Source of the DNA: a virus
Length of the DNA stretch: 64,000 nucleotides
Virus record (IMG/VR): IMGVR_UViG_3300047472_000309
Span: 62,001-126,000 of that record
Reading direction: 5' to 3' (one strand)
Shown: positions 1 through 64,000 of the stretch, piece after piece
Layout of the letters: the number at the start of each line of letters is the position of its first letter
Numbering within the stretch: position 1 is the first letter of the stretch
Made by a program: the position numbers and the translations under genes
Notes under the pieces: generated by a model
Told to the model about the DNA's origin: nothing
What the model saw: the letters and a program-made list of their open reading frames with translations, nothing else
Database searches by the model: none

Positions 1-1
1 G

Positions 2-439
2 GACATGTCCACGGTGCTCGCGATGCCGATCAGTCAGGGCTTCTCCTCCAATGCCATGGCAGCAGGCAGTGAGATTGGCGCCGTCGCAGGTGGGGTGGTG
101 GGTGCAGGCGGGGGTCCGCTGACGGCGATCGGGGGTGCAGCACTCGGCGGGGCAGTCGGCGGCGCACTCGGTGCGGGTGCCGATGCCTTGAACAATGCCG
201 CGCAAACCATCGGCTCGATGTTCGACGATGACAATACCTTCACGGATTACATGGCGGTGTTGTCAGGCATGGGTCTTACGGACCAGATCTACTCGATGAA
301 CAAGTTCAAGCTTAACTTGACTCGCGCCATGACGAGCTGGAAGACCTGGTATAGCACGGCGCATTTTGCCAGCTTTGCCGGAGATACCTTGCCGGGCAGT
401 TTAGTTTCCGCGATCTTTGGTCGCACCGTCCGTAACTAA
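2..439 (+). CDS. C-terminal part of a glycine-rich virion-type protein (5' truncated)
   Basis: The reading frame is open to the left edge of the window, and the first ATG (position 5) has no room for a ribosome binding site, so this is probably the 3' end of a longer gene. The visible part has a Gly/Ala-rich stretch (about residues 20-60) of the GAVAGG / GGAVGGALG type, which resembles glycine-zipper or membrane-associating segments, then a compact mixed region ending in FGRTVRN. I do not recognise the family. It converges on the next gene, and the two are separated by a bracketed hairpin (447-478). Like its neighbour it has the Ala/Gly/Ser composition common in virion proteins, so a structural role is an inference. 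Confidence 0.55.
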   Translation, partial: DMSTVLAMPISQGFSSNAMAAGSEIGAVAGGVVGAGGGPLTAIGGAALGGAVGGALGAGADALNNAAQTIGSMFDDDNTFTDYMAVLSGMGLTDQIYSMNKFKLNLTRAMTSWKTWYSTAHFASFAGDTLPGSLVSAIFGRTVRN

Positions 440-446
440 TCGACGG

Positions 447-478
447 CATAGAGGCCAGGGGAAACCCTGGCCCTTATG
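447..478. terminator. Bracketed hairpin, CATA/TATG type
   Basis: GGCCAGGG (453-460) pairs with CCCTGGCC (465-472) around a GAAA loop, with CATA at 447-450 and TATG at 475-478. It lies between two convergent genes. Confidence 0.8.
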
Positions 479-500
479 ACGTTGAAATAGACGATGAAGC

Positions 501-2027
501 TTAGTCGAACGTAATGCTCTTAGCCACGTAGCCTTGGCCGGTATCCTTGTTCGTGTAGACCCCACCAATCTGCCAGTGACCGTCGGGCCAGATGTAGTAG
601 CCGTTCTGGTTCTTGACACCCGGATCGCTCAGGTCATAAGCCTGACCGGTATCCGGATTGATCGTCTTCGGGTCCGGAGCCGGGTTGACCGTTTGTCCCG
701 TATTGGGCGAAACATTCGAGTAGCCGGTCGGCACTGTGATCGGTTGAGCCCCCGAAGCCAGTGCCAAGGGGTCTTGTGTGGAGGCCGACTGACTGTTGCC
801 CTCAAACACCGTCATCGGAAACTGCGAGGCCAGTTTGTCCGCCACGGTGGATTGCTGCACCACCCCTGCCAAAGCCATCACGTTGTTGGTGCGATCCGTG
901 GTGCTCGTCACGCCCTGCTGAATCACCTTCTTAAAATCATCCGAGCCATTGGTGATCGCATTCAGATTAAATGCCGGATCGTTTTGTGTCACGTCATTAC
1001 CGTCGGCATCGGTAATGGTGGTTTCCCGATTCAGCGTGGCCCAGTCTGGATCAACGCTACTGTACGCACTGGTCAGATTGCTAAAACAGTCCGCATAATC
1101 CACCTGGTTCGTATTGGACGAGGGTGGCGGCAAATAGTACGACGAACTGAAGTCCGCCAGGATGTTCGGGTTATAGGCGTAGGCGCCACGCGCCCCCAGG
1201 CTCGCACCAATTGACATTAGGCTGTGCACATCACCACTGGCAATCACTGAAGGCAATACCCTGGCCGTAATCTGCGCGAGCATGCCGCGATCCGTAATGG
1301 CTGCTGTGAGCGAGCCGAACGAATTCGGAATCCCGTAGCCGCACGAGGTTTGAATCAGGCCCGCATACAGACCGACCTTCACCCCAACGTCGTTGATATT
1401 GAAGTTCGCACTGATACCCAGCGAGTTAATACATTCCCCGAGCGCCTGCATGCCGCCCGCGTACGCCTGGTCCACTTGCTGCATCACCCCGCCTAGCTCA
1501 GCGTAGATCTGACTACCTACCTGACCCACGGCCTGGCCTACTGCGCCCTCGGCTGCACCAATTCCGGCATTGATGGAACTGGCGATATTGTCTAGTCCTG
1601 CTAGACCGAGCGCATTGAGCGCCCCTTTGGTGACGAGCGACGCCCCGAGGATGCGCGCCATGATGTCACCCTTTTGCAGCATGGTGACACCGCGCTGAAT
1701 CTGACCCGCTACGCGCAAGCCAGCGCGCAAGCCTGCCATCACCGCCCCGGCTTCCTGGGCGATAAACTTCCCCCCGCGCAAGACGTCGGAGATGGAGAAG
1801 TCAAACTTCTGAAACAGATTCTGGACGTCCGTGATGATGGCATTGCCACCAGGGGGATTGTAGACGTCCGCGGTAGCCAGCGCGTTATCCGCTGAGCCGA
1901 CCCAGGCATTTTGCGCCAGCGCGGCTTGCTGCGCAGACATTGCACCATTGACACCCGTCAGTGCCGTGCTGGTGCTCGCGGCCACAGCGTTAGTAGCGCT
2001 CTGAACCGCATCGGTAATAGACGGCAT
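501..2027 (-). CDS. Putative virion structural protein, Ala/Gly-rich
   Basis: 508 residues, with a good ribosome binding site (GAGGA, 5 nt before ATG). The N-terminal 200 residues are rich in Ala, Gly, Ser and Gln with repeated small hydrophobic helices (GAAEGAVGQAVGQVG), resembling injected or tape-measure-like virion proteins. The C-terminal 120 residues are Pro/Asn/Gln/Thr-rich with two related motifs, NTGQTVNPAPDPKTINPDTGQ, followed by an aromatic segment (YYIWPDGHWQIGGVYTN) that could form a small beta domain. No catalytic motif was seen. It is convergent with the truncated gene at the left edge and follows the 2106-2819 gene in the same direction. A virion role is inferred from composition and context only. 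Confidence 0.6.
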   Translation of the reverse strand: MPSITDAVQSATNAVAASTSTALTGVNGAMSAQQAALAQNAWVGSADNALATADVYNPPGGNAIITDVQNLFQKFDFSISDVLRGGKFIAQEAGAVMAGLRAGLRVAGQIQRGVTMLQKGDIMARILGASLVTKGALNALGLAGLDNIASSINAGIGAAEGAVGQAVGQVGSQIYAELGGVMQQVDQAYAGGMQALGECINSLGISANFNINDVGVKVGLYAGLIQTSCGYGIPNSFGSLTAAITDRGMLAQITARVLPSVIASGDVHSLMSIGASLGARGAYAYNPNILADFSSSYYLPPPSSNTNQVDYADCFSNLTSAYSSVDPDWATLNRETTITDADGNDVTQNDPAFNLNAITNGSDDFKKVIQQGVTSTTDRTNNVMALAGVVQQSTVADKLASQFPMTVFEGNSQSASTQDPLALASGAQPITVPTGYSNVSPNTGQTVNPAPDPKTINPDTGQAYDLSDPGVKNQNGYYIWPDGHWQIGGVYTNKDTGQGYVAKSITFD

Positions 2028-2059
2028 GGTGGTCCTCGAAACAAAAAAAGAAGAAGGGG

Positions 2060-2083
2060 CATAGGGGAGGCCGAAGCCTCCCC
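2060..2083 (-). terminator. Bracketed hairpin for leftward transcription
   Basis: GGGGAGGC (2064-2071) pairs with GCCTCCCC (2076-2083). On the minus strand TATG (2063-2060) directly follows the stem, at the end of the 2106-2819 gene. Confidence 0.75.
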
Positions 2084-2105
2084 GAGCGATACAACGCGAA
2101 CTGCG

Positions 2106-2819
2106 TTAGTGCCCGTTCCGTTCCGGATTGGGATTGAACACGTCGCTGTAGTCGGGTTTATCCGGACGACGCCCTTCCTTCATCAACGTCCGAATGCTCT
2201 CCATCCCACGGGTGAACCAGGGAGCAATCTGCGGACGAATCGGAAAACCGGGGTCGTTGGCGCTGGCTTCCTTACCACGAAAAATGTAGTAGTGATCGAA
2301 CGGCAACTCAGAAGCCACAAAGAGCGCTTTGAGGTGGTCATTCTGTTCGATCTTGAAGTAGTTCGCCTCCATAATGATCTGGTGAAAATTGGCGATCCAG
2401 CGCACACCCAAGTTGCGCGTCTCGCGCTTGGCCGTCATGCCGGAGACATAACGCCAGCGGTCATCGCGCGTTGTATCTCGCACATAGCCCCAGAATCCCT
2501 CGACTGAACGAAAGCGCCCAAACTGCGGGTGCTCGAACTTTGACGCGAACTGATGCACCAGCATGCGGCCCAATTCAGTCTGCGCAAACGCATCGATGTT
2601 GATATGCGTGTTACCGTCTTCCAGAACGAGCGGATGCACCGGCACCTGCACTTCCTCCGTTACTGCTTGCATGACATTCTCCGCGGGTTTGGCTCCCGTC
2701 CTTGTATTGTCTTGTGCGTTTGCCCCAGCGCCCGACTTCTCCTGGGACGCTTCTCGGCGGCGTTCGTCACTAATGTTCGGGAAACGCACTCTTCCCTTGC
2801 GTTCACGATCATTGAACAT
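2106..2819 (-). CDS. NADAR-like (YbiA/DUF1768-type) domain protein
   Basis: 237 residues, ATG preceded by AGGA. Residues 1-65 are charged and probably disordered. Residues about 70-185 show the NADAR pattern: S105-V-E107-G-F-W, a basic segment with K131, W141, then IIMEANYFKIEQN (147-160) and an L-K-A-L-F-V-A-S helix followed by PFDHYYIF. Known NADAR proteins cleave N-glycosidic bonds, including removal of ADP-ribose from guanine bases and cleavage of riboflavin-pathway intermediates. If the assignment holds, this protein could act on ADP-ribosylated nucleic acid or an NAD-derived metabolite in the infected cell. The resemblance is by eye and some expected residues differ (for example G-F-W instead of the usual H-Y-x after SVE). 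A putative ADP-ribosyltransferase lies at 60287-61009. Confidence 0.5.
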   Translation of the reverse strand: MFNDRERKGRVRFPNISDERRREASQEKSGAGANAQDNTRTGAKPAENVMQAVTEEVQVPVHPLVLEDGNTHINIDAFAQTELGRMLVHQFASKFEHPQFGRFRSVEGFWGYVRDTTRDDRWRYVSGMTAKRETRNLGVRWIANFHQIIMEANYFKIEQNDHLKALFVASELPFDHYYIFRGKEASANDPGFPIRPQIAPWFTRGMESIRTLMKEGRRPDKPDYSDVFNPNPERNGH

Positions 2820-2882
2820 TCCTTCTATCCTCGCGCTCGATTAGTTCAACCCGAGCTGACAGCACTCGGGAACGAAGATGGC

Positions 2883-3308
2883 TCATTCGTCTCCCTTAGG
2901 TGTGTTGTCAGTCAACGTCTGAGTAGGCACCGTGCGGTCGCCCAGATTCACATCTGTGCTAAACGCAATTTCACGCCCGTGTTTATCGCGCGCGATGATG
3001 CACACCTCGAAGTGAACAAACTGCATGAACATCATGGCCTTGCAGAACACTTTCCACGTCATCTGCGGCCGGGCGAATTCCTTCGTCAAATTCCCCCGCA
3101 TGCTGGTCTGATCCTTACGCGTATTCGGTACGCCGTTACGCGGATCGTTCAGGAACGCATGCATTAGGATGTTCCACCGGTTCTCATTGACGTTCATGGT
3201 CAGCAAGAGCTTCCGGAAGAGGCGAGAGAGCACCCCGTTCGGACCGTATGTGCCGCCTACGTCCTTGTCGGTTTTGGCGAGGATGTTCGCCATCTGATTC
3301 TTTGCCAT
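2883..3308 (-). CDS. Hypothetical protein
   Basis: 141 residues from the ATG at 3308, which is preceded by CGAGG with good spacing; an in-frame ATG at 3326 has no such site, so the shorter form is preferred. It contains the helical segment LSRLFRKLLLTMNVNENRWN and an aromatic stretch (VFCKAMMFMQFVHFEVCIIA) followed by a polar tail. No known family was recognised. It may bind another phage protein or nucleic acid (basic N-terminal half), but that is speculation. It lies in the leftward block between 3359-3919 and 2106-2819 genes and probably shares a transcript with them. Confidence 0.6.
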   Translation of the reverse strand: MAKNQMANILAKTDKDVGGTYGPNGVLSRLFRKLLLTMNVNENRWNILMHAFLNDPRNGVPNTRKDQTSMRGNLTKEFARPQMTWKVFCKAMMFMQFVHFEVCIIARDKHGREIAFSTDVNLGDRTVPTQTLTDNTPKGDE

Positions 3309-3358
3309 TTGTACCTCGCGTTTCAATTGTAAATCGCTATTAAGTCCTGCGCCTTGTT

Positions 3359-3919
3359 TTACTTCTTGCCCTGCTCGAGCCCCACCTCCACCAATGCGGT
3401 GCTCAGTTCCCGCAACTGCACAAAGAGCCGTGACAGCATACGAAAGTTGTGCTCGTGGATACCGTGCGTCGCGGTGTCTGATTCACGCATCAGCTCACAC
3501 AGTCGCAGGCCCGCTACCTTAAACTTCTGCACGCTTTGTGCCACGTCCAAGTAGTAGCCGCCACTTGCGATAAAGAGCCGGTCAAACTGCACCAGCACTT
3601 CATCGGGTTTCATCCAGCCAGGCGGTATTGGCGTTTCTTTCAATACCATCGCCGAGGTATCCAGCAGACGTTTGGTGAACGCTTCCAGATTAGCGATGTC
3701 TTCACCGAGCTTCACCTGCTTGGCATAGTACGGTTGATAGCCAATGTACTTGTCCGGCTCCAGCAGGGTCAAAATTTCTTCGCAGCTCTGGCGATGCGGC
3801 TTCTTCTCCGGAATCTCCTTAAGCCGCCTCTTCAGTGCTTCGTACTGCGCGCGCGTGTTATGGTCACGCAGCCCCTGGCTGACCCGCATCACCCAGTTCT
3901 TCCAGCGATCAACGAACAT
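3359..3919 (-). CDS. Hypothetical helical protein behind an early-type promoter
   Basis: 186 residues, ATG preceded by GAGGG. Predicted almost entirely helical with many charged residues (ALKRRLKEIPEKKPHRQS; FRMLSRLFVQLRELSTALVEVGLEQGKK), no membrane segment and no recognisable motif. It is the first gene of a leftward run. The upstream gap (3920-4069) carries a TATATTAC element on the minus strand (4043 to 4036) that points at this gene, so early transcription is a reasonable guess. Function unknown. Confidence 0.6.
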   Translation of the reverse strand: MFVDRWKNWVMRVSQGLRDHNTRAQYEALKRRLKEIPEKKPHRQSCEEILTLLEPDKYIGYQPYYAKQVKLGEDIANLEAFTKRLLDTSAMVLKETPIPPGWMKPDEVLVQFDRLFIASGGYYLDVAQSVQKFKVAGLRLCELMRESDTATHGIHEHNFRMLSRLFVQLRELSTALVEVGLEQGKK

Positions 3920-4035
3920 AACGCCCTCTTTGTAAATTCGCCTATTTACGGTGCCTTTTGACCGATACTATGACTCCAGCCCCCGTCAAGCATAGGGGCA
4001 TTGGATAAGGACACCTTGTTACTTATCTCCAATTA

Positions 4036-4043
4036 GTAATATA
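4036..4043 (-). promoter_or_regulatory. Early-promoter-like element TATATTAC
   Basis: On the minus strand the sequence reads TATATTAC, about 117 nt upstream of the 3359-3919 gene and pointing towards it. The ten bases TTAGTAATAT (plus strand, 4033-4042) recur exactly at 49960-49969 upstream of another leftward gene. From memory, phiKZ early promoters are AT-rich with the consensus TATATTAC; that match is the reason for the call. Transcription start mapping would decide. Confidence 0.5.
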
Positions 4044-4069
4044 TCGCTGAGTTTTTTAAGGATACGACC

Positions 4070-4516
4070 ATGTCTGCACATCAGGAAGTCGAAGTCGTGG
4101 GGCCCGCCGATGCGGATGAGGCCGTACTCGACTATACCCAAGGAATGCGGAAGCAGATTGTTGGCGTGCTCGCTAAGAATCTGGAAAACCTCGCCGACCC
4201 CAAAATCGTGGGCACCATCTCCCAAGTGCTCGACGGCATGGACCGACAGGCGCTCGGTAAGATGAAGCTGCGCGTCGAAGAAGCGCAGGTGATGAATCAA
4301 GAAGGCATGGCGGCCAACATCGCGGAGATCTTGCGCCAGATGGGCAGCGGCGGTCATAACTTCCAAGCCGCTGAACCTGTTCCAAGGGAGGTTCCGAAGC
4401 TCGGAAGCGATGTACCCGACCCCGTCCTGGTGGAAGGGGAAGTTGCCACTACGCCGATTCAGCAAGACTTCGATTCGTTCCACGCTCAGTTTGCACCGGT
4501 GGACGGTGCAGACTAA
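4070..4516 (+). CDS. Hypothetical acidic protein
   Basis: 148 residues, ATG preceded by AAGGA with normal spacing, which is why I chose this strand over the long antisense frame (4019-4552). The N-terminal two thirds are helical (MRKQIVGVLAKNLENLADPK, ISQVLDGMDRQALGKMKLRV) and resemble small oligomerising phage proteins. The C-terminal third is acidic and Pro/Val-rich, probably flexible. It is an isolated rightward gene within a leftward block and is followed by a strong hairpin (4544-4601). A small-terminase-like or scaffold-like adaptor role would be possible, but there is no specific motif to support it. Confidence 0.6.
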   Translation: MSAHQEVEVVGPADADEAVLDYTQGMRKQIVGVLAKNLENLADPKIVGTISQVLDGMDRQALGKMKLRVEEAQVMNQEGMAANIAEILRQMGSGGHNFQAAEPVPREVPKLGSDVPDPVLVEGEVATTPIQQDFDSFHAQFAPVDGAD

Positions 4517-4543
4517 CGGAAACCCGCTCCAAACCGTGACTGT

Positions 4544-4601
4544 GCTCCGCACCCACCTCGACCGCTCCAGAAGTGGGGTCGAGGGGTGCGGGGCGTTTAT
4601 G
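4544..4601. terminator. Long bracketed hairpin
   Basis: The arm 4544-4563 pairs with 4577-4594 (one or two bulges). TTTATG at 4596-4601 follows. It ends the 4070-4516 gene and overlaps the end of the opposing gene. Confidence 0.75.
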
Positions 4602-5325
4602 CCGGTTCGGAAGGTCGAATTATGCTGAAGTATTCGACATCGATCAAGTTCAGGCCGACGAGCGACCGTCCCAGGATCTCTACAGCTTGCAGTGGATGGG
4701 CTGCACGCTTGATGACTTGCTGCAATTCTTTGTCGCTTGGCTTATCCGCGAAGAATATCGCTGGCGCGAATATTGAGACATCTTGGATAGGCGTTGCTTG
4801 CTTCGATGTGGGTCCAAAATGCAGACTCATCCAAGGATCGTACTCGTACATCAACAAGCTCGAATACGACTGCTGTTTAACGTACAGAGGAGAAAGCTCT
4901 TGTGGGCGCATATGTACGAGCTCAACCGGTGCGAGCCCTGAAATCCAGGTCGCAATGACCTTGCCCAACTCAGCTTCTTCTTCGACGCTCAGCACGTAAG
5001 GGAACGTATTAATGACGACTTTTGCACTCTCGTGATACGGGCGTACAGTCGCCTGTTCCTTCAGATAACGCACTAGCGAATTCAGGAGGAACACCGCTTT
5101 AGTCGCGCGTGAGAACTTGAGCGTCTCTACGTCGCGCTTGGAGTACAGGTCACGGTAGACCTGCATATCCACGTCTGCGAACACGTCGCAGTCGCGTTTA
5201 TGATAACTCCCGGACAACAATACAGCTTCGGCTACATGGTCGCCCATGCGTGCCAGGGTCCCGAGCCGTGTATCGAGCAGAGCATCAAGCTCGGCGTATA
5301 CGACGGCAACCGCTGATTGATCCAT
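4597..5325 (-). CDS. Hypothetical protein, 242 aa
   Basis: Starts at an ATG preceded by AGGA. A segment LLSGSYHKRDCDVFADVDM (about residues 36-54) has the look of a nucleotidyltransferase G-S...D-x-D motif, but the rest of that fold is not apparent, so I do not assign it. Other features are a basic helical middle (RATKAVFLLNSLVRYLKEQ), and a C-terminal half with aromatic and hydrophobic strands. No membrane segment. It is convergent with the 4070-4516 gene, and the shared hairpin lies at its 3' end. Function unknown. Confidence 0.6.
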   Translation of the reverse strand: MDQSAVAVVYAELDALLDTRLGTLARMGDHVAEAVLLSGSYHKRDCDVFADVDMQVYRDLYSKRDVETLKFSRATKAVFLLNSLVRYLKEQATVRPYHESAKVVINTFPYVLSVEEEAELGKVIATWISGLAPVELVHMRPQELSPLYVKQQSYSSLLMYEYDPWMSLHFGPTSKQATPIQDVSIFAPAIFFADKPSDKELQQVIKRAAHPLQAVEILGRSLVGLNLIDVEYFSIIRPSEPA

Positions 5326-5392
5326 TCATTCCTGCCAGGCTTATTGTTATTGACCTGGCGCCCCGTTAAATATCTGACATCGCCATCGGCCC

Positions 5393-5935
5393 TCAGGCCT
5401 CCGGCATTTGGCCGTGGATCGGTTTGACGAATAGCTTAATCAGCATCGCCACGACAACCCACTTATTGGCTCTGAGGTATTTTTTTACAGTATCAGTCGG
5501 TGATAGACGCGCGCTAAGGTCTTTCGACATTAGCACGTAACCTTTGTCCTCACCGTCTTCATCTGCCGCACATCCCCAGCTCAATGTATCTACCAGACCA
5601 GTAAATTTTACTTTTCCCTCACCCCAGCGGGCAAAAAAGGTGAAAGTGAGCAGCATGATAAAATCACGGGTGAACTCGTCGACCATGAAGAGATCATCGA
5701 GATGGGCTGGCCCTTCCGGCGAGACCCAGACCCAGGGTTTCTCTTGCACCACGATGTTGTTGATAAACATCAGGAGCTTTTCCCTGAGTGCCTCATCCCG
5801 GTACTGCTCCAGCACAGTTTTAATCGCCGCCTCGAAAGCCCCGGCGACGACTTCCATGTCATCGTTGGTGAACACGTTCGGGTCGGCGACATCTTTCGGA
5901 TTGCGCCATGCACTATCTGCTTTAAAACCACTCAC
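5393..5935 (-). CDS. Hypothetical protein, GTG start overlapping the upstream gene
   Basis: 180 residues starting at GTG; the upstream gene's stop overlaps it in a GTGA arrangement, which suggests translational coupling. It contains an acidic N-terminal half (FTNDDMEVVAGAFEAAIKTV), an aromatic stretch FIMLLTFTFFARWGEGKVKF and a C-terminal hydrophobic helix (WVVVAMLIKLFVKP) that could contact membranes. No family recognised. It is the last gene of the coupled run 6660 to 5393. Confidence 0.6.
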   Translation of the reverse strand: MSGFKADSAWRNPKDVADPNVFTNDDMEVVAGAFEAAIKTVLEQYRDEALREKLLMFINNIVVQEKPWVWVSPEGPAHLDDLFMVDEFTRDFIMLLTFTFFARWGEGKVKFTGLVDTLSWGCAADEDGEDKGYVLMSKDLSARLSPTDTVKKYLRANKWVVVAMLIKLFVKPIHGQMPEA

Positions 5936-6321
5936 TCCAACACCCCGTTATTTAGTAAAGTAGCGCAGTCTTTATAGGCTGCTAGAAATTGCTCGAGAAG
6001 GGCTCGCGCTTGCTCGCGACGTGACGTAACAATCGCGAAGAATAGGACCTTGCCTTCCGGATCGTCGTTGAAAGCTTGTTGTACAGCCGGGTTTTCATGA
6101 CGTTGACAGCGAAGTTGATACAGGTGATGGGCTTTAGCGTGTTCCAGATCGCCTGCTTCTCCGAAATACACGGCTTCATGCTCCGGAAAGTACAAGGCGT
6201 ACATGCCTACGGCTTTACGAAGCTCGGGAAATAAAGGCCCGACTGGCTGAGGCTCCCGTGAGAGGGCCTGAGCCAGTTCGAGCGTGATCCACTTGTCGAC
6301 GAAATAGGCGTCGATATTCAT
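5932..6321 (-). CDS. GIY-YIG-like domain protein, probably catalytically altered
   Basis: 129 residues from the ATG at 6321; a GTG 30 nt upstream is possible but lies inside the preceding small gene. The core follows the GIY-YIG endonuclease pattern: GMYALYF (39-45) as GIY, AVYFGEA (50-56) as YIG, then a helix and a final E...LLN segment. In GIY-YIG nucleases a conserved Arg follows the YIG strand; here the equivalent stretch is DLEHAKAHHL with no Arg, so nuclease activity is doubtful. It is clearly a paralogue of the N-terminal domain of the RNase H fusion at 11713-13800, which keeps Arg (LYRGRIKHL). The start overlaps the upstream 33-residue ORF by ATGA. Confidence 0.65.
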   Translation of the reverse strand: MNIDAYFVDKWITLELAQALSREPQPVGPLFPELRKAVGMYALYFPEHEAVYFGEAGDLEHAKAHHLYQLRCQRHENPAVQQAFNDDPEGKVLFFAIVTSRREQARALLEQFLAAYKDCATLLNNGVLE

Positions 6322-6419
6322 TGTTGTTTCGGTGTGACGATGACGCGACACGGCTGGGAGTCGTACATCAACTTCCAGGCACGAATTTGCGCCATCACGC
6401 GTTTGTGTACTTCAGACAT
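6318..6419 (-). CDS. Small ORF, 33 residues, coupled to both neighbours
   Basis: Reads MSEVHKRVMAQIRAWKLMYD and 13 more residues. It starts inside the last codons of the 6412-6660 gene, with GGAG five bases before its ATG, and its stop overlaps the next gene's ATG (ATGA). This packing is typical of real small phage genes. The product would be a short basic helix. Coding status is inferred from the ribosome binding site and overlaps only. Confidence 0.4.
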   Translation of the reverse strand: MSEVHKRVMAQIRAWKLMYDSQPCRVIVTPKQQ

Positions 6420-6660
6420 GGCCGCTCCAGACGAAGTGATCACTCCAGATAATAGCAACTATCCCGATCAGACCGATGAGGGCCAGAATCACGCAGATCC
6501 AGGCATCGATCGTCGTGAACCGAGACTCCTCGTCCCAGGGATAGTTGAGATCTGGCCGGTTGGTAAAGCCCAGACTTTCACCGGCTCGACCTTCGCGAAT
6601 AAAGCGCGCTTGGCGCTCCTTGGCAAGCCGCTCGTAGCCGATGTTAGTAAAGAGTCCCAT
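6412..6660 (-). CDS. Small membrane protein
   Basis: 82 residues, ATG with AAGGA five bases upstream. The N-terminal 48 residues are soluble and charged; residues about 51-72 form one strongly hydrophobic helix (AWICVILALIGLIGIVAIIW) ending close to the C terminus. This is a single-pass or tail-anchored topology. Possible roles include a small lysis or superinfection protein, but nothing in the sequence selects one. It sits directly after the polymerase beta-like fragment in the leftward block. Confidence 0.65.
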   Translation of the reverse strand: MGLFTNIGYERLAKERQARFIREGRAGESLGFTNRPDLNYPWDEESRFTTIDAWICVILALIGLIGIVAIIWSDHFVWSGHV

Positions 6661-6668
6661 GACGATCC

Positions 6669-7370
6669 TTAATTAAGACCAGTATTGGCGAGGTGCATGC
6701 AGGTCAGAATGATGCTGAGGGTCTGCGTGGACTTCACCTGGGTGCCCAGCTTCTCGATCGACTTGAGCGACACCCCGCCAGTTTTGCTGATAGCGGAATT
6801 GAGCGCATCAAAGCCTTTCTCATCCCCGCCTCGATACTTGAGCATCTCGGTGAGGTTGGCGTCCAGATTAAGTGCGGCCATAATCTGCGTCTCTGGGTAG
6901 GAGATCTTCGATCCCTTGGACTTCCCGGTCGGCTGGCCTGTGAAATCGTCCACGGACTTAGAGTCTTCAGGAATCGAGATCTTCTTGACCAGCAGCTGCG
7001 CTTGACGGCGCAGGGGGAGATCAACCACCAGGTACGGAATCGGTGACAGATACGGTGGAATATCGTTGCCATTGTCGATCCAGATCCTTTCAAAGAAGTT
7101 ATGGCCCAGTTCATCAGCCAGCTTCAGGTTCCGTTCGATGTCTAGGCGCACCAGCTTCTTATCGCCGCCTTGCGGGTGTTCTGCGAGGTTAGGCGCAATC
7201 ACCGCGAGTCGAATCTCCTGCCGCTCAAGCTTTTCCATCCATACGGCAAACGCCGCGTCGTCCATGCTGGCGAAGAGATTGCGGTAAATGTCAGTGTTAC
7301 CTGACTCCGGGATCAACTTCTCGATCCATTCGTAGATAACCGCTTCAGCAGCTGCTCGGTTTCCTGCCAT
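6669..7370 (-). CDS. Possible C-terminal fragment of a phage RNA polymerase beta subunit
   Basis: 233 residues, ATG with AGGA eight bases upstream; overlaps the preceding gene by 58 nt. Residues about 144-185, TGQPTGKSKGSKISYPETQI then AALNLDANLTEMLKYRGGD, line up with the bacterial RpoB segment [23 protein letters not shown]...[16 protein letters not shown], E160, A-L, L-x-E-M-L and an acidic pair are kept. The preceding hydrophobic strand (PYLVVDLPLRRQAQLLVKKI) occupies the place of RpoB YMLKLNHLVDDKMHAR. phiKZ-type phages split beta into N- and C-terminal genes, so this could belong to the virion polymerase. It is much shorter than a complete C-terminal half and lacks the catalytic lysine/histidine region, so another gene should hold the middle of beta. 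The alternative is an unrelated protein with a chance match. Confidence 0.5.
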   Translation of the reverse strand: MAGNRAAAEAVIYEWIEKLIPESGNTDIYRNLFASMDDAAFAVWMEKLERQEIRLAVIAPNLAEHPQGGDKKLVRLDIERNLKLADELGHNFFERIWIDNGNDIPPYLSPIPYLVVDLPLRRQAQLLVKKISIPEDSKSVDDFTGQPTGKSKGSKISYPETQIMAALNLDANLTEMLKYRGGDEKGFDALNSAISKTGGVSLKSIEKLGTQVKSTQTLSIILTCMHLANTGLN

Positions 7371-7903
7371 GATGTTTTCCTAATCCGTTCAAGCCAGTCC
7401 TCGTCCGGTTCCACAAGGTTGATCGTCATCGCGAGCTGGTACTTCTTGCCCTGATCGATCATGTGTTTCGTGCCTCGTGATTCACCGTCCCAGAACGTGA
7501 TGAGATGGGTTGCCACGCGTGCCATTTGAGTGTTGCGCACATAACCTGCGCTACGCCCGAGCCCGTCCCAGTCGGCAGGAAACTCTGCCCATGGGAAGCC
7601 GTTCTCTTTGCACCAGTGGATAATCATATCATCAGCGCCCTTGCTGGCCTTGCCGGATACAAAAACGATCCTGGGTAAGTCAACCAAATCCTCTTTCATG
7701 AGCCGCAACTCCAACCAGTGGACAAAGTCCTCGTAACGGTTATAGTTGCGACCCCCGGCGACCACAATGATCGCGTCCCAGATCTCACGCGTTAACAGCT
7801 CATGCGGCACCACAAACTCTCGGCCCTTTACGATGGGCCACTCGTCGAGCAGATTTAAGCGCTCGCGTAGTGCGATTGCGGAATGCTGAATTTCATCATG
7901 CAT
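7313..7903 (-). CDS. SLOG-superfamily protein (DUF2493-type)
   Basis: 196 residues. A Rossmann-like core has AIIVVAGGRNYNRYEDF (glycine-rich nucleotide loop), then VFVSGKASKGADDMIIHW (SGxAxGAD signature) and a later segment AGYVRNTQMARVATHLITFW followed by DGESRGTKHMID, all diagnostic of the DUF2493/YspA branch of SLOG domains. SLOG proteins bind nucleotide-derived ligands and occur both in metabolism and in defence signalling. The ligand here is unknown. The gene overlaps both neighbours. Its presence with a NADAR-like and an ADP-ribosyltransferase-like gene in this window suggests interest in NAD- or ADP-ribose-type ligands, as inference. Confidence 0.8.
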   Translation of the reverse strand: MHDEIQHSAIALRERLNLLDEWPIVKGREFVVPHELLTREIWDAIIVVAGGRNYNRYEDFVHWLELRLMKEDLVDLPRIVFVSGKASKGADDMIIHWCKENGFPWAEFPADWDGLGRSAGYVRNTQMARVATHLITFWDGESRGTKHMIDQGKKYQLAMTINLVEPDEDWLERIRKTSWQETEQLLKRLSTNGSRS

Positions 7904-8223
7904 GGCAGGACCATCTGTTCGAAGAGACGCATCCAGTCGTCAGCCGTGCCCTGATCGACCAGGCAGAAACGAATCTGCGTGGTATTCGCGGGCACCGCAC
8001 CGACGAGCTGACGCAGTTGGCGATTGACCAGGAAGCGATGACGGGGAAACTCGATCGTGGTGTAGGCGTCGCTATGGATGCCTTCGCCATAGGTCTGCCA
8101 GGCGCTCGGATTCGGGTGACCGGATTCGGCCAGCCGATTCGTCACGTACTCGATCAGGTTGGCTTCGAGTTGCGCGGGGGCTTCGCCGCCCACGATGTCA
8201 GTGGATTGAACTGCGGTATTCAT
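7855..8223 (-). CDS. Hypothetical protein, 122 aa
   Basis: ATG preceded by AGGAG. Acidic N-terminal helix, a central segment TTIEFPRHRFLVNRQLRQLV and a C-terminal half TQIRFCLVDQGTADDWMRLF, suggesting a small alpha/beta fold. No family recognised. Its 3' end overlaps the SLOG gene by 49 nt, so the two are likely co-translated. Confidence 0.6.
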   Translation of the reverse strand: MNTAVQSTDIVGGEAPAQLEANLIEYVTNRLAESGHPNPSAWQTYGEGIHSDAYTTIEFPRHRFLVNRQLRQLVGAVPANTTQIRFCLVDQGTADDWMRLFEQMVLPCMMKFSIPQSHYASA

Positions 8224-8233
8224 GTTGGTACTC

Positions 8234-8524
8234 CTAGCCGCGCGTCATAAGCGGGCGTGTGGGTTCTTCGGGGTAGCCGAGTGCTTTGGCTCGGCCACGA
8301 TAGACGAAACGACCGTCCTCGAACTCCGACTGACAGCGCATGCACATCCGACCGTCCTTCATCCGGTAAGCGTACGCGGGTTCACGCGTGTTCTCGAGAA
8401 CGTACTCCGTGGGCAGTCCAGCGACCACGTACAGGCCGCCCGACTTAACATGTTCCACCACGTCGTTGATCACAAACTTCACCGGCGAGACGACGGGGAT
8501 TTCTTGTTGTTCAGTGGTGCTCAT
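8234..8524 (-). CDS. DUF1653-like small protein
   Basis: 96 residues. The pattern KSGGLYVVAGLPTEYVLENT, AYAYRMKDGRMCMRCQSEF and EDGRFV resembles the short beta-rich DUF1653 family (KG-x-Y-x-V ... YR ... R-x-x-x-x-F), found in bacteria and phages without a known reaction. The two cysteines (M-C-M-R-C) are unusual for the family. The ATG overlaps the stop region of the upstream small gene. Assignment by eye only. Confidence 0.55.
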   Translation of the reverse strand: MSTTEQQEIPVVSPVKFVINDVVEHVKSGGLYVVAGLPTEYVLENTREPAYAYRMKDGRMCMRCQSEFEDGRFVYRGRAKALGYPEEPTRPLMTRG

Positions 8525-8678
8525 GATAGCTCAGGACCTTAAAACCGTTGTAGGGTTCGACGAAATCTTTGCCACACCCCTTACAAACACGGTGGACCAA
8601 TACGAGATCGGTCCGGACCATCTTCTTCTCGGGGTGCTTGCAAAGCGTCGCTCTAATCAAACGACGCAGGTACTTCAT
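8511..8678 (-). CDS. Small zinc-ribbon-like protein, 55 residues
   Basis: Reads MKYLRRLIRATLCKHPEKK and on to HRVCKGCGKDFVEPYNGFKV. The C-K-H and C-K-G-C-G motifs, about 18 residues apart, look like a small zinc-binding ribbon. The ATG overlaps the stop codon of the RecA-like gene (ATGA), and the 3' end overlaps the next gene by 14 nt. Conserved cysteine spacing and coupling support coding. A nucleic-acid-binding role is an inference. Confidence 0.6.
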   Translation of the reverse strand: MKYLRRLIRATLCKHPEKKMVRTDLVLVHRVCKGCGKDFVEPYNGFKVLSYHEHH

Positions 8679-10105
8679 GCTGCGGCCTTCAGGGCATCCA
8701 CGCTGACCGGATACCAGTACGGATGGTACAACCCCTTACGCATCCGCAGCAAATCCATGGTCGAAAGGAAAGGCAACGGATGGTCTTCGTCCGTCGTCCA
8801 CCAGCCGCGCGTATTGAGCAGCAGCTCCCAGTCGTAACCCTTGGCCTTCAGGTCGTTGTACAGCTCTTCCGGCGTGCACATCAGGTCGTCCAGGTGATGC
8901 CACATGTACGACATCTGGCACATTTCCGACGTGATGTTCAGCGCCCGACGCAGCTTCGCATCTTCGTCGATCTTGCTACGCACGGTAGTGCGACCCAGCT
9001 TGCACTCCGGATAGAGCGCCAGTGCGTAGTTGATCTTGCTGCCCACCAGCCCGTAGTAATCCTGTTCACGGATGTGATGGAACTCGGTCAGTGAGGGCAA
9101 CACGCCTTCGGTTTGTGAGACGATCAAGGTGATCGCCATGCCCGAGGGCCCGGACTTGGAGCGCAGATTGCGCAGCTGCACGGTGTTCAAGTCCGTATCG
9201 AGCTTGACCTTGTCATCGGAATCGCGCGGATACTCCGGCCCGTTCTTGTCCGCCGCCATCAAAGGCGAGGCGTTATAAGCGTGCCAGCAGTTGTGCGTGA
9301 TGAAGGTGAACTTGTCGGTCGTGCCCTTGATCTTGTCGCCGTTTTTCAGGTGCTTGAGCTTGACGATCGGCACCGAACCGGCAGGCCCTGCGTTTTGCAT
9401 CGTCGACTCTTTGCCGATGTGTGCGGTCATCAGCGAGTAGTTATTCGCCTGACCGTTCAGACGCGGCGCTTCCATCAGCAAGCGCAGCTTAGCCAGACCC
9501 TGACGCATGTGAATCGTGTTACCGCCCGATTCGCCCAGATCGTTCTTGTCCTGCATGTCCATCACGTCCGAGGTTTCGAATTCCGTGAAGGAGTCGATCT
9601 CATTGAACGTGGGGATGATCATGCGCAGCGGCCCGGAGCGATCCCGATTCCAGAACGGCGTATCCACCGACCACTTGCCGACGTTCTTGGCTTTCTCTTC
9701 CAAGAACTCGCGCTGCTTGGCGTACCAGTCGTCGCCCGTGTGCATGGTCTTGTCGGTGATAATCCAGCGTCCCGTTTGCAGGACGTCTTCTTCGTGCAGA
9801 CCTTCGACTCGACGGATCATCTCCATCAAGTGCCATTCCTGAATGTTGACTTCGGTATCGTAGGTGGAGGCCGAAGCCTGACGAAAACGCGACATCGCGG
9901 TGAGCATCTGGTAGTGCATCACCGTGGACTTGAAGTTGTTACCAATCCCCACGACCCCGGTGAGCGTAGCCAGGCCGCCGTTAAGGATGTGCTCACCCTT
10001 GCGCCCCTCGATATAGGTGCCGGTGGGGATGTCCATCAGTGCACCGATGTTAATCATCAGTTTCACGTTGGGCGCAGCGTTGATTTTAGGTTGAAGAAAT
10101 TCCAT
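8675..10105 (-). CDS. RecA/UvsX-like ATPase
   Basis: 476 residues from the ATG at 10105; the open frame runs on upstream to 11095 but antisense to another gene, so the longer form is rejected. A RecA-like P-loop occurs at residues 50-61, GVVGIGNNFKST, which is atypical (N-N-F-K-S-T instead of G-K-T). Later strands (MAITLIVSQTEG, FTFITHNCW) suit the Walker B and sensor positions of a RecA-fold core. The length and altered P-loop resemble the UvsX-like recombinase gene of phiKZ relatives (gp152 from memory). It would support strand exchange and replication-dependent recombination. It is divergent from the 10247-11074 gene; the 141-nt gap between them must hold promoters for both. Confidence 0.65.
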   Translation of the reverse strand: MEFLQPKINAAPNVKLMINIGALMDIPTGTYIEGRKGEHILNGGLATLTGVVGIGNNFKSTVMHYQMLTAMSRFRQASASTYDTEVNIQEWHLMEMIRRVEGLHEEDVLQTGRWIITDKTMHTGDDWYAKQREFLEEKAKNVGKWSVDTPFWNRDRSGPLRMIIPTFNEIDSFTEFETSDVMDMQDKNDLGESGGNTIHMRQGLAKLRLLMEAPRLNGQANNYSLMTAHIGKESTMQNAGPAGSVPIVKLKHLKNGDKIKGTTDKFTFITHNCWHAYNASPLMAADKNGPEYPRDSDDKVKLDTDLNTVQLRNLRSKSGPSGMAITLIVSQTEGVLPSLTEFHHIREQDYYGLVGSKINYALALYPECKLGRTTVRSKIDEDAKLRRALNITSEMCQMSYMWHHLDDLMCTPEELYNDLKAKGYDWELLLNTRGWWTTDEDHPLPFLSTMDLLRMRKGLYHPYWYPVSVDALKAAA

Positions 10106-10246
10106 GTGCTTTGCTTTGGTCTTAAATGGAGAATGACGAAACACAGCCGTACAAATAATGGCGATAGTCGGTGAAAAATACCATCCCGCTATAGCTGCCA
10201 CGCGCATGTTATGGCTTACAAACTTACCCCAGTCAGAAGGACACCT
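10106..10246. other. Divergent promoter gap
   Basis: 141 nt between the divergent starts of the RecA-like gene and the inner-body candidate. It contains TATG at 10210-10213 towards the rightward gene. No clear bacterial -35/-10 pair and no copy of TATATTAC were seen. Confidence 0.4.
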
Positions 10247-11074
10247 ATGGACTCGCTTCAAACTCTGCGTCACCATCGTGACGTTGTGGCGCTGGAGACT
10301 TTCAGCGTCCAGGCACTCGATGTCACCGGCATGCTCAAACAGATCTTCCCGGACATCAAGAAACACTTCCTCGATTTCACACAGCGCTTCTCGGGCACCG
10401 ACAAGCCGGTGCCGCTCTCGCGCCATCAGGCGAGCTTCATGAAGCTGCTGGAGCGTCACAACTACGTCGACATCAGCCCGCTTACCGTTTACTGCCCCGA
10501 AGGCATGAAGGGTACTTACCTGGAACTCGCCGCGGTGCTTAAGCGCGGTGCCGAGCATTCGGCCAAGGTGATGGATCTGCTTAACCAGTACACCACGTAC
10601 TTGGCGCTGCTGATCACCAACGAGTATCAACGCTTCTCGACGGAAAATTCGGCCAAGGTCTACCAGGGTCTGCAAGAAGCCCGCACGAGCCTCTTGAAGG
10701 ACATCGGCGCCTGCTTCAATCCGGGTCGTCACGACACGACCATGAAGTACGGCGAGGCCGTCGCGCGCAACAAGGACTGGGAGCTCGTGTTCGGTGAAGT
10801 CGACACGCTCTCCAAGCTGAGCAACAGCGTCTCGCGCGAGAAGCTCAATGCGAAGGTGAAGGAAGCCACCCAGTACATGGAAAAGATCGTCCAGATGCTC
10901 AAGGACGGCAAGATGGAAAGCACTGCGTACGAAGTCGCGCAAGAGCTCTCCGAGGGCGCCTACCAGATCGCCTGCGAGCTCGAGTTCTTCTCGACGATGT
11001 ACTTTCGCGTGATGGCGTTTAACACGAGCATCAACGAATCGGTCGACAAGATTACCGATAACCTGAAGTCGTAA
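10247..11074 (+). CDS. Putative inner-body/ejected virion protein
   Basis: 275 residues; the ATG at 10247 has AGAAGGA upstream and is preferred over an in-frame ATG at 10211. Near the N terminus A15-L16-E17 matches the [A/S]-x-E prohead-protease motif and is followed by an amphipathic segment (MLKQIFPDIKKHFLDFTQRF), the same arrangement as in the proteins at 57298, 61031 and 62279. The rest is long alpha helix. From memory the phiKZ gene next to its RecA-like gene (gp153) encodes an inner-body protein, which fits. A TATG occurs at 10210-10213 upstream, possibly a late promoter element. Structural role inferred. Confidence 0.6.
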   Translation: MDSLQTLRHHRDVVALETFSVQALDVTGMLKQIFPDIKKHFLDFTQRFSGTDKPVPLSRHQASFMKLLERHNYVDISPLTVYCPEGMKGTYLELAAVLKRGAEHSAKVMDLLNQYTTYLALLITNEYQRFSTENSAKVYQGLQEARTSLLKDIGACFNPGRHDTTMKYGEAVARNKDWELVFGEVDTLSKLSNSVSREKLNAKVKEATQYMEKIVQMLKDGKMESTAYEVAQELSEGAYQIACELEFFSTMYFRVMAFNTSINESVDKITDNLKS

Positions 11075-11092
11075 GCCCTTTCGCCAGACCGG

Positions 11093-11142
11093 CATAAACC
11101 CACTAACCCGCCCGTACCACTGGGGAGGTTAGTGGGAATATG
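11093..11142. terminator. Bracketed hairpin, CATA/TATG type
   Basis: CCCACTAACC (11099-11108) pairs with GGTTAGTGGG (11127-11136); CATA at 11093-11096 and TATG at 11139-11142. Between convergent genes. Confidence 0.8.
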
Positions 11143-11154
11143 ACCGCGATGGCA

Positions 11155-11568
11155 CTAGCCCAAAACTTCGGACTTATGACGGAACAACTTCTGCAGATCC
11201 GCATCGACCTCACCTTCACGACCGTAACGCAACCACGCTGGGATGCAGGCCTTGATCTGTTGTACGAGGTCACCGATGGTGGATTCAGGAAGAGGACCTC
11301 CCTTGGATAGCAGCGCTATGGCATCGACCGAAGTCTTGCCGTCCCAGATGGCTTTGGAAAGCGACGCGGGCAAACCCATCGCTTTTTCCTCGCCAGCCAG
11401 GTCCATGAGATTGTTGAGCTTACGAATCGTCTGAACATCCAAGCTGCGCGTTTCCTTCGCCTGGGCGACGATCGACGTCAACAAGATCAGTCGCTTCATC
11501 CGTCCAGGCAGTGACGATTCGAGGACCCCCGCCGCTGCAGATTTCAGACTTGCCGTTAACCGTAACAT
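11155..11568 (-). CDS. Hypothetical helical protein
   Basis: 137 residues from the ATG at 11568, which has GGAG eight bases upstream; a TTG six bases further up is less likely. Entirely helical, with a basic N terminus (MLRLTASLKSAAAGVLESSL) and a C-terminal segment IPAWLRYGREGEVDADLQKL. No motif. It converges on the 10247-11074 gene, and the shared hairpin (11093-11142) separates them. Function unknown. Confidence 0.6.
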   Translation of the reverse strand: MLRLTASLKSAAAGVLESSLPGRMKRLILLTSIVAQAKETRSLDVQTIRKLNNLMDLAGEEKAMGLPASLSKAIWDGKTSVDAIALLSKGGPLPESTIGDLVQQIKACIPAWLRYGREGEVDADLQKLFRHKSEVLG

Positions 11569-11712
11569 GGACAAAACTCCAATAATGGGCCGCCACTGAC
11601 GGTAATAAGCAGCAACCCATCGAGGTTAGTGAGATTGCGGTGTCACAATCCGCACGTTACTGTACATCCGACACATCTTCCCCGGAGCTCCAGACCTCGA
11701 ACCCTGCCACCC

Positions 11713-13800
11713 TTACGCCTTGGCAGGCGTGACGATGCGCACGTTCGAATATACTCCGGCCCAGATCCCCAGATCCTCCTCGGTTTCAATCACCGTGGCG
11801 TAACGGAAAATGTGCGGGGCCTCCAGCCAGGTAATCAAACTGACTTTCGGGTGAGAATTCTCCAGGCGTTTCAGAGCGTTCCGATCGAGGAGGTCAATGC
11901 CAAGTGTCAGGGTCACTGACGCAGAGCCGATACCTTCATCGGTCTTATACTTAGCCTCAACATCCATGGCCGCAAACCCGACGTTGTACTTCGGATTTAG
12001 CGTGCAGACGTCGACCGTCTCTTTCTTGACGACCTTTTGACTCTTCTCATACAGAATATCGGTCAGATCCGTGACAACAATCTCCGGGTCCTTCGCCAGA
12101 TACTGATTGAGCTTGTGCATCAGGAGCTCAATGGACTCCACGGCACGCATCGCCAGATGGGGCGGTTGGTGCTCGCGCGTGATGGGTTCCTTCTGCTTGT
12201 CCTTATCGAGACTGTGCAAATCGAAGGTGTCCAGCCGCCGCGGATTGTCCTGTACCATCACAAGCGGTCCATGCTGCGAGAGCTTCTTGTGAATGTCGGG
12301 ACGGTAGATGAAGTCGAGGCGCGCCGAGGCGAGCGCCATGACGTTATCAGCCAGCGTGCTCTGGTGACCGCGCACCAGTTCCAACACCGGGTCGGGTGTC
12401 TTCAGCTTGACAATCGCGTACGCACCGTCACTGATGCGCTTGCCCGGATGCTCTTCCTCGCGACCGTTACTGAGGTAGTACTCACCCGCACGGAAGTAAT
12501 CCGTACAGGTGTTAAAGTACATGCGGGGCATCGAGATAAACGGATGCTTTTCCGTGTCGTACTTCCAGTAGCCGTCGGCTGGGGACGTGTCGATTGACGC
12601 GTAGGTGGTCGCCACCGGCCCGTCCGGATCGAAGCTCCACGACTTGCCGAACATCGCCCGTTGTGAGAGCATCACGCCGATGGTCGCGGCCTGATCAGCC
12701 GTCTCGTTGCCCAGATGGTCGTTATGACCCTTGACCCAGTCAAAGCGCACTGTCACGCCGCGATTGGTCAAGATGTCGCGAGCGCTTACGAGCCTCTTCC
12801 AGTACTCAGCATTCTTCACGACCATGCCGTCGGACTTGATCCAGTTATTGCGAATCCAGGTCGGCACGTAATCCATCAGGCCATTGCAGACGTACTTCGA
12901 ATCGCAATGCACCTGCACAATCTTCACGTCGTACTGTGCGGCATGCTCCAGCGCTTGCGTCGCTGCCACCAGCTCGGCGATGTTGTTGGTGATTGCCGCG
13001 CTGAACGAGCCATACCCGTCGATGTAAGCAATCGGGGTGACTTCCATGTGCTTACGACGGGCAAGTGGGTTGCTCAACCATTCCTGGAAATCCGCGAGCG
13101 TCCAGTCATTGGTCTGCTTGTTGTACTCGACCTTGGTTACATAACCCGCAGCCGTTACGATGTGGTCCGGGTTGCCCGAACCTTTCTTCGGCTTCGCAGC
13201 CGCGTACAGATAGCCGTGAATGCCCCAGCCACCAGGGCCAGGATTCGGGCGGCAGCCCCCGTCAGTGTGATACACCACACCTTGCGGGGCATCGAGTAGT
13301 GCCGGTTGGCCTTTTGCAGGCTCAGCACCGACTTCTTCTACGCTTGACATACGCTGTAATCCTTTCTTTTCTATTCGTACCGAATCAGAGTGTTTCGGGC
13401 TCGTCAGAGTATCCCTCAGGGGAATATATTGTTTCTTGCGTGTCCGAGACGCCCTCGCCTGATTCAGTAGGTAAGGTTGTCCATGGTGCAGGTCTAAGTA
13501 GTCCTGCTCGACCTCTTTCGTCACCTCGACTGGGAGGTTGATGTAGTAGAAATCAAAGGTTCGCTTACCTTCTTTAAACGCACGTTGCAAACCCTTGTTT
13601 TCGGCTACACCCCGTTTAAGTGCACGTAAGTGTTTAATCCGACCTCGGTACAAGTGCTTGGTTTGTCCGAAGAAGACTTCATCGGTCTGGGGGAAATGAA
13701 TCGCGTAGACGCCAGGCAAAGGAATGCGTTTGCGCAAATCCCCGTGGACATAAAGCGACAGATTGGTCTGAAGCCAATCTCGGATCGTAGATGGTGTCAT
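11713..13800 (-). CDS. GIY-YIG / RNase H fusion protein
   Basis: 695 residues from the ATG at 13800. Residues about 25-115 form a GIY-YIG domain (GVYAIHF 30-36, EVFFGQT 41-47, then an Arg-bearing helix LYRGRIKHL and a closing LLN). Residues about 174-380 are type I RNase H: D180 in YHTDGG, E276 in NIAELVAA, D300 in VHCDSKYV, and H359/D369 in KGHNDHLGNETADQAA, so all catalytic carboxylates are present, with a 60-residue insertion between the first two. Residues 380-695 are unrecognised and ALA-poor. RNase H would remove RNA from hybrids during replication. An internal ATG at 13350 (residue 151) has AAAGGA nine bases upstream, so a 545-residue RNase H-only product may also be made. phiKZ has an RNase H-type gene (gp155 from memory) in a similar place. 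Confidence 0.8.
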   Translation of the reverse strand: MTPSTIRDWLQTNLSLYVHGDLRKRIPLPGVYAIHFPQTDEVFFGQTKHLYRGRIKHLRALKRGVAENKGLQRAFKEGKRTFDFYYINLPVEVTKEVEQDYLDLHHGQPYLLNQARASRTRKKQYIPLRDTLTSPKHSDSVRIEKKGLQRMSSVEEVGAEPAKGQPALLDAPQGVVYHTDGGCRPNPGPGGWGIHGYLYAAAKPKKGSGNPDHIVTAAGYVTKVEYNKQTNDWTLADFQEWLSNPLARRKHMEVTPIAYIDGYGSFSAAITNNIAELVAATQALEHAAQYDVKIVQVHCDSKYVCNGLMDYVPTWIRNNWIKSDGMVVKNAEYWKRLVSARDILTNRGVTVRFDWVKGHNDHLGNETADQAATIGVMLSQRAMFGKSWSFDPDGPVATTYASIDTSPADGYWKYDTEKHPFISMPRMYFNTCTDYFRAGEYYLSNGREEEHPGKRISDGAYAIVKLKTPDPVLELVRGHQSTLADNVMALASARLDFIYRPDIHKKLSQHGPLVMVQDNPRRLDTFDLHSLDKDKQKEPITREHQPPHLAMRAVESIELLMHKLNQYLAKDPEIVVTDLTDILYEKSQKVVKKETVDVCTLNPKYNVGFAAMDVEAKYKTDEGIGSASVTLTLGIDLLDRNALKRLENSHPKVSLITWLEAPHIFRYATVIETEEDLGIWAGVYSNVRIVTPAKA

Positions 13801-13858
13801 GGAACTGCAGGGCAGGCATGTCGCAAAACATGAACCTACCCTGTCAAAATAACTTTTT

Positions 13859-14341
13859 TTACTGCTGATGGAGCATGACCCAGCGTTTGCATTCAGCCGC
13901 GTATTGACGCCGCTGACGCTCGCTCTGATCGCGCACCCGCGTGGCATACTGGTGCATCTGATCGATGTGATCATTGAGTAGCTGGATGAGCGCATCCTTA
14001 TCCTTGGGACTCAGTTGCCTGAGTTGATCCACTGGTACGGGCGGAGGCTGCGGCACCGGCACCAGTTTGACGTAAGGACACAGCACATTACCAGCTTCGT
14101 CGCGTGTTGCAATGACGATCTCAGGCGCAGAAGCCGGTGAATCAACCGGTACTTCACTCGCGGCTTGATCGCCCTGATCGTCACTGCCAAACAGGAAGGA
14201 GAAAAAGCCTTTATCCTGCTTCTTAGGGGGGTCGCGCTGCTCTTGTCGACCGCGCGGCCCGTGGGGAGGCTCGTAGGTATTAAAGCTATTGCACCCCGTG
14301 AGGCCAATGGCCAGCACTACTGCGTATTTTAGCGATCTCAT
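13859..14341 (-). CDS. Lipoprotein, possible outer-membrane spanin
   Basis: 160 residues from the ATG at 14341 (AGG seven bases upstream). MRSLKYAVVLAIGLTGC is a lipoprotein signal with the lipobox L-T-G-C, so the mature protein should be anchored by Cys17. A Pro-rich acidic region follows (VPVPQPPPVPVDQL) and then a C-terminal coiled helix (LIQLLNDHIDQMHQYATRV). It lies 4 bp after a gene for a single-pass inner-membrane protein with a Pro-rich periplasmic part. That pairing resembles an Rz/Rz1 spanin pair, although a second, more typical pair is at 30531-31425. A virion or cell-envelope role is the alternative. Confidence 0.6.
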   Translation of the reverse strand: MRSLKYAVVLAIGLTGCNSFNTYEPPHGPRGRQEQRDPPKKQDKGFFSFLFGSDDQGDQAASEVPVDSPASAPEIVIATRDEAGNVLCPYVKLVPVPQPPPVPVDQLRQLSPKDKDALIQLLNDHIDQMHQYATRVRDQSERQRRQYAAECKRWVMLHQQ

Positions 14342-14345
14342 GAGT

Positions 14346-14810
14346 CTACCTGCTCTTATAACCGCCAGTCCGCTCACGCGCCTGGATTTGATTAAAACGC
14401 GCTACGGTGGCGTCGTAACTGGACCACTGCTGCACCGTAGCTTCCGGCACCACAGGTGCACTAGCGGGCGACCGGGCGGACGCAGGCAGTGCATCTGTAA
14501 TCTTGTCCGGCTGCACCATCGACGTGTATTTCTTCACGGGCGGCGGTGCAGGCGGCGGTGTGTCGACCTTAGGATGATCCTCGGCACTCGTCTTTAAATC
14601 ATCATACTTGTGCTTGAGCTCCACATAGTCCGTGGAGATACGCACAATGTTGGGCACCAGCCATAAGTTCATCACGACCGAACCGATGATGGCGGCGATC
14701 AGAAAGACGCGTCCTTTGTTGGTCTTCAGTGCCTCGCTCAGTGTTTTCTTTCCAAGGAAGAGCTCCTTCAGAAACGGCCACAAGAGAGTGATAGTTTTCC
14801 ATGCCAGCAT
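14346..14810 (-). CDS. Single-pass membrane protein, partner of the lipoprotein
   Basis: 154 residues. Residues about 35-56 form one membrane helix (VFLIAAIIGSVVMNLWLVP), followed by a short coiled coil (DYVELKHKYDDLKTS) and a Pro/Ala-rich extension (PPPAPPPVKKY). N-in, C-out topology would put the Pro-rich part in the periplasm next to the lipoprotein encoded immediately downstream. Together they may be an inner/outer-membrane spanin pair or a two-membrane complex of another kind. No sequence family recognised. Confidence 0.55.
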   Translation of the reverse strand: MLAWKTITLLWPFLKELFLGKKTLSEALKTNKGRVFLIAAIIGSVVMNLWLVPNIVRISTDYVELKHKYDDLKTSAEDHPKVDTPPPAPPPVKKYTSMVQPDKITDALPASARSPASAPVVPEATVQQWSSYDATVARFNQIQARERTGGYKSR

Positions 14811-14921
14811 GATAGCCCCTATTGCTTCATTTTATGCTTAGTCTTATTCTAATGGATTTCACGACACTTGGTCCATCCCACGGTGTCCACGACCTGTTGA
14901 AGAACAGCTGGAGATTACTCG

Positions 14922-16229
14922 ATGTACACACTTAAAGGTTTTGCGAGCCACGCCTTGTTCGCAAACAACACGCCGGGTCAAGTCAATGCCGTCGGGGAAC
15001 TCTCCACGGTGTCGCGGACTTACTCGCGCGAAATCGGCCTCTACACCGATGCGGCGGGTTCGCCCAACGTCACGCTCTGGTCTTTCTTGAGCGCCACGGA
15101 CGGCACAGCTCAAGTCGTCGATGCAGACCTCGCCAAGCGCGTGCTCACGATCTGTGCCTGGTTCTACAACCAGACCATTAACAATGCCGGTCAGCAATAC
15201 GCAGACGTCCTCCTGGAAGGCGCCCTCACGCAGTTTGCTGCTACCGCTAACACTTTCGCCTCCGGCGCGATGGTCACCGACGGCACGCGCTGGTTGCCCG
15301 AATGGGTCAGCTGGACCGACGTGGCCAACCCTGGTTCGTTTATCCGGATTTGGTTTGCAGATGCCAACTTCCAGAACGAATACGACGAATCGGCTTTTGT
15401 GATCGTGCCGCCGATCACTCCGCTTGACGACTTTTTCAAAGCCGCCACGCAAGTGCAAGCGGAAGTCAGTGCCGTCACCAAGCCGCAGTTGTTCCTGAAC
15501 ATCCAGGCAGCCAAGGCGAACAATCCGGAAACCGACATCATCGTCATGTCCTACGACTGGCATGATCCGGCCGGAACCGGCACGCTGATCTCGACGGACT
15601 GGACGCTGATTCTCTACGGCATGGCGGGCGACAATGTCGACTCGATCAGCGATGCGCTGGAAGCCTACATCCTCGCCAACAGCTCGCATTCGCGCGATGA
15701 GTGGGTCACGGTGTTTCCGGACATCTTCAAGCGCACCGAGTTTGTGCTCATCCCCCAGTGGAACAAAATGGCGATCGCTGATCGCGCTACGGGTCAAGCG
15801 GGCATATACTCTCCGATTACGAATCTGACGGATGCGCTCGCGCTGCTCCCCCAGTTCGCTAGTTATCCAAGTGCTCATATCAATGCGCACGGCACCGTCA
15901 TGGGCCATCCGTACAAGTCGCTGGCCATTGCCATGATTGGTTCGGACCAGAACCGCAACAACCTGTACGAGCTCTCGGACGTGTTCCCCGATCTCATCTC
16001 GGTGAGCTCGACTTCGACGGACTTCGCCCGCATGAGCCAGGCCACGCAGGCGTTCCTGTCGGCATTGGCCACGATGTTGCTGGTGGCGGAATCGATGACG
16101 CAGTATTCCAGCATTCCGCTGGGTTACACCAAGTTGATCCGGAACAACATTCTGTACCTGGTGTATAACTACCAGACGATCGACTACCTTGTCGCTGCCA
16201 AGTCGAACCCGCAGTTCGCCGCGCCGTAA
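14922..16229 (+). CDS. Putative virion/tail structural protein
   Basis: 435 residues starting MYTLKGFASHALFANNTPG. Composition (Thr, Asn, Ala, few Lys and Cys) and length are typical of phage tail or baseplate components. Strand-rich segments (FIRIWFADANFQNEYDESAF, TDIIVMSYDWHDPAGTGTLI) are followed by helices. A MYTL start is shared with the structural gene at 22259-23536. I found no tail-sheath, tube or fibre signature. It forms a rightward pair with the SPRY-like protein 12 bp downstream. A virion role is inferred. Confidence 0.6.
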   Translation: MYTLKGFASHALFANNTPGQVNAVGELSTVSRTYSREIGLYTDAAGSPNVTLWSFLSATDGTAQVVDADLAKRVLTICAWFYNQTINNAGQQYADVLLEGALTQFAATANTFASGAMVTDGTRWLPEWVSWTDVANPGSFIRIWFADANFQNEYDESAFVIVPPITPLDDFFKAATQVQAEVSAVTKPQLFLNIQAAKANNPETDIIVMSYDWHDPAGTGTLISTDWTLILYGMAGDNVDSISDALEAYILANSSHSRDEWVTVFPDIFKRTEFVLIPQWNKMAIADRATGQAGIYSPITNLTDALALLPQFASYPSAHINAHGTVMGHPYKSLAIAMIGSDQNRNNLYELSDVFPDLISVSSTSTDFARMSQATQAFLSALATMLLVAESMTQYSSIPLGYTKLIRNNILYLVYNYQTIDYLVAAKSNPQFAAP

Positions 16230-16241
16230 TAGGAGCACCGC

Positions 16242-17519
16242 ATGACCGTTATCACCACCAATCTGATTCCGGAGCTGGGGGCAGCCGGAGTCTTTACGCT
16301 CACCGCGCCGTTTAACAACGCGCTGATGGCGAACGCGTCGTACACCTGTATTGCGATCCGGCAGCTTGAGGACATCATCGCTGCAGGTGGCGACCCCTAC
16401 ACCCAGTACTACCAACCGCGCGAACAAACCTCGGGTGACCTGCAAGCCCAGTACCAAGCAGACCTCGGCAACGGCGTGTGCATCATCACGCTGCAGCAGT
16501 CATCGGGGGCGGTTGCTTATGTGCCGTCGAGCTTTGTGGCCAGCTACCCGTCTAAGGGCGGTGTCCCCTACACCAACCTGATGATGGCAGTCGACCTGGG
16601 TGCGATGCCCACCTACGTGGACCTCACGTTTTTGAAGCAACAGATCGCCAATCTGGTGAAGACGACCGTGGGGTTGACGAGCGTGTTGATTCAGACGGTG
16701 GTGGTGTCGCCGACGACCAATCTCTCGGCGTCCGACCATGCCCGTGCTGAGGCGGCCCGGCAGGCTAACATCACCATCACCAACACGCCCGAGTCGCAGG
16801 TGATTGCGCTGACCAAACAACTCCAGACCCTGCAAGGTCAGTACGCTAATCTGGAGGCGTTTGTGAATGCGAACATCGATAAACTCACGGGCACGACACC
16901 TCCGACCGATCCGGTGGATCAACTGGATGCAGCCTTGAGTCCAGCAGGCATCACGCTGAGCAACAACAACCTCACCGCCACCAGTACAGTAGTGGGTTGG
17001 CAATCGGCTCGCGGCACTGTCGGTCATCAGGCAGGCAAGTTCTACGCGGAAGCTACGCTCAACACGTTGGCCGGGGCAGTGGGCTTTGGCGTCTGTAACG
17101 CCAGTCAGCTCAACAACCAGCGAATCGGTACCGACACCAACGGCATGATGATCTTTACCGAAGCCGATGGGGCAACGGCCGGGATCTTCTACAACGGTGG
17201 CAATGCCCAGACGATCGGCACGGCTCCGCAGCAAGGGGACGTGGTGGGGATTGCCATCGACCTGAACGCCAAGCTCGGTTGGTTCTACAATCCGCAGACG
17301 CAGCAGTGGAATGGCGATGTGTTGGCTAACCAGAACCCGGCCACAGGTCTTGGTGGTCTGCCGCTCGCGGCGATTGCGGTTCCAGGCGGTACTGCAGGAC
17401 TGGTCTACCTCGGCGTGTCACTGGATGCCAAGACGGATGCCGTGACGATCAACGCAGGTGCGACCAACTTCGTGCACACGGCGCCCACTGGCTTTAACAA
17501 GTGGAACACCGCAGTTTAA
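16242..17519 (+). CDS. Virion protein with C-terminal SPRY-like domain
   Basis: 425 residues, preceded by TAGGAG. The N-terminal 200 residues are mixed and end in a coiled coil (VIALTKQLQTLQGQYANLEA). From about residue 262 the sequence fits a SPRY/B30.2-type beta sandwich as seen in phage adhesion proteins: GKFYAEATL, VGFGVCNAS, IGTDTNG, GDVVGIAIDLNAKLGWFYN, and a closing TAPTGFNKW. Such domains bind sugars or proteins, so receptor binding is likely. A 22-bp tandem duplication (17493-17536) straddles the stop and shifted it 22 bases earlier, replacing the last residues (TAG to TAV). Confidence 0.65.
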   Translation: MTVITTNLIPELGAAGVFTLTAPFNNALMANASYTCIAIRQLEDIIAAGGDPYTQYYQPREQTSGDLQAQYQADLGNGVCIITLQQSSGAVAYVPSSFVASYPSKGGVPYTNLMMAVDLGAMPTYVDLTFLKQQIANLVKTTVGLTSVLIQTVVVSPTTNLSASDHARAEAARQANITITNTPESQVIALTKQLQTLQGQYANLEAFVNANIDKLTGTTPPTDPVDQLDAALSPAGITLSNNNLTATSTVVGWQSARGTVGHQAGKFYAEATLNTLAGAVGFGVCNASQLNNQRIGTDTNGMMIFTEADGATAGIFYNGGNAQTIGTAPQQGDVVGIAIDLNAKLGWFYNPQTQQWNGDVLANQNPATGLGGLPLAAIAVPGGTAGLVYLGVSLDAKTDAVTINAGATNFVHTAPTGFNKWNTAV

Positions 17520-17536
17520 CAAGTGGAACACCGCAG
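17493..17536. repeat. 22-bp tandem duplication across the stop codon
   Basis: TTTAACAAGTGGAACACCGC plus AG occurs at 17493-17514 and again, perfectly, at 17515-17536. The length is not a multiple of three, so the second copy is read in another frame and its TTTAA supplies the present stop codon. Confidence 0.95.
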
Positions 17537-17552
17537 GCTGAAGCAACAACGG

Positions 17553-17582
17553 CATAGAGGGAGGCTTCGGCCTCCCCTTATG
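17553..17582. terminator. Bracketed hairpin, CATA/TATG type
   Basis: GGGAGGC (17559-17565), TTCG loop, GCCTCCC (17570-17576); CATA at 17553-17556, TATG at 17579-17582. Between the SPRY protein and the spike gene. Confidence 0.8.
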
Positions 17583-17593
17583 TCCCTACTTTT

Positions 17594-18610
17594 TTAATTG
17601 TACTTGAGGTTCGGTGCCATGATCGATTCGGTCGCCTCGATCGTCACTGCCGTCATGTTGCCCCGCACGTCGAGGTCGCCCAAGAGCTCAGCCTCGCCCT
17701 TGATGCTGATCTTACCCGTACCTGCGTTACCCGGTGCCGTAGTCAGGTCACCATTCAGGCCGATGTTACCGTTGTGCGTGGTGTCACCGGTGTGGGTAGT
17801 TTCTGCCGTCACGGATTCGGTAGTAGCTTTGACCGTGCGTGTCTCGGTGGTTTCACTGGTGCTGTTCGAGGCCTCGACCGACCAGTCCTTGGTGGTCCAC
17901 TTAATCGAGTCATCCGCATGGCCCGAGATCGCTTTCTTGGTCATGTCGAAAAACGACCCATCGGCGTTCTCGATATGCCACTGGTGCTGCTGCGAGTCGA
18001 GGAACATCGCGTTACCGATGTCGTCTTCTAGTTGCACCTTGCCGTTACCGGTATCGAACTGGAACGAATAGGCGTAGGGCTCCCCATTGGCCTTGGTGGT
18101 GATAAGCGTGATCGACTTCTTGTGCGAACTGAATTCCACGTAGTACGTGTTGGTCTGGTCCGGGCTCGCGCCTTCCACCGCGGTGGCGCTGATGCCAAAC
18201 ACTACCGTCTCAAGCTTACGGAAGTTCAGGTCATTGCGCATCGTATTCCAGTAATACTTGTCGGTGTCGCCGTAGCGGTAAATGATCACCTGTTCACCGC
18301 GCCGCACATCAGGCGCAGTCAACCGGTTAGCCTGACCCACCGGTAACCAGGTCGCCTTGATGGTGCCCGAAGAGGTCATGTTCGTCTGGTACTGCTGGCC
18401 CGAGAGGTCGGTGCCTGACGCTTGCTCGGTGTTGGCATTGGTGGAGAGCTCCCCATCGACCATCGGCGTATCCTCGATTGGCGTAATCTCCAGATCGAAG
18501 GAATTCAGGGCTTTGTTCTGAGCAGCATGGCCCAGCGAGTACACATGAAACTTACTGACGGTACCCTGCGGGCTTTCGTGACCCGCGAATTGCGCGGCAA
18601 GGTGATCCAT
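17594..18610 (-). CDS. Baseplate spike-like protein (OB-fold plus beta-helix)
   Basis: 338 residues, ATG with AGGA upstream. Residues about 80-130 (TWLPVGQANRLTAPDVRRGE, QVIIYRYGDTDKYYW) resemble the small OB-like domain that precedes the needle in T4 gp5 and gpV-type spikes. The C-terminal third is made of short Thr/Ser/Gly repeats (THTGDTTHNGNIGLNGDLTT, KGEAELLGDLDVRGNM), as in triple-stranded beta-helix needles. It would puncture the outer membrane during infection. No lysozyme domain or PAAR/metal-binding tip was seen. Convergent with the SPRY protein, across a hairpin. Confidence 0.55.
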   Translation of the reverse strand: MDHLAAQFAGHESPQGTVSKFHVYSLGHAAQNKALNSFDLEITPIEDTPMVDGELSTNANTEQASGTDLSGQQYQTNMTSSGTIKATWLPVGQANRLTAPDVRRGEQVIIYRYGDTDKYYWNTMRNDLNFRKLETVVFGISATAVEGASPDQTNTYYVEFSSHKKSITLITTKANGEPYAYSFQFDTGNGKVQLEDDIGNAMFLDSQQHQWHIENADGSFFDMTKKAISGHADDSIKWTTKDWSVEASNSTSETTETRTVKATTESVTAETTHTGDTTHNGNIGLNGDLTTAPGNAGTGKISIKGEAELLGDLDVRGNMTAVTIEATESIMAPNLKYN

Positions 18611-18687
18611 TTTATCGGGTCCTGTTAAAAAACACAGAGCTCAACCATCGTCTGACGACAGAATCAAGCTGTGATTAGAAGGCTTAC

Positions 18688-21174
18688 ATGCTCATTAACT
18701 CATTAGAGCTGGTCGGATATAAGCGGATCGCGCTCAATGGGCACACCCGCTTTATGATCCGTCCGGCTGAACGCATTCAACTCATTCTCGGCACCAACGG
18801 CTCTGGCAAATCCTCCTTGGTAAAGGAATTGACCCCGTTGCCTGCTGAGCCTAAGGAATACAGTAAAGATGGCTCTAAAACCATAACGATTACTCACCGT
18901 GGCAACACCTTTGTGCTCAAGAGCTGGTTCTCAGAAGGCAATAAGCACAGCTTCCTGAAGAACGGCCAGGAGCTTAACGATGGCCACACCATCACCGTGC
19001 AACGCAAGCTGGTGATGACCGAGTTCGGTGTCAACGATGACATCCATGAGCTGCTGCGCAATGCGATCCGTTTCCACACCATGGGACCGACCGATCGCCG
19101 CAAGTGGTTTACGATGCTCTCGGACGTGGACTACACCTACGCCATCGGTTTGTTCATGCGTCTGAAAGAAGCCGCCACGGTGACTTCGGGTGCGTTGAAG
19201 ATGGCCAAGAACAAGCTGGTGGCAGAAACCAGTAAGATCGTCACCGAGGAAGAGGAACGCAAGCTTAGTCAGGAAGTCGAAACCCTGATTGGGGAGATTG
19301 AACGGCTGCAGCGTCAGCGTGCCCCGTTGCCACGGCCCGTGTCGTCGTTTATGACGGAGCAGGAAGAGATTTTATCTGAGCTCTACACCATCTCGGATAA
19401 TCTGCTGCGCCATCGTACCTCCTTCTTTGGTTGGAAGGGATATGACTCAGTCGAACAGATCACTGAGGACATCGATACGACCAAGCAAGAGATTGCGGCC
19501 ACTGAAGCGCTCCTCAATAAAGCGGTGGAAGAGCACGGCAAGCTGAAGGAAAAGCAGGACTTACTGAAGAAGACCGGCGCCCAAGGTGTCGATGCACTCC
19601 TGCGACGGCTGCACCTTGCTCAGGAAACCCGCAACAAGCTTCTCTCAGCCCGTGTGTTGGGCTTGGAAGGCTTCAGTGCATCCCAGGCAGCGGCGGCACT
19701 CGAATCGGTCTACGGGGTGCTCTTTGCGTGCTTCTCGGAGATCCCCTCCAATGAGGATCGCCGCTTCAGTCAGACGAAGAATAACGAGAACCGTCAGAAG
19801 GTGCTCGAGCGGCGTGACCTGATCCTGCAAAAGGAAAAGGAGATTGCCCACTTCGCCGGGAAGAAGCAGCACATGGAGTCCCATAAGCAAGCCGGGAACA
19901 TCGAGTGCCCGAAGTGTCATCACCTGTGGGTGGTGGGCTACGATCCGGAGGTGATCCAGAAGTACGACGCAGCGATTGAATCGCGCGGCGAAGAGATCAC
20001 CAAGCTCAAGGCCGAGATCAAGGCACTCGAAGAAGAGATGGAGGCGTTTCAGACCTACCTCAATCTCTACATGGACTTTAACCGCTGTGTGAAGAACTGG
20101 CCTGCGCTGCAACCGTTCTGGGATCACCTCTTGCATCACGAGATGGTCATCAAGACGCCGCGCGTCGCGCTCATGCAACTCGACCTGCTTAAACAGGATC
20201 TGGTGCAAGAGCTCGCCGCTGAGCGACAGGAGCGGGAAATCGCTGACATCAAGGAACTCATCAAACAAGCTGAACAGCTCGGTGATGCGAACCTGAACGA
20301 AGTGACGGAGTCGTTGGTCAAGGTAACGGGCACGGTCGAAGAGCTCACGGGCAAGCTGAACCGACTCAATAAGCATCTGCAACAAACGATGGCCTACCGG
20401 CGTCAGATGTCAGACGTGCAGTCGACCGGGCAGCGCCTGGAGCAGATGATCGGTCAAGCGGAAGACGCCACCAAAGAACTGGTGGAGATGCTGCGTCGCG
20501 AAGCGATCCAAAATGCAATCAATGCGCTGCAACTGTCGCTCGCCCACAAGAACTCGGCCTTGCAGGAGATGAAGCTCCAAAAGGGCATCATCGCCGAGTT
20601 AGAAAAGACGATTGCGCAGTATGCCTTGCGTGACGAAACCTTAAAGCTGATGGTCAAGGAGATGTCGCCGACCGATGGCTTGATTGCCGAAGGGCTGCTT
20701 GGTTTCATTCGGCGCTTTGTGCGGGAGATGAACCATCTCATCAAGAAGATCTGGGCCTATCCGCTGGAGATTCAACCCTGCGGCGTAGCGACGGATCGTG
20801 GCGCGGAGCTCGACTACAAGTTCCCGCTGATGGTGCAGGACCGTGCCAATATTCGCGACGATGTCAAGAATGGCAGTAGTGGCATGCAGGAAGTCGTCGA
20901 CCTGGCCTTTAAGGTGGTCGCCATGAAGTATCTGGGCTTAGGCGAAGCACCGTTGTTGCTGGACGAATTCGGCGCGAGCTTTGACCTGGAGCACCGCACC
21001 GCTGCATCGAGCTGTATTAAGAACCTGATGGATACACAGCACTTCTCGCAGTTGTACATGATCTCGCACTACGAAAGTGGTTACGGGTCGTTTACCAATG
21101 CGCAGACCTGTGTCTTGGATGCCCGCAACATCACGGTACCGAGCGTGTACAATCAGCACGTCACTATGCAGTAA
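18688..21174 (+). CDS. SbcC/Rad50-like (T4 gp46-type) recombination ATPase
   Basis: 828 residues, ATG with AGAAGG upstream. Walker A at 35-42 (GTNGSGKS), a long two-part coiled coil, a zinc hook C407-P-K-C410 at its apex, and C-terminal ABC motifs (GSSGMQEVVDLAF signature; APLLLDEFGASFD Walker B and D-loop; LYMISHYESG His switch). This is the full architecture of a Rad50/SbcC protein. It would form a complex with an Mre11/SbcD-type nuclease, absent from this window, to process DNA ends for recombination-driven replication. It is placed inside a block of tail genes and is divergent from the spike gene (77-nt gap). Confidence 0.9.
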   Translation: MLINSLELVGYKRIALNGHTRFMIRPAERIQLILGTNGSGKSSLVKELTPLPAEPKEYSKDGSKTITITHRGNTFVLKSWFSEGNKHSFLKNGQELNDGHTITVQRKLVMTEFGVNDDIHELLRNAIRFHTMGPTDRRKWFTMLSDVDYTYAIGLFMRLKEAATVTSGALKMAKNKLVAETSKIVTEEEERKLSQEVETLIGEIERLQRQRAPLPRPVSSFMTEQEEILSELYTISDNLLRHRTSFFGWKGYDSVEQITEDIDTTKQEIAATEALLNKAVEEHGKLKEKQDLLKKTGAQGVDALLRRLHLAQETRNKLLSARVLGLEGFSASQAAAALESVYGVLFACFSEIPSNEDRRFSQTKNNENRQKVLERRDLILQKEKEIAHFAGKKQHMESHKQAGNIECPKCHHLWVVGYDPEVIQKYDAAIESRGEEITKLKAEIKALEEEMEAFQTYLNLYMDFNRCVKNWPALQPFWDHLLHHEMVIKTPRVALMQLDLLKQDLVQELAAERQEREIADIKELIKQAEQLGDANLNEVTESLVKVTGTVEELTGKLNRLNKHLQQTMAYRRQMSDVQSTGQRLEQMIGQAEDATKELVEMLRREAIQNAINALQLSLAHKNSALQEMKLQKGIIAELEKTIAQYALRDETLKLMVKEMSPTDGLIAEGLLGFIRRFVREMNHLIKKIWAYPLEIQPCGVATDRGAELDYKFPLMVQDRANIRDDVKNGSSGMQEVVDLAFKVVAMKYLGLGEAPLLLDEFGASFDLEHRTAASSCIKNLMDTQHFSQLYMISHYESGYGSFTNAQTCVLDARNITVPSVYNQHVTMQ

Positions 21175-21197
21175 CTTAATGAGGAAAGAAAAGAAAC

Positions 21198-22184
21198 ATG
21201 AACCAGCAAGAGATCATCATCCATCCCGAACAAGACGAGCTGTCGATGTCGCCGACCGAGCTCCTGGAAAAGCGCCTGAACCGCGTGAACCTGGCGCTCT
21301 CGCAATTGCAGCAACTGCACATGAACACCATCACCGAGATGCAGAAGGACGTGGTGTTCTCGCTGCACGTGATCGAGGCCCTGAAGGGCTTCCTGCCTGG
21401 TGCCGTGGTGGACGACGCTGTCGCAGCGGCCACGGCCGCCACCGCTTCGGTGGGTGCTTACCGGCAGCAGCCTGCGGCAACCAATGCAGGTGCTTCAGCA
21501 CAGCGCCCGGCACCGGGCAAGCTGCCGATCACGCCCGCCGGTACGCAGGCTAATCCGGCGTTGCCGCCGGTGCGCCATCCGGGTCACAGCAGCATCAATG
21601 CCGCAGCGGAAGCCGCCAAGAATGCCGTCGAAACACTCGGCGAGAACATTCGCACGCACTTGCAACACCCGGCACCGGAAACCCCGGCGCGTCAACCGCG
21701 CTCGCTGCAAACCCTGCATCGTCCGACGCCCAAGCAAAAGCACGTGGGTGAGCCGGTCAGCGAAGCGGCGAGCGCGGCCGATTACCTCGGTCACTTCGTC
21801 GGCTCGGGTTCGGTGTTTGCCAAGTACTTCTCGCCGGAAGTCTACATCCTCGGGCGCGGCTTCGTGAAACCGGGCTACGGTGGCTTCGGGGAATACGAAG
21901 AAGACGTGCTGCGTATCGCGCCCCAGCAGTTGCGCGAGTACGACTACCCGAGCGGCTTTTACACCGATGAAGCGACCAAGCTCTTGCAGTTCTATCTCGG
22001 CAACGCCAAGATGCAAGTGACGGTGAGCAACTTGCCGAATACGGAGATCGACGTGTGGGTGTCGTTCGCCCCGTTCAACGATCGTCAGCACATCCGTTCG
22101 CTGAACCCGCAAGCAATGCAGCTGGTGTTCGGCACGGTGAGCGCGATCTTCAACGCCGGTGAGCGACTGGCGAGCCAGCAGTAA
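21198..22184 (+). CDS. Hypothetical protein with Ala/Pro linker
   Basis: 328 residues; GAGGA upstream of ATG, 23 bp after the SbcC-like gene. N-terminal coiled coil (LEKRLNRVNLALSQLQQLHM), then a 100-residue Ala/Pro/Gln-rich linker, then a folded C-terminal domain from about residue 190 (SVFAKYFSPEVYILGRGFVK, QVTVSNLPNTEIDVWVSFAP). The GC-rich low-complexity linker looks flexible. Co-transcription with the SbcC-like gene could mean a recombination accessory factor, but a structural role is equally possible. Confidence 0.6.
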   Translation: MNQQEIIIHPEQDELSMSPTELLEKRLNRVNLALSQLQQLHMNTITEMQKDVVFSLHVIEALKGFLPGAVVDDAVAAATAATASVGAYRQQPAATNAGASAQRPAPGKLPITPAGTQANPALPPVRHPGHSSINAAAEAAKNAVETLGENIRTHLQHPAPETPARQPRSLQTLHRPTPKQKHVGEPVSEAASAADYLGHFVGSGSVFAKYFSPEVYILGRGFVKPGYGGFGEYEEDVLRIAPQQLREYDYPSGFYTDEATKLLQFYLGNAKMQVTVSNLPNTEIDVWVSFAPFNDRQHIRSLNPQAMQLVFGTVSAIFNAGERLASQQ

Positions 22185-22204
22185 GCCCGTGTTGTACCCT
22201 CGGT

Positions 22205-22255
22205 CATAAACCCCCGTGCCTATCCTCTTCACAGGGGACGGGCCGGGGGTTTATG
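22205..22255. terminator. Bracketed hairpin with CATA/TATG inside the stem
   Basis: CATAAACCCCC (22205-22215) pairs perfectly with GGGGGTTTATG (22245-22255), so the flanks are part of an 11-bp stem. Between convergent genes. Confidence 0.8.
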
Positions 22256-22258
22256 CCG

Positions 22259-23536
22259 TTATGACGTCGAGCCGCTCGTGCCGCTATCGAAGTCAGTACC
22301 GATCTTTAGGAAGAAGGCCCGTGACGGAATCGAGACTTCCTGGCTTGTACGGGCGCTATTCACGCAGTCCGCATTGCGCCAGTCGACCGTATTGTAAGTG
22401 CGCTGGTTCCAACGGTTATCGTACACCGTCAGGGCCCAGCGACCATCTTCTTGCACCGACCAGTAATCCGCCAGCTTGCCATGGCCGTTCACTAGCGGGT
22501 ACTTCGGCTCCTGGTTCGACACCAAGATATTGGTGAGCTTACCCGTGTAGACCTTCTCGGTTTCGATGAAGACTTCCGGGTTATCCAGAATCACAAAGAA
22601 CGACTGGCTCATCGTCGCATACGCCACCAGGTTCTCGTCGGACAAGAAGTCCGCCACATTAATCTTGGACGGATCATGCGCATCGCGATCAAAAGGTAGA
22701 CCCGAGAAGTCGAGGTATTGCATCGACTCGTGGTAGCGCTCGAGAATCGGCAGATTGTTAAAGTTAATCCCCACCGACGTCGCACTGACCCGGAAGAAAG
22801 TCTGCGGATCGAGAATGTGCAAGTAGCCACCCAGCACCAACATCACGGTTTTATTCGTGATGTCCACTCCCAGATTCACGTACATCTGGTTGCGATAGGC
22901 TTGGTTGCTATTTTGCTTGTAGATCATTGACGGCTGAATCGCCACGTACTGCAAGCTACCGAGCTTCTGGAAGTTCAGCAGACCAAACTGATTCTGCTTG
23001 GAGAGGTTGCGGCTCACCATCCCGTCCATCACCCAGGCAGCGGTGGGGACCGCGTCGATATTGTGGAAGTAACCATTGATCGTCACCATGCAGCTCTTAT
23101 AAAAGAGCTCAAAGTCGATCGAGTTCCCCTCGGCGTCGGTCTTGGTGAGATACAGCCAGGTCTTCTCCGACATCGGCAACTGCGCATCGGGCGCAGCCAA
23201 CTTATTGACGGGCTGCACTTTGTAGCCTGCGCGAAAGCCATCCTTGTACTCGGCGTACTGCGGCTTAAGCGTGGGGATGGTGGTAGACGTCGGTAACGCC
23301 GCGTCACCGTTTTGGGTGAGAAACTCATTGAACGTCATCGACAAGCCACCATCGGCAGCTTGGATTTGCGAGAGGTCCAAACTGACCTGACCGCTCACAT
23401 ACGGATTGGTCAGGACTGCGTACACCTTCAGGTAGCTGGAATAGATCTGGCTCAAGGGCATCGCGCCAATGTCCACACTTTCCCATCGACCTGCGCTCGC
23501 AAACGATTTACCGATAGCTGAGACTAACGTATACAT
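22259..23536 (-). CDS. Putative virion structural protein
   Basis: 425 residues; GGAG seven bases before ATG. Beta-rich, Asn/Thr/Tyr-rich composition (QMYVNLGVDITNKTVMLVLG, GKLADYWSVQEDGRWALTVY) typical of tail or baseplate proteins. Starts MYTLVSAIGKSF. No family recognised. It is divergent from the fibre gene at 23648, and the 111-nt gap has an ACTATGATTG element (TATG at 23570) in the direction of the fibre gene. Confidence 0.6.
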   Translation of the reverse strand: MYTLVSAIGKSFASAGRWESVDIGAMPLSQIYSSYLKVYAVLTNPYVSGQVSLDLSQIQAADGGLSMTFNEFLTQNGDAALPTSTTIPTLKPQYAEYKDGFRAGYKVQPVNKLAAPDAQLPMSEKTWLYLTKTDAEGNSIDFELFYKSCMVTINGYFHNIDAVPTAAWVMDGMVSRNLSKQNQFGLLNFQKLGSLQYVAIQPSMIYKQNSNQAYRNQMYVNLGVDITNKTVMLVLGGYLHILDPQTFFRVSATSVGINFNNLPILERYHESMQYLDFSGLPFDRDAHDPSKINVADFLSDENLVAYATMSQSFFVILDNPEVFIETEKVYTGKLTNILVSNQEPKYPLVNGHGKLADYWSVQEDGRWALTVYDNRWNQRTYNTVDWRNADCVNSARTSQEVSIPSRAFFLKIGTDFDSGTSGSTS

Positions 23537-23647
23537 GCCGTGGCTCCGGGGAAAAATCTTTTGAATACTATGATTGTAGCTTTGTTGTAGTCTTGGAAGA
23601 TAGACTAAAACCTATAGAATATCGCCTTCACCCGCTGGGAGAAAAGA

Positions 23648-25477
23648 ATGGCATTGAATTTGAATGACCTCGCTTACCCGTTTGATCCCACGGGCTCGCT
23701 TGCGTCGAACAAGATCACCAACGAGCAGCAAATCCTGACGGCGGTGAATTGGACCGATTACCAGATCATCGTGCCGCGCTGGGCGCCGTTCTTTGACGCA
23801 AGTGTGAGCCTGACCATCACGGACGCCCAAGGCAACGTCACGCCGCTACAACGCGGTAAGGACTGGTATCCGTGTTTTGAATTTATCTCCGCCTCGCGCG
23901 CCTGCGCCGCCCCCATCTGGGGTGGCATCCAGTTTGTCAATCCGCTCCTGGCTGGGGTGGTCAAGGTCAGCTATCAGACGCTCGGCGGCATGTGGACGCT
24001 GGATGAGGCAGGCGTCTCGGCCCTGCTTGCGGATCGTACAGCTAATCCGCGAATCACAGCTTGGGAGCAAGTCGTCGACCAACCGGTGATGTTCCCGGTG
24101 ATCGATCACGAGTGGGATCTCGTGGACATGGTCGGGGCGACAGACCTGGTCAACGCACTCGGCGACATCGAAACCGCATTGCGTCAAACGGGTTCCACGG
24201 GCCTGGCGGCCCACTTGGCGGACTTCACCAACCCGCACCGGGTAACGGCCACGCAAGTCGGCCTGGGTAATGTACAGAACTACGGCATCGCGCAAGCGGC
24301 TGACCTGGCAGCTGGGACGAGCAACAGCGTCTACATTACGCCGGGTGGCGTGACGACGATGATGAACGCGGGTCCGAATGCAGCGATTGCTGCGCACGCG
24401 GCACGTACTGACAACCCGCATGCGACCACCGCGCATGAAGTAGGAGCGTACACGCAAGCGGAAGTCGATCAGCTGCTATCGGGCTATACGCCTTCCGGCG
24501 GATCGGCAGCAGATTCGCTGCTCTTTGACGGCATGGATGCAACGACCTATCGGGACTGGGCACTCTCCACCGGCGTGGCTTCGAACTCGTCGAAGTTTGG
24601 CGGTCAAACCCCGGCTGACTTCACGGCCGCTGTGCTCGGCGGGACTGCTGCGAACGCCAATCAGCTCGCAGGCCATACCTACGCCCAAGTGCTCTCGGAT
24701 GCGTTGGCGGGTAAAGCGGCCGACACGTTTGAATTTAACGGCATGGACCCTGCCACGTTTGCGGCGTGGGTGCTCAACAATGGTGCCGCTTCGAACGCGT
24801 TGAAAGTTAACGGCATGACCCCGGCGGACTTTGCGACCTGGGTGCTGAATAACAACGGTCCGGCGGCAGACTCCAGCATGCTCGGCGGTTACACGCTTGC
24901 GCAGGTGTTGGCCCAAGCCGGTTCGGGCGCAGGCACGGCCTTTGCTCCGCAGGTGCTCTTTAATCCGACCAGCAGCGAAACCGGTACGGATTACTGGAGT
25001 GAGCTCGGTCAGATCCCGCTGCCGTCGGCGACCGACCCGGAACTCTCGGGCTACAACGATATTCGTTGGTTGCTCTCGGGCGGGGATTCGAATGGTCAGC
25101 TGGTGTCGGGTGCTTACCTGATCTGCTTTAACATCCGGGGACCCTCGGGCAGTCAAGTGACAATGAGCGTCACCAACATGGTGGCGAGCGATCCGGGTGC
25201 CCAGTTTGGCTACACGATCGAGAACGTCACGGTGGGCGGCACGGCTGTCCCGACCATTCGCGTCTGGATGAAGACGGGTCCGAACCTGAACGCCTACACG
25301 GTCACGCAGCTCTCCGATGATTCGTCCAAGCTCGTGACGAATAGCCGGGTGGCGGTGGCGCCTGCCAGCATCGTCTACGCGACGACGGATCGGTTTGCCC
25401 TGGAGTCAGAAGTCGTCAACATGGTGGACACACTGACCACATTGTTCAACCAGCTGGCCGCTTCGATTAGCAGCTGA
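23648..25477 (+). CDS. Tail fibre protein with internal repeats
   Basis: 609 residues, GGGAG before ATG. The N-terminal 180 residues match the start of the next fibre gene (YPFDPTG / YPLDPTG; FF..S; VSYQTLGG / LQYQTLGG), which suggests a shared attachment domain. Next come FTNPHRVTATQVGLGNVQNY-type fibre modules, then about four degenerate repeats of roughly 35 residues with the core G-M-[DT]-P-A-[DT]-F-A-x-W-V-L-N-N. The C-terminal 150 residues are a beta-rich head without an S74 chaperone. Likely host recognition. Confidence 0.75.
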   Translation: MALNLNDLAYPFDPTGSLASNKITNEQQILTAVNWTDYQIIVPRWAPFFDASVSLTITDAQGNVTPLQRGKDWYPCFEFISASRACAAPIWGGIQFVNPLLAGVVKVSYQTLGGMWTLDEAGVSALLADRTANPRITAWEQVVDQPVMFPVIDHEWDLVDMVGATDLVNALGDIETALRQTGSTGLAAHLADFTNPHRVTATQVGLGNVQNYGIAQAADLAAGTSNSVYITPGGVTTMMNAGPNAAIAAHAARTDNPHATTAHEVGAYTQAEVDQLLSGYTPSGGSAADSLLFDGMDATTYRDWALSTGVASNSSKFGGQTPADFTAAVLGGTAANANQLAGHTYAQVLSDALAGKAADTFEFNGMDPATFAAWVLNNGAASNALKVNGMTPADFATWVLNNNGPAADSSMLGGYTLAQVLAQAGSGAGTAFAPQVLFNPTSSETGTDYWSELGQIPLPSATDPELSGYNDIRWLLSGGDSNGQLVSGAYLICFNIRGPSGSQVTMSVTNMVASDPGAQFGYTIENVTVGGTAVPTIRVWMKTGPNLNAYTVTQLSDDSSKLVTNSRVAVAPASIVYATTDRFALESEVVNMVDTLTTLFNQLAASISS

Positions 25478-25496
25478 TAAATAGCGCGATGCAACA

Positions 25497-25529
25497 CACC
25501 TCTGGCTGGGGTCATCCTGGCCAGAGGTG
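25497..25529. terminator. Hairpin between the two fibre genes
   Basis: CACCTCTGGC (25497-25506) pairs with GCCAGAGGTG (25520-25529). Unlike most hairpins in this window it has no CATA/TATG flanks and no U-tract. It could separate or attenuate the two fibre messages. Confidence 0.55.
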
Positions 25530-25567
25530 ATTGTGTCGTTCGGACAAGATTAGGAGTTAGTAAACAA

Positions 25568-27061
25568 ATGACGCCGCTTCTCATTCGGTATCCGCTGGAC
25601 CCGACGGGCGTAAGCCCTAACAATCTGGTCACGGGCGAAATTCAAAACCTGACCGCTAACCGTAATGTGCGCGCAATCGCGCCGTTCTACGGAGCCTTCT
25701 TTACCGAGTCGCTGGTCATCACGGACATGGCGACCAACCAGCCGCTCACCACCAGCCAGTACTATGCAGCAGAAATGTACGAGCTGCCGACCGCGCGTTA
25801 CGGTAAGGAGATCTGTGCGGTCATCCTGATCACCGACCCCACGGTCAGCAATCAGGTGTCGCTGCAGTATCAAACGCTCGGTGGTCCGTACGGTACCTCC
25901 GCGCAAGCGATTATCCAGCAGATCGAAAACCTGCAACTGGATACCCGGCCGGTGGCCTGGGGTGATATCCTGGGTCGTCCGAGCGCGTTCCCGCCTGCGT
26001 TCCACTTGCACGACATTGGTGACGTGTACGGCTTCGAGTACTTGGTGCATGCGATTGACCGTCTGCGCGACGCGATTGAAGTGGGCGATAGTGCTCAGTA
26101 CGATCAGATTTACGCGTACATCGATCACGTGCAGCAAGTGCTGCAAGCGGAAATCGATTCGGGTAATACTGCTTTCAACGCCCACTTGACGGACTTCAAC
26201 AATCCGCACAAGGTCAGTGCTGCACAGCTGAACGTCTACACCAAGCCGCAGGCCGATGCGATCACCACGCCGATCAATACGGCCGTGACCAATCACATCG
26301 CCAACCGGAACAACCCGCACGGCGTGACAGTCGCGCAGCTCAATACGTACGATGGCCCGACCATCGACACGAAGATCGCCAACGCGACCAATGCCGTGAA
26401 GATCGGTTTCACGCCGGTGCAGCAAGGCGGTGGGGCCAATCAGGGCAGCAACAAGATCTATCTGGGCTGGGATGGTTCGCGCTTGCGCCTGCAGGTGGAC
26501 TCGACCGACATCGGTGGCATCGTGTCGTACAGCGAGCTGCAATCGAACGTCAGCAATCTGCAGAACCAGATCAATGCGCGGGTGGTGATCGGTAACACGA
26601 TCGCTTACACGGGGATTAACCAGTCGGTGAGCTTCTGGGACGTCACAGCCAACGGCACGCTGTACTCGGCCCATGACATCTGGGCCTTCTGGTCCGATGA
26701 ACGCCTGAAAGAGAACATTCGTCAGATCGAGCTGCCGTTGGAGAAGATCCGTCAGCTGATGGGTATTCTCTACACCCACAACCAGCTTGCGCATGACCTC
26801 ACGGGTTGCGATACCGAAACCGAGCATATGGGTCTGCTCGCGCAGCAAGTCTTCGCCGTGTGTCCGCAGTTGGTCGGCCCAGCACCGTTTGACCTGGTCT
26901 ACGACGACGAGGGTAACGTGATTCCGGGCGTGTCGAAGTCGGGTGAGTTCTACATCACGATCAAGTACGATAAGCTCGTGGCCTTGCTGGTCGAAGGGGT
27001 CAAGGCTCTGGACGGTCAGGTGCGGGATCACGAAGCGCGCTTGCAAGCACTGGGGGTGTAA
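25568..27061 (+). CDS. Tail fibre with C-terminal peptidase S74 chaperone domain
   Basis: 497 residues. N-terminal attachment domain paralogous to the 23648 fibre; two NPH-x-V modules (FNNPHKVSAAQLNVYTKPQA; NRNNPHGVTVAQLNTYDG); then a beta-rich stalk. From about residue 376 the sequence SDERLKENIRQIELPLEKI followed by HMGLLAQQVFAVCPQLV and a final helical segment is the S74 intramolecular chaperone, which trimerises the fibre and cleaves itself off at the Ser-Asp junction (S-D of SDERLKENI). Located with three other rightward tail genes. Confidence 0.85.
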   Translation: MTPLLIRYPLDPTGVSPNNLVTGEIQNLTANRNVRAIAPFYGAFFTESLVITDMATNQPLTTSQYYAAEMYELPTARYGKEICAVILITDPTVSNQVSLQYQTLGGPYGTSAQAIIQQIENLQLDTRPVAWGDILGRPSAFPPAFHLHDIGDVYGFEYLVHAIDRLRDAIEVGDSAQYDQIYAYIDHVQQVLQAEIDSGNTAFNAHLTDFNNPHKVSAAQLNVYTKPQADAITTPINTAVTNHIANRNNPHGVTVAQLNTYDGPTIDTKIANATNAVKIGFTPVQQGGGANQGSNKIYLGWDGSRLRLQVDSTDIGGIVSYSELQSNVSNLQNQINARVVIGNTIAYTGINQSVSFWDVTANGTLYSAHDIWAFWSDERLKENIRQIELPLEKIRQLMGILYTHNQLAHDLTGCDTETEHMGLLAQQVFAVCPQLVGPAPFDLVYDDEGNVIPGVSKSGEFYITIKYDKLVALLVEGVKALDGQVRDHEARLQALGV

Positions 27062-27064
27062 ACC

Positions 27065-27574
27065 ATGACGATGCAATCCTCTGGCGCGATCAGTATCGGA
27101 CAGGCGATGGCAGAGTGTGGGATTGGCCAGCAGCAGTACGACGCAGCTGGCGTACCGATCTCGATGCTCGCAGGCGTGGGTTCGGGGGCGCAATACGCCT
27201 GGTCGTATTGGTACGGAAAGTCGAACCTGACCACCTACAACAATGCGCTCTTTGCCCAGTACGCGATGTACATTGACCGCAACGGTTATCTGTCGCTTAA
27301 CTTCCGTACCGGAGCGTATAACGGGTATGGCTTTAACGGGGATCACGGCCCGCATTTGTCGTTCTGTAATTTGCAGATGGCGCCGATTGATAAGATCGCG
27401 CAGTACCGCACCGTGCAGTGTACGCCGCAAAAGTACGCCGGTCGTTCGAACGTGTCGTTGCAACAAGCACCGAACGCAGGCAACGACTGGACGGCCATCT
27501 TCTACAACGACGATAACCCTTGGGGTGGTGCGACCGATGTCGGGGTGAATGTACTGATCACCGCGATTCCTTAA
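27065..27574 (+). CDS. Small tail-tip/adhesin-like protein
   Basis: 169 residues beginning MTMQSSGAISIGQAMAEC. The pattern S-G-A-I-S-I-x-Q, then VPISMLAG and a Y-W-Y-G-K-S turn, is common in small phage tail-tip proteins. The remainder is aromatic and Gly/Asn-rich and ends in a beta-type segment (WTAIFYNDDNPWGGATDVGV). It starts 3 bp after the S74 fibre and is probably a partner or tip of that fibre. Confidence 0.65.
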   Translation: MTMQSSGAISIGQAMAECGIGQQQYDAAGVPISMLAGVGSGAQYAWSYWYGKSNLTTYNNALFAQYAMYIDRNGYLSLNFRTGAYNGYGFNGDHGPHLSFCNLQMAPIDKIAQYRTVQCTPQKYAGRSNVSLQQAPNAGNDWTAIFYNDDNPWGGATDVGVNVLITAIP

Positions 27575-27583
27575 GGACTCACG

Positions 27584-28033
27584 ATGAAGCTTAATCTGAA
27601 CCAACCCGCTGCGCAGATTCTGTTGGATCTGATCTGGCGCAGTAACGGCCTCTGGTTGCAACAGGACTACATGGAGTTCGGCACGCCGGTGGCGATCGGC
27701 AATGCAGCTTCCTGTGGTCCGGATACCTTGATTACGGTCACTGCTGACCAGATCGAGGATAACCGCTTCGAAGGCAGTCAGCAGATTCTGTATCGACGCT
27801 TGCCGCTGGATGAAGTGTTGCTGCCTGCAGTGTCGTTGACGGTCGCAGCTTTGCCGTTTAACCTCGTCGATCTGCTCCCGGCGATCAATCAAGCCTATCA
27901 GCTGCAACTCACCGCAGCCGATATCGTGAATACCCAGTATGCGGACCTCACCCAGCCTGTCGTACTGGCTGCTGCGCCTGAATCGCTCTGTTATAGCGGC
28001 CAAGTGCAACTGACCGTCGTAACGGTACCTTAG
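27584..28033 (+). CDS. Hypothetical virion-type protein
   Basis: 149 residues, AAGGA before ATG. Starts MKLNLNQPAAQILLDLIWRS. Leu/Ala/Gln-rich alternating pattern (LPLDEVLLPAVSLTVAALPF) with no motif. Last gene of the fibre operon, followed by the large double hairpin at 28051-28103. A small tail or fibre-assembly component is the most likely role by position. Confidence 0.55.
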   Translation: MKLNLNQPAAQILLDLIWRSNGLWLQQDYMEFGTPVAIGNAASCGPDTLITVTADQIEDNRFEGSQQILYRRLPLDEVLLPAVSLTVAALPFNLVDLLPAINQAYQLQLTAADIVNTQYADLTQPVVLAAAPESLCYSGQVQLTVVTVP

Positions 28034-28050
28034 AAGCCTTCAGTTAACGT

Positions 28051-28103
28051 CATAGAGGCCTTTCCCGCCCCTCGCAACCATGAGGGTAGGGAAAGGCCTT
28101 ATG
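28051..28103. terminator. Bracketed double hairpin
   Basis: AGGCCTTTCCC (28056-28066) pairs with GGGAAAGGCCT (28089-28099), with a second small stem in the loop. CATA at 28051-28054, TATG at 28100-28103. Between the fibre operon and the CYTH gene. Confidence 0.8.
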
Positions 28104-28149
28104 CCGCTATGACAACGCCTCTGAGAGGCTCTCAGTGCGTTTACTGCAT

Positions 28150-30033
28150 TTACTGCGCTTGGGCTTCGAGCTTACGCTTGTCCTGATCGTTCTCCGGCGG
28201 AATCTCATCGGTCTCGGCCTTGGACGGCACGTTCGCTACCCCTGCTTGTTCACCATTGGCTTGGTCGATGTCTTCGCCCGAACCATTGTTGCCTTCAGCG
28301 GTCCCCGAGGTGGAAGTCGGTACGGTACCTTCTTCACTGGCCGGGTCAGTCGCATCCGCGCTGGTCAAATCCAGTGCGTCGTCGTCCGTGCCCGTGGTGC
28401 CTGCACCGTCTGCCAGTTCACCACCCAGTCCATCACCGGTGCCTGCACCGTTCTCGTCCGGGTTGGTGCCATCAGTCGCACCTGTGACGTTGCCGCCATT
28501 GGCGGTTTCTTCGCCTGCCCCTTCCGGATTGTCTTGGTCATCGGGCTTCATCATCGACGGGTCCCCAGCGGGGTTATCGATGAGGTCCACCGGCACCTTG
28601 CCATCTTCGGTCGGATCGAGCTTGCCTTGGGATTCGGCTTCGGCCTTCTTCTGTTGCTGAATGGCTTCGACTTTATCTTCGGTTTGCTCTTGGGTCTGTT
28701 CTTCCTGTTGTTCTTGTTGCTCTTCAGGCGTAGATGCCGTGGAGCTATTGTCCTCAACAGGCGCTTCGTTCCCGGCTTGCGGCTTGGTTGCCAACTCATC
28801 CGGCGTGTCGCTAGGCGCGCTCACATCCGGCTGCTCAGGTTGCTCCAGTGGCGTACCCTCGGCTTGAGCGGCTTCGGCTTCGGGCTGTTCAGCTTGCGCC
28901 GGAGCTTCGTTCGGCGCAGGCGTCTGCGCAACGGTGGAATCGACCTGGGCCGGTTCTTCAGCTTGAGCCTGTTGCGGCAGTTCAGCCGTTACGGGTTCTT
29001 GCACTTCCGGTTCCGGTTGCACCTGCAGGTTATCCGGAATACCTTGATTGAGCGCCTGATCCAGTTGCTGCTGGGGATTCTGCGCCGTCGACGCAGCGGG
29101 CCGGGGTGCGATGTCTTGCACTGCCGGGGCCGGTGCTTCATCGCTCGCACTGGTGTGGGTGTCGAGCTGTTGCGGTTCGGCCGTATCGTTGGGCAAAGCC
29201 GGAACCGCGGTCGCGAGACCCTGATCACCTGCGCTCGTCGAACCGACGGCTGGCGCTGCGTCCCCGCGCGGCAAGAACTGGTTCTTGAGCAGGAAGAACT
29301 GATCGTAGAGCTGGGTGATCTGGTTCTGTACTTCCCCGCCCCCAGTGCGACCGTAGCCTTCGGGCAGAATCACGTCTTCCAGTGGAATCGGAAACTCAGG
29401 AATCGGCTGTTCGCGGTTCTGCACTTCCAGATCGATCTTGCACCACTCGAAGAACCCGTCGCCATCGGGCTTGGGGAACATGTCGATTTCCCACTTCAGG
29501 TTCGTGCCGATGATCGGGAAGGTGTAGCGCACCTTGCGCATGCCTTGGGCGGCGAGGAACTTGAAGATGGTGAACTCGTCCTTATTGGACGGCATGGGCA
29601 ACTCAATCTTGTCGCCCTTTTCGTTCATCACGACTTTCGAGGTACGGACGAACGAGGCTTCTTCTTCCTTGCCATCGAGCCAGGTCTTGCGCACGCGCAT
29701 CGAGCCCTTCCCGGCGATCTTCTCGGTCTTCTCGATCCGGATTTCCCACTGTTCCTGGTTTTCCTTCGACGCAGCCTGCTCGAGGTCAGAGAAGTTCACC
29801 ACGCGCGCGTAGATCGTGTGCTCGATTTCGTTGACCGGCTGACCATTGGCGATTTCTTCCATGGCCAGATAGGGTCGACCAATCGGGTTGTGCTCGATCA
29901 CGACAGGCGGGCTCGGATACAGGTGACCGAACTCCTTGCGAAATGACATGATCAACGCGTCTTCATGCGAAGGCGGTTGGTTCACGTTGATAAACGCATT
30001 CTCGAGGGCCAGTCGCATCAGTTGACGGCGCAT
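28150..30033 (-). CDS. CYTH-domain protein with a long disordered acidic tail
   Basis: 627 residues from the ATG at 30033 (GGAG, 7 nt). Residues 67-205 match the CYTH triphosphate-tunnel fold: E69-I-E71 at the start, RVR (113-115), TSK (131-133), MRKVRY (165-170), WEIDMF (181-186) and KIDLEV (199-204). The usual first motif is E-x-E-x-K; here Thr takes the place of Lys. CYTH enzymes hydrolyse triphosphates (thiamine triphosphate, RNA 5' ends, polyphosphate) or make cyclic AMP. Residues about 230-627 are Gln, Pro, Ala, Glu and Asp-rich with almost no aromatic residues, so probably disordered. No close phage precedent is known to me. Convergent with the fibre operon. Confidence 0.65.
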   Translation of the reverse strand: MRRQLMRLALENAFINVNQPPSHEDALIMSFRKEFGHLYPSPPVVIEHNPIGRPYLAMEEIANGQPVNEIEHTIYARVVNFSDLEQAASKENQEQWEIRIEKTEKIAGKGSMRVRKTWLDGKEEEASFVRTSKVVMNEKGDKIELPMPSNKDEFTIFKFLAAQGMRKVRYTFPIIGTNLKWEIDMFPKPDGDGFFEWCKIDLEVQNREQPIPEFPIPLEDVILPEGYGRTGGGEVQNQITQLYDQFFLLKNQFLPRGDAAPAVGSTSAGDQGLATAVPALPNDTAEPQQLDTHTSASDEAPAPAVQDIAPRPAASTAQNPQQQLDQALNQGIPDNLQVQPEPEVQEPVTAELPQQAQAEEPAQVDSTVAQTPAPNEAPAQAEQPEAEAAQAEGTPLEQPEQPDVSAPSDTPDELATKPQAGNEAPVEDNSSTASTPEEQQEQQEEQTQEQTEDKVEAIQQQKKAEAESQGKLDPTEDGKVPVDLIDNPAGDPSMMKPDDQDNPEGAGEETANGGNVTGATDGTNPDENGAGTGDGLGGELADGAGTTGTDDDALDLTSADATDPASEEGTVPTSTSGTAEGNNGSGEDIDQANGEQAGVANVPSKAETDEIPPENDQDKRKLEAQAQ

Positions 30034-30061
30034 TGTATTACTCCAATTGTTACACGCTGGT

Positions 30062-30553
30062 TTACTCTTCTCCGCCAGTGATGACGGTAAGCACTTCTTT
30101 GGCAGTGTGCCAGAGTGCGACCAGAGCGGGGTTGTTGGCAGCATGACCTTCACGGATGGCGACCATCGCCGTAGCCCCGGTCACGATCAGGATGACAGCC
30201 GCGGCGAGCAGAAAGGCTCCCTTCATGAAGAAGATCTTCAGCTTGTGCTCTTCCTGATCCTCCGTCTCGGCCTCCGGCTTCGGTACTGGGGCACCCGGCA
30301 GGGGACCAGGAAGCTCACCGCTTGCTTGCAGGTACACATACAGCAGTTCGACTTGGTCTTCGGAGTCCATCGCGAGAATGGCCTCCTTCAACTCTCGTCC
30401 GGTTGACAGAGGTGTCATGTTCGGTAGTTCATCGACATGCGCAACCTTCTTGTTGTAGGCTTCTACCAAGACATCCACCGGCAGACGTCCTGGCTTGTGA
30501 TCCGAAACCGCTCGCGTGTCGCTGATCCCCTTAAGGACGCGTTCCACTAACAT
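30062..30553 (-). CDS. Single-pass membrane protein downstream of the spanin genes
   Basis: 163 residues from the ATG at 30553 (GGGG, 6 nt), overlapping the lipoprotein gene by 23 nt. Soluble N-terminal 100 residues ending Pro-rich and acidic (PGPLPGAPVPKPEAETEDQE), then a membrane helix at about 108-132 (GAFLLAAAVILIVTGATAMV) and a short tail. Position directly after a spanin pair suggests a lysis function such as a holin or antiholin, but one helix and a large cytoplasmic part are also compatible with other roles. Confidence 0.6.
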   Translation of the reverse strand: MLVERVLKGISDTRAVSDHKPGRLPVDVLVEAYNKKVAHVDELPNMTPLSTGRELKEAILAMDSEDQVELLYVYLQASGELPGPLPGAPVPKPEAETEDQEEHKLKIFFMKGAFLLAAAVILIVTGATAMVAIREGHAANNPALVALWHTAKEVLTVITGGEE

Positions 30554-30863
30554 TGCTTGCCCCTTGCGGAGATGCCGCAAAGACGGCGTTGTTCTGTGTT
30601 TTCCAGTCCTGCAAGGAACTGATGTGACGATTGGCCGTGGCAACGTTTGCCGTTTGCGCATCGTACTTCGATTCCCACAGGTCGCTGCGCTGCTTCCAGG
30701 AGAGCGTGCCATAGCTCGTTTGATCAGGCGGGGCTTCCACCGTGGCCTTCACAAGCAGTGCGTCGGGTGGCGCGACGTACAGGTTCTTCAGTTCCGGTAC
30801 ACCGGTTTGTGCACACCCCGCCAGGCTTGCTGTCACCAGCACAGCCAGGATTGTCTTTTTCAT
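30531..30863 (-). CDS. Outer-membrane spanin-like lipoprotein (Rz1-type)
   Basis: 110 residues from the ATG at 30863. MKKTILAVLVTASLAGC is a classic lipoprotein signal (lipobox L-A-G-C, Cys17), followed by a region with a moderate Pro content and a helix. It begins 16 bp after the gene for a membrane protein with a long periplasmic part (30880-31425), as in separated Rz/Rz1 pairs. The two would span the periplasm and fuse the membranes at lysis. Longer than most Rz1 proteins and not very Pro-rich, so some caution is needed. Confidence 0.6.
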   Translation of the reverse strand: MKKTILAVLVTASLAGCAQTGVPELKNLYVAPPDALLVKATVEAPPDQTSYGTLSWKQRSDLWESKYDAQTANVATANRHISSLQDWKTQNNAVFAASPQGASNVSGTRP

Positions 30864-30879
30864 GATGGTCTCTCGCTTC

Positions 30880-31425
30880 TTACTGAGCTTGCGGCAGTGC
30901 TGTGCACTTGGCATCAGCGTTGTCAATGGCCGCACAATACTTCATCCAACTCCCCGTGAGCTGAACGGCACTTACTTCGGCGTCACGCCCCACGGGCACA
31001 ACGTCACCGGCTTGATCACTGGTAATGGTCTTGACCGGCACAACTGGTTTAGGCTTAACTGTGTTCGAGGGCGTGCTTGTCGCCGACGTCGCCGGAGCGA
31101 CAACACTTGTCGTCGGATTGGCGTACTTCGAATCGATCTGCTTGGTCTGGTCTGCGACCCAGGCGTCGATCTTGCTACCCGTGGCAGCCGCTGCTTGATC
31201 GGCCTTCACCGACGAAGCCACCACCGCATCGGTCACTGCAGCGGTACTCGCCTGCTGAACGATCGTGGTTGCCTGGCCTTTGATGACCACAGCGTCTGAA
31301 CCGATCTTCTGGTTATCACTGAGCACGGTGTGATACTCGTGCACCGCGAACCAGCCGAGCAGTCCGATAACCGCGATAATTGCTGCCCCGATCGCGAGTT
31401 TGATTTGCCATGTGAGGGTGCTCAT
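30880..31425 (-). CDS. Inner-membrane spanin-like protein (Rz-type)
   Basis: 181 residues. N-terminal membrane anchor at about 7-28 (IKLAIGAAIIAVIGLLGWFA), then a long Ala/Val/Gln-rich helical periplasmic region with coiled-coil character (DAVVIKGQATTIVQQASTAA), and a Pro/Thr-rich segment. The ATG overlaps the RuvC-like gene's stop (ATGA). The N-in/C-out topology and the lipoprotein gene that follows support an i-spanin. The C-terminal Cys pair (MKYC...AKC) could form a disulfide. Confidence 0.6.
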   Translation of the reverse strand: MSTLTWQIKLAIGAAIIAVIGLLGWFAVHEYHTVLSDNQKIGSDAVVIKGQATTIVQQASTAAVTDAVVASSVKADQAAAATGSKIDAWVADQTKQIDSKYANPTTSVVAPATSATSTPSNTVKPKPVVPVKTITSDQAGDVVPVGRDAEVSAVQLTGSWMKYCAAIDNADAKCTALPQAQ

Positions 31426-32000
31426 CTGTGTTGCTCCCGTAGGATTTTAAGTCGACAGTACGCCACGGCGAGCGCGTCGATCGAGTGCTCATCCAGCATC
31501 TCAAGCGCAACCGGTCCGTTATAGTTTAAATCCGGTAGACGCATCAGTGCTGCCTTGACTTCATCCTTCTTGGCGTGTGAGGTTGCCCCCACGGCCTTCT
31601 TGACGCTGGGCGGGTCGATCATAAAGAGCGACAGCCAGCAGTCGTATCGCCATAAGGCACTCCGGATCGCATCGACAGTCTCTGTCAATGCGCCGTATGC
31701 CTGAGGTCGAAATTGACTGTAAAACGGAGACTCTGATGCAACCAGGTTAGGACGGTAATACTCGAAGATTTCCACCAGGTTATCTTCGTGGGCTGCAATA
31801 CGCTCAGCCCGTGCACCATGGGTGTCGCCAAACCAGGTGTCTTTCGCCAGTTTCGACCCGACGAAAGTAAACGCAGTGCTCTCGATGATTTCGAGCTTCA
31901 CTACGTCTACTCTCAAGGCACCCATTCCAAGTGTCTCGCTCCCAGGGTCGATACCGACGATGCATCCGATGGGGGATGCACCTTCCGGTATTACTAACAT
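31422..32000 (-). CDS. RuvC-like Holliday junction resolvase
   Basis: 192 residues. GIDPGSETLG (D18) is the first RuvC motif, LVASESPFYS supplies the second acidic residue, and DEHSIDALAVAYC near the C terminus supplies the last two, so the catalytic set looks intact. RuvC-fold enzymes resolve four-way junctions and branched DNA before packaging. Coupled by ATGA to the spanin-like gene and 10 bp downstream of the structural gene at 32010. An RNase H-fold nuclease of another subfamily is possible, but motif spacing fits RuvC. Confidence 0.85.
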   Translation of the reverse strand: MLVIPEGASPIGCIVGIDPGSETLGMGALRVDVVKLEIIESTAFTFVGSKLAKDTWFGDTHGARAERIAAHEDNLVEIFEYYRPNLVASESPFYSQFRPQAYGALTETVDAIRSALWRYDCWLSLFMIDPPSVKKAVGATSHAKKDEVKAALMRLPDLNYNGPVALEMLDEHSIDALAVAYCRLKILREQHR

Positions 32001-32009
32001 GCCTTAGCC

Positions 32010-32894
32010 TCAGCTGGTGGTAGTCTGCGAACCCGATGTCGTGCCCGTCCCGGAGGTGAGCTTGTACAGGGGTTCCACCGCGCCACAGTCGACCACGTTC
32101 TCGACGCCGTCCTGGCTAAAGTTCAGCGCATAGAAGGTGTTGATAAACGTGTCCACTTGCGCGGCGATGACTTCCTTGAAGTTGAACGTGGGTTGCCCCG
32201 ACCCACCCACTGCAATGACCTTGTCCACGCCGGAGACCAGCGCAATTTCGGAAACGATCGCAGCGTTCGGATCACCATAAATGATGTTAGCGACGTTCAA
32301 AATTTCCGTGACGTCATCGGCGGTGAGCGTAATCGGTACCGGCGCCGAGGCCATTACGTAGTCGCCAGTGGCCACATTCACGCCGGTGGGCGAGAGGGCT
32401 TGCGGGTTCGGATTCAGATTCGACGTATCGGGCTGGAACGGCGTGGTGGTGACCGAGCCATCCGCATTAACCGTCTTGTACTGCATCGAAACCGCTACAC
32501 CCGTAAAGTCGATGCGCTTCAGGTAGTAGGCGATGTAGTTGACGCCGTTGTGCGTTTCCGCCACGCGCAGACCGTACGCGGCTTGTTGGGCCGACGTCAA
32601 ATCGTTGGTGGGTTCACGCAGCACGAACGGCAGGTGGTTGTAGAGCGCTGCGTCGGTCGTCAAGTGCTGGATCGGCTCAGGGATGTACAACCCATTGGTG
32701 ATGTTCAGCTTGTGACCACCATTACCGATCGCAAAGTAACGGCAGGTCGGCAGCACCCCGGAGTTGGGCAGAACGCCCGGCTGCACTTGAAACTTTTCAT
32801 TCAGCGTGCTGTTGGTAGCCAGTGCAAACGGCAGCCCCAAGAGCTGGCACGACTGCAGATAGCTGCCGTACACGGTGCGTACGATATTGTCCAT
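32010..32894 (-). CDS. Putative virion structural protein
   Basis: 294 residues starting MDNIVRTVYGSYLQSCQLLG. Mixed, Asn/Thr/Val-rich composition with a Gly/Ser/Thr C-terminal tail (TSGTGTTSGSQTTTS). Segments such as GVNYIAYYLKRIDFTGVAVS look like a baseplate or tail domain. It follows the large 32961-35321 gene in the same direction and is probably part of the same assembly. No family recognised. Confidence 0.55.
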   Translation of the reverse strand: MDNIVRTVYGSYLQSCQLLGLPFALATNSTLNEKFQVQPGVLPNSGVLPTCRYFAIGNGGHKLNITNGLYIPEPIQHLTTDAALYNHLPFVLREPTNDLTSAQQAAYGLRVAETHNGVNYIAYYLKRIDFTGVAVSMQYKTVNADGSVTTTPFQPDTSNLNPNPQALSPTGVNVATGDYVMASAPVPITLTADDVTEILNVANIIYGDPNAAIVSEIALVSGVDKVIAVGGSGQPTFNFKEVIAAQVDTFINTFYALNFSQDGVENVVDCGAVEPLYKLTSGTGTTSGSQTTTS

Positions 32895-32960
32895 TCTCTT
32901 ACCTGAAAAAGGGTGTCACAGATTACTTAATCACACTATTTGCGATCAATTGGCCCGTGC

Positions 32961-35321
32961 TTAAAAGCCATCGAGGTCGAGCTGTGGAATGACGTTAATC
33001 GTTCCATCGGGCTGGTGGTAAATCAGACCGGTGAGATAGCCGGTACGAATTACGCTCGACAGCATCGTCGTTTGGTTATCCGGCACCGTGGGTTGGAAGT
33101 CATTGCCCCAGATGTCCGTGATCTTTTGCTGCTCGCCTGCAGGCAGATTCAGCCAGTTACACAAGCCCGGTACCACAATCGCCTGGCTGGGGTTAGGCGC
33201 CGCGCACTCGCAGTCGTGCATCCTAAAGCGCACCTTACCTGCATTGAGGAAGGTGTGCTGCACGTTGCTGCTGACTTCGTGCCACGGATTCTTGATCGCC
33301 AGTTTCACGTGGTTGGCCATGGACACATGTCGATCATGGATCGGCGTGTACTTGGTCACCTGGTTCTCCAGCGAATTCTTGAAGTGCGGGTGTTGATCGA
33401 GCGCCCGCACACCAAGATCCGTTGCATCCATCTCATTGGCCTGATGACCGCGCGCATCCCCGACCCGAATCGCGGCCCACTCACCCGGCACGATGGTCGA
33501 ATCGTTAATGGTCGACATGAATTGAATCGAGTAGCTCGAGAGCTGCTCCATCATGCCAATCATCGCCTTCTGGATGTTCGCTACGCTCGGCGTCGTGATG
33601 AGATCCTGACCCGTGGCGTGAGCGACGATCTCCGCGTAGAGTGAACCCCACTCGGTTTGCGTGAATGCCGCCACGTCCAGGTTGCGCGCTGCAAACCAAG
33701 CCGAGTAGTTATCCCCCGGATCAGCGACGTAGCACAAATTGTCGCTCCACAAGAGTGAGGTGGCGTTCTTCACATAGCCACGCACTTCCATGTGTTCCTG
33801 GTACGACACCAGGCCGTCTTGCTGATTGGCTGCGGTATAGATCTGCTGACACAGGCTATAGAACGCTTCGGTCGAGAGGAAGGTCGATGACGGCTTGATC
33901 AACGGCATCAAGTCATGGATCTCCTGCAACGTCGCTCGATCCACCTTGCTCATGTCACACACTGCTGCCATCGCGTCGACACTGGGCGTCGGCAAGCGTG
34001 GCACGCGCTGCGCGAACATCGGTGGGATCACATCCAGCGTAATCCCAATCGAAGCGTTAAGCGCATACCAGGCCAGACAGAACGCATCCTTCGCAAACAA
34101 GGGTACCGTTTCACCGGTGGCTGGATTGGTGAACTGCACGGCCGAGTTGTAATACCCGAGACTTGAGAGCCACAACCAGTTATTGACCAGGATCTCAGAG
34201 AGCGGATACTTGACGCTACCCGTGTAGTCGATCATCGACGACTCAAGCGCCTTGGTCGGCAACTCATTGGAGAGCGAATTTTGCATCGCCTCCAGAATCT
34301 TCGGCTCGTAGTCGCCCTCGTACTTCTCATTGTCGCGCGCAACGGGCCGTTCCTTGATCAGCATCTCGTCCAAGGTGATCTCGTTGATGCTATCCAGGTT
34401 GTAGCCCAGATTGACCGGATCGCGCGTAAACGTAATGGTCGGATAGAGATCCGTGGGCATCTGAGACACGTCATGGCGCATGGTGTACTTTGCCAGGGGC
34501 AAATTACGCTCGGTCATGATATGGTCCACGAGCCACTCGAAGATCTCCGACTGCCCGGCGTTACGCTCCAGGTAGTTGATGTTCCGATATAGCTCGAGCG
34601 ACTGCTTGGTCGTCAGCTGATCGAGGTACAGATCCAGCAGGCCATGACTCAGGAGGTACTGACGCACGTGAAAGCTATGCGCCTCATTAGTCTTGCAAGC
34701 TTCCAGGCGCAGCGACAAAATCACCTGCGGCAGCAACGCGTACATGATCCCCAGGGTGAAGGGGGTATACATGTCGTCTGAGACCGTGTAGGCGAGATTC
34801 ACCCAGCGCGTTTTGAATCCATCGATCCAGCGCTGCAGCTTGTCGATGAGGCTGTACTCATTGAATTCGACCAGGCTGCTCGGGTAGGCCAAGATCTTCC
34901 CATCGGCGGCGCTGATGGCATCGTCGATGTCAACCGGATTCAAGATCCCGTTGATGAGAGTGACCTGGGTCGGATACTGGGCCACCAGCGCCAGATAGTC
35001 ACGTTGGCCAAACTGGTAGGCCTTGGCAGTGGCGCGGTGTAGCGCCAGATTCTCGACCGTGAATTCGATCGTTTCTAGCGTATCCATCGAGACGACATAC
35101 ATCATCGTGTCGGCGAAGTGATACTGGCCAGACAAATTCATATAGTAGCGCCACGTCGTGGGGTCCAGGTCATTGACCTGATCTGCCCCATACACGCCGC
35201 TGATATACGTGTTGATTGCATCAGCCGTGGCTGACGACTTGACGACAATGTATCGGGCCAACGCGAGTACACTGTCGAGATAGACCTGATACTGATTCGA
35301 GGTACTAGTTGTCGCGGCCAT
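32961..35321 (-). CDS. Large virion structural protein
   Basis: 786 residues, beginning MAATTSTSNQYQVYLDSVLA. Mostly helical with many aromatic residues and no enzymatic motif. Notable segment: FRMHDCECAAPNPSQAIVVPG with a Cys pair. The position next to the portal gene and the length agree with a conserved large structural component (baseplate or tail) of phiKZ relatives. Divergent from the portal gene with only 68 nt between the start codons. Confidence 0.6.
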   Translation of the reverse strand: MAATTSTSNQYQVYLDSVLALARYIVVKSSATADAINTYISGVYGADQVNDLDPTTWRYYMNLSGQYHFADTMMYVVSMDTLETIEFTVENLALHRATAKAYQFGQRDYLALVAQYPTQVTLINGILNPVDIDDAISAADGKILAYPSSLVEFNEYSLIDKLQRWIDGFKTRWVNLAYTVSDDMYTPFTLGIMYALLPQVILSLRLEACKTNEAHSFHVRQYLLSHGLLDLYLDQLTTKQSLELYRNINYLERNAGQSEIFEWLVDHIMTERNLPLAKYTMRHDVSQMPTDLYPTITFTRDPVNLGYNLDSINEITLDEMLIKERPVARDNEKYEGDYEPKILEAMQNSLSNELPTKALESSMIDYTGSVKYPLSEILVNNWLWLSSLGYYNSAVQFTNPATGETVPLFAKDAFCLAWYALNASIGITLDVIPPMFAQRVPRLPTPSVDAMAAVCDMSKVDRATLQEIHDLMPLIKPSSTFLSTEAFYSLCQQIYTAANQQDGLVSYQEHMEVRGYVKNATSLLWSDNLCYVADPGDNYSAWFAARNLDVAAFTQTEWGSLYAEIVAHATGQDLITTPSVANIQKAMIGMMEQLSSYSIQFMSTINDSTIVPGEWAAIRVGDARGHQANEMDATDLGVRALDQHPHFKNSLENQVTKYTPIHDRHVSMANHVKLAIKNPWHEVSSNVQHTFLNAGKVRFRMHDCECAAPNPSQAIVVPGLCNWLNLPAGEQQKITDIWGNDFQPTVPDNQTTMLSSVIRTGYLTGLIYHQPDGTINVIPQLDLDGF

Positions 35322-35389
35322 AACGGCGCCCCTTATTTCAATAACATGCAGTCCTTGTTTTTCAAGGGCTATCTTTCGTTGAGGTTCAA

Positions 35390-38254
35390 ATGTCCAAAGC
35401 GTTGAAGGAAGCCATTGCGCTTGCTGGCAGTGGCAAACGCTACTCGGCGATGTCCCTGGTTCGTCAAGACCCAGGCATGGCCGCCACCATCAGCAAGATG
35501 GTCCATGGCAAAACGCCTCCCCGGTACGACAGCTCTGGAAACATGACGACGGACAATCCGTCGATCCAGGCATTGAAGAACGTCTCGGATAATACGGTTC
35601 AAAACATCTCGGACGCACAGACTGTGCTCCAGACGTTGCCTGAACTCGAACTGGCGATCCAGATCCTCGTGTCCTCGGTACTTTCACCGAAAGACATGAT
35701 GACCGTGGAGCTGACATATAAAGCTCCGGAGAACCTGGTCCCGCCGGAAGTGAACACGGCAATGACCAATCGTGTTCGCGTCCATTTTGAACAGAACTAT
35801 AAAATAAAGCAGGTCCTTCCTCGGATGCTGCGTGACGTTCTGGCTGAGACGGGCTCGTATCCGGTCGCGGTGATTCCCGAGAACTCGATTGACGATGTGA
35901 TCAACTCCAATCGTAAAGTGTCGATGGAGTCGCTCGTCGAGCACTTTCACAACGATGGTCGGATTAAGCCGCTGGGTCTGCTCGGTCCGGTCACCAAGAC
36001 CAAGCCCACGCAAGTGCGTCAGGGTGCCGCACTCTCGATGGAGTCGCTCGAGACGTTCAAGTTCGACACGACCTATCGCACCGATGTGACGCTTGAGAAA
36101 GCGTTCGATAACGTCGCGCAGGAAACCTATACGACGGTGACCGATAACCCGTCGTTGCTCAAGGTGCCAATGCTGCACCAGAAGATCCGCGAAAGCCGGG
36201 TGATGGATCTGTTGGGTGCCCGTAACGGTCTGTCGCGCGGGATGAAGCTGGCGAGCGAAGCGTACGGCGCGCAGAACCCGACGCATCAGGTGCAACAGCA
36301 TAAGCCCAATGACCGGGAACTGGCGGGGATGATCTATCGGGATCGCAACTACCAGTACAAACCGATCACTACGCTGAAAACCCAAGAGCAGCTTAATCGC
36401 CGCACGGTGGGTGCGCCGCTCATCATGCACTTGCCCTCGGAAGCGGTGATTCCGGTGTTTGTGCCGGGTAACGTTGAGCAGCACGTGGGCTTCTTCATTC
36501 TGATCGATGAAGACGGTCACCCGATCCAGCGTATTGCCGACATCGATTACTACCAGCAACTGAACGCGCGGATGAATTCCGGTGGTTCGTTCCCTTCGGC
36601 CATGCTGCAAAAGGTCAAGGCGAACATGCAGGGGTTCGATAACACCAATAACGCCCACCTCGATTACTCGGCACGCGTGTACGGTGAAATGATCGAGCAG
36701 GATCTGCTCGCTCGCCTGCGTAATGGCGTGTACGGCAACGGCGTGGCACTGGCTAAGCGCGAAGAAGTGTACCGCATCATGTTTGCACGAGCGCTCGCTA
36801 AGCAACACACGCAGCTGCTCTTCATGCCGATCGAGTTCATGACGTACTTCGCGCTGCGCTATAACGGCGACGGCATGGGTAAGTCGATGCTCGATGACTT
36901 GAAGATCATCAATTCGCTGCGCTCGATGCTCTTGTTTGCCAACGTGATGGCGGCCGTCAAGAACTCGATGGGTCGCACCGAGGTCAAGATCAAGATGGAT
37001 GAGCACGATCCTGATCCGCAGAAGACCTTTGAGCGCGTGGTGCATGAAATCTTGCGCAGCCGTCAGCAAGCATTCCCGGTGGGCACCAACTCGCCGATGG
37101 ACATCGTTGACTGGGTGCAGCGTGCGGGCTTTGAGTTTGTACCGGAAGGTCATCCTGGACTCCCGGACATGACGGTGGAGTTTGGGGAAAAGAACACCAG
37201 CTACGTGAAGCCTGATACGGAGCTCGATGATGATCTGCGTAAGCGCTCGATCATGGGCCTGGGTCTTACGCCGCAGTCCGTTGATGCGGCCTTCGAAGCG
37301 GAGTTCGCCACCTCGGTCCTGACTAACAACATCCTCTTGTCCAAGCGGGTGATGAACATTCAAGAAGTGATTGAGCCGCAACTGGCCGATCACGTGCGTA
37401 AGGTCATGATGAACGATGAAGAGCTCGTTCGTGATCTGCGGGCGATTCTGGAGGCGAGCGCCGATAAGCTGCTTGAGCGCTTGAAGAAGCAAGACGAGGC
37501 CCATAAGGACGATCCGACGTACCGCTCGCATCTGGGCGGTCAGCCGAAGGAATTGGTGATTCAGCAGCTCCTGTACGACTTTGTGATGGGCCTGGAAGTC
37601 AGCCTGCCGAAGCCGAACAGCGTGACGCTGGAGAACCAGCTGGCGGCAATGGATACGTACTCGAAGTCGCTCGATCAGGGGCTCGACTACTACATCTCGA
37701 CGAACTTCCTCACGTCCGACACCGCGGGCGATCTCGGTAACTACGCGGGTTCGCTCAAGGAGATGGCCAAGGCCTACTTCATGCGTAAGTGGATGGGTGA
37801 GAATGGCGTGCTGCCGGAGCTCTCCGATCTGAACACGCTCGACGATGACGGCAAGCCGAAGCTCAACCTGTGGGACGCGTTCCAGGATCACACCAGCAAC
37901 ATGATCCTGAGCATGGACCACTTCATGAACGGCATGAAGCCGATCAAGGATGCAGCGGGGCTAAACAACGCCAAGCGTCAAGCAACCGACCAGAACAGCG
38001 GTGGGATGGGAGGCGGGATGGGTGACATGGGTGGCGGCAGCATGGGTGGCGGCATGTCCATGGGTGGTGACACCGGTTTGGGTGGGTTGGGTGGCGGTGA
38101 TGACTTTGGGGGCGGTGGTTTCAACATGGGTGGTGCAGGGGGCGGTGACGATCCCTTTAACCTCGGTGGCGGAGCCAGCACGACCGATGAGTCGCCTTTG
38201 AATCCGGAAGATGACAAGCCGGAAGATCAGGGTGCTGCAGAACCGCAAGTCTAA
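35390..38254 (+). CDS. Portal protein
   Basis: 954 residues, GAGG before ATG. Size, charge pattern and the segments LPELELAIQILVSSVLSPKD, RVHFEQNYKIKQVLPRML and YFALRYNGDGMGKSMLDDL fit portal proteins of large myoviruses; in phiKZ the portal (gp129) is of similar size. It would form the dodecameric ring for DNA packaging and tail attachment. The C-terminal 90 residues contain a Gly/Met-rich stretch (about 865-925) with M-G-G repeats, likely flexible and in the capsid interior. The gene ends at a perfect bracketed hairpin. Confidence 0.8.
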   Translation: MSKALKEAIALAGSGKRYSAMSLVRQDPGMAATISKMVHGKTPPRYDSSGNMTTDNPSIQALKNVSDNTVQNISDAQTVLQTLPELELAIQILVSSVLSPKDMMTVELTYKAPENLVPPEVNTAMTNRVRVHFEQNYKIKQVLPRMLRDVLAETGSYPVAVIPENSIDDVINSNRKVSMESLVEHFHNDGRIKPLGLLGPVTKTKPTQVRQGAALSMESLETFKFDTTYRTDVTLEKAFDNVAQETYTTVTDNPSLLKVPMLHQKIRESRVMDLLGARNGLSRGMKLASEAYGAQNPTHQVQQHKPNDRELAGMIYRDRNYQYKPITTLKTQEQLNRRTVGAPLIMHLPSEAVIPVFVPGNVEQHVGFFILIDEDGHPIQRIADIDYYQQLNARMNSGGSFPSAMLQKVKANMQGFDNTNNAHLDYSARVYGEMIEQDLLARLRNGVYGNGVALAKREEVYRIMFARALAKQHTQLLFMPIEFMTYFALRYNGDGMGKSMLDDLKIINSLRSMLLFANVMAAVKNSMGRTEVKIKMDEHDPDPQKTFERVVHEILRSRQQAFPVGTNSPMDIVDWVQRAGFEFVPEGHPGLPDMTVEFGEKNTSYVKPDTELDDDLRKRSIMGLGLTPQSVDAAFEAEFATSVLTNNILLSKRVMNIQEVIEPQLADHVRKVMMNDEELVRDLRAILEASADKLLERLKKQDEAHKDDPTYRSHLGGQPKELVIQQLLYDFVMGLEVSLPKPNSVTLENQLAAMDTYSKSLDQGLDYYISTNFLTSDTAGDLGNYAGSLKEMAKAYFMRKWMGENGVLPELSDLNTLDDDGKPKLNLWDAFQDHTSNMILSMDHFMNGMKPIKDAAGLNNAKRQATDQNSGGMGGGMGDMGGGSMGGGMSMGGDTGLGGLGGGDDFGGGGFNMGGAGGGDDPFNLGGGASTTDESPLNPEDDKPEDQGAAEPQV

Positions 38255-38273
38255 GACCAAAAAAAAAGAGCGT

Positions 38274-38307
38274 CATAAGCCCCCAGGCTTTCGCCTGGGG
38301 GTCTATG
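38274..38307. terminator. Bracketed hairpin, CATA/TATG type
   Basis: CCCCCAGGC (38280-38288), TTTC loop, GCCTGGGGG (38293-38301); CATA at 38274-38277, TATG at 38304-38307. On the minus strand a run of T (plus-strand A-run at 38259-38268) follows, so it may also act as a classical terminator leftwards. Follows the portal gene. Confidence 0.85.
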
Positions 38308-38373
38308 CCGTCTTTAAGACGTGTCGAGCACGCCGTTTGGATTTGTTATTATTGGCCCCATCGCACGGCCCCG

Positions 38374-39843
38374 TTAATCACCCGTCTTAGGCAAATCCAC
38401 CTGTCCGTTGTTGTTTACATCGGCGACCCTGGTCAGGTTCTGTGACAGCATCATCTCTTCGGCTTGAAGCAACGCCTCCGCTGGTTTGCAGATGGTCATC
38501 CCACGGCGGGAATCCGGGTAGCTCTTCCACACGTCGAGATCAGCGATGCGTTCCATCTGATCTTTCAACACCGGATCAGCAGGCGAAGCTATGGGTGCAA
38601 CACCGCCCGGCCACAGTCCTGCGTCGTCGATGTGCATGACGGAGCGGCTCATCCCACGTGGTTGCTTGACAACCGTATCGCCTTGAGCCTGTTCGAAGAT
38701 GGTGTCGACTTCTTGTTGGGTCTGGAGCATTTCGGCTTCTATCTTCCAGCGCACCCCGCACTGCTCATCGAACACCAGATCGACTGGGAGGTTCGAATAG
38801 TCCAACGCCAAGTGGCCGCCGAGGTGAGCCGTACGAATGAACGGACGTGCGCGTACCAGCATCTGATTACGCGTTTCACCGGTGAGCGGATGGATCTGCA
38901 TCTGGTACTTGAAACCCGACTCCAGTTCGCCATTGTGATCCCCGTTATCTTGCCCCAGCGGATGACCCAGGACAGTACCACCGAACTCTGCAGGCCACCC
39001 TCCTTCAGGCCTGAAAACACGCGCATCGGTGGCCCGCACCGCGAAGTGGTTCTTGGTGATGTCTTCCAAGGTTTCCAGGATCGGTGAAGACTCCCGGACT
39101 TGTTGGCTCGTCATGGTCAGCAACGCATCCCCACCGGCTGAAGCCAGCGCACCATGGGTTTTCCGATCGAAGAGTGGTGTGCCAATGCGCAGTTCATCGT
39201 CTTTAGCAGCTTCTGCCAACCCCAGGAAGCTCTGCACGCTTCGATCCGCGTAATCATCCCCCTTCAGGCGAGCTTCAGCTTCCGCGATCATTTCGTCACG
39301 CGTCTTGTGCGGCAACAATGCAGCGCTCGCGTTCAGGGCGTTGGGATTAGCTTGCCGAGCTTGCTCCAGAATTTCCCTGGTGCTGGGGCGCAAACGCAAC
39401 TTTGCTGGCAGCTTGGCTGAACCGAGCCCGTAATGGCGCTCCATGACCTCGGCAGTTGAGAAGCCATGCGGTTCATCAGTCATCGGTTGCCCCCGACCCA
39501 TTTCGTAGTCAATGTGCTCCTGGTTGGAGAATATCGGCGTGTACTGGTCCGGCTTGGCTTTCCAGCGACGTGGGTTTTCGGACACGCCTTCTGCGATGAA
39601 GGGCCGTGGCGTGTTGCGCTCGACGAACACAAACTCAGTGTCCTTCCAGAAGTTGTGAGCGACGGCCTCTTCGATGATGCGCCGCCCTTCAGCTTCTTCG
39701 AACTGAATACCACTGTCGTTGAGGAAGGTGATCTGGGCGTCTTCGATGCCGTTCTGCTTGAGGAAGTCAGCGAAGGCAAATGCCAGCAGCGTCTTGCCTG
39801 TGCCGCAGAAACCATCGATGGTGATACGGATTTCCTTTTTCAT
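38374..39843 (-). CDS. P-loop protein with a large unknown domain and a Ca-loop-like tail
   Basis: 489 residues, AGGAG before ATG. The P-loop GFCGTGKT (11-18) starts a short nucleoside-kinase-like core (ITIDGFCGTGKTLLAFAFAD). About 300 residues of unrecognised sequence follow. The end, RVADVNNNGQVDLPKTGD, resembles a single EF-hand or dockerin-type calcium loop (D-x-N-x-N-G-x-V-x). Kinase, helicase-like or transport functions are open. It heads the leftward paralogue cluster. Confidence 0.5.
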   Translation of the reverse strand: MKKEIRITIDGFCGTGKTLLAFAFADFLKQNGIEDAQITFLNDSGIQFEEAEGRRIIEEAVAHNFWKDTEFVFVERNTPRPFIAEGVSENPRRWKAKPDQYTPIFSNQEHIDYEMGRGQPMTDEPHGFSTAEVMERHYGLGSAKLPAKLRLRPSTREILEQARQANPNALNASAALLPHKTRDEMIAEAEARLKGDDYADRSVQSFLGLAEAAKDDELRIGTPLFDRKTHGALASAGGDALLTMTSQQVRESSPILETLEDITKNHFAVRATDARVFRPEGGWPAEFGGTVLGHPLGQDNGDHNGELESGFKYQMQIHPLTGETRNQMLVRARPFIRTAHLGGHLALDYSNLPVDLVFDEQCGVRWKIEAEMLQTQQEVDTIFEQAQGDTVVKQPRGMSRSVMHIDDAGLWPGGVAPIASPADPVLKDQMERIADLDVWKSYPDSRRGMTICKPAEALLQAEEMMLSQNLTRVADVNNNGQVDLPKTGD

Positions 39844-39866
39844 CCTGTTCTCCTGAAAGCGTTACG

Positions 39867-40370
39867 TTAAGCGGTGGCGTGCTCGATCTCTTGCAACAAG
39901 GCGCGGTCCCCGAGGCGAAAGCCCGCGTTGATGATAAGACCTAGCACGCTGTTGGGCGTCGGTTCCCCCACGCCGTCGAGCCAGCGCTGATACTCGGCGG
40001 CCCCTTCGGTGTATTCTTGCGTGAGCTCGCCGTAGCCGAGCCAGCTAATCATGTCCGCCAGGGCACGCTCCTGTTCCCGCGCACGATTGTAAAAACGCGG
40101 GGCGTACTCTTGCGAGGCCGAGCGCATAAAGCGCACTTCAAAGAAGCCCGTGAACTGCCGCGCCCGGATACGCACCTCGCGTTCAGCGGCTTCGCTGCCC
40201 GAGGTTGCGCCGAAGCGAATTTCCATATCACCCCATCCCGTCGAGGCATACAGCTTTTCCTTTACCGTGCCCAAGGGGAAGACCTTCTTCGAGATGATCT
40301 GGGAGTTCAAAGCCTCGATCAGCTTGACACCGAATTCGTTACCGGCATTGGTGAAATCAAAGAGTTCCAT
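39867..40370 (-). CDS. Hypothetical protein
   Basis: 167 residues from ATG at 40370 (a TTG at 40382 is possible; neither has a strong ribosome binding site). Helical with acidic C-terminal half; contains LYASTGWGDMEIRFGATSGS and FYNRAREQERALADMISWLG. No known family. It lies between the P-loop gene and the paralogue cluster, and is preceded by the hairpin at 40389-40430. Confidence 0.55.
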   Translation of the reverse strand: MELFDFTNAGNEFGVKLIEALNSQIISKKVFPLGTVKEKLYASTGWGDMEIRFGATSGSEAAEREVRIRARQFTGFFEVRFMRSASQEYAPRFYNRAREQERALADMISWLGYGELTQEYTEGAAEYQRWLDGVGEPTPNSVLGLIINAGFRLGDRALLQEIEHATA

Positions 40371-40388
40371 GTTTTTATTCAACTAAGA

Positions 40389-40430
40389 CATAAGCGTTAT
40401 AAGTAGCGAGGAAGCCGTAGCCTCCTCGCC
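40389..40430 (-). terminator. Hairpin with distal CATA
   Basis: GCGAGG from 40406 pairs with CCTCGC to 40429. CATA (40389-40392) is 13 nt from the stem. It lies after paralogue member A on the minus strand. Confidence 0.6.
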
Positions 40431-40446
40431 GGTAAGAAAAGCAGGG

Positions 40447-40860
40447 TTACAGCGCGCGGGCTGGTTCGACAATACAGCCGTCGAGGACCAGCGCTTCTTC
40501 AGCCGTGATGCCTTCCTGACCGATCGCACCCAGTGAAAGCGGGCGTGGTTCGGACAAAAAGCCCATGCCGTCGGTGTTGATCTCAGCCACGTTGGCATTT
40601 TCCCGACTGACCACCGTGACCGGTGCATCAAACAACTGCGGATTCGCATCCCGCATGGCGTCAAGCAGCGTGTCAGGCTGCTCGTCTATCCCTTGGGTGC
40701 TGGTCCAGGCTCTAAAGCCAGGCGTATCGGCCTGAATGTTGGCCACGGTGACATTATTAAAGCCATACGTGTCCTTCAGTGCTTGACCAATTGCCCGACC
40801 CACAAGCTCCGCAGCCTTGCCATCGGGGCTTTCCACCACGATGTTCACAGGTGCGTCCAT
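40447..40860 (-). CDS. Tandem paralogue family, member A
   Basis: 137 residues, GGGAGG before ATG. The family pattern: a first strand VNIVVES, a helix, YGFNNVTV, then LLDAMRDANPQLFDAPVTVV and a variable tail ending VLDGCIVEPARAL. Four other genes in this neighbourhood share G-F-[TNQ]-[NH]-V and L-L-x(6)-NP-x-[LI]-F. The arrangement suggests a small alpha/beta domain that has been duplicated repeatedly. No catalytic residues stand out. I do not recognise the family. Confidence 0.65.
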   Translation of the reverse strand: MDAPVNIVVESPDGKAAELVGRAIGQALKDTYGFNNVTVANIQADTPGFRAWTSTQGIDEQPDTLLDAMRDANPQLFDAPVTVVSRENANVAEINTDGMGFLSEPRPLSLGAIGQEGITAEEALVLDGCIVEPARAL

Positions 40861-40872
40861 TTTCCCTCCCTT

Positions 40873-41241
40873 TTAATCGCGTTCGTTCACCTCGTCACGA
40901 TCCAGTTCGAGCGCGACTTCCAGATCCGCCGCTTCGTTGGGTGGCAGATCCATCTCCACTTCGAGCTCCGGCTCCAGACACGCACTCACCACTTCGATAC
41001 GACGATGGAAGAGCGCCGGATTGGCGTCTGCCATCGCATCGAGCAACGACTTACCTTGCTCGAAGTCCGTTTGCGGGTCACCCACGGCTTCGCTACTCAC
41101 ATCCGCATGATGAGTAACGGTGACGTTGGTGAAGCCGACGTTCTGGATCGCGTGTCCCACCACCTTACCGAGCGCCAGCGCGAGTTCGTTGTTATCCGAC
41201 TCGATGACTACGCTGGCAACCGCGTCTTCTTGCTGTTCCAT
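40873..41241 (-). CDS. Tandem paralogue family, member B
   Basis: 122 residues, AAGGAGG before ATG, 12 bp from member A. Pattern: ASVVIESDN, VGFTNVTVTHHA, LLDAMADANPALFHRRIEVV. The C-terminal tail is unusually acidic (ELEVEMDLPPNEAADLEVAL). Shares the family fold but has a distinct tail, as each member does. Confidence 0.65.
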   Translation of the reverse strand: MEQQEDAVASVVIESDNNELALALGKVVGHAIQNVGFTNVTVTHHADVSSEAVGDPQTDFEQGKSLLDAMADANPALFHRRIEVVSACLEPELEVEMDLPPNEAADLEVALELDRDEVNERD

Positions 41242-41271
41242 GTCCTTCCTCCTTGTTTTTACTGCGTCATT

Positions 41272-41685
41272 TTACTGCACGATGACCGTAGCTGCTTCGG
41301 GCTTGCTCACCCGGATCGCATCGTTCAGACCTGCGCCGTCGCCGAGTTCTTCCTTGGCGTCTTCAATCATGTCCGTGACGAGATCCAGTGCTGCACTGCC
41401 GCCCGCGGTGGCAATGACGGCGATGGGTGCATCGAAGAGCTGCGGGTTTAGGGCCTTCATCGAGCCGAGGAGCGTGTCCGCGTTCGAGAGGTCCACATCC
41501 ACACGCGTCGGATCGTCGCTCTTGTCGACATGGATCGCCACGTTGGTGAAACCTGCGTCCGAGAGGCCTTTATTGACCGCGACGGCAATCGCCTGTCGCT
41601 GGCTGATGTTGTCTGACGCGATGATGACACCCGCACCGCTGTCATTCTTGGTTACGTCGTTCATAATGCGAGCAAATTCCTTCAT
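41272..41685 (-). CDS. Tandem paralogue family, member C
   Basis: 137 residues, AGGAA before ATG. Pattern: AGVIIASDNISQRQAIAVAV, AGFTNVAIHVDK, LLGSMKALNPQLFDAPIAVI; C terminus hydrophobic (AATVIVQ). An N-terminal extension (MKEFARIMNDVTK) is specific to this member. Confidence 0.65.
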   Translation of the reverse strand: MKEFARIMNDVTKNDSGAGVIIASDNISQRQAIAVAVNKGLSDAGFTNVAIHVDKSDDPTRVDVDLSNADTLLGSMKALNPQLFDAPIAVIATAGGSAALDLVTDMIEDAKEELGDGAGLNDAIRVSKPEAATVIVQ

Positions 41686-41716
41686 GATACCGTTCCTGTT
41701 CGTGATGGGTTTTTTG

Positions 41717-42154
41717 TTAGACGAGAACTTCGTCGAGTAGCACTGCTTTTGGTGCTACAAACGTGGCGAGGTCAATGATCGTGCCATCTTTCAGACGACC
41801 TTGACCGGGCTGGAGTTCGGGCGCATCGCCCGAGAGTTCTGTCATGTCGATGTGGTCAGCCATCGTGCTCAGATGGGGCTCGGTAGCTTCCACAGGGTTC
41901 TCGCTATAGGGCATAGCGAGGATGCTCACTGGCCGCGCGAACAGTCGCGGGTTCAGCGCACGCATCTCATCAAGCAGGCTCGGAAGCGCGGAGCGTTCGA
42001 TCACCTTGCTTGTTTCGTCGTCGCGGCTGGCGATGCCAGTGTCGACATGGGTGAACCCCGATTCCTGCAGTTTGTCTTGGATCAGACTTGCCACCAGCTG
42101 CCGGGTCTGTGCGCCCTGTGCTTCGATGATGACATTGATTGCGTCAGGAGTCAT
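41717..42154 (-). CDS. Tandem paralogue family, member D
   Basis: 145 residues from the ATG at 42154 (AAGGAA upstream); an in-frame start at 42214 would read through a hairpin and is rejected. Pattern: INVIIEAQG, SGFTHVDTGIAS, LLDEMRALNPRLFARPVSIL; tail VAPKAVLLDEVLV. Its leader contains the hairpin 42178-42207. Confidence 0.65.
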   Translation of the reverse strand: MTPDAINVIIEAQGAQTRQLVASLIQDKLQESGFTHVDTGIASRDDETSKVIERSALPSLLDEMRALNPRLFARPVSILAMPYSENPVEATEPHLSTMADHIDMTELSGDAPELQPGQGRLKDGTIIDLATFVAPKAVLLDEVLV

Positions 42155-42177
42155 GCCTAATCGTTCCTTGAAGGGCT

Positions 42178-42207
42178 CATAAGACGGAGGGGCCGAAGGC
42201 ACCCTCC
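42178..42207 (-). terminator. Bracketed hairpin for leftward transcription
   Basis: GGAGGG (42186-42191) pairs with CCCTCC (42202-42207), with an inner GCC/GGC stem and GAA loop. Minus-strand TTATG follows. It separates 42233-42637 from paralogue member D. Confidence 0.75.
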
Positions 42208-42232
42208 ATCTCATGCTCAGTCGTCGTAAGTT

Positions 42233-42637
42233 TTACTTCTGCTGCGAGGGACCCACATGCGCCCAGATCGTGTTAGCGGCAATGAGAAGCTCTTCTTCGA
42301 TTGCCTCGACAAAGAGTTCTTCGGTTTTACCATCGTGCAGCCACAGATCAAAGAATCGCCCTGTACCCGGTTCATCATCCCGATAGTACTCCCTCATCGA
42401 CACGTACGGGACCTGTTGGCCCATCCGGGTTAAGTCAATGAAGTAGAACTGGGTGTGTGCGTGACTGTCTTCTGACTCGCACACGTACATGGTTTTCAGC
42501 TGAATGCTCGGATATGCCGAGCGCACTGCTAACAGCTTAGCCTGCAGAATTCCCATGATGGCGTAGCCGAACGGATTCGGTACGTTATCAGCCATCGGAA
42601 CGGTTTCAGGAAGGGCAGGTTTCTTACGGGCGCTCAT
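42233..42637 (-). CDS. Hypothetical protein
   Basis: 134 residues, GGAG before ATG. Aromatic and acidic (QLKTMYVCESEDSHAHTQFY, ISPPYVSMREYYRDDEP-like centre) with a helical end (LFVEAIEEELLIAANTIWAH). Not a member of the neighbouring paralogue family by the shared pattern. Ends just before the hairpin at 42178-42207. Confidence 0.55.
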   Translation of the reverse strand: MSARKKPALPETVPMADNVPNPFGYAIMGILQAKLLAVRSAYPSIQLKTMYVCESEDSHAHTQFYFIDLTRMGQQVPYVSMREYYRDDEPGTGRFFDLWLHDGKTEELFVEAIEEELLIAANTIWAHVGPSQQK

Positions 42638-42643
42638 TAATGC

Positions 42644-43804
42644 TTACTCCGTGGTCTGGAACTTACGAGCCCGATGCAGTTCGATGGAGAATGCCTCGGG
42701 GTTCTTTTCGATCTCAGCCCACGTGGTGTGGTCGGGCACAATCGCGGGCAAGGTGAGATTCACACGATGTGAGTCCCCATCGACTAAGAACATACCGATG
42801 GCGCCTGCCCACTGTCCCACGTACACCTGTGGGATCTTTTCAAAGCGCGCAATGCTACTGAGCTTAAGGAGCTCGCCCGCTTGCCCGAAGAATTCCACGT
42901 TCACCCAGCCCGGTTGTAGGTCGAACCCTTCCTCGATCACGACCTTCCACTTAGGCTTACCGTCCGGTGGGTCCAGATACACCGTAGTGGTGCCGTAGGC
43001 GCTCTCAGTGGGCTCGCAGACGTCAGCGGCATAGCCGGTACAGTCGTAGGCGCCGACGACGCCCTTGACCAGCAGCGCCAGCCCACGACCGGCTGAGCAG
43101 GCGTCCTCCATTTCGAACTGGTAAGACACTTGCGGCTGCAACTCGAGCCAGTCTGCATCCATCCAGAAACCGATCGGCTCGGCTTGCGTGAAATACGCCA
43201 CCAGCGAGGTGACAAATTCGTCTGCTTCCAGATCGAGCTGATGGCCCTTGCGATCGAGCACGGCCGACACATGCACAGGCGTAAGCTGGACAACACGCAG
43301 ATTACCGCTCTTGATATTGAGCGTACCTGAGAGCTCCATCTCCAATCGCACATACATCTCTTCAGCCATCATGCGCTGCAGAATCGGCGGTCGCGACTCG
43401 ACCGTAGTCCAGGTCGCCAGCTCCGTGAGACCGATCACAAACGGAATGCGCTTGTTTTCGATCGCCAGTTGACAGAAGTCCGTTTGCGAAGCGGGCACGA
43501 ACCGGGCATCCGCCACATTCAACCCGATGGCCGAAGTCACCACCTTTTCACAATCGGGCAGCTTGAACACCACGCCGTACAGGCGCGGGTTCGTCGGATC
43601 AATCCCCCAGCTCGGGCGAATCACTTCTTGCGCGACAAGCTCTTCACTACGTGCCAATCCCGTGAAGGGGATGTTCACGTTAAAGCGCAACGCCGACGTG
43701 TAGACCGTGATGTGCGAGGTGAGGGCTTCTGCTTCGCCGAGATTGTACTGATCATCGACAAAGTGGTAACGGTTAAAGGGGGTATGCAGCGGTAGGATTT
43801 TCAT
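42644..43804 (-). CDS. Hypothetical protein, 386 aa, beta-rich
   Basis: AGGG before ATG. Many short strands and Trp/Phe/Tyr residues (LELQPQVSYQFEMEDACSAG, LQPGWVNVEFFGQAGELLKL), no enzymatic motif. Its C-terminal part (FEKIPQVYVGQWAGAIGMFL) could be a beta-sandwich. It is inside the paralogue cluster between members D and E, so a shared regulatory or physical link to them is likely. Function unknown. Confidence 0.6.
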   Translation of the reverse strand: MKILPLHTPFNRYHFVDDQYNLGEAEALTSHITVYTSALRFNVNIPFTGLARSEELVAQEVIRPSWGIDPTNPRLYGVVFKLPDCEKVVTSAIGLNVADARFVPASQTDFCQLAIENKRIPFVIGLTELATWTTVESRPPILQRMMAEEMYVRLEMELSGTLNIKSGNLRVVQLTPVHVSAVLDRKGHQLDLEADEFVTSLVAYFTQAEPIGFWMDADWLELQPQVSYQFEMEDACSAGRGLALLVKGVVGAYDCTGYAADVCEPTESAYGTTTVYLDPPDGKPKWKVVIEEGFDLQPGWVNVEFFGQAGELLKLSSIARFEKIPQVYVGQWAGAIGMFLVDGDSHRVNLTLPAIVPDHTTWAEIEKNPEAFSIELHRARKFQTTE

Positions 43805-43841
43805 TTTCTTTTCCCTGTCTTTTTAACCTGTACTGACTGCG

Positions 43842-44234
43842 CTAAAAACGGATGGTGGTCATGCCACCCTGAATCTCGATGGCCTTGATGGGACCATCGG
43901 GCGGGCTTGGATTGGTGATCCGGTTCCAGGCCGCCTCATTGGGGATGTCTGGTTCAAACGCTTGCCGGGCAGTTTCCACCGTAATTGCGGTGGTAAAGAT
44001 TTCGGGGTTAAGCAGCTGACACTCTTCCAAGAGCGTGGTCACGTTCTCGGACGGCATCTGCTCCTTGTGATCCGGAATGTAATCGACGTGCTGAAAGCCT
44101 GCGCCTTCCAGGGCACCAAAGACCACCTCTTTGGCGACCCAACGGGCGCGCTCTGTGCCACCGGTGATGACGATACTCATCGCATCCTCACCCACATCCA
44201 GCGGGCCCACCAGGTCCATGTTCAGCTGTGCCAT
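43842..44234 (-). CDS. Tandem paralogue family, member E (most divergent)
   Basis: 130 residues, GGGAG before ATG. Pattern: MSIVITGGTERARWVAKEVV, AGFQHVDYIPDH, LLEECQLLNPEIFTTAITVE. Longer N-terminal lead, glycine in the first loop (ITGGTE) and an aromatic C terminus (MTTIRF). It is separated from A-D by two unrelated genes. The start is adjacent to the stop of 44236-44616. Confidence 0.6.
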   Translation of the reverse strand: MAQLNMDLVGPLDVGEDAMSIVITGGTERARWVAKEVVFGALEGAGFQHVDYIPDHKEQMPSENVTTLLEECQLLNPEIFTTAITVETARQAFEPDIPNEAAWNRITNPSPPDGPIKAIEIQGGMTTIRF

Positions 44235-44235
44235 G

Positions 44236-44616
44236 TTAACTCTCCCAGGAGTCGGTTGCTAGATAGAGATAAAAGCGGATCAGGTAGTCGGGAATGGTCT
44301 CTGCATTCACCCACAGCTCCGCCACTTCGATGTCGTCATTGCGGGCACCGACGACGTGACGCATCACCTTCACCCGTGCCATGCGCAAACCTTCGCGCTC
44401 CATCACACTTAAGTAACCTTTCAGCTCCAGCGGTTCTTGCCCGACGAGCTCGCCGATGAGGAGCTCAGTATGGTGCTCGCGGGTCTCATCGTCATCCTTA
44501 CGGGTCACAAGGACTTTCGTGAGCGAGTTCTTTATTTTGTAGCCGGTCAGCGCCTGACGAAATACCACGTACTGCGCGATCAGCTCCGCAAAGGGACGAT
44601 TGCTTTCTACGGTCAC
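44236..44616 (-). CDS. Hypothetical protein, GTG start
   Basis: 126 residues; GTG with AGGAGAG just upstream. Mixed alpha/beta with a basic first half (YKIKNSLTKVLVTRKDDDET) and an acidic second half. It is the promoter-proximal gene of the leftward cluster 44616 to 38374 and lies just left of the hairpins at 44642-44681 and 44786-44813. No family recognised. Confidence 0.55.
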   Translation of the reverse strand: MTVESNRPFAELIAQYVVFRQALTGYKIKNSLTKVLVTRKDDDETREHHTELLIGELVGQEPLELKGYLSVMEREGLRMARVKVMRHVVGARNDDIEVAELWVNAETIPDYLIRFYLYLATDSWES

Positions 44617-44641
44617 AACACTCTCCTGGTTATCGTAAGGG

Positions 44642-44681
44642 CATAAACCGAGACAAGGAAAAAAATCCTTGTCTCGTTATG
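44642..44681. terminator. Bracketed hairpin, CATA/TATG type
   Basis: CGAGACAAGGA (44649-44659), A6 loop, TCCTTGTCTCG (44666-44676); CATA at 44642-44645, TATG at 44678-44681. First of two hairpins in the 208-nt gap between 44616 and 44825. Confidence 0.8.
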
Positions 44682-44785
44682 AGTGAGCCTTAGGCCCTGT
44701 CACCGCTCGTGTTAGGAAACACGTCACGCTGCGCAATCATGGTCAGGGGTCCGTTTGGCCTGCTATCGATGAACAAAAAAGAAAG

Positions 44786-44813
44786 GCCTGGGGATCACTC
44801 CCCAGGCGCTATG
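44786..44813. terminator. Hairpin with U-rich run leftwards and TATG rightwards
   Basis: GCCTGGGGA (44786-44794) pairs with TCCCCAGGC (44799-44807). The minus strand continues into a T-rich run (CTTTCTTTTTTG), the most classical intrinsic terminator here; TATG at 44810-44813 is on the other side. Ends the 44825-46897 gene. Confidence 0.8.
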
Positions 44814-44824
44814 CCGCCGAATCC

Positions 44825-46897
44825 TTAACGGATCTTGCGGATCAGGTACGCATCACTGCCGAGGTAGCCCGTGGTGACTTCGAGGATGTGGTCATCTGCC
44901 GTACGGATGAAATGCCGGTAGAAGTTATCGTCGACGCCGCTCGTGGCTTGGAAGATGCTTTCCGCCAAGTTGTACAGCTCCGGCATGTCGCTGGTGATCA
45001 ACGACGCGATCCGGTCCTTCGGATCGAGTTCGAGTTCCAGCTCCACGGCCGCCGCGCTCAGATACGTGAACGTGTAGTTCGAGGTGAGGTACGTGAGTTT
45101 GGGCGGATGTTCCGGCGAATAATCGCGATCCATCAGGAGATTGTCCGTGAGGGCCGCTTCATCGTCCGGGTGCGAAAACTCCGCAAACGCTGCACGAATG
45201 TTCTTCGTCTGGTTGCCCAGGAAGACCACCGAGAACGTTTCGCCGTACCACTTCTCGATCACGCCCGGCAGATCCGCCACATCGGCCGCGAAATCATGGA
45301 TGCGGATGTCGCCGATGGAGAGCGACTGCGCGAGCACGCGGTTGATCATCTCGGTGAGCTTGCGATTGATGGCTGCATAGAGCGGGCCATTCATCACGCC
45401 TTCGACCGATTTCATCATTTCCGCGAGTTCTGCGTAGCTCTTCGCTTGCGCGAACGATTGCAATGCCCCGCTTTCGTCCTTCAGCGACACAAAGGGCTCA
45501 GCCACTTGCGCACGGATGCGATACACATCCGGCACTTGCTCGCTGTCCTTCGTCACGGCCATGCACTTGAGCGTACCTTGCAGCCACGCCAGATCCAGCG
45601 TCGGCTCCAACACCCACGTGTCTTCCACCACCTGCACGAGCGGCTTCTTCGGCGGTGCTTCGCCCGCCTCCCCATCGCCGACCTTCTCGGTCAGTTCCTT
45701 CACCCCGGCCGCAATACGCGTGAGCGTCTGGGCCGATTTGTTGGTATCGATGTACTTCGGCACGCTGCCGAATGTAGTTGGGAGGCGATGCTTTTCACGG
45801 TCCATCGAAGAGTCCGTCCTTTCTTTCACGAGTTGGATGACAGTGCCGTCGGCCTGCTTTTGCAGATACAACAGACTGGTACGAGGGTTATACGCCAATG
45901 CATACGGCTGACGCACCGACGGCTTCCACACCAGTTTGGTGGAGTCGATATGCTCCGGCTCGTTACCAGCCGGTTTCGTTTCCACCTGCGTTGCAGGCTT
46001 GGCTGCGGGTGCGGACTCACTCCGTTCGCTTGGCGGTACCCAGGACGTCTTCACGTTCGGCACGGAAGGTCCTTGGTTGTCACCCGGCTTCTTGTCGAAA
46101 CGGCTTGTGTTAAAGCTGCCGCTTTCCTGGGCGGGTTCGCCATACTGCACACCCCCGGAGAACAGGCCCGACGTTCCACCTTGGTTCAGAGAACCGGCAA
46201 ACTGCCGCGCAGGAGGACGTTGTTGATTCCAGCCACCGCCCCCCTGGTTGCCCCAGCGCGACTGTTGCTGCTGGTTCCCCCACTGTTGGCCACCACCGGA
46301 GTTGCCCCACTGACGTGCGCCACCCCACTGATTGCCACCGCCTTGATTGCCCCAACCCGCACCTTGACCACCCTGCGGCGCGCCGCCTTGCATCATCTGC
46401 GCGTAAACGGGACTGTTCTTGAACGCATTGATTTCGTTCTGGATGTCGTTTGCCATCTGAACGAGACCGGTGATATGCGCCTGCATCTGTGGCGGCACCC
46501 CTTGTTGCAGCTCCGCGTACTGCACCACTTGGTTTGCCACATACATCTCGACCATCTTCGGGATCAGCGCCTGCGCACCTTGCTCCGGATTCTGGAACTT
46601 GTTGCTCGCCAACCCGAGCAGGACCCAGTCGACGACACCCATCACGAGACCTGCGAACACCTCGTTTTGGTAGCCGTTACGGGACACCACGTTGTACGCC
46701 ATCGTCCGCGGCGGACTATTGGGCGCATTGGTTTGAAAATCGAGCGCGACCGCCGCCGAAATCACCGGTATCAAGTCTGCCATGAACCCCGGATACGGAA
46801 ACTGCGGGACACAGGGCGGATTGTTGATGGCGATAGGCAGTGGAGCGCGTTCTGGATTGTAAGGGTCCGCAGGCAGACCCGCATTTGACATAACCAT
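44825..46897 (-). CDS. Virion-type protein with a prion-like W/G/N/Q-rich segment
   Basis: 690 residues (ATG at 46897; a second ATG at 46891). N-terminal 160 residues are folded and hydrophobic. Residues about 170-228 are Gly, Asn, Gln and Trp-rich, with repeated W-G-N-Q and G-G-Q units (GAGWGNQGGGNQWGGARQWG), and residues 228-320 are polar and Pro/Ser-rich. The C-terminal half is a regular globular domain with coiled helices. Such low-complexity segments can support self-association. It lies downstream of the RNA polymerase beta fragment in the same direction. Its role (virion or phage-compartment protein) is unknown. Confidence 0.6.
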   Translation of the reverse strand: MVMSNAGLPADPYNPERAPLPIAINNPPCVPQFPYPGFMADLIPVISAAVALDFQTNAPNSPPRTMAYNVVSRNGYQNEVFAGLVMGVVDWVLLGLASNKFQNPEQGAQALIPKMVEMYVANQVVQYAELQQGVPPQMQAHITGLVQMANDIQNEINAFKNSPVYAQMMQGGAPQGGQGAGWGNQGGGNQWGGARQWGNSGGGQQWGNQQQQSRWGNQGGGGWNQQRPPARQFAGSLNQGGTSGLFSGGVQYGEPAQESGSFNTSRFDKKPGDNQGPSVPNVKTSWVPPSERSESAPAAKPATQVETKPAGNEPEHIDSTKLVWKPSVRQPYALAYNPRTSLLYLQKQADGTVIQLVKERTDSSMDREKHRLPTTFGSVPKYIDTNKSAQTLTRIAAGVKELTEKVGDGEAGEAPPKKPLVQVVEDTWVLEPTLDLAWLQGTLKCMAVTKDSEQVPDVYRIRAQVAEPFVSLKDESGALQSFAQAKSYAELAEMMKSVEGVMNGPLYAAINRKLTEMINRVLAQSLSIGDIRIHDFAADVADLPGVIEKWYGETFSVVFLGNQTKNIRAAFAEFSHPDDEAALTDNLLMDRDYSPEHPPKLTYLTSNYTFTYLSAAAVELELELDPKDRIASLITSDMPELYNLAESIFQATSGVDDNFYRHFIRTADDHILEVTTGYLGSDAYLIRKIR

Positions 46898-46952
46898 GGC
46901 TTGTTTCCTTTCCTTGTTTTTTGCTTACACTCGATACGTCTACCGAGCGCTT

Positions 46953-48653
46953 TTAGTGAGACGCACTGAATTGACGGACCCGACTACCGTAGGGTTTCAG
47001 CTTGACCTGGGTGGAGTCCAGCAACTCAATGAGAGCCGGGTCGCGCAGCACGACACCCTTGGAGTCCGTATGCAGATGCGGATTCAAGCGTGCATGCCCG
47101 GAAGGATCACTCTTGGGCAGATTCGCATACCCGCCGACTTCACACACCGAAATGTGGATCTTCTTCGTCGGGTCACTGATTGCCGCGTTGTCCTTCCGCC
47201 CCGTTTGGCGACTGGAGCTCGTTTGCGGCACCAACTGGGCGGTCGTTTTGAACGCCTTGTTGTCGCCAGGACACGAAATCGTCGAGACCTCACCGTGCTT
47301 CTTGGTGATCGAGTACACCAGACCGGTCCGCAGCGTCTGGTTCATCATGGTCGTGATTTCTTTCGTGTTCAGTTCTTTCTTCGAAGCCGCCTTCAGCTTG
47401 AAGTAGAACTTGTTGATTTGCTTGGTGATTTCGTCGAGCACGTAATACAGCACCGACAATTCCTTGTCGTACATGCTACTGACGTGATCCCGCGCCGCGA
47501 GAATCCAGTCCTGGAAGTTCTCGAGCACAATACCGAAGAGCTGGTAAATGTCCTCGATCGGCATCCCGATGTCGCGGAACTTGATCTTCATCACCTCATC
47601 GATGTACTCATCCAGGCTACGGATGTGCTCAGCGATGTCGTCCTCCAGCTTACCTTCGGTGATGTTGCTGGAGAACAGCAGATGACCCATCAGAATCATC
47701 CACAAGGCACGCTCCCGAGGCTTGGGTGCATCGATCGTGCCCAGATACTTCGGCTGGACGCGGCTCGGGAAGTGATCGACGATGTAGAAGAACCCACACA
47801 CCAGGTTTTTGACCATCGGCGTGTAATCCTCCCGGCGGATAGCCAGGCGTATCGTCGTCGGCGTATACTGCTTAAGCGTATACGTGCGCGCAGGCCGCGT
47901 GTGGGTGTTGGTCTTCACGATCACCCAGTCGCTTGGCGGATACTCCGCTTCGCTAATGGTGCTCGCATCCCCCACGATCGGCACGGTGCCGCCGAAGCGC
48001 TGGAACATTTCCGCAAATCCATACTTACACAGCAAGTAGTGAACGAGCGTGGTGTTCGCTTTGATGACCGGCTTAAGCTTTTGCATCTTCTGGTTCTTGT
48101 TGTACACCAAGGACCAGGCCACGTGAACTGTCTCACGGAAATCCCGCCCCGTGACATCGTTCGCGAGATAATGCTGCTGCTCGCGCTGGAACGTCAGCTT
48201 CGCGCGGATGAGCTTCACGAAGATGGAATCCTCCCCCTTCGAGATTACTCGGTCGGCCAAAATCGGCGAGATCACAAAGCGTGAGCCGCCGAGATAAATC
48301 ACCCCAGCATCGGACACAAACGGGAGATACATGTACCGCTTGATTTCCTCCGTCTTACCGTTCTTGTCGGTATGGCGAAAGATGTACTTCATCATGTAAA
48401 TGTCCGACCTGGCCACATCGAACATCCGTTTGTTGTTCTTCTTCCGAGTTGCCTCGTCGAATTCCTCTTGTGGGGTACAGCGCTCTCCTCTCACATAGGT
48501 GAAGCCATCCGGAAAGCCTTTAGCCACGGCTCGGAATACCGAGTCAACCCAGCCTTCAGCTTCCTGCATGTGCTTCTGTGCCAAGCCGCCCGCCAAATCC
48601 GGATTCAATTTGGGGGTGTGTTGATCAATTAGCCGAGAAAGTTCGCGGTCCAT
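46953..48653 (-). CDS. RNA polymerase beta subunit, N-terminal fragment
   Basis: 566 residues. Residues 108-137, MYLPFVSDAGVIYLGGSRFV then ISPILADRVI, align with the bacterial RpoB segment [22 protein letters not shown], which forms the N-terminal beta lobe; the following helix-rich part (FVKLIRAKLTFQREQQHYL) continues it. It lacks the C-terminal catalytic lobes, as expected for phiKZ-type polymerases, which split beta and beta-prime into separate polypeptides. From memory, phiKZ gp123 is the N-terminal beta piece of the non-virion polymerase and lies near the capsid gene (gp120), so this gene fits by both sequence and position. It would transcribe phage late genes. Confidence 0.7.
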   Translation of the reverse strand: MDRELSRLIDQHTPKLNPDLAGGLAQKHMQEAEGWVDSVFRAVAKGFPDGFTYVRGERCTPQEEFDEATRKKNNKRMFDVARSDIYMMKYIFRHTDKNGKTEEIKRYMYLPFVSDAGVIYLGGSRFVISPILADRVISKGEDSIFVKLIRAKLTFQREQQHYLANDVTGRDFRETVHVAWSLVYNKNQKMQKLKPVIKANTTLVHYLLCKYGFAEMFQRFGGTVPIVGDASTISEAEYPPSDWVIVKTNTHTRPARTYTLKQYTPTTIRLAIRREDYTPMVKNLVCGFFYIVDHFPSRVQPKYLGTIDAPKPRERALWMILMGHLLFSSNITEGKLEDDIAEHIRSLDEYIDEVMKIKFRDIGMPIEDIYQLFGIVLENFQDWILAARDHVSSMYDKELSVLYYVLDEITKQINKFYFKLKAASKKELNTKEITTMMNQTLRTGLVYSITKKHGEVSTISCPGDNKAFKTTAQLVPQTSSSRQTGRKDNAAISDPTKKIHISVCEVGGYANLPKSDPSGHARLNPHLHTDSKGVVLRDPALIELLDSTQVKLKPYGSRVRQFSASH

Positions 48654-48708
48654 TCGCTTTGGTCAATCCTATCAAACTTGCGCATTTAACTGCATCCTCT
48701 TAGCATCA

Positions 48709-49887
48709 CTAGCTGCTCTTGCCGAACAGTTTCATGACGATTGGGATGGCTGCCCCGATTCCGACTATGATTGTCGGTAACATCTTTACTACTTCACTGC
48801 GGTCTTTCCTGTCCAAGCTGCGCTCCTCGTAGCGGTCCTTCATCCTCAGCTTCTCAAGCGCTAAGAAGTGCTCGATACGCTTTCGCTCCTCTTCCAACTC
48901 AGACTCTCGGCGCTCGCGCTTAAAGTCTGCCTCCTTCTGAAGAGCTTCGGCGTGCTTCAGTTTGAACTCCCACTCACTAATTTCTAGCGCATGCTGCTGC
49001 TTCAGCTGATCGTTCTCTCGCCGAAGGTGAGCGGTGGCATGCTCGATCTCTGCTAACTCCCGTTTCCGGGCGCCAGACAGATCACCCAAATGCTCAGCCT
49101 CCTCGTAACTCTTAAAGAGGCCGTACTGGTCTTGATCCGGGCTATCGAGCGGAAGGAACTTGACTGTGTACTCACCGGGCTGAAAGACGCCTGTGTCCGG
49201 TGTGCTTGAGCCAATGTAGATTCCATTGCGTCGGGTCGGGTCACGAATCGGTCGAACACGATACACTGTGTTCACGATGTTCAGAAAGCGGTCACCAAAC
49301 CTGCCGGTGTTATCCACAATCTCTACACAGTAACCGAAGCTCGAGCCTCCTACCCGTACTGGCGTGTCCACCATCATCTTTGCATTGCGGCCTGCCTCGC
49401 TGTAGGGGTGTAACGGCGCGGCCTGCACACTTAGCAAACTGATCACCAAGTCCGATTCGTGATGATACACGCTTCGACCGTGGCTCTTGATTTGCTCTAC
49501 ACTGATTGGGTGGTCCAGTATTAATTTTGCAGGGGCATAAAACCCCTGTTTTTCGTCAGATTCCTGGAGCGCTCTCTTGAGCAACTGCAGCTCTTGAGAC
49601 GAGCGATCATCAACTCCATTTAATACTGCGCGCACGTTTTCTTTTACTTCTGCAGAAATCGCCCACTCAGCCCGTATGACAAAGCCGCTGCTGCGAAAGC
49701 TGGGTTTAGGGGGAATGGAGACCCTAAGACCAGACCTTTGCACCACCGTGATCGGCACACTGGTGTTGTTGATGAAGGAAACCCGACGACACGCATGAAT
49801 CAAATTCCCACCCCATGCCTCGCCCACGGCGTCGCCAGGCGCGACGTCACCGAAGAACGTCGGACTGCTCATCGGGGGATAAGACAT
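48709..49887 (-). CDS. Tail-anchored coiled-coil protein with its own early-type promoter
   Basis: 392 residues from the ATG at 49887 (GAGGG, 4 nt). N-terminal region is globular (NTSVPITVVQRSGLRVSIPP, KSHGRSVYHHESDLVISLL). Residues about 280-355 are a long charged coiled coil (KRELAEIEHATAHLRRENDQ and onward). A hydrophobic helix at the C-terminal end (LPTIIVGIGAAIPIVMKLFG) suggests tail anchoring. Codon and base use look less GC-rich than neighbouring structural genes. An exact copy of TTAGTAATAT lies upstream at 49960-49969. The gene sits as an insertion between capsid and polymerase genes and may be an early host-takeover or membrane-organising protein. Confidence 0.6.
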   Translation of the reverse strand: MSYPPMSSPTFFGDVAPGDAVGEAWGGNLIHACRRVSFINNTSVPITVVQRSGLRVSIPPKPSFRSSGFVIRAEWAISAEVKENVRAVLNGVDDRSSQELQLLKRALQESDEKQGFYAPAKLILDHPISVEQIKSHGRSVYHHESDLVISLLSVQAAPLHPYSEAGRNAKMMVDTPVRVGGSSFGYCVEIVDNTGRFGDRFLNIVNTVYRVRPIRDPTRRNGIYIGSSTPDTGVFQPGEYTVKFLPLDSPDQDQYGLFKSYEEAEHLGDLSGARKRELAEIEHATAHLRRENDQLKQQHALEISEWEFKLKHAEALQKEADFKRERRESELEEERKRIEHFLALEKLRMKDRYEERSLDRKDRSEVVKMLPTIIVGIGAAIPIVMKLFGKSS

Positions 49888-49962
49888 AAGTCCCTCTACT
49901 GCGTGAAAGTTAAGCCGAGTACATCGCATCTCAGCTGGCCTATTCATTCTGATGCCAGTTTA

Positions 49963-49970
49963 GTAATATG
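49963..49970 (-). promoter_or_regulatory. Early-promoter-like element CATATTAC
   Basis: Minus-strand CATATTAC within the ten-base sequence TTAGTAATAT (plus strand, 49960-49969) that also occurs at 4033-4042. It lies 76 nt upstream of the 48709-49887 start and points at it. Differs from TATATTAC by one base. Confidence 0.45.
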
Positions 49971-49995
49971 TAATTGAAAGAATCTTGAGCAGCGG

Positions 49996-50029
49996 CATAA
50001 TAGCCGAGGCTTGCGCCTCGGCGTCTATG
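49996..50029. terminator. Bracketed hairpin, CATA/TATG type
   Basis: GCCGAGGC (50003-50010), TTGC loop, GCCTCGGC (50015-50022); CATA at 49996-49999 and TATG at 50026-50029. Confidence 0.8.
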
Positions 50030-50033
50030 ACGG

Positions 50034-50071
50034 CATAAAACACCCAGCGAGGGTAGCTGGTTAGGCTACCC
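50034..50071 (-). terminator. Hairpin with CATA flank
   Basis: GGGTAGC (50051-50057) pairs with GCTACCC (50065-50071); CATA at 50034-50037. It overlaps the end of the possible 34-residue ORF. Confidence 0.6.
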
Positions 50072-50165
50072 CCACCTTCGGAGACATCAAGGAGTTCCGT
50101 TGCCAGTTCCCCTCAATAGATATCCTAACGCAGTAAGGAATTACGGCCAGCAGTTTTGACGCCAT
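50061..50165 (-). CDS. Possible 34-residue small protein between two hairpins
   Basis: Reads MASKLLAVIPYCVRISIEGN and 14 more residues, with AAGG seven bases before its ATG. It lies alone in the 478-nt gap between the capsid gene and the 48709 gene, with a hairpin on each side (50034-50071 overlaps its end; 50198-50229 is upstream). Coding is suggested only by the ribosome binding site and by its isolation as a separate unit. Confidence 0.3.
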   Translation of the reverse strand: MASKLLAVIPYCVRISIEGNWQRNSLMSPKVGVA

Positions 50166-50197
50166 CGACTCACCTTCTGAAGGGCAGGCAAGAACGG

Positions 50198-50229
50198 CAT
50201 AAAGCCCAAGGTTTCCCTCGGGCCTCATG
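50198..50229 (-). terminator. Hairpin with CATA flank
   Basis: GCCCAAGG (50204-50211) pairs with CCTCGGGC (50216-50223) with one mismatch; CATA at 50198-50201, CATG on the right. Confidence 0.6.
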
Positions 50230-50291
50230 TTTGCAAACGGTGCTGCCCATGTTCCCATGGGTGTTGTGCCTGGCCATGTAACCATAGACAG

Positions 50292-50326
50292 CATAAATAG
50301 ACCTCGCCCAGGACTCCCTGGGCGAG
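50292..50326 (-). terminator. First hairpin after the capsid gene
   Basis: CTCGCCCAGG (50303-50312), ACTC loop, CCTGGGCGAG (50317-50326), a perfect 10-bp stem; minus-strand TTATG follows (CATA at 50292-50295). Confidence 0.8.
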
Positions 50327-50425
50327 ACCTACACAGCCCCAACAGCTGCACCGACGCATGGCTCAAGGCTAACCTGAGTAGATCTGAAATCCACCCAGGT
50401 CAGTTACATCAACCAAGCGTGTTCT

Positions 50426-52630
50426 TCACGACACCGTGTGCATGTTGACCGCAACCTTCGCCGTCACCACGTCTTCGATGCCGCTCACGTCGATCGAACC
50501 CATGATCGGCAGGTTCACGACGTGCAGGAACGACGGCTGGACCGTGATTTCCTTGCTGTTCGCGCCGTTGCGGTGCAGCGGGAGAATCAGCGTCAGTTCC
50601 GGCTTCCATGCCATGTTGCCGAAGTGCATCGGGTTCGGCACGCCTTCCTTGCCTTCACCGAATTCGCCGAACGACATGCGGATCTTGCCGCGCATGTTGA
50701 TGTTCAGCGTCGACACGATCTTCACGTTGAAGTCGTTGCCGAGCGTACGGAAGTCGCCCGTGACTTGCAGGTAACGCGCGATGACCGGGTCCGTACCGAT
50801 GATGACGGTCGGCGTAGCAGCGATGCCGCCAGCCAGTGCGTCTGCAGCAGCCTTGTAGCCCGAGTCGCGGTACATGCGGTAAGCCATGTCGCGCAGGATG
50901 TTGATCAGCGAGGCCTGGATGTCGGCCGCACGCTCGTGCGACTTGATCGAGTCCACCACCGCCGGTGCGTTGTAGTCTTGGTGCTCGTAGAACGGAGTCA
51001 CCAGGAAACGCGCCACGCCGAGGATTTCCGGATCGCCTTGATACAGACCACCGTTGGCCGTGACCAGTTCCTTCAGCGCCGTTTCGACGTCCAGCAGCTT
51101 CGCCACTGCAGCGTTCGACGTACGGATGTGCGTTGCCGTGATCAGTGCAGCCAGATCGCTTGCGTCGTTCTGGTCACCCAGCGTCAGCGGACGCGGAATC
51201 GTGATCGGCGACAGCAGCGGCACGCCGTAAACCATGTTGTAGAACGTGAGGTCGAGCAGCTGACCGCGTTCACGACGGTTCGTGTTGGTGCGACGTGCGT
51301 CGAGGTCGTAACCGACGATCGATGCGCCAGCCAGCGCCGTAGCGATGGTTGCGCCTGCGCCCGTGGTCGGGTCGACGATGTTGCCGTCTTCGTCACGGAT
51401 TTCGTAGATCGACACTTGACCAGCCGACAGTTGCGTGTCAGCGAGTTCGAGGTTCACGTTGCCGAACACTTGCACCGACAGCTTGACTTCGTAGTTGCCT
51501 TGCACGATCGGCGCGAGCACCGTCGAAGCCGAGCCGTCGGCCTTCTTCGTGTTCACGTTCAGCACGAGCGCGTTGCTGATGAAGTTCAGCGTCATCAGAC
51601 GGTAGTTGTTCTGCACCGAGTACGTGAACGTGCCCGATTGCATGTTGGCAACCGACTTGAACTTGATGACTTCGGCCGAGCCGCCCGAGCCGACTTGCAG
51701 GTACAGCGAGCTCAGCTTGATCGCCGGGTCGATTGCGTCGGTCGAATCCAGCATGCCGGTTTCGAGCAGCGCGTCGGTTTGCGAGATGCCGAGCAGCGAG
51801 AACGACTTGCCGATCGCGAGCGGCGCCGTCTTGATCGACACGCCTTCGTGTTCGATGTCCGCAGCCGGAACCAGGCCGGTCGCGACGAAATTCGCTGCGC
51901 TTTCCGGACGGTAGACCGGGACGATCTTCGAGAGGTCGTTGCGCAGGATGGTCGGGTCGATCAGGGCCTGGATGATGTTCTTCTTGCCGAAGTTCTTGCT
52001 CAACGCGCCGTCGATGGTGCGACGAACTTCGTCGTACACTTGCACGAGGCGAATCGACACGGTGTAGCCGTACTGGTCCGGCGTGACGACGACGGTCGGG
52101 AAGAATGCTTCGCCGAATTCGTCTTGACGTGCTGCTTGCAGGTTGTACGCCACCGAGTACACGGTAGCCGACTTCGTTTCACGCTCGTCGTAGGCTTCGA
52201 GCGCCTTCGACTGACGGTGATCCATCGCGCCGTTGCCCATCGCGGGGATGAACGTGTGGCCTTCGAGCGAAACCTTGCGTGCGACCGGTGCCTTCAGGAA
52301 GCCAGCCATGTCGCCCGCGACGATTGCCGCGACCAGACCTGCTTGCTTTTGCGCGACGGTGTGCTTGCCCTTGATCAGGCCGTCGTTCGCGTTCAGTTCA
52401 GCCGCGAATTGCGAGCTGATCGATTCGAGCGACGTCTTCAGACCCTTCACCGAGCCTTCGAGTTCGAGCTGCGTGGTTGCGTCGAGCGATTCCATCGCGA
52501 CGACGGACGATGCCAGGCGCTTTTCGATGTGCGGGCCGCTGCGGTTGACAGCATGTTGGACCTTCGCAACCAGCGAGTTGATCGTGCCGTCCTGGCCAGC
52601 GTTGCCGATTTGATACAGTTTGGAAGACAT
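50426..52630 (-). CDS. Major capsid protein precursor
   Basis: 734 residues, close to the 747 of phiKZ gp120. Residues 1-123 are a helical, Ala/Lys/Glu-rich propeptide; S121-L-E123 followed by GHTFIP is a probable prohead-protease cut, leaving a mature protein of about 611 residues. The next region, DEFGEAFFPTVVVTPDQYGY, resembles the HK97-fold N-arm/E-loop boundary seen in phiKZ-type capsid proteins. Base use is the most biased in the window, with strong third-position C/G, as expected of a highly expressed gene. Three hairpins follow it (50292-50326, 50198-50229, 49996-50071). Confidence 0.85.
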   Translation of the reverse strand: MSSKLYQIGNAGQDGTINSLVAKVQHAVNRSGPHIEKRLASSVVAMESLDATTQLELEGSVKGLKTSLESISSQFAAELNANDGLIKGKHTVAQKQAGLVAAIVAGDMAGFLKAPVARKVSLEGHTFIPAMGNGAMDHRQSKALEAYDERETKSATVYSVAYNLQAARQDEFGEAFFPTVVVTPDQYGYTVSIRLVQVYDEVRRTIDGALSKNFGKKNIIQALIDPTILRNDLSKIVPVYRPESAANFVATGLVPAADIEHEGVSIKTAPLAIGKSFSLLGISQTDALLETGMLDSTDAIDPAIKLSSLYLQVGSGGSAEVIKFKSVANMQSGTFTYSVQNNYRLMTLNFISNALVLNVNTKKADGSASTVLAPIVQGNYEVKLSVQVFGNVNLELADTQLSAGQVSIYEIRDEDGNIVDPTTGAGATIATALAGASIVGYDLDARRTNTNRRERGQLLDLTFYNMVYGVPLLSPITIPRPLTLGDQNDASDLAALITATHIRTSNAAVAKLLDVETALKELVTANGGLYQGDPEILGVARFLVTPFYEHQDYNAPAVVDSIKSHERAADIQASLINILRDMAYRMYRDSGYKAAADALAGGIAATPTVIIGTDPVIARYLQVTGDFRTLGNDFNVKIVSTLNINMRGKIRMSFGEFGEGKEGVPNPMHFGNMAWKPELTLILPLHRNGANSKEITVQPSFLHVVNLPIMGSIDVSGIEDVVTAKVAVNMHTVS

Positions 52631-52679
52631 CTTTTGTTTCCCTTGAGTTAAACGAAGTTGCTATTGGGGCTGAAACCGT

Positions 52680-53429
52680 TTAGGCCGCCACTGCTACTTT
52701 TTTCTTGGACAGCAGTTGCAGCCAACGCTTGAACCAAGGTGTTCGAGCCACCTCGTTAGGCGGTGTGTACACATACAATGCTTTTAGAATTGCTTCCACC
52801 GTAGCGAGGTAGAGCTCATCGGGAGCACTGGCAGTATAGAAGCCCGGACTAATGACCATCGCGCCAACGGCAGGAGCTATGTCATAGTAATTAAAAGGTT
52901 CACTGTGACGCTCGGTGCGACTGTCTTCGCCAAACAAGCGATCTTTCGCGTCCTTGACGAACGACTCATCGCAGGTTAGCGGGATGACCGTGTTCTGGTA
53001 AAAGGTTCGGCTCTCCTCCGTACGAAGTGATTCATACCACGCCTGGTGGATTCCCCAGGTCCCAATGTGAAGATCACCACCCACAAGATGGGTAGCAAAT
53101 TCTTGCACAATCAGGAGGCCAGCCATATCAGCAGGCGCACAAACACGACGGATCTTCTCGAAATCGAGCATGTCCGCCAAATTCATCTTGTTACGATGAA
53201 TGGAATCGGCGATCCAGTAAGGGACCACCACAATCTTTTTTTCGGCCACGGTTGATGCTCCCAATGATGGGTCAGATGTTAATTTTGAAGCCGTGTGCCT
53301 AGAGTATGTACAGGGGACGAAGCAGATCCCTCGACAGCAGGCATACGCAAGAATTCCTTTACCCGAGATTAGTCGTTCTGCCACAACATAATCATTTTCA
53401 TAGAGATGATAGTGGTTGACGGGGACCAA
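52680..53429 (-). CDS. Hypothetical protein with uncertain start
   Basis: About 249 residues if the TTG at 53429 is used; a GTG 45 nt further in and ATGs later are alternatives, and no start has an ideal ribosome binding site. Contains YACCRGICFVPCTYSRHTAS with several cysteines, and a C-terminal helix (VARTPWFKRWLQLLSKKKVA). Base composition is lower in GC than that of neighbouring genes, suggesting recent acquisition or an early gene. Function unknown. Confidence 0.5.
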   Translation of the reverse strand: MVPVNHYHLYENDYVVAERLISGKGILAYACCRGICFVPCTYSRHTASKLTSDPSLGASTVAEKKIVVVPYWIADSIHRNKMNLADMLDFEKIRRVCAPADMAGLLIVQEFATHLVGGDLHIGTWGIHQAWYESLRTEESRTFYQNTVIPLTCDESFVKDAKDRLFGEDSRTERHSEPFNYYDIAPAVGAMVISPGFYTASAPDELYLATVEAILKALYVYTPPNEVARTPWFKRWLQLLSKKKVAVAA

Positions 53430-53463
53430 GCCTCTTGGGGATAACTACCATTAACGCGCAGAA

Positions 53464-55017
53464 ATGAATAACCGACTCCTTTTGGTGAATGCAATCACCC
53501 TGCTTTACCGCGAAAGTCAATTGCCACCGACGATGGAGCGTAGCCAGAATCTGGTCCGCAACATTGTGTCCACCATCAAGATGCCTGAGGTGAACCTCAC
53601 GCTTGATCCTGAAACCGAGACGCTTGCGGGTCTGAAGAGCTGCGCACTGGCAATGTGCGACACGCCGCAGGACCATCAGTACGAGCCGCTCGAAATCATG
53701 CAGCGCATGAAGGTGGTCTGTGGGGAAGACCAAGCGATGTATGAAGCGTTTGAACAAGGTATTAGCTCGGAGCTGCAAGAAGGCTCGCTGAAGCGTACCT
53801 GCCTGAACATCCGCCGTACGTTGCAGAATTACTTCCGCGAAGAGAAGGTCAAAGAGATCTTGCACCGCGCAGGCGTCGCGGTGAAGTTCAACCGTGAGAA
53901 CATCACGGACATGAAGCAGTTCGTCGCCGAAGTGTGTGCCGAGCTGGAGCCCTATCAGCAAGATGCCGTCACCAAAGATCCGGCGATTGTCTCACACGTC
54001 TCGTTTAGCAACCTGGACTCGATGGCCGAAGTGTTTAAGGACATTCAGCAAGAGTCCAACGGTAACTCGATTTTGCGCACCGGCTGGCAGGGCATTAACC
54101 GCATGCTGCGCGGAGGCTTCCGCCGTGGCGAGCAGGTGGTGATCGGCGCGCTGCAGCACAAGTACAAAACGGGCTTTACGCTGTCGATCTTCAAACACCT
54201 GGCACTCTACAATGTGCCGGAGATGATTGATCCGACCAAGAAGCCCTTGCTGTTGCGGATTTCGTTTGAGGACGACATCAACAACAACATGCGTTTCCTG
54301 TATACGTCGCTCAAGGAAAACGAGACCGGCGTCGCGGTGACTGATAAGGAACTCGAAGGGGCAGATCCGCAAGAGATTGCGGCGTACGTGAAGGAGAAGA
54401 TGGGGGTCAATGGTTATCACATTGACATGCTGCGGGTGGACCCGACCAAGTGGTCGTACATGGACATCTGCAACAAGCTCATCGAGTACGAAGCGGACGG
54501 CTACGAAATCCATGCGCTCATCGTCGACTACCTGTACATGGTGCCGACCACCGGTTGCTCGCAAGGCCCGGCCGGTCACGACGTGCGCGACATGTTCCGT
54601 CGGATGCGTAACTTCACCAACCCGCGCAAGATCACCTTTATCACGCCGCACCAGCTCTCCACCGAAGCCAAGCAATTGGTGCGCGACGGCAAGACCGACT
54701 TCGTGAAGGAAATCGCGAACAAGGGCTACTACGCCGGTAGCCGTCAGATTGACCAGGAAGTGGATCTGGAACTCTACATTCACATTGAAATCGTGAATGG
54801 CCAGTCCTGGCTCACGGTGCAACGCGGTAAGCACCGGATTGTGGGACAGACCCCGTTGATTGATCAGTACTGCGTGCTACCCTTCCAACCGGTTGGGGGT
54901 ATTCTGGACGATCTGAACGGGCCGGACACGACGCGCCGTAAGGTGGGCGGGGGTCCGATTGGTAGTACCGATGAAACGCCGTGGTTTGCAGCGCTGGATG
55001 ACCCTTTGCAACTCTAA
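53464..55017 (+). CDS. DnaB-like RecA-fold ATPase with altered Walker A
   Basis: 517 residues. TGWQGINRMLRGGFRRGEQVV (207-227) matches the DnaB C-terminal entry TG-x-x-x-L-D-x-x-x-GG-x-x-G-E. The Walker A position reads GALQHKYKTGFT (229-239), in which the usual G-K-T is Y-K-T. Walker B is LIVDYLYMV, as DnaB VDYLQLM, and ITFITPHQLS supplies the downstream sensor. The N-terminal 180 residues differ from the DnaB N domain. It would be the replicative helicase or a helicase-like ATPase with weakened nucleotide binding. Confidence 0.65.
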   Translation: MNNRLLLVNAITLLYRESQLPPTMERSQNLVRNIVSTIKMPEVNLTLDPETETLAGLKSCALAMCDTPQDHQYEPLEIMQRMKVVCGEDQAMYEAFEQGISSELQEGSLKRTCLNIRRTLQNYFREEKVKEILHRAGVAVKFNRENITDMKQFVAEVCAELEPYQQDAVTKDPAIVSHVSFSNLDSMAEVFKDIQQESNGNSILRTGWQGINRMLRGGFRRGEQVVIGALQHKYKTGFTLSIFKHLALYNVPEMIDPTKKPLLLRISFEDDINNNMRFLYTSLKENETGVAVTDKELEGADPQEIAAYVKEKMGVNGYHIDMLRVDPTKWSYMDICNKLIEYEADGYEIHALIVDYLYMVPTTGCSQGPAGHDVRDMFRRMRNFTNPRKITFITPHQLSTEAKQLVRDGKTDFVKEIANKGYYAGSRQIDQEVDLELYIHIEIVNGQSWLTVQRGKHRIVGQTPLIDQYCVLPFQPVGGILDDLNGPDTTRRKVGGGPIGSTDETPWFAALDDPLQL

Positions 55018-55023
55018 CTGTTT

Positions 55024-55049
55024 CCCTGTAGTACCTCCCCTGTAGTACC
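55024..55049. repeat. 12-bp direct repeat in a gene junction
   Basis: CCCTGTAGTACC occurs at 55024-55035 and at 55038-55049, separated by TC. It lies between the stop of the DnaB-like gene and the hairpin at 55060-55103. No further copies noticed; may be an operator or replication slippage. Confidence 0.8.
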
Positions 55050-55059
55050 GCTAGGTGTG

Positions 55060-55103
55060 ACACTTGGGCCTGACCAGCCCAGGTGTTGCCCTAGCCTTTT
55101 ATG
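55060..55103 (+). terminator. Bracketed hairpin, TATG type
   Basis: ACACTTGGGC (55060-55069) pairs with GCCCAGGTGT (55077-55086, one G-U); TTTTATG follows (TATG 55100-55103). After the DnaB-like gene. Confidence 0.75.
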
Positions 55104-55192
55104 CCGCTCCAATGCCAGTAAAAGAATCGAGCCGAAATAGTTATGAATCCATTTTTGGTCCGCTAACTATACACCGACTCTCAGGGGTGCGA

Positions 55193-57286
55193 ATGTTCTC
55201 CGGTTTTAAACGCCTAATCGGCTCCATCGACGTCTTCGAGGATGAAAAACTCATCCATATCGAAGGCTTGCCTGCCGATGTGATTGCCCGCGACATCACG
55301 AAAATCTGGTCTACCAGCAAGATCGCGATGTTCATGTTCACCAAGATGGGACGCTCAAGCGTTGCGTTCAACAAGTTCTTTGCCCCTGACATCGTCTACA
55401 CCTTTGAGACGATCATCAAGCTGCGTAGCCGCAACTATAATAACCGCGCGCTGCAAAAGATCGTCGACCTGATGTACGAGAACACCTGGCTCAAGAGCGT
55501 GCGGGAAGCCTCGCACCCAGCCATTCTGGATTTCAGCCAGCTCGATGAACTGAATGTGAACCTGCTGCCCCATCAGGCAGAGTTCCTCCAGCTCTATAAC
55601 GAGATGGTGCCGCGCATGAAGTTGAAAGGCTATGTGCTGGCCGCCGCCCCTGGCTCGGGTAAGACCATTAACTCGATTGCGCTCGGCTGTGTACTGAATG
55701 CCGATGTGTTTATCGAGCTGGTACCGAAGCCCGCGGTGGATGAGGTGTGGGATAAGACGCTGCGCACCCTCTTTAAGAAGCCGGAGAATCACAAGTACTG
55801 GACCACGCTCTCCGGTAAGCCGCTTGAGTGGGGTTATCGCCACTACGTGTTCCACTACGAGCAGCTCCCAAAGGCGATCGAGTTCTTCAAGCAACACCAG
55901 CACAAGCTCCGTAAGCCGTTCATGATCGTGGACGAGTCCCACAACCTGAATGAGCTCGATAGCCTGCGCACGAACCTGTGGATCGATCTGTGCAAGGTAA
56001 CTGACTGCCAGCACGTGCTGCCGATGTCCGGTACGCCGATGAAAGCCATCGGGGCGGAAGCGATTCCGATTCTCACGGTGCTGTGCACGGACTTTAATCA
56101 GGACGCCCAGTTGCGCTTTAAGGAGATCTTCGGTAAGAACTCCGTGCGCGCGAACGACATTCTGCGTAACCGCCTTGGACAGATGATGTACAAGGTCGAC
56201 AATGTGGTGGATAACAACCGCAAGGAGATCCAGAAGAACATTGAGATGCCCAATGGTGGTGTCTATACGCTTGACGCGGTGAAGGACGTCATGAAGGCGT
56301 TCATTACCGAGCGCATGGCCTACTACCAGGCGAACTTCAAGGGCTTCCAGAACATCTACTACACGGCCTGTGGGATCTACGAACGCACCCTGCGTGATGG
56401 TCCTGCCAAGAACGAGTACAAGAAGTACCAGGGCTACATCAGCCAGATCATCCAAGGGTACGACCCGAAGACGATGAAGGACATGGTGATGTTCTGTAAC
56501 AAGTTCGAGAAGCAGAAGATCGCCCCGTGCTTGCCACGCGACCTGAAGATCTCGTTCCTGGATGCCCGCTCGGTGGTGAAGTACATGGACTTGAAAGTCC
56601 AGGGTGAAGCCTTGGGTCGGATTTTGGGTAAGCTACGTGCGCAGTGTCACGTCGACATGCTGTCCTACGTGGGGATGCCGGAGCTCATTGATGGCTCGAT
56701 GTCCAAGACGCTGATTTTCACGTCCTACGTGAATGTGGTCAAAGCCGCGGATGAGTATCTGCAGAAGGAAGGCTATCAGCCCTTGCTCGTCTACGGCGAA
56801 ACCAACAAGGACCTGAAGGGCATCATCAAGCGCTTTGATGAGGACGAGGATCTGAACCCACTGATTGCAACCTTCGATTCCTTGTCGACTGCCGTGCCGG
56901 TGCTTTCCGCGTCGACCATGATCAACCTGAACGCGCCGTTTCGGGACTACGAGTACAAGCAGGCGATTGCACGGATCGATCGGATTGGTCAGAAGTTCCC
57001 CTGCACGATCTGGAATGTGTTTCTGGATACCAAGGGTGTGCCCAACATCTCGACACGCTCGAACGACATCCTGAACTGGTCACGGGAAATGGTCGATTCG
57101 ATCATGGGCACGAGTAGCGCTGGGTTGGATCTGGCGCTGGAAGCCTTCAGCTTGCAACAGAAGGCCGATCGGTACGAGCTGGCGATGGAAACGTTTAACG
57201 ACGGGGGTACCGAAGGCGACGACGAGAAGGTCGAGACTGGTAGTATCATCGTTCAACCCAACTGGATGTCCTGGTCATCTAACTAA
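55193..57286 (+). CDS. SNF2/UvsW-like superfamily 2 helicase
   Basis: 697 residues from the ATG at 55193 (AGGGG, 5 nt); an in-frame start at 55064 lies inside the upstream hairpin. Motifs in order: LLPHQ at 124-128 (Q-motif-like), AAPGSGKT (151-158, Walker A), VDESHNL with D247-E-S-H250 (motif II), MSGTPMK (motif III), KTLIFTSYVNV (motif IV), and STMINLNAPFRDY then ARIDRIGQ (motifs V and VI, the SNF2-type D-R-I-G-Q). This fits the UvsW/SNF2 helicases that act in recombination and branch migration; phiKZ relatives carry two SF2 helicases. A TATG precedes it at 55142. Confidence 0.85.
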   Translation: MFSGFKRLIGSIDVFEDEKLIHIEGLPADVIARDITKIWSTSKIAMFMFTKMGRSSVAFNKFFAPDIVYTFETIIKLRSRNYNNRALQKIVDLMYENTWLKSVREASHPAILDFSQLDELNVNLLPHQAEFLQLYNEMVPRMKLKGYVLAAAPGSGKTINSIALGCVLNADVFIELVPKPAVDEVWDKTLRTLFKKPENHKYWTTLSGKPLEWGYRHYVFHYEQLPKAIEFFKQHQHKLRKPFMIVDESHNLNELDSLRTNLWIDLCKVTDCQHVLPMSGTPMKAIGAEAIPILTVLCTDFNQDAQLRFKEIFGKNSVRANDILRNRLGQMMYKVDNVVDNNRKEIQKNIEMPNGGVYTLDAVKDVMKAFITERMAYYQANFKGFQNIYYTACGIYERTLRDGPAKNEYKKYQGYISQIIQGYDPKTMKDMVMFCNKFEKQKIAPCLPRDLKISFLDARSVVKYMDLKVQGEALGRILGKLRAQCHVDMLSYVGMPELIDGSMSKTLIFTSYVNVVKAADEYLQKEGYQPLLVYGETNKDLKGIIKRFDEDEDLNPLIATFDSLSTAVPVLSASTMINLNAPFRDYEYKQAIARIDRIGQKFPCTIWNVFLDTKGVPNISTRSNDILNWSREMVDSIMGTSSAGLDLALEAFSLQQKADRYELAMETFNDGGTEGDDEKVETGSIIVQPNWMSWSSN

Positions 57287-57297
57287 GAGAGCAAAAC

Positions 57298-59427
57298 ATG
57301 AAACGACGCATGAGCCTGGAGAGCATTGCTGCTCTGGGTATGGAATCCTTCGACTCGTCCCCCACAGGCAATGTTCAGCCGACGATGCAGGGCGAAACCC
57401 CGGAGCAGCCCCTCATCACCGCAGGCTACAACGAATCACCCTTCAGTGGTTCGGAGAACTATGCAGCGGAGAAGCTGGCCCAGCGAGTCAAGGAAGCCAT
57501 CGAGAAGCCGCTCTTTCCGGTGCGCTACGCTTCGGAAGCTGACGCCATCGTGGTGGACGACGATGAATTCGACGCGCTGATTCGTTCCTCGACAGCTGCC
57601 ACGTCGGTCTGGGACGACGACAGCCAGGTCTCGCTTGAAGCCAAGGACAGCAACAAGCTGGCGGTCGCCAAGAACAAGCTGCACGGGCGCTTTAAGAAGA
57701 TGTTTGAGGGCTGGAAAGATGGCTGGCGCACCATGCCCGGTCTCATCAAGAAGTACGAGGCACGGCTCGCCGAGCTGCAGAAGGAACTCAACGGCACGAT
57801 CATCCGCGGCCCGCTCGATGTGAATCTCTCGGGCCTGTGGCAGCACTTCTCCAACGACGCCGGTCCGATCCACAACAACTTCATGCACAAGGTGCAGGAG
57901 GACTTGGCGTTCTCGAGCTATATCCTCGGCGACTTCTCCAAGGAAGCGATGGCTCAGCTGCGTAAGCTGGAGATGGCCCTGCACACGGGTCAAGGCAACT
58001 CCGACGAAGAAGCCAAGCGCACAGCACTGGATCTCGAGAAGCTCGAAGCCCCCTCGATGTACCTGGACCACAAGTGGATGTGTGTCTCGGGTGAGCAACC
58101 GTATCTGTCGGTCACGGGTATCTACGCCAACCAAGGGCGTGTGCCGCGTCCCGTGGCGATTGGTGGCATGTCGATGGAGAAGCTCGCCAAGATGGCGATG
58201 CCGTTCCATGTACGCGAGTACGGCTCATTCCTGCACGGCATGAAGAAGCTCTTCGTGAACGGTAGCAAGGCGAACGTGCGTTTGACTGAGAACGATCTGG
58301 AGAACCTGCTCAAGGCCGGTCAGACGTACCTGGAAGGTGCGCGCAGCTACATGGATAACTACCATAACAGCTGGCCGATCTTCCGGCGTATTGACGAGTC
58401 GCTTGAGCTGATCTGGAAGGACTTCGATCTGACGGACTACTCGATCACGCTGGGCGATGAAGAGGACGAAGACGCCGTGGAAATCAGCTGGCAGACGTCG
58501 GGTACCGGTGACGTGACACGCCGCGCTGCCCTCTACGACCAGATCCTGATGGTGGTGCAGAACTTCGCCGACTCAGTGGTCGCACCGGGTAGCCACGAAG
58601 CGCATCGCGCGGTGCGGGCAGCGAAGTTCCACTGCTACTTGCTCGAGGCTGCGCTGAAGGCCGCGAAGTCAGCGGCGATGGAAAGCGAGAGTCTTGCGAT
58701 GGAAGCACGCGGCTTTAAGGGTCTGCAATTGGCTCAGGAGTTCTTCTGGAACAATAAGCCTCACAAGCCTGAGGAATACGTGGCGCCTAAGTGGAAGGAC
58801 ATCCCGAAGCCGCAATGGGACCCGAAGCACCCGCCCTCAATCGCTGAATCGGTGAAGGCCCTGCGTGCTGCTATGCAAGAGCACGATCCCGAAGCTCTCA
58901 AGACGTTTAATCGTCCGGCGACTCCTCAGGAGCTGCAAAAGCTCGAAGCCCTGGTCAAGCAACACACCGGCAAAGGTTTGCCCCCGCAATTGGTCGAGCT
59001 GTACAAGATCTCCAATGGCGGTGTGGATAGCTACCGCCACCTGCGTCTGTTTGACTTCGATGATTTCATGCCGATTCAGCAGGTCATCCAAACCTACGAG
59101 TTGTTCTTGCACTTGACCGAGAATGACTGGGCGGGTGACGAGTCGGAGATTGAAACCGGTATGCAAGGCAAGCGGTATTGGGAACCATGGTGGATTCCCT
59201 TCACCGCCAGCGGTAGTGGCGACCATTTCTGCGCGGATGTGAATCCGGGTGGCGGTGGGCAAACTGGTCAGGTGATCGACTGGTGTCATGATTACCACGC
59301 TCGTCGGGTGGCTGCCCCGAGTATTGCAGCATTCTTGGCGATGTCGATTCATCGTCAGTTATACCTGATCCAACACAAGAAGGATTGGGACGCCAAGAAC
59401 GGTGGCGGGCAAGCAGCACAGAAGTAA
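57298..59427 (+). CDS. Inner-body-like virion protein fused to a SUKH (SMI1/KNR4) domain
   Basis: 709 residues. The N terminus MKRRMSLESIAALGMESF has S-L-E at 6-8, and S112-L-E114 is followed by a Lys-rich amphipathic segment (KLHGRFKKMFEGWKDGW), the processing pattern of the other inner-body candidates. A helical middle follows. Residues about 538-690 are a SUKH domain: TPQELQKLEALV, LPPQLVELYKISNGGV, LRLFDFDDF, YWEPWWIPF, GDHFCADVNPGGGGQTGQVI and a closing FLAMS helix. SUKH domains are toxin-immunity proteins in bacteria. If the protein is ejected with DNA, the domain could neutralise a host factor. Confidence 0.75.
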   Translation: MKRRMSLESIAALGMESFDSSPTGNVQPTMQGETPEQPLITAGYNESPFSGSENYAAEKLAQRVKEAIEKPLFPVRYASEADAIVVDDDEFDALIRSSTAATSVWDDDSQVSLEAKDSNKLAVAKNKLHGRFKKMFEGWKDGWRTMPGLIKKYEARLAELQKELNGTIIRGPLDVNLSGLWQHFSNDAGPIHNNFMHKVQEDLAFSSYILGDFSKEAMAQLRKLEMALHTGQGNSDEEAKRTALDLEKLEAPSMYLDHKWMCVSGEQPYLSVTGIYANQGRVPRPVAIGGMSMEKLAKMAMPFHVREYGSFLHGMKKLFVNGSKANVRLTENDLENLLKAGQTYLEGARSYMDNYHNSWPIFRRIDESLELIWKDFDLTDYSITLGDEEDEDAVEISWQTSGTGDVTRRAALYDQILMVVQNFADSVVAPGSHEAHRAVRAAKFHCYLLEAALKAAKSAAMESESLAMEARGFKGLQLAQEFFWNNKPHKPEEYVAPKWKDIPKPQWDPKHPPSIAESVKALRAAMQEHDPEALKTFNRPATPQELQKLEALVKQHTGKGLPPQLVELYKISNGGVDSYRHLRLFDFDDFMPIQQVIQTYELFLHLTENDWAGDESEIETGMQGKRYWEPWWIPFTASGSGDHFCADVNPGGGGQTGQVIDWCHDYHARRVAAPSIAAFLAMSIHRQLYLIQHKKDWDAKNGGGQAAQK

Positions 59428-59441
59428 GCAGTAAGCGTAGC

Positions 59442-59477
59442 GAGGGAGCGGCTCGAGAGGGCCTGCTCCCTCTTATG
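59442..59477 (+). terminator. Bracketed hairpin, TATG type
   Basis: GAGGGAGC (59442-59449) pairs with GCTCCCTC (59465-59472); TTATG follows (TATG 59474-59477). After the SUKH fusion gene. Confidence 0.75.
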
Positions 59478-59542
59478 CCGTAGTTTTATCGCCCCGTGCT
59501 GAATCTTATAGAACTTCTCTCAAACCCTTTATTGGTCCCACT

Positions 59543-60283
59543 ATGAGCCAAACCGACGAGCTGGCACAATGGCTCGAGACTGTGCCCGAAAAAGTTCGTA
59601 AGAACGTGTCGATTGTGACCCCGGTTGAAGTGAAGCAAGACTTCTTCCTGCACATTTCCACGGCCACGAACATCAAGAAGTTTATCCCGTTAATTGGGCG
59701 CCGTCAGGCTTATAGCGAGGATCGTACCGTCCCACGCGTAACGGTGGCTCCTACGCTGCTGGGGTGCTTGATCGGCTACGCGAAGGCCGACCATGACTTT
59801 CGCGAGTACCATTCCACGGGTAAACCCGAACACGGTAACTACAAAGGCGGCTGGAAGATTTACGCGCTCCCTTTCGAAGCAGCCTTAAAACCGAATGCGC
59901 GCATGGTGTACGATGCGCAAGCAAGCGACGAGCACTGGCTGGTGTCGTACTCACGGGAAACCAACGAGTACATCCCGCAAGCGGCGGGTAAGATGTTCTA
60001 CCGGTCACTGCGCCTGATCGGTCGCTCAGGAAAGAAGCCTGCCGGGGAGATGGAGTTGTATGTGGAAGTTACAAAAGAAGACGGGCTTCGTTTTAGTAAG
60101 TCCCACTTCCTCAATCCCGGCTACTACCGCGTGGTTGGACCCGTGCAAGAAAACGTCGCCAGCTGGAAAGACGATAGCGAGTATGTGGTCACCCCCATCG
60201 ACAAGGATGACTACCTCTCCGCCAAGAACGCAGCCGCCGACCTCTTGGGATTCAAAGATCCCCCACCCCATCAGCAGTGGTAA
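59543..60283 (+). CDS. Hypothetical protein, possibly with an ADP-ribosyltransferase-like N terminus
   Basis: 246 residues; the ATG has no clear ribosome binding site. FFLHISTATNIKKFIPLIGR and the segment DRTVPRVTVAPTLLGCLIGY resemble phage proteins with a Tpt1/PARP-like start (H-x-[ST] strand, then P-R-V), but no catalytic set was confirmed. The rest is a beta-rich domain (GEMELYVEVTKEDGLRFSKS). It is 4 bp upstream of the ADP-ribosyltransferase candidate and between inner-body genes, so packaging or ejection with DNA is possible. Confidence 0.55.
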   Translation: MSQTDELAQWLETVPEKVRKNVSIVTPVEVKQDFFLHISTATNIKKFIPLIGRRQAYSEDRTVPRVTVAPTLLGCLIGYAKADHDFREYHSTGKPEHGNYKGGWKIYALPFEAALKPNARMVYDAQASDEHWLVSYSRETNEYIPQAAGKMFYRSLRLIGRSGKKPAGEMELYVEVTKEDGLRFSKSHFLNPGYYRVVGPVQENVASWKDDSEYVVTPIDKDDYLSAKNAAADLLGFKDPPPHQQW

Positions 60284-60286
60284 GAA

Positions 60287-61009
60287 ATGAAAAAACCGAC
60301 CTACCTGGAATGGGCGAATTCGCAGATTCGCCCGGTGGCACTCGAAGCACTGGTGCTCGAAGAGCTCGCCCTGGAAAAGGAAGCCACTTTCGACGAAGTG
60401 TATAAGAAAAGTGGCTGGATGAAGAAGATCGGCATGAAGCTGGTCAGTCTGTTTGGCTATGTCCCTGACCTTGCCTTCCAAAAGGAAGACGTGGACATGC
60501 ATGTAGTCCAGCAGATACTCCAGCACAAGGAGCTGCTCCAAGCGGTCTCGGACTGGATCTCGGACACCAACTACGAGTTGCTGCCCAAGCTTCATGAAGC
60601 CAAGAAGGTGTTCGAAGCCATCCAGCGACCCAAGCCCCATCCGATTCTGTACCGGGGCTTCAAGATCAATCCGGGCCAACAGAATTCGGGGATCGCTGAG
60701 CGCTACAAGCAGATGAAGCCGGGTGACAAGTGGCAGCATACTCCGGATAAGCCCATGTCTTTCTCCTGGCATCAGGGGACCACGCGCGCATACGGCGACA
60801 TTATTGTCAGTGCGAACTATAACGCGCTGGCTAAGCGCTGTCTGCACATCACCAACGAGATGGTGGCGGCGCTCTTTCATCTGGACCTGGACGGCAACAT
60901 CGATCCTAACTACGAGATGAAAGCCGAGGCGTACATCTTCACGTACGCTGAGAGCGTGTTCCTGCCTGACGGCAAGCCGATCGAATTCACCCTCGTCTCC
61001 AAGGGTTAA
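60287..61009 (+). CDS. Putative R-S-E class ADP-ribosyltransferase
   Basis: 240 residues. HPILYRGFKINPG contains R123 in the Y-R-G motif; DKPMSFSWHQGTTRAYG has S158-F-S160 (S-T-S-like); NYEMKAEAYIF has E214 where the catalytic Glu of E-x-E would fall, but the preceding acidic residue is replaced by K212. The order and spacing are those of bacterial ADP-ribosyltransferases such as T4 Alt/ModA. The altered E-x-E motif means that activity or target may differ. The N-terminal 100 residues are helical. It lies between inner-body genes; T4 Alt is likewise a virion-carried enzyme that is ejected with DNA. Confidence 0.5.
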   Translation: MKKPTYLEWANSQIRPVALEALVLEELALEKEATFDEVYKKSGWMKKIGMKLVSLFGYVPDLAFQKEDVDMHVVQQILQHKELLQAVSDWISDTNYELLPKLHEAKKVFEAIQRPKPHPILYRGFKINPGQQNSGIAERYKQMKPGDKWQHTPDKPMSFSWHQGTTRAYGDIIVSANYNALAKRCLHITNEMVAALFHLDLDGNIDPNYEMKAEAYIFTYAESVFLPDGKPIEFTLVSKG

Positions 61010-61030
61010 TCCTTTTCACATTGGACCAAC

Positions 61031-62266
61031 ATGAAATCCTTTAACATGCGCGCCGCGCTCGAAGCGCGCCCGATTGAAGACCAAGATCTGGAAGACACCG
61101 CCAAGCCTGCGCCGGACGCAGGTCAGATCGATGGCGACACCACGACGCTCTCCGGCATGGCCAAGCCCGGTCAGAATCCGGTGCCCGATACGGAAAACGT
61201 CGCTACTGAAGGCACTGAGAAGATCGATACGCGTCCGGTGGATCTGGACGATGTCGTCTTGCTCGAGCAAGATCGCCGCGCCTTTGAGCCGCAGTCGGAA
61301 GGCAGTGCTGAGCACGATGCGATCAACGCGCAGAACATCGCCCAGGAAGGCTGGATCAGCAAGAAGTTCGAGAATGTCAAGGACTTCTTCATGCATCGTG
61401 AGAAGGAACTCGAAGATGGCCACACAGCCACCAAAGAGAACCTGGAAGCGATTGCGCGCCTGCGCACCAAGTTGCAAGTACGCGCGGGTGAAGTCACCCG
61501 CGATGCGGACACCGTCACGATCAGCAAGTACGCCAAGTGGCTCTCGATCGACGGCAAACACATCACCGATCCCGCGCGACTGATTCGTGAACTGCAACGC
61601 GTCTACGAGCTCGTGCAATGGTCGGGCAATCTGGATAAAGCCTGGCTCGAGGGCTACAAGTTCGTGGCGGACCAGATCTGGAAGCTCGGCGAGACGGACC
61701 TGAAGAAGGCCAACGAGAATCTGAAGAAGATGTGGGAAGTCACGCGGCCGCAAGGCGCCGAGAAGTGGCTCACGGTTAACAAGCCGGTCCAGTTCAAGGG
61801 CAAGGAATACATCGACAAGCATTCGCCGTTCTTCCTCGGTCAGTGGTGCGTCTTTGAGATCTCCCAAGAAGAAGACAACCATGCACCGGGCGGGATTGTT
61901 GAAATCCAGCGCATGAAGTCGATGAAGGCTGTCGGCGGGGGTGAATTCCCGGCGTTGACCAAGGCCCAGATGAAGCAAGTGCTCGACATCTGTGAAAAGA
62001 TCGAAGCGCATCTGGTGTCCATGACCTTCGATGGCCGCATCATCGATCGTTATCTGGACGCGCTGGATGAATTCGCGTATCGCTATCGCAACTTCAAGTC
62101 GCTGTCGCGCGAAGACCAGACACTCGCTTCGCGTCTGTATGCCTGGGGCCAGCTCATCATGCAGCACGACACGACTTTCCTGCCGACGGCTTTTAGCAAC
62201 CACCTGGTGAAGGTGATGTTGAGCTACGTCGAGAAGTCGATGCGTCGCATTGAAGTCGATCAGTAA
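61031..62266 (+). CDS. Inner-body/ejected virion protein candidate
   Basis: 411 residues. The N-terminal 100 residues are acidic and Pro-rich (propeptide-like). A104-Q-E106 followed by GWISKKFENVKDFF matches the shared processing motif and amphipathic start; the next gene has the identical A-Q-E-G. The remainder is helical with no enzymatic motif. In phiKZ the inner body proteins are cut by the prohead protease in the same way. 21 bp after the ADP-ribosyltransferase gene and 12 bp before the next, so co-transcribed. Confidence 0.65.
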   Translation: MKSFNMRAALEARPIEDQDLEDTAKPAPDAGQIDGDTTTLSGMAKPGQNPVPDTENVATEGTEKIDTRPVDLDDVVLLEQDRRAFEPQSEGSAEHDAINAQNIAQEGWISKKFENVKDFFMHREKELEDGHTATKENLEAIARLRTKLQVRAGEVTRDADTVTISKYAKWLSIDGKHITDPARLIRELQRVYELVQWSGNLDKAWLEGYKFVADQIWKLGETDLKKANENLKKMWEVTRPQGAEKWLTVNKPVQFKGKEYIDKHSPFFLGQWCVFEISQEEDNHAPGGIVEIQRMKSMKAVGGGEFPALTKAQMKQVLDICEKIEAHLVSMTFDGRIIDRYLDALDEFAYRYRNFKSLSREDQTLASRLYAWGQLIMQHDTTFLPTAFSNHLVKVMLSYVEKSMRRIEVDQ

Positions 62267-62278
62267 AAGGAGTCCCTC

Positions 62279-63601
62279 GTGGAAGAAGTCAATCAAGAAG
62301 CGACGATCGTCACCCTGAGTGATGACGTCGAATGCAATCGCCTGAACGATGCGCTCGATAAGCTGGGCGAGTTGGGTACGCGACTGCAAGCAGACGGTCA
62401 ACTGACAGTCGACGTGGCGCTCGAACATCAGGCCCTCACCGGTAGCAATACCCTGGTGAATACCTACTACAGCACGCTCGGCAAGCAACAGAAGCTCAAA
62501 GTGGCTCAGGAAGGCCTCTACGAGCAAGCCAAGAGCCTGCTGAAGAAGGCGATGGACCTGCTGTGGGAAATGATCGTCAAGGTCTGGAAGTGGCTGCAAA
62601 AGCTCTTTGTGAATGGCGTGCCCATGACCGAAGCAGCCCTCGCCCGCGAGAACGAGAAGTTTAAGTCCTTCGTGATGCCGGTGCAAAAAGCCGAACGGGT
62701 TCCGAGTTCACGCACTGCCATCATCCAGGCTGTCCGGGAAGAAGGCCTGAACGAAGCGTTCGTGAGCAAGCTCACTCCGGAAGAGATGGACATCTACAAC
62801 GAGGGTCCGTACCATCAGGCAGTGCAGCGCATGATTCCGGCGCTGGATGGCTTCAATGTGGCGAGTGTCGTCGAGACGCTGGTGAAGTGGCACGAGAAAT
62901 GGTTGCCTGCCGGTCGCCAGTTTGATCAGGACAACGCAGGGGCTGATCCCCATGCGCTTCAGGACAAGCTGGAACGCTTCCAGAAGGACGCTCAGACCGA
63001 TCTGGAGCACGCGACCTCCATGGCTACCAAGCTCATGCAGATCCGCCTGGAGAGCTACCAGACGGCTGTGGAAGCCCGTCGAAAACTGAAGGTCGATCCG
63101 AACTTCCATCTCGGTACCGATCTCTCGGGCATCATGGCGCGTGGTGTGCGCATCTACGACCAGTCGGGCTACAAGAAGATGGGTTCGGCCCTGACCGATG
63201 TCTTCAAGTCCCTCGACTCAACGGTCAAGAAGATGGAGTCGATTCGCACCAAGGCCTACCAGAATCCGATGCCCAACGACCATGGCGGGGCCAAAGCGGG
63301 CGAGGAGTGGATCGAGCAGATCTACATGAAGGAAGTCAATCGGATCATTTCGACGCTGCATCAGTGCGTCTCGATGATTCAGTTGATCAACAACTACTAC
63401 TCGTTCGTGGTTGGCTCGGGCAAAACCATCATGAAGTACGTGATGACGGTGGCGCAGAAGGCCATTCAGCACGGTGGTGATGCTGCCTCGCTGCAAGAAA
63501 TCGTGCGTAGCGGTAGTTCGGCACTGATGGGCATGGCTGCAGATGGTTCGCAAATGGCAGCGCAGCAACAAGCTGCCGGTATGCAAACCGACATGGGTTA
63601 A
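62279..63601 (+). CDS. Inner-body/ejected virion protein candidate
   Basis: 440 residues starting at GTG (GGAG, 6 nt). A76-Q-E78 precedes GLYEQAKSLLKKAMDLLWEM, a long amphipathic helix (WEMIVKVWKWLQKLF continues it), suggesting membrane contact after processing. The C-terminal half is a long helix bundle, ending in a Met/Gln/Ala-rich tail (QMAAQQQAAGMQTDMG). Same operon as 61031-62266. Confidence 0.65.
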   Translation: MEEVNQEATIVTLSDDVECNRLNDALDKLGELGTRLQADGQLTVDVALEHQALTGSNTLVNTYYSTLGKQQKLKVAQEGLYEQAKSLLKKAMDLLWEMIVKVWKWLQKLFVNGVPMTEAALARENEKFKSFVMPVQKAERVPSSRTAIIQAVREEGLNEAFVSKLTPEEMDIYNEGPYHQAVQRMIPALDGFNVASVVETLVKWHEKWLPAGRQFDQDNAGADPHALQDKLERFQKDAQTDLEHATSMATKLMQIRLESYQTAVEARRKLKVDPNFHLGTDLSGIMARGVRIYDQSGYKKMGSALTDVFKSLDSTVKKMESIRTKAYQNPMPNDHGGAKAGEEWIEQIYMKEVNRIISTLHQCVSMIQLINNYYSFVVGSGKTIMKYVMTVAQKAIQHGGDAASLQEIVRSGSSALMGMAADGSQMAAQQQAAGMQTDMG

Positions 63602-63622
63602 GCGTAAACGACGCTAGAACGG

Positions 63623-63655
63623 CATACGAGGCCAGGGTTTCCCCTGGCCTCTATG
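63623..63655. terminator. Bracketed hairpin, CATA/TATG type
   Basis: AGGCCAGGG (63629-63637), TTTC loop, CCCTGGCCT (63642-63650); CATA at 63623-63626, TATG at 63652-63655. Its stem is almost identical to that of 453-472 at the other end of the window. Confidence 0.85.
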
Positions 63656-63661
63656 ACGCTG

Positions 63662-64000
63662 TTACTGCGGGGTCAGTGGACTGATCGTCACGATCCACTC
63701 ACGCGTATTGGTGAAGTCAAACGCGCAGTCCAGGACGATGTGTTGATACAAACAGTCTGGGTCGCTGCCGTCGGAAATCAGAATGTCAATTCGTCCCTGC
63801 TTGCCGGGGGCGAGTGAGGGGTCGTTTTGGTAAGGCAACGTCGTCAGACGCACCTGCACGATCTTGATGTACAGGTTAAAGGTGTACTTGATCAGGGCCA
63901 TGATCGAGTACGCGGTGGTTTGCGTTTGCGTGTTGGCGAGCAGCCAAGTACGCAGGCCGTCGAGATCCACGGCGGTGTCCGGGACTACGATGGGCGTCGG
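63662..64000 (-). CDS. Virion-type protein, N terminus beyond the window
   Basis: The frame is open to the right edge; the GTG at 63970 is not required to be the start, and PTPIVVPDTAVDLDG precedes it in frame. The visible 113 residues have alternating hydrophobic strands (IKYTFNLYIKIVQVRLTTLP) with no motif. It converges on 62279-63601, with a bracketed hairpin in between. Confidence 0.5.
   Translation of the reverse strand, partial: PTPIVVPDTAVDLDGLRTWLLANTQTQTTAYSIMALIKYTFNLYIKIVQVRLTTLPYQNDPSLAPGKQGRIDILISDGSDPDCLYQHIVLDCAFDFTNTREWIVTISPLTPQ

Follow-up and report, generated by a model that had tools for sequence, protein, structure and literature searches.

A GC-rich hairpin followed by TATG as a likely strand-specific transcription terminator in phiKZ-like phages

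A directional hairpin-TATG motif at gene 3' ends

The stretch of DNA analyzed here (the window; 64,000 nt, positions 62001-126000 of a 310,654-base virus record) belongs to a phiKZ-like phage in which many gene 3' ends are marked by a GC-rich hairpin followed by TATG on the transcribed strand, mostly at a distance of 0-3 nt counted from the last GC pair. The same motif is present in Burkholderia phage FLC9, the nearest named relative of the record and the sole named phage with nucleotide similarity to it (megablast, first 50 kb). That these sites act as terminators is strongly supported by the data given below. We propose, with a probability of about 0.6, that they are strand-specific composite terminators in which TATG replaces the U-tract and the phage non-virion RNA polymerase (nvRNAP) is stopped via the pocket of its gp123 subunit. 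Genes of both genomes were taken from a simple codon-usage caller; thus, a few small genes or starts may be wrong.

In the record, the consensus extends beyond the tetramer to YYTATG(C/A)C(G/C)(T/C), mainly YYTATG(C/A)CGT. The family-wide form after the hairpin is TATG-C-C-G-T, that of phiKZ is TATG-T-Y-G-T, and both agree with a family consensus TATG-Y-Y-G-T, in which G and T are preferred past the YY positions. Hairpin loops are often of the UUCG or GAAA type. The sites share the GC-rich hairpin at gene 3' ends with canonical intrinsic terminators; yet, in the record, most hairpin-TATG ends have no U-tract directly after the stem. As the sequence-only reading of the window had held, U-tracts are scarce: TTTT lies between stem and TATG in 5 of 63 TATG ends and within 20 nt past TATG in 17 of 63. 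No known Rfam RNA family was matched in the window at the gathering score.

Read on the other strand, CATA becomes TATG; the motif is thus a single directional one and a CATA on the left of a hairpin is its copy for that strand. Therefore, the CATA-hairpin-TATG arrangement at convergent gene ends is best read as two opposed terminators with one common hairpin. This follows from the sense-sided position of TATG at single-direction ends, where 31 of 37 TATG-bearing ends are without CATA, from the independence of the two words, and from the lack of such hairpins in divergent regions. At single-direction ends, a 5' CATA is independent of a 3' TATG both in the record (odds ratio 1.2, p=0.76) and in FLC9 (odds ratio 1.1, p=1), which indicates that in these two genomes TATG is more than an extension of the stem and led us to reject stem extension through CATA/TATG pairing as the only reason for the signal. 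Across the wider family the two words are modestly associated (odds ratio 2.4, p=0.0075).

Sites in the window

We located the signal at about 16-17 hairpins in the window, close to the "about nineteen" of the sequence-only reading. Convergent double terminators with TATG on both strands lie at 447-478 (CATA-GAGGCCAGGG(GAAA)CCCTGGCC-CTTATGACG; both TATGs are kept in the FLC9 orthologue, while the stem is changed), 11093-11142 (a long imperfect hairpin), 17553-17582 (a UUCG-loop hairpin), 22205-22255, 28051-28103 (with an extra TATG 8 nt downstream; FLC9 counterpart at 77744-77843) and 63623-63655. At another convergent double terminator, 38274-38307, the minus side also has a U-run after TATGACGC; its stem is wholly different in the FLC9 orthologue, with the flanks unchanged. 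An exception is the long hairpin at the convergent gene ends at 4514-4599, which bears neither TATG nor CATA.

Minus-strand terminators follow the genes at 2106-2819 (hairpin-TATGCCCC at 2060-2083, with a U-run about 10 nt beyond) and 42233-42637 (hairpin-TATG at 42178-42211). Between tandem minus-strand genes, a hairpin at 44642-44681 carries TATG on both strands. The hairpin at 44786-44813 is exceptional in that its TATG, on the plus strand, faces antisense and a U-tract stands on the sense (minus) side. On the plus strand, the DnaB-like helicase gene (53464-55017) is followed at 55057-55103 by an imperfect hairpin and, at a longer spacing, CCTAGCCTTTTATGCCGC, and the gene at 57298-59427 by hairpin-TATGCCGT at 59442-59477.

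Three hairpins are located 3' of the major head protein gene (50426-52630): a minus-strand hairpin-TATG at 50292-50331, a minus-strand hairpin-TATGCCGTT at 50198-50225, and a hairpin with TATG on both strands at 49996-50029. They stand in series (49948-50425), as if termination were reinforced behind this gene.

Genome-wide counts and controls

Nearly all convergent gene ends of the record and FLC9 carry the pattern, and thus bear out the claim of the sequence-only reading that both flanks occur between convergent genes. Two tetramers stand out in these regions, TATG and CATA: given first-order composition, convergent intergenic regions of the record hold 20 TATG versus 3.5 expected and 15 CATA versus 3.6, and those of FLC9 hold 16 versus 2.2 and 13 versus 1.9, respectively. 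When stems followed by N0-4 and a tetramer were counted genome-wide, stem+TATG was found 85 times in intergenic and 10 times in coding DNA of the record, far above other tetramers after stems (control stem+CATA 2 and 4; stem+TTTT 39 and 11). The intergenic/coding counts for FLC9 are 79/8 for TATG, 2/1 for CATA and 49/10 for TTTT. The sequence-only reading would have been undermined had the words been no commoner here than beside random stems; the 85 intergenic cases with TATG against two with CATA dispose of this.

TATG follows 26 of 30 convergent hairpin sides in the record (dinucleotide-shuffle mean 6.4, maximum 13 in 200 shuffles) and 33 of 81 tandem gene-end hairpins (mean 8.4, maximum 15), so that the observed counts were never reached in these conservative shuffles. 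We also considered the start codon of the next gene as the source of TATG and rejected it, as the signal persisted once starts were trimmed. The expected 3' placement at single-direction ends was recovered: at tandem ends TATG is found 3' of the hairpin in 35 of 77 cases and CATA in 4 of 77 in the record, compared with 36 of 87 and 1 in FLC9. About half of the tandem hairpins are without TATG, and some tandem ends use U-tracts. Divergent intergenic regions have no such hairpins, neither in the record (0/17) nor in FLC9 (0/17).

Occurrence in the family and in control phages

Scanning with an alignment of seven gp123 sequences gave 78 viral-contig loci; family counts refer to these loci after removal of near-identical ones and with the named phages added. 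Among 106 convergent hairpins of the family, TATG stands on the right of 68 and CATA on the left of 77, while the opposite words (CATA right, TATG left) occur at 5 each. For 315 tandem hairpins, TATG is on the right in 125 and CATA in 13, and the 131 divergent regions contain a single TATG-bearing hairpin. The pattern recurs in phages with gp123 identity down to about 30%. In phiKZ, 20 of 24 convergent hairpin sides have TATG; many of its convergent ends (L029, L030, L109) repeat a near-identical stem, GCCCTCCC...GGGAGGGC followed by ATTATG.

The controls were small samples. In a 50-kb stretch of AR9 no TATG was found at 13 gene-end hairpins (4 convergent, 9 tandem), and the convergent ends have U-tracts instead. 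In a 50-kb stretch of RaK2, the convergent ends (2 hairpins) likewise have U-tracts and no TATG, and TATG follows 2 of 11 tandem hairpins. One related group of loci (L091, L094, L095), with gp123 about 34% identical, has U-tract hairpins with no TATG seen at tandem ends; the core pocket residues of its gp123 are nonetheless kept.

Selection on stem, word and coding sequence

A comparison of orthologous gene ends in the record and FLC9 showed hairpin-TATG in both genomes at 50, in the record only at 5 and in FLC9 only at 6, i.e., TATG is kept in FLC9 at 50 of 55 orthologous record ends. The stems are rewritten between orthologous ends, mostly by changes on both sides: across the inner 8 stem positions of the 50 common ends, we counted 148 both-side versus 31 one-side changes. 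Stem sequences vary among sites as well as among orthologues, with no long fixed word within the stem.

Coding-sense TATG is depleted relative to synonymous shuffles in FLC9 (331 versus 703, the most depleted of 256 tetramers), in the record (356 versus 697) and in phiKZ (702 versus 798); this depletion is absent in AR9 (330 versus 324) and RaK2 (328 versus 328). In the record and FLC9, NNT codons precede ATG about half as often as they precede ATC and, compared with the other NNT codons, TAT is scarce before G. Neither effect is seen in RaK2, and phiKZ has only the NNT-before-ATG effect, in weaker form. In part, the depletion could be due to selection against stray promoters and not against stray terminators.

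The gp123 pocket as candidate reader

The sequence-only reading had named TATG as a phiKZ late promoter element, and correctly so (PMC4666361, PMC12809450). The late promoter of phiKZ nvRNAP is TATG with its G as the start; when bases of the word are substituted, transcription is strongly lowered or lost (PMC4666361). A pocket under the β-lobe of phiKZ gp123 takes up the TATG of the opened non-template strand; the pocket opens as the lobe rotates by about 8 degrees, and it is not complete while the complex is transcribing (PMC12809450). The window encodes a homologue of this nvRNAP β-like subunit on the minus strand (46953-48653), which is a candidate reader of the signal. Eight of the 14 published phiKZ pocket residues are identical in this protein (S144, F151, K158, N186, K190, H331, S334, and Q466), H185 and Y406 are replaced by Y and F with the aromatic character kept, and S330, N398, Y399, and S402 are not conserved. 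In the family, S144, F151, H331, S334, and Q466 are found in 96-100% of gp123 proteins and positions 185 and 406 are always aromatic; mean identity to phiKZ is 0.535 for pocket residues versus 0.317 overall (random-set p=0.0046). The AR9 homologue is divergent, also at the pocket, and the AR9 late promoter differs (AACA-N6-TA/G; PMC5312081).

Termination or 3'-end formation by a phage polymerase, as the sequence-only reading had suggested, gains support from the gene-end position, strandedness and family conservation of the motif and from its absence at the AR9 and RaK2 convergent ends examined. We infer that RNA ends at these sites, that nvRNAP rather than vRNAP is responsible, and that the gp123 pocket is the reader. 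In the proposed mechanism, TATG would enter the non-template strand of the nvRNAP bubble when the hairpin has just been extruded; the β-lobe pocket, which recognizes TATG at late promoters, would then grip the word and hold the enzyme in a pause, during which the hairpin could pull the transcript out and the paused nvRNAP would lose its RNA. A more tentative extension, which we hold as possible but doubtful, is that one word serves both ends of transcription: the pocket would recapture the TATG behind the hairpin, stopping elongation, and re-initiation from the same TATG may follow.

Several features count against this mechanism, among them the incompleteness of the pocket during transcription, the four residues that differ in the window homologue, and the many tandem ends that lack TATG. 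The extended CCGT part is left unexplained by a four-base pocket. In bacterial terminators, the stem base lies 7-9 nt from the RNA 3' end; with TATG at -3 to +1 it would lie only about 5 nt away, below this range. Moreover, an early/late split, with TATG for nvRNAP and U-tract or TATT for vRNAP, gave no difference in the record or FLC9. In both genomes, TATG terminators occur equally often close to early-type promoters; therefore, the signal is not clearly restricted to nvRNAP. A split is hinted at in phiKZ tandem ends (p=0.045, under a loose definition of early promoters), and it looks stronger with zoning defined by eye, which is partly circular. Putative early tandem terminators of phiKZ (L112, 232-265 kb; L029, 0-12 kb) tend to hairpin-TTTATT rather than hairpin-TATG, with weak statistics, and hairpin-TTTATT is a possible vRNAP variant.

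Alternative explanations

Termination might also proceed without TATG being read by the pocket, through a weak UAU RNA-DNA hybrid combined with ordinary pauses at YG steps, so that the RNA would end about 8 nt past the stem, at TATGYY|G. With a stem spacing of about 2 nt, this end falls within the range typical of intrinsic termination (7-9 nt), and both the G and T favored after YY in the family consensus and the T-rich sequence further on at many sites suit this reading. Yet, a weak hybrid needs no exact tetramer, while TATG far exceeds other tetramers, is itself selectively depleted within genes, and is unused in AR9 and at RaK2 convergent ends; we thus regard this as rather unlikely, and note that its predicted RNA ends lie 3 nt from those of the pocket model. 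Cleavage by a nuclease at UAUG, with the hairpin shielding the new 3' end, would be a 3' maturation signal, which agrees with the gene-end position and strand specificity of the motif as well as termination does; moreover, a phiKZ 3'UTR RNA, PHIKZ298, is thought to be a product of processing (PMC8545117). However, the hairpins of this 3'UTR have no TATG behind them, for which reason we rejected it as RNA-level support. The motif also tracks phages with a TATG-promoter polymerase and is commonest between convergent genes, which need termination the most, and we identified no nuclease specific for UAUG. Processing at TATG seems improbable.

The same reading had combined termination with outward initiation; the first part is upheld by position, strandedness and conservation, and the second is not. 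Initiation by nvRNAP at the G of a hairpin-flanking TATG, whether on its own or in combination with termination, draws on the identity of the word with the late promoter (PMC4666361), but the elements are not placed as promoters upstream of genes: the hairpins are absent from divergent regions of the record and FLC9, with one TATG case in 131 such regions of the family, and at convergent ends initiation would run antisense into the neighboring gene. A promoter would further be expected to have no consensus beyond TATG, whereas an extension (C/A)CGT is present here and is lacking from the TATGs of divergent regions (TATG[AC]C[GC] in 2 of 54). The intergenic region of the mapped promoter P119L has, by eye, TATG without the hairpin element. 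Taken as the function of these sites, outward initiation is therefore highly improbable. Least credible of all is a DNA-level signal, such as a protein-binding palindrome or an uptake- or packaging-like repeat, found at gene ends by chance. The inverted-repeat shape at convergent genes would fit it, and uptake-sequence terminators provide a precedent for fixed words within terminators (PMC1852404); on the other hand, most single-direction ends have TATG on the sense side alone, an uptake-type sequence would be longer than this word, and the free change of stem sequence with pairing kept points to RNA.

Comparison with known systems

Bacterial intrinsic terminators resemble the composite hairpin-TATG terminators in their GC-rich gene-end hairpins and in the bidirectional copies between convergent genes, but most sites described here have TATG(Y)(Y)GT after the stem instead of a U-tract. 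The class II pause/termination signal of T7 RNAP is likewise a sequence-specific stop for a phage polymerase, though with a different word, no hairpin and an unrelated single-subunit enzyme. In the uptake-sequence terminators of Neisseria and Haemophilus the word lies in the stem, unlike here, where stems vary freely and TATG is outside the GC stem. What they have in common with our sites is a fixed word recurring at terminators (PMC1852404). The phiKZ nvRNAP late promoter shares the tetramer, the phage family and a pocket largely conserved in the window gp123 homologue, but the signal reported here stands at gene 3' ends after a hairpin and has a conserved downstream YYGT (PMC4666361, PMC12809450). 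AR9/PBS1-type jumbo phages also possess their own multisubunit RNAPs and gene-end hairpins; in contrast, their convergent hairpins have U-tracts and no TATG, and their late promoter is AACA-N6-TA/G (PMC5312081).

The accessible reports on phiKZ-family polymerases cover initiation, and we found in them no account of stopping. Nor did we find a hairpin-TATG terminator described in the accessible literature, so that the novelty of the signal is provisional. A compact, sequence-specific terminator found across the family and built on the promoter word would permit terminator annotation across nucleus-forming phages, where U-tract-dependent predictors would be expected to miss many such sites. The signal also makes it possible to ask directly if a multisubunit polymerase can use its promoter-recognition pocket during elongation.

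Two further words were noted upstream of genes. One of them, the phiKZ-type early promoter word TATATTAC, shows conservation at this position in the record and FLC9; it occurs in the window at about 4036 (minus strand), and about 10 intergenic copies lie 5' of genes across the record. The top enriched upstream 8-mer in the record, and the second in FLC9, is AACAAGGA, with 15 copies in each, which is probably an extended ribosome-binding site.

What the first reader, a model, noticed from the sequence alone, without database searches (positions are those of the whole stretch)
28150..30033. CYTH triphosphate-tunnel domain with a 400-residue disordered tail
The N-terminal CYTH motifs (EIE, RVR, TSK, KVRY, WEIDMF, KIDLEV) are well kept apart from the K of E-x-E-x-K. 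CYTH enzymes act on triphosphates or make cyclic nucleotides. Fusion to a very long acidic Q/P/A/E-rich tail is unusual; it could anchor the enzyme in the virion or in a phage-made compartment.
Basis: partly seen in the sequence, partly recalled or inferred. Interest (0 to 1): 0.65.

Follow-up and report, generated by a model that had tools for sequence, protein, structure and literature searches.

The report
Packaged tunnel-enzyme of giant phage heads
This giant-phage gene makes a triphosphate-cutting tunnel enzyme whose relatives carry a cut-off tag at the front, and one relative has been found inside virus heads, so the enzyme is probably packed into the virus and injected with its DNA; the long floppy tail is an optional extra found only in some lineages.

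Summary
In detail: window 28150-30033(-) encodes 627 residues, a CYTH/TTM beta-barrel (AlphaFold barrel pLDDT >90; nine of the ten best PDB fold matches are CYTH/TTM proteins) plus a 372-residue disordered acidic tail (net charge -67, no aromatics). The window lies in a 310-kb phiKZ-type phage with its own prohead protease. In 48 relatives every tunnel residue is kept except the Lys of ExExK, which none has. Motifs argue for a triphosphatase, not a cyclase or thiamine triphosphatase. The tail is not the key: 31 of 47 relatives lack one. The conserved extra is at the front: an [S/A/G]-x-E site 9-12 residues before E-x-E in 41 of 48 members (shuffles: mean 4.7, maximum 11), the cleavage motif of phiKZ-type prohead proteases. 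Profile comparison joins the family to Salmonella phage SPN3US gp225 (E=6e-10) and lines the site up with gp225's mass-spectrometry-mapped cleavage A-R-E24. gp225 is a published head protein of unknown function; its model also matches TTM enzymes. Conclusion: a triphosphatase-type tunnel enzyme packed in the head, trimmed by the prohead protease and probably injected. Substrate, virion presence in this phage, and the tail's role are inferred.

The parts
28150..30033 (-). whole gene, 627 aa, ATG start, GGAG ribosome site at 30041-30044
   Evidence: start matches FLC9 gp73
30001..30033 (-). residues 1-11, MRRQLMRLALE: short N-terminal propeptide ending in A-L-E, like the short N-terminal pieces of the compact relatives (e.g. 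MTSLLRLALE, MQSLLKLALE)
   Evidence: ALE-11 is kept in window, L005, L006 and FLC9; inferred from motif
29857..30000 (-). residues 12-59, extra N-terminal stretch of this clade, well conserved but low model confidence, ending in a second candidate site A-M-E59 (V-M-E in FLC9, L016, L017)
   Evidence: register with gp225 A-R-E24
29368..29835 (-). residues 67-222, CYTH/TTM beta-barrel with tunnel residues E69, E71, R113, R115, K133, E144, K167, R169, E182, D184, K199, D201, E203
29293..29337 (-). residues 233-247, C-terminal helix in the place of the TTM plug helix
   Evidence: role inferred from PMC8233210
28153..29268 (-). residues 256-627, disordered acidic tail, net charge -67, lineage-specific
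28555..28653 (-). tail residues 461-493, one of two tail stretches conserved between window clade and FLC9 clade
28381..28485 (-). tail residues 517-551, second conserved tail stretch
30062..30712 (-). upstream gene of the same strand, with a membrane-spanning stretch, no family
30531..31425 (-). overlapping spanin pair (outer 30531-30935, inner 30880-31425), upstream on the same strand
31422..32000 (-). RuvC-like resolvase, upstream on the same strand; its cluster is found in 37 of the compared loci

Best explanation
The protein is a triphosphatase-type CYTH (triphosphate tunnel) enzyme that phiKZ-type jumbo phages pack inside the head. Its N-terminus carries a short propeptide that brings it into the prohead and is cut off by the phage's prohead protease after [S/A/G]-x-E. 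The mature enzyme then rides with the DNA, most likely enters the cell at the start of infection, and hydrolyses a triphosphate there (NTP, inorganic triphosphate, RNA 5' end or a triphosphate-bearing signal). The acidic disordered tail is a clade-specific addition that stays attached and probably keeps the protein soluble or helps packing or passage through the tail. Shown here: fold (by prediction), tunnel residues, conserved site, homology to SPN3US gp225. Shown by others: gp225 is in heads and is cut at A-R-E24. Inferred: virion presence and cutting in this phage, injection, activity, substrate, tail role.
For: Fold: barrel pLDDT 92-97; top PDB matches AtTTM3, YgiF, NeuTTM, BH2851 and PH1819. 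Tunnel residues equivalent to AtTTM3 E2, E4, R52, R54, K76, E90, E169 and E171 (PMC4641920) are invariant in 48 sequences, with D for E169 (equivalences by motif order). Site: [SAG]-x-E 9-12 residues before E-x-E in 41 of 48; shuffled mean 4.65, maximum 11 in 2000; 16 of 20 after thinning to below 45% identity. Background: 76% of the family versus 14% of 716 neighbouring proteins have [SAG]-x-E in residues 5-25. YgiF-type CYTH proteins have no such piece; their E-x-E begins at residue 4. gp225 link: profile hit 3.1e-4, hhalign E=5.7e-10, probability 96.6, with A57-M58-E59 on A22-R23-E24; gp225 model matches TTM folds. gp225: 'Head, low abundance', cleaved at ARE-24 (PMC10052503). The phiKZ protease cuts at S/A/G-X-E, that of 201phi2-1 at S/A/G/T-X-E (PMC5694885). 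The window phage encodes the protease (E=7.6e-42) and the nuclear shell protein (E=5.6e-34).
Against: No virion proteome of this phage or of any phage with a long-tailed member was available. gp225 is distant and aligns with gaps in the middle. In FLC9, L016 and L017 the site nearest the barrel is V-M-E, which does not fit the motif, so only ALE-11 is kept in the whole clade. L038, L042, L047, L056 and L069 lack a site in the usual place. phiKZ, 201phi2-1, OBP, EL, RAY and Noxifer have no detectable member, so it is not a core head protein. The missing Lys of ExExK could lower activity.
Confidence: 0.66

Rival explanations
1. It is an ordinary cytoplasmic CYTH triphosphatase made during infection (NTP pool clean-up, as Iyer and colleagues suggested for jumbo phages, or RNA 5'-triphosphatase linked to the phage RNA polymerases), and the N-terminal [SAG]-x-E is part of the fold, not a cleavage site.
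For: PMC7824862 states that CYTH triphosphatases are scattered over jumbo phages and proposes NTP degradation. In 11 loci including DT01 the gene follows a non-virion RNA polymerase gene, and in Goslar it follows polymerase and helicase genes.
Against: gp225 is in heads and is cut at the aligned position. The region is outside the confident fold (pLDDT below 50 for residues 40-58). Bacterial YgiF-type CYTH proteins lack the extension.
Confidence: 0.2
2. It is a head protein that uses the CYTH fold structurally (no catalysis), with the acidic tail acting as filler or DNA mimic in the capsid.
For: The Lys of ExExK is lost in all 48; the tail is strongly acidic; the Mediator complex, not an enzyme of this kind, also appears among the fold matches.
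Against: Both metal-site acids, the R-x-R pair and the other basic tunnel residues are invariant in 48 sequences and mostly kept in gp225; a dead barrel would be expected to lose them.
Confidence: 0.1
3. One reading: the long C-terminal tail itself anchors the enzyme in the virion or in a phage compartment.
For: Two tail stretches are conserved between the window and FLC9 clades. Prohead-protease motifs A-x-E are rarer than in shuffles of this clade's tails (8 against 18.4, z -2.7; reversed motif not depleted), as if the tail met the protease and must survive it.
Against: 31 of 47 relatives have no tail. The depletion is not seen in the other lineages' tails, other spacings also depart from shuffles, and the three tails share ancestry.
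Confidence: 0.1
4. It is a class IV adenylyl cyclase that makes cyclic nucleotides.
For: CYTH fold only.
Against: All three published signature features of cyclases fail in 48 of 48.
Confidence: 0.03

Closest known systems
SPN3US gp225 (phrog_7768), Salmonella giant phage head protein
   Same: TTM-type fold by prediction, same motif order E-x-E, R-x-R, T-x-K, E, D-x-D, K-x-E-x-E, and a prohead-protease site just before E-x-E
   Different: distant sequence (22% identity in the profile alignment), no tail, K-x-R strand replaced by R-R-I; not named as CYTH in the papers I could search
phrog_14791 family: RSL2, RSF1, FLC6/8/9, LucasX LUCX_268, DT01 PA10_00027 ('CthTTM like'), RP12 'CYTH domain-containing protein', Goslar gp163
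   Same: same family, one copy per genome in the ten genomes searched
   Different: most are 205-230 aa without a tail; Chiangmaivirus members have an acidic linker, several with an extra domain, in place of the long tail
Inorganic triphosphatases NeuTTM (NE1496), YgiF, AtTTM3
   Same: fold and nearly all tunnel residues
   Different: they keep the Lys of ExExK, and YgiF-type proteins start directly at it with no propeptide
phiKZ gp93 (cut at SLE-13), SPN3US gp45 (ASE-20), and T4 head proteins with capsid-targeting sequences
   Same: short N-terminal piece cut after a glutamate by the prohead protease (PMC5694885, PMC10052503)
   Different: none of these is known as a tunnel enzyme

Membership tests
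CYTH / triphosphate tunnel metalloenzyme superfamily | eight-stranded beta-barrel tunnel | tested here: met
   AlphaFold model and Foldseek
CYTH / triphosphate tunnel metalloenzyme superfamily | N-terminal E-x-E of ExExK | tested here: met
   E69 and E71 in 48 of 48
CYTH / triphosphate tunnel metalloenzyme superfamily | Lys of ExExK | tested here: not met
   V, T, E, I, M or D in all 48; so a divergent branch, placed by fold and the other tunnel residues
CYTH / triphosphate tunnel metalloenzyme superfamily | basic tunnel residues (R-x-R, Lys of beta-4) and metal-binding acids on the last strand | tested here: met
   R113, R115, K133, E144, D201, E203 invariant
CYTH / triphosphate tunnel metalloenzyme superfamily | match to the Pfam CYTH model PF01928 | tested here: inconclusive
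   10 of 48 relatives match, best E=4.5e-6; the window protein does not
Class IV adenylyl cyclase | HF before ExExK, neutral residue at first Arg of R-x-R, Ala for second Glu of beta-8 | tested here: not met
   0 of 48 for each (criteria PMC8233210)
Thiamine triphosphatase | W/Y-x-R-x-R | tested here: not met
   no W or Y at that place in 48
Inorganic triphosphatase / NTPase-type TTM | hydrolysis of PPPi or NTP | not testable with these tools
   residues fit; no assay
Prohead-protease-processed phiKZ-type head protein | [S/A/G]-x-E site in the N-terminal part | tested here: met
   41 of 48 at the usual place, shuffles 4.65; background 14%
Prohead-protease-processed phiKZ-type head protein | phage encodes the protease | tested here: met
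   G000:44557-45210, E=7.6e-42 to SPN3US gp245
Prohead-protease-processed phiKZ-type head protein | protein found, trimmed, in virions | not testable with these tools
   known only for the distant homologue gp225; supplementary proteome tables of RP31 were out of reach

The most novel reading that the evidence does not exclude
Giant phages pack and inject a ready-made triphosphatase that acts in the first minutes of infection, before any phage gene is expressed, on RNA 5' ends made by the co-injected virion RNA polymerase or on a triphosphate-bearing host defence or stress signal.
Probability: 0.3. Interest if true: 0.75.

Novelty: new variant of a known kind. Interest (0 to 1): 0.6.

Why it matters
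Many of the roughly 50 head proteins of giant phages have no known function, and what they inject besides RNA polymerase is an open question. This gives a predicted enzyme class to one mapped but nameless head protein (gp225) and to a family of unknown function in dozens of other phages, and it predicts exact N-termini that ordinary virion mass spectrometry can check.

Tried and rejected
Pfam on the window protein: nothing. PDB sequence search with 9 and 48 sequences: no CYTH match, then NeuTTM only at E=0.03. hhalign to YgiF-type CYTH: weak, probability 56, so the fold rests on prediction plus motifs. Idea that the tail is a C-terminal propeptide cut by the prohead protease: protease motifs are not enriched there, rather the reverse. 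Idea that depletion of those motifs proves exposure to the protease: not kept as evidence, since other spacings also depart from shuffles and other lineages' tails show none. Antisense 603-aa frame 28135-29946(+): taken as a by-product of composition; the minus strand is under selection. Family as a core gene of nucleus-forming phages: rejected, six of seven reference phages show no member. Looking for RP31 virion proteins: the list is in a supplement not available.

Full report
What is there. The frame 28150-30033 on the minus strand codes for 627 residues from an ATG with a good ribosome site. The window is bases 62001-126000 of a 310,654-base viral record. That phage encodes a relative of the phiKZ nuclear shell protein (26% identity, E=5.6e-34) and of the SPN3US prohead protease (40%, E=7.6e-42), so it belongs to the phiKZ-type jumbo phages. 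The nearest named relative is FLC9 gp73 of a Burkholderia glumae phage (65%).

Fold. Forty-eight sequences (the window and IMG/VR relatives) were aligned. AlphaFold gives a barrel with mean pLDDT 92-97 for residues 71-220, and low confidence for residues 1-12 and 40-58. Nine of the ten best PDB matches are CYTH/TTM proteins (AtTTM3, YgiF, NeuTTM, BH2851, PH1819); the other is a chain of the human Mediator complex. TM-scores are modest (0.3-0.5), in part because of the loose N-terminus. Against predicted viral structures the best matches are family members and phage CYTH proteins, then viral mRNA capping enzymes. Pfam recognises 10 of the 48 sequences but not the window protein.

Tunnel. E69, E71, R113, R115, K133, E144, K167, R169, D184, K199, D201 and E203 are invariant, E182 nearly so. 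By motif order these match the metal and substrate residues of AtTTM3 (PMC4641920). The Lys of ExExK is missing in all. By the published class rules (PMC8233210) the family is neither a class IV cyclase nor a thiamine triphosphatase, which leaves the triphosphatase class.

Tail. Of 47 complete relatives 31 have fewer than 20 residues after the barrel region, 11 have an acidic extension and 5 another one. The window clade's tail is 372 residues, net charge -67, without aromatics, and is under selection, less strictly than the rest. Acidic tails occur in several lineages (L021, L022, L033, L046, L062), and Chiangmaivirus members carry an acidic linker.

The front end. The conserved feature outside the barrel is an [S/A/G]-x-E at 9-12 residues before E-x-E: 41 of 48, against 4.65 expected and at most 11 in 2000 shuffles; 16 of 20 after thinning. 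Chiangmaivirus-type members have S-N-E (L025, L026, L033); by eye on the translations, Goslar gp163 has S-G-E and LucasX S-M-E. Only 14% of 716 neighbouring proteins have such a site in residues 5-25, against 76% of this family. YgiF-type CYTH proteins start at the E-x-E and have no such piece. S/A/G-X-E is the cleavage motif of the phiKZ prohead protease, A-X-E that of SPN3US (PMC5694885).

The link to a known head protein. The 48-sequence profile finds SPN3US ORF225 (E=3.1e-4); the number follows from the protein accessions and from an amber position listed for gene 225 that falls in this frame. Profile against profile gives E=5.7e-10 and places A57-M58-E59 on A22-R23-E24. PMC10052503 reports gp225 as a low-abundance head protein of unknown function, cut at ARE-24. 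In its family A22, E24, S25, E31, E33, R69, R71, K83, E93, K171, E173 and E175 are invariant, and its model matches TTM domains of the VTC polyphosphate polymerase and the vaccinia capping enzyme. An amber allele in gene 225 was the third most frequent in a pool of 50 mutant candidates (PMC5105663), which hints at importance but is not proof. Searches of the paper library found no paper that calls gp225 a CYTH protein.

Within the window clade the site next to the barrel is A-M-E in the window and its close relatives but V-M-E in FLC9, L016 and L017; A-L-E at residues 9-11 is kept in all. I therefore take ALE-11 as the more likely cut in this clade, with AME-59 as a possible second one.

Surroundings. 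The gene follows, on the same strand, a RuvC-like resolvase, an overlapping spanin pair and a membrane protein, a late-type set of genes, which suits a virion protein (inference). In another group of phages it follows a non-virion RNA polymerase gene.

Mechanism, step by step. Made late (inferred from neighbours). Brought into the prohead by its N-terminal piece and trimmed after E (motif shown; event shown only for gp225). Packed with the DNA (shown only for gp225). Injected (inferred from the general behaviour of such head proteins). Hydrolyses a triphosphate with two metal ions (inferred from residues). Substrate open.

What was known. CYTH proteins in jumbo phages had been noted in one sentence with an NTP-degradation idea (PMC7824862), and single members carry CYTH annotations (DT01, RP12). 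New here, as far as the searchable papers go, are the packaging signal, the join with gp225, and the view of the tail as optional.

Noticed in passing
window 30531-31425 (-): Overlapping inner and outer spanin genes directly upstream, with a membrane protein of no family at 30062-30712 that might be a holin.
   Followed up: partly
L046:5920-7731 (and L049): One 603-aa frame in which the CYTH barrel is split by an acidic insertion of roughly 240 residues between the K-x-R strand and the E-x-D strand.
   Followed up: no
L025:5914-7458, L012:5914-7524, L009:9914-11497: Chiangmaivirus-type members carry, after an acidic linker, an extra C-terminal domain with a hydrophobic stretch; no Pfam match for L025.
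   Followed up: partly
L034:5968-6957, L039:5983-6951, L030:5965-7089: Another kind of C-terminal extension with a shared stretch (MGARFVPMPEGLGF in L034, MGARSVYMPEGLGY in L039, LGARLVKLSEGRGY in L030); no Pfam match for L030 or L034.
   Followed up: no
window 28135-29946 (+): Long antisense open frame (603 aa) opposite the gene, probably a by-product of base composition.
   Followed up: partly
window 25568-27061 (+): Tail-fibre-like protein whose C-terminal part matches the ends of many phage tail fibres, next to two small genes, one of which (27584-28033) matches virion protein families.
   Followed up: no
L011, L047, L048, L056, L057, L059, L061-L064, L068: In this group the CYTH gene follows a non-virion RNA polymerase subunit gene rather than RuvC and spanin genes.
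   Followed up: partly

What the first reader, a model, noticed from the sequence alone, without database searches (positions are those of the whole stretch)
60287..61009. Putative virion-carried ADP-ribosyltransferase with altered E-x-E
R123 (YRG), S158-F-S160 and E214 occur in the order of R-S-E transferases, but K212 replaces the first acidic residue. Its position between genes for candidate ejected proteins parallels T4 Alt. The lysine change may mean a different target (for example a nucleic acid or Asp/Glu rather than Arg) or loss of activity.
Basis: partly seen in the sequence, partly recalled or inferred. Interest (0 to 1): 0.65.

Follow-up and report, generated by a model that had tools for sequence, protein, structure and literature searches.

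The report
Giant phage's probably injected ADP-ribosyltransferase

Summary
The 240-aa ORF at 60287-61009 is real. By fold it is an R-S-E (ARTC) class ADP-ribosyltransferase. Models of it and of a homologue hit ADP-ribosyltransferases: all 50 listed rows for the ORF, all but the related Tpt1 for the homologue. The closest relative is an unannotated Ralstonia phage RP12 protein (42% identity). Nine further jumbo-phage homologues share R123-G124, S158 and E222.

K212 and E214 lie in an insertion missing from every homologue that could be aligned. The conserved Glu is E222; two residues before it stands Tyr220, where relatives have Gln (six), Glu (two) or Met. So the first acidic residue is absent, but there is no lysine change.

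Virion carriage is inferred, not shown. The gene sits in a tight cluster of phiKZ-type internal head genes and has a ~65-aa N-terminal extension with two ALE sites. N-terminal [AS]LE marks 5/9 phiKZ internal proteins against 2% of other ORFs, and AxE is the prohead-protease motif in a related phage. This phage has that protease, a virion RNA polymerase and PhuZ. FLC9, its closest listed relative, lacks the gene.

Best reading: an Alt-like injected ART with a non-arginine target. Activity and target are untested.

The parts
60287..61009 (+). ART gene, 240 aa
   Evidence: ART fold
60287..60475 (+). N-terminal extension (residues 1-63), putative prohead-targeting propeptide plus linker; absent from all alignable homologues
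   Evidence: low model confidence
60338..60346 (+). ALE-20, candidate prohead-protease site (AxE)
   Evidence: motif from PMC10052503
60368..60376 (+). ALE-30, candidate prohead-protease site (AxE)
60476..61006 (+). ART domain (residues 64-240)
60653..60655 (+). R123, motif 1 (YRGF), NAD-binding arginine
   Evidence: invariant
60758..60760 (+). S158, motif 2 (SFS)
   Evidence: invariant
60911..60937 (+).
60944..60952 (+). Y220-A-E222, actual motif 3; E222 is the predicted catalytic glutamate
57298..59427 (+). SUKH-1 domain protein with internal-head-like start (MKRRMSLES)
59543..60283 (+). Upstream neighbour, phrog_5043, unknown function
61031..62266 (+). Probable internal head protein, ALE near its N-terminus
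   Evidence: phrog_12254 E 0.002
62279..63601 (+). Probable phiKZ_IP internal head protein
   Evidence: PF12699 E 3.7e-4, below the curated cut-off

Best explanation
The protein is an R-S-E (ARTC) class mono-ADP-ribosyltransferase of a phiKZ-like, probably nucleus-forming phage. SHOWN by computation: ART fold; invariant R123, S158, E222; tight co-directional cluster with internal head proteins; N-terminal extension with two A-L-E sites. INFERRED: the extension steers the protein into the prohead, is trimmed after ALE-20 or ALE-30 by the phiKZ-type prohead protease, and the mature ART rides in the head and enters the cell with the DNA. There it would bind NAD+ (R123, S158) and use E222 to transfer ADP-ribose before phage genes are expressed or the phage nucleus forms, disabling or redirecting a host protein or nucleic acid. 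Because the residue two before the catalytic Glu is Tyr (Gln in most relatives), arginine is an unlikely acceptor. It works like T4 Alt (virion-borne ART); membership of the Alt family is not shown.
For: Fold. Catalytic residues. Weak Pfam DRAT hits in four of eight homologues and ADPrib_exo_Tox in one. Cluster with internal head proteins. Prohead protease present. N-terminal [AS]LE in 5/9 phiKZ internal proteins against 7/366 other ORFs, and the ART has it twice; protease motif AXE in SPN3US (PMC10052503); propeptides as targeting sequences (PMC5694885).
Against: No virion proteomics. The N-terminus has no longer similarity to internal head proteins. About 2% of unrelated ORFs also carry [AS]LE. 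Homologues in other phages lack the extension and mostly lie elsewhere. Structure Z-scores are middling and Foldseek PDB E-values for the ORF weak. Activity and target untested; Tyr two before the Glu is unusual.
Confidence: 0.55

Rival explanations
1. An active ART made in the infected cell and not packaged; its place among head genes is incidental.
For: Homologues lack the N-terminal extension and most sit in other contexts; T4 ModA and ModB are such enzymes (general knowledge), and a ModB is among the structure matches.
Against: Extension with two ALE sites, and neighbours on both sides in an internal head cluster.
Confidence: 0.25
2. A packaged or unpackaged ART-fold protein without enzymatic activity, used as a structural or binding protein.
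For: Tyr at the place of Glu/Gln; second position of motif 2 is SW instead of TT in most relatives.
Against: R123, S158 and E222 all kept; no amino-acid change between two contigs; CteC shows that an R-S-E type enzyme can work without the Glu/Gln-x-Glu motif (PMC11281641).
Confidence: 0.15
3. One reading: the active site is K212-x-E214, a lysine-substituted E-x-E.
For: E214 comes in the right order after R and S.
Against: No homologue has the segment; score at chance level; helix, not strand.
Confidence: 0.03

Closest known systems
phrog_29772 / Ralstonia phage RP12 protein A0A1L7N0U9 (211 aa, 'uncharacterized')
   Same: Closest relative: PHROG E 5e-50 over residues 36-240; RP12 protein 42% identical in the structure library, E 3.8e-17. 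That RP12 is the PHROG member is my inference from the length of 211.
   Different: About 30 residues shorter; record not held, so its motif 3 and N-terminus could not be read.
T4 Alt (virion-borne ART); ModA and ModB
   Same: ART fold, with ModB and ModA of T4-like phages among the structure matches; inferred packaging with a trimmed N-terminal propeptide, as Alt's (PMC5694885).
   Different: No sequence match to Alt found; Alt not among listed matches (not evidence of absence); Alt's propeptide is 10-20 residues while here it would be 20-30 or more; different motif 3; the host phage brings its own RNA polymerase.
C3-type and ExoS-type ARTs (ARTC)
   Same: Same R-S-E fold; most homologues share the Gln-x-Glu of the C3 type.
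   Different: About 9-15% identity; the window protein has Tyr at the Gln place; bacterial rather than eukaryotic host cell.
phiKZ / SPN3US inner-body (ejection) proteins
   Same: Same cluster; N-terminal [AS]LE or AxE.
   Different: No phiKZ_IP domain match in the ART itself.

Membership tests
R-S-E class ADP-ribosyltransferase (ARTC) | ART fold | tested here: met
   All 50 listed rows are ARTs, Z 5.5-7.1; homologue model pLDDT 84, 49 of 50 rows ARTs plus Tpt1
R-S-E class ADP-ribosyltransferase (ARTC) | Motif 1 Arg, motif 2 Ser, motif 3 Glu | tested here: met
   R123, S158, E222 invariant in the family; E222 position
R-S-E class ADP-ribosyltransferase (ARTC) | Glu or Gln two before the catalytic Glu | tested here: not met
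   Tyr220 in this protein; Gln in six, Glu in two, Met in one of the homologues. Treated as a variable, specificity-setting position, not as a bar to the fold class.
R-S-E class ADP-ribosyltransferase (ARTC) | NAD-dependent transfer | not testable with these tools
   needs biochemistry
Virion-borne Alt-like ART | Present in the virion and injected | not testable with these tools
   indirect only:
Virion-borne Alt-like ART | N-terminal targeting propeptide cut by the prohead protease | tested here: inconclusive
   ALE-20 and ALE-30, protease gene present, background rate 2%
T4 Alt family by sequence | Sequence homology to Alt | tested here: inconclusive
   No Alt in the tblastn lists or the listed structure matches; Alt was not compared directly
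phiKZ_IP internal head protein (PF12699) | phiKZ_IP domain | tested here: not met
   ART itself has no hit; neighbour 62279 and three genes at 260-264 kb do

The most novel reading that the evidence does not exclude
Some nucleus-forming jumbo phages, although they bring their own virion RNA polymerase, also inject a protease-matured ART with an unusual non-arginine active site (Y/Q-x-E) that modifies a host protein or nucleic acid in the minutes before the protective nucleus exists, for instance to blunt a defence; the ART would be a swappable payload of the internal-head gene cluster.
Probability: 0.3. Interest if true: 0.72.

Novelty: new variant of a known kind. Interest (0 to 1): 0.5.

Why it matters
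phiKZ-like phages eject a large mass of head proteins whose functions are mostly unknown. A recognisable enzyme with an internal-head type N-terminus would give that cargo a concrete early host-takeover activity, at a stage when the phage DNA is not yet shielded. A published survey found ARTs most often in jumbo phages without their own RNA polymerases (PMC7824862), so one in an RNAP-carrying phage suggests a target other than promoter choice. The members of this ART family found in annotated records are 'hypothetical protein' or not annotated at all.

Tried and rejected
K212/E214 as the active site: rejected. Vibrio phage 2.275.O hit H3 (E 8): the ORF annotated there lacks the motifs; chance. 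DUF5312 match of the ORF: chance level. Sequence similarity of the N-terminus to internal head proteins: none beyond the motif. Sequence searches of solved structures: nothing relevant. NCBIfam and PADLOC: nothing for the ART. Homologues in bacterial genomes: none in two scans, which rest on short peptide patterns. Conserved neighbour genes across distant homologues: none beyond the DnaB-like helicase shared by this phage, FLC9 and pEa_SNUABM_54. LucasX (helicase 46% identical) shows no annotated ART and not this cluster downstream of its helicase; not searched with the ART itself beyond tblastn. RP12/RP31 records not held. T4 Alt was not among the listed structure matches; that shows nothing.

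Full report
WHAT IS THERE. The window is part of a 310,654-base virus record. Its nearest listed phage is Burkholderia phage FLC9: 79% DNA identity over part of the helicase genes and a DnaB-like helicase 96% identical in protein. The record has a phiKZ-type prohead protease, phiKZ_IP internal head proteins, a virion RNA polymerase beta' homologue and a homologue of a phage tubulin. It is therefore a phiKZ-like, probably nucleus-forming jumbo phage. A second IMG/VR contig is 99.6% identical over 9.7 kb, with one silent difference in this gene.

FAMILY. The ORF matches phrog_29772 (unknown function) at E 5e-50. tblastn found pEa_SNUABM_54 and BONAISHI, and from these SXP01 (an unannotated ORF) and Eowyn. 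An alignment search of viral contigs added L014-L017 and a further scan L019. Invariant columns in nine sequences are, apart from the first Met, W90, R123, G124, S158, G170, E191 and E222. A profile of eight homologues without the ORF scores it at 86.6 bits, aligned over residues 64-197. Four of eight homologues hit Pfam DRAT and one hits ADPrib_exo_Tox, all weakly (best 0.0087 and 0.0092). Each hit alone is not significant; the recurrence of one ART family across members is the point.

FOLD. AlphaFold on the ORF with five viral-contig homologues gave pLDDT 69.7, with residues 71-200 mostly 73-92 and residues 1-63 low. Foldseek against the PDB was weak (best E 0.025), but nearly all leading rows are ARTs. 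The structural realignment lists 50 entries, all ARTs, Z 5.5-7.1, rmsd 3.5-4.2 over 122-143 residues. These Z values are middling and the tool warns of that; the homogeneity of the list is the argument. The homologue P0008 modelled better (pLDDT 84.2) and gave an ART domain at Foldseek probability 1.00, and 49 ARTs plus the related Tpt1 in 50 realigned rows. In the viral library the best match is Ralstonia phage RP12 A0A1L7N0U9 (211 aa, 42% identity, E 3.8e-17); further down come ADP-ribosylase, ModB and ModA proteins of T4-like phages.

MOTIF 3. The local profile alignment stops at residue 197, so motif 3 was tested separately. A 12-column matrix from the homologues gives 12.1 for the window on E222 and 0.75 for that on E214. 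Shuffling the C-terminal 43 residues reaches the former in 0.4% and the latter in 56% of trials; against shuffles of the whole protein E222 has P=0.05. Secondary structure agrees: E214 in helix 209-217, E222 at the start of strand 222-225. So the triad is R123-S158-E222 and the residue two before the Glu is Tyr220. In relatives it is Gln (six), Glu (two: L017, L019) or Met (Eowyn). Gln at this place recognises guanine in ScARP; C3, which modifies Asn, has Gln; iota toxin, which modifies Arg, has Glu (PMC11281641, PMC6628389). Tyr is unusual, and I cannot say which acceptor it favours.

VIRION CARRIAGE. Neighbours: 62279-63601 matches phiKZ_IP (E 3.7e-4, below the curated cut-off), 61031-62266 an internal head protein PHROG (E 0.002), and 57298-59427 has a SUKH-1 domain and an internal-head-like start. 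The ART starts 3 nt after one gene and ends 21 nt before the next. In FLC9 the two flanking genes are 4 nt apart with no ART between them, and none was found elsewhere in that genome. The gene is thus an optional unit at a gene boundary; whether it was gained here or lost in FLC9 is open. Its GC3 equals the neighbours', so composition gives no sign of a recent arrival.

The N-terminal ~65 residues are absent from all alignable homologues; RP12's could not be read. They hold the protein's only two AxE triplets, ALE-20 and ALE-30. In SPN3US the prohead protease cuts after AXE (PMC10052503), and giant-phage propeptides are thought to target proteins to the prohead (PMC5694885). I took the pattern [AS]LE within the first 35 residues from phiKZ: 5 of 9 phiKZ_IP proteins against 7 of 366 other ORFs. 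FLC9 gives 3/4 against 14/959. In this genome it is 2/4 against 20/875, and those 20 include the ART, 57298 and 61031. A tighter pattern, chosen after looking at these proteins, returns 8 of 879 ORFs, six of them head or cluster proteins including the ART; it is descriptive only. No longer similarity to internal head N-termini exists. I rate packaging at about 0.7.

MECHANISM AND STATUS. Packaging, trimming, ejection and transfer to a host target form a chain of inferences by analogy with T4 Alt. Phage ARTs, including those of jumbo phages, are known (PMC7824862), so this is a new variant of a known kind rather than a new kind. That FLC9 lacks the gene argues that it is accessory, which fits a host-range or counter-defence role; that too is inference.

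Noticed in passing
57298-59427: SUKH-1 (SMI1/KNR4) domain, otherwise typical of toxin-immunity proteins, at the C-terminus of a probable internal head protein; also matches PADLOC PDC-M40A. FLC9 gp96 has two such stretches and gp97 is related to it.
   Followed up: partly
L007:7947-8513 (Shewanella phage SXP01): An unannotated homologue of the ART lies directly downstream of the head maturation protease gene and other virion structural genes.
   Followed up: partly
G000:C1:222028-222471 (L038): A second, short prohead-protease-like stretch with an in-frame TAA, recalling the cryptic protease paralogue described in SPN3US (PMC5694885).
   Followed up: no
G000:C1 ORF ending 262775 (- strand, 761 aa): phiKZ_IP protein with a very long Ala/Glu/Gly-rich N-terminal region holding many AxE triplets.
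   Followed up: no
Achromobacter phage Motura (structure library): Four uncharacterized proteins of one phage match the ART model, three of them at probability 1.00.
   Followed up: no
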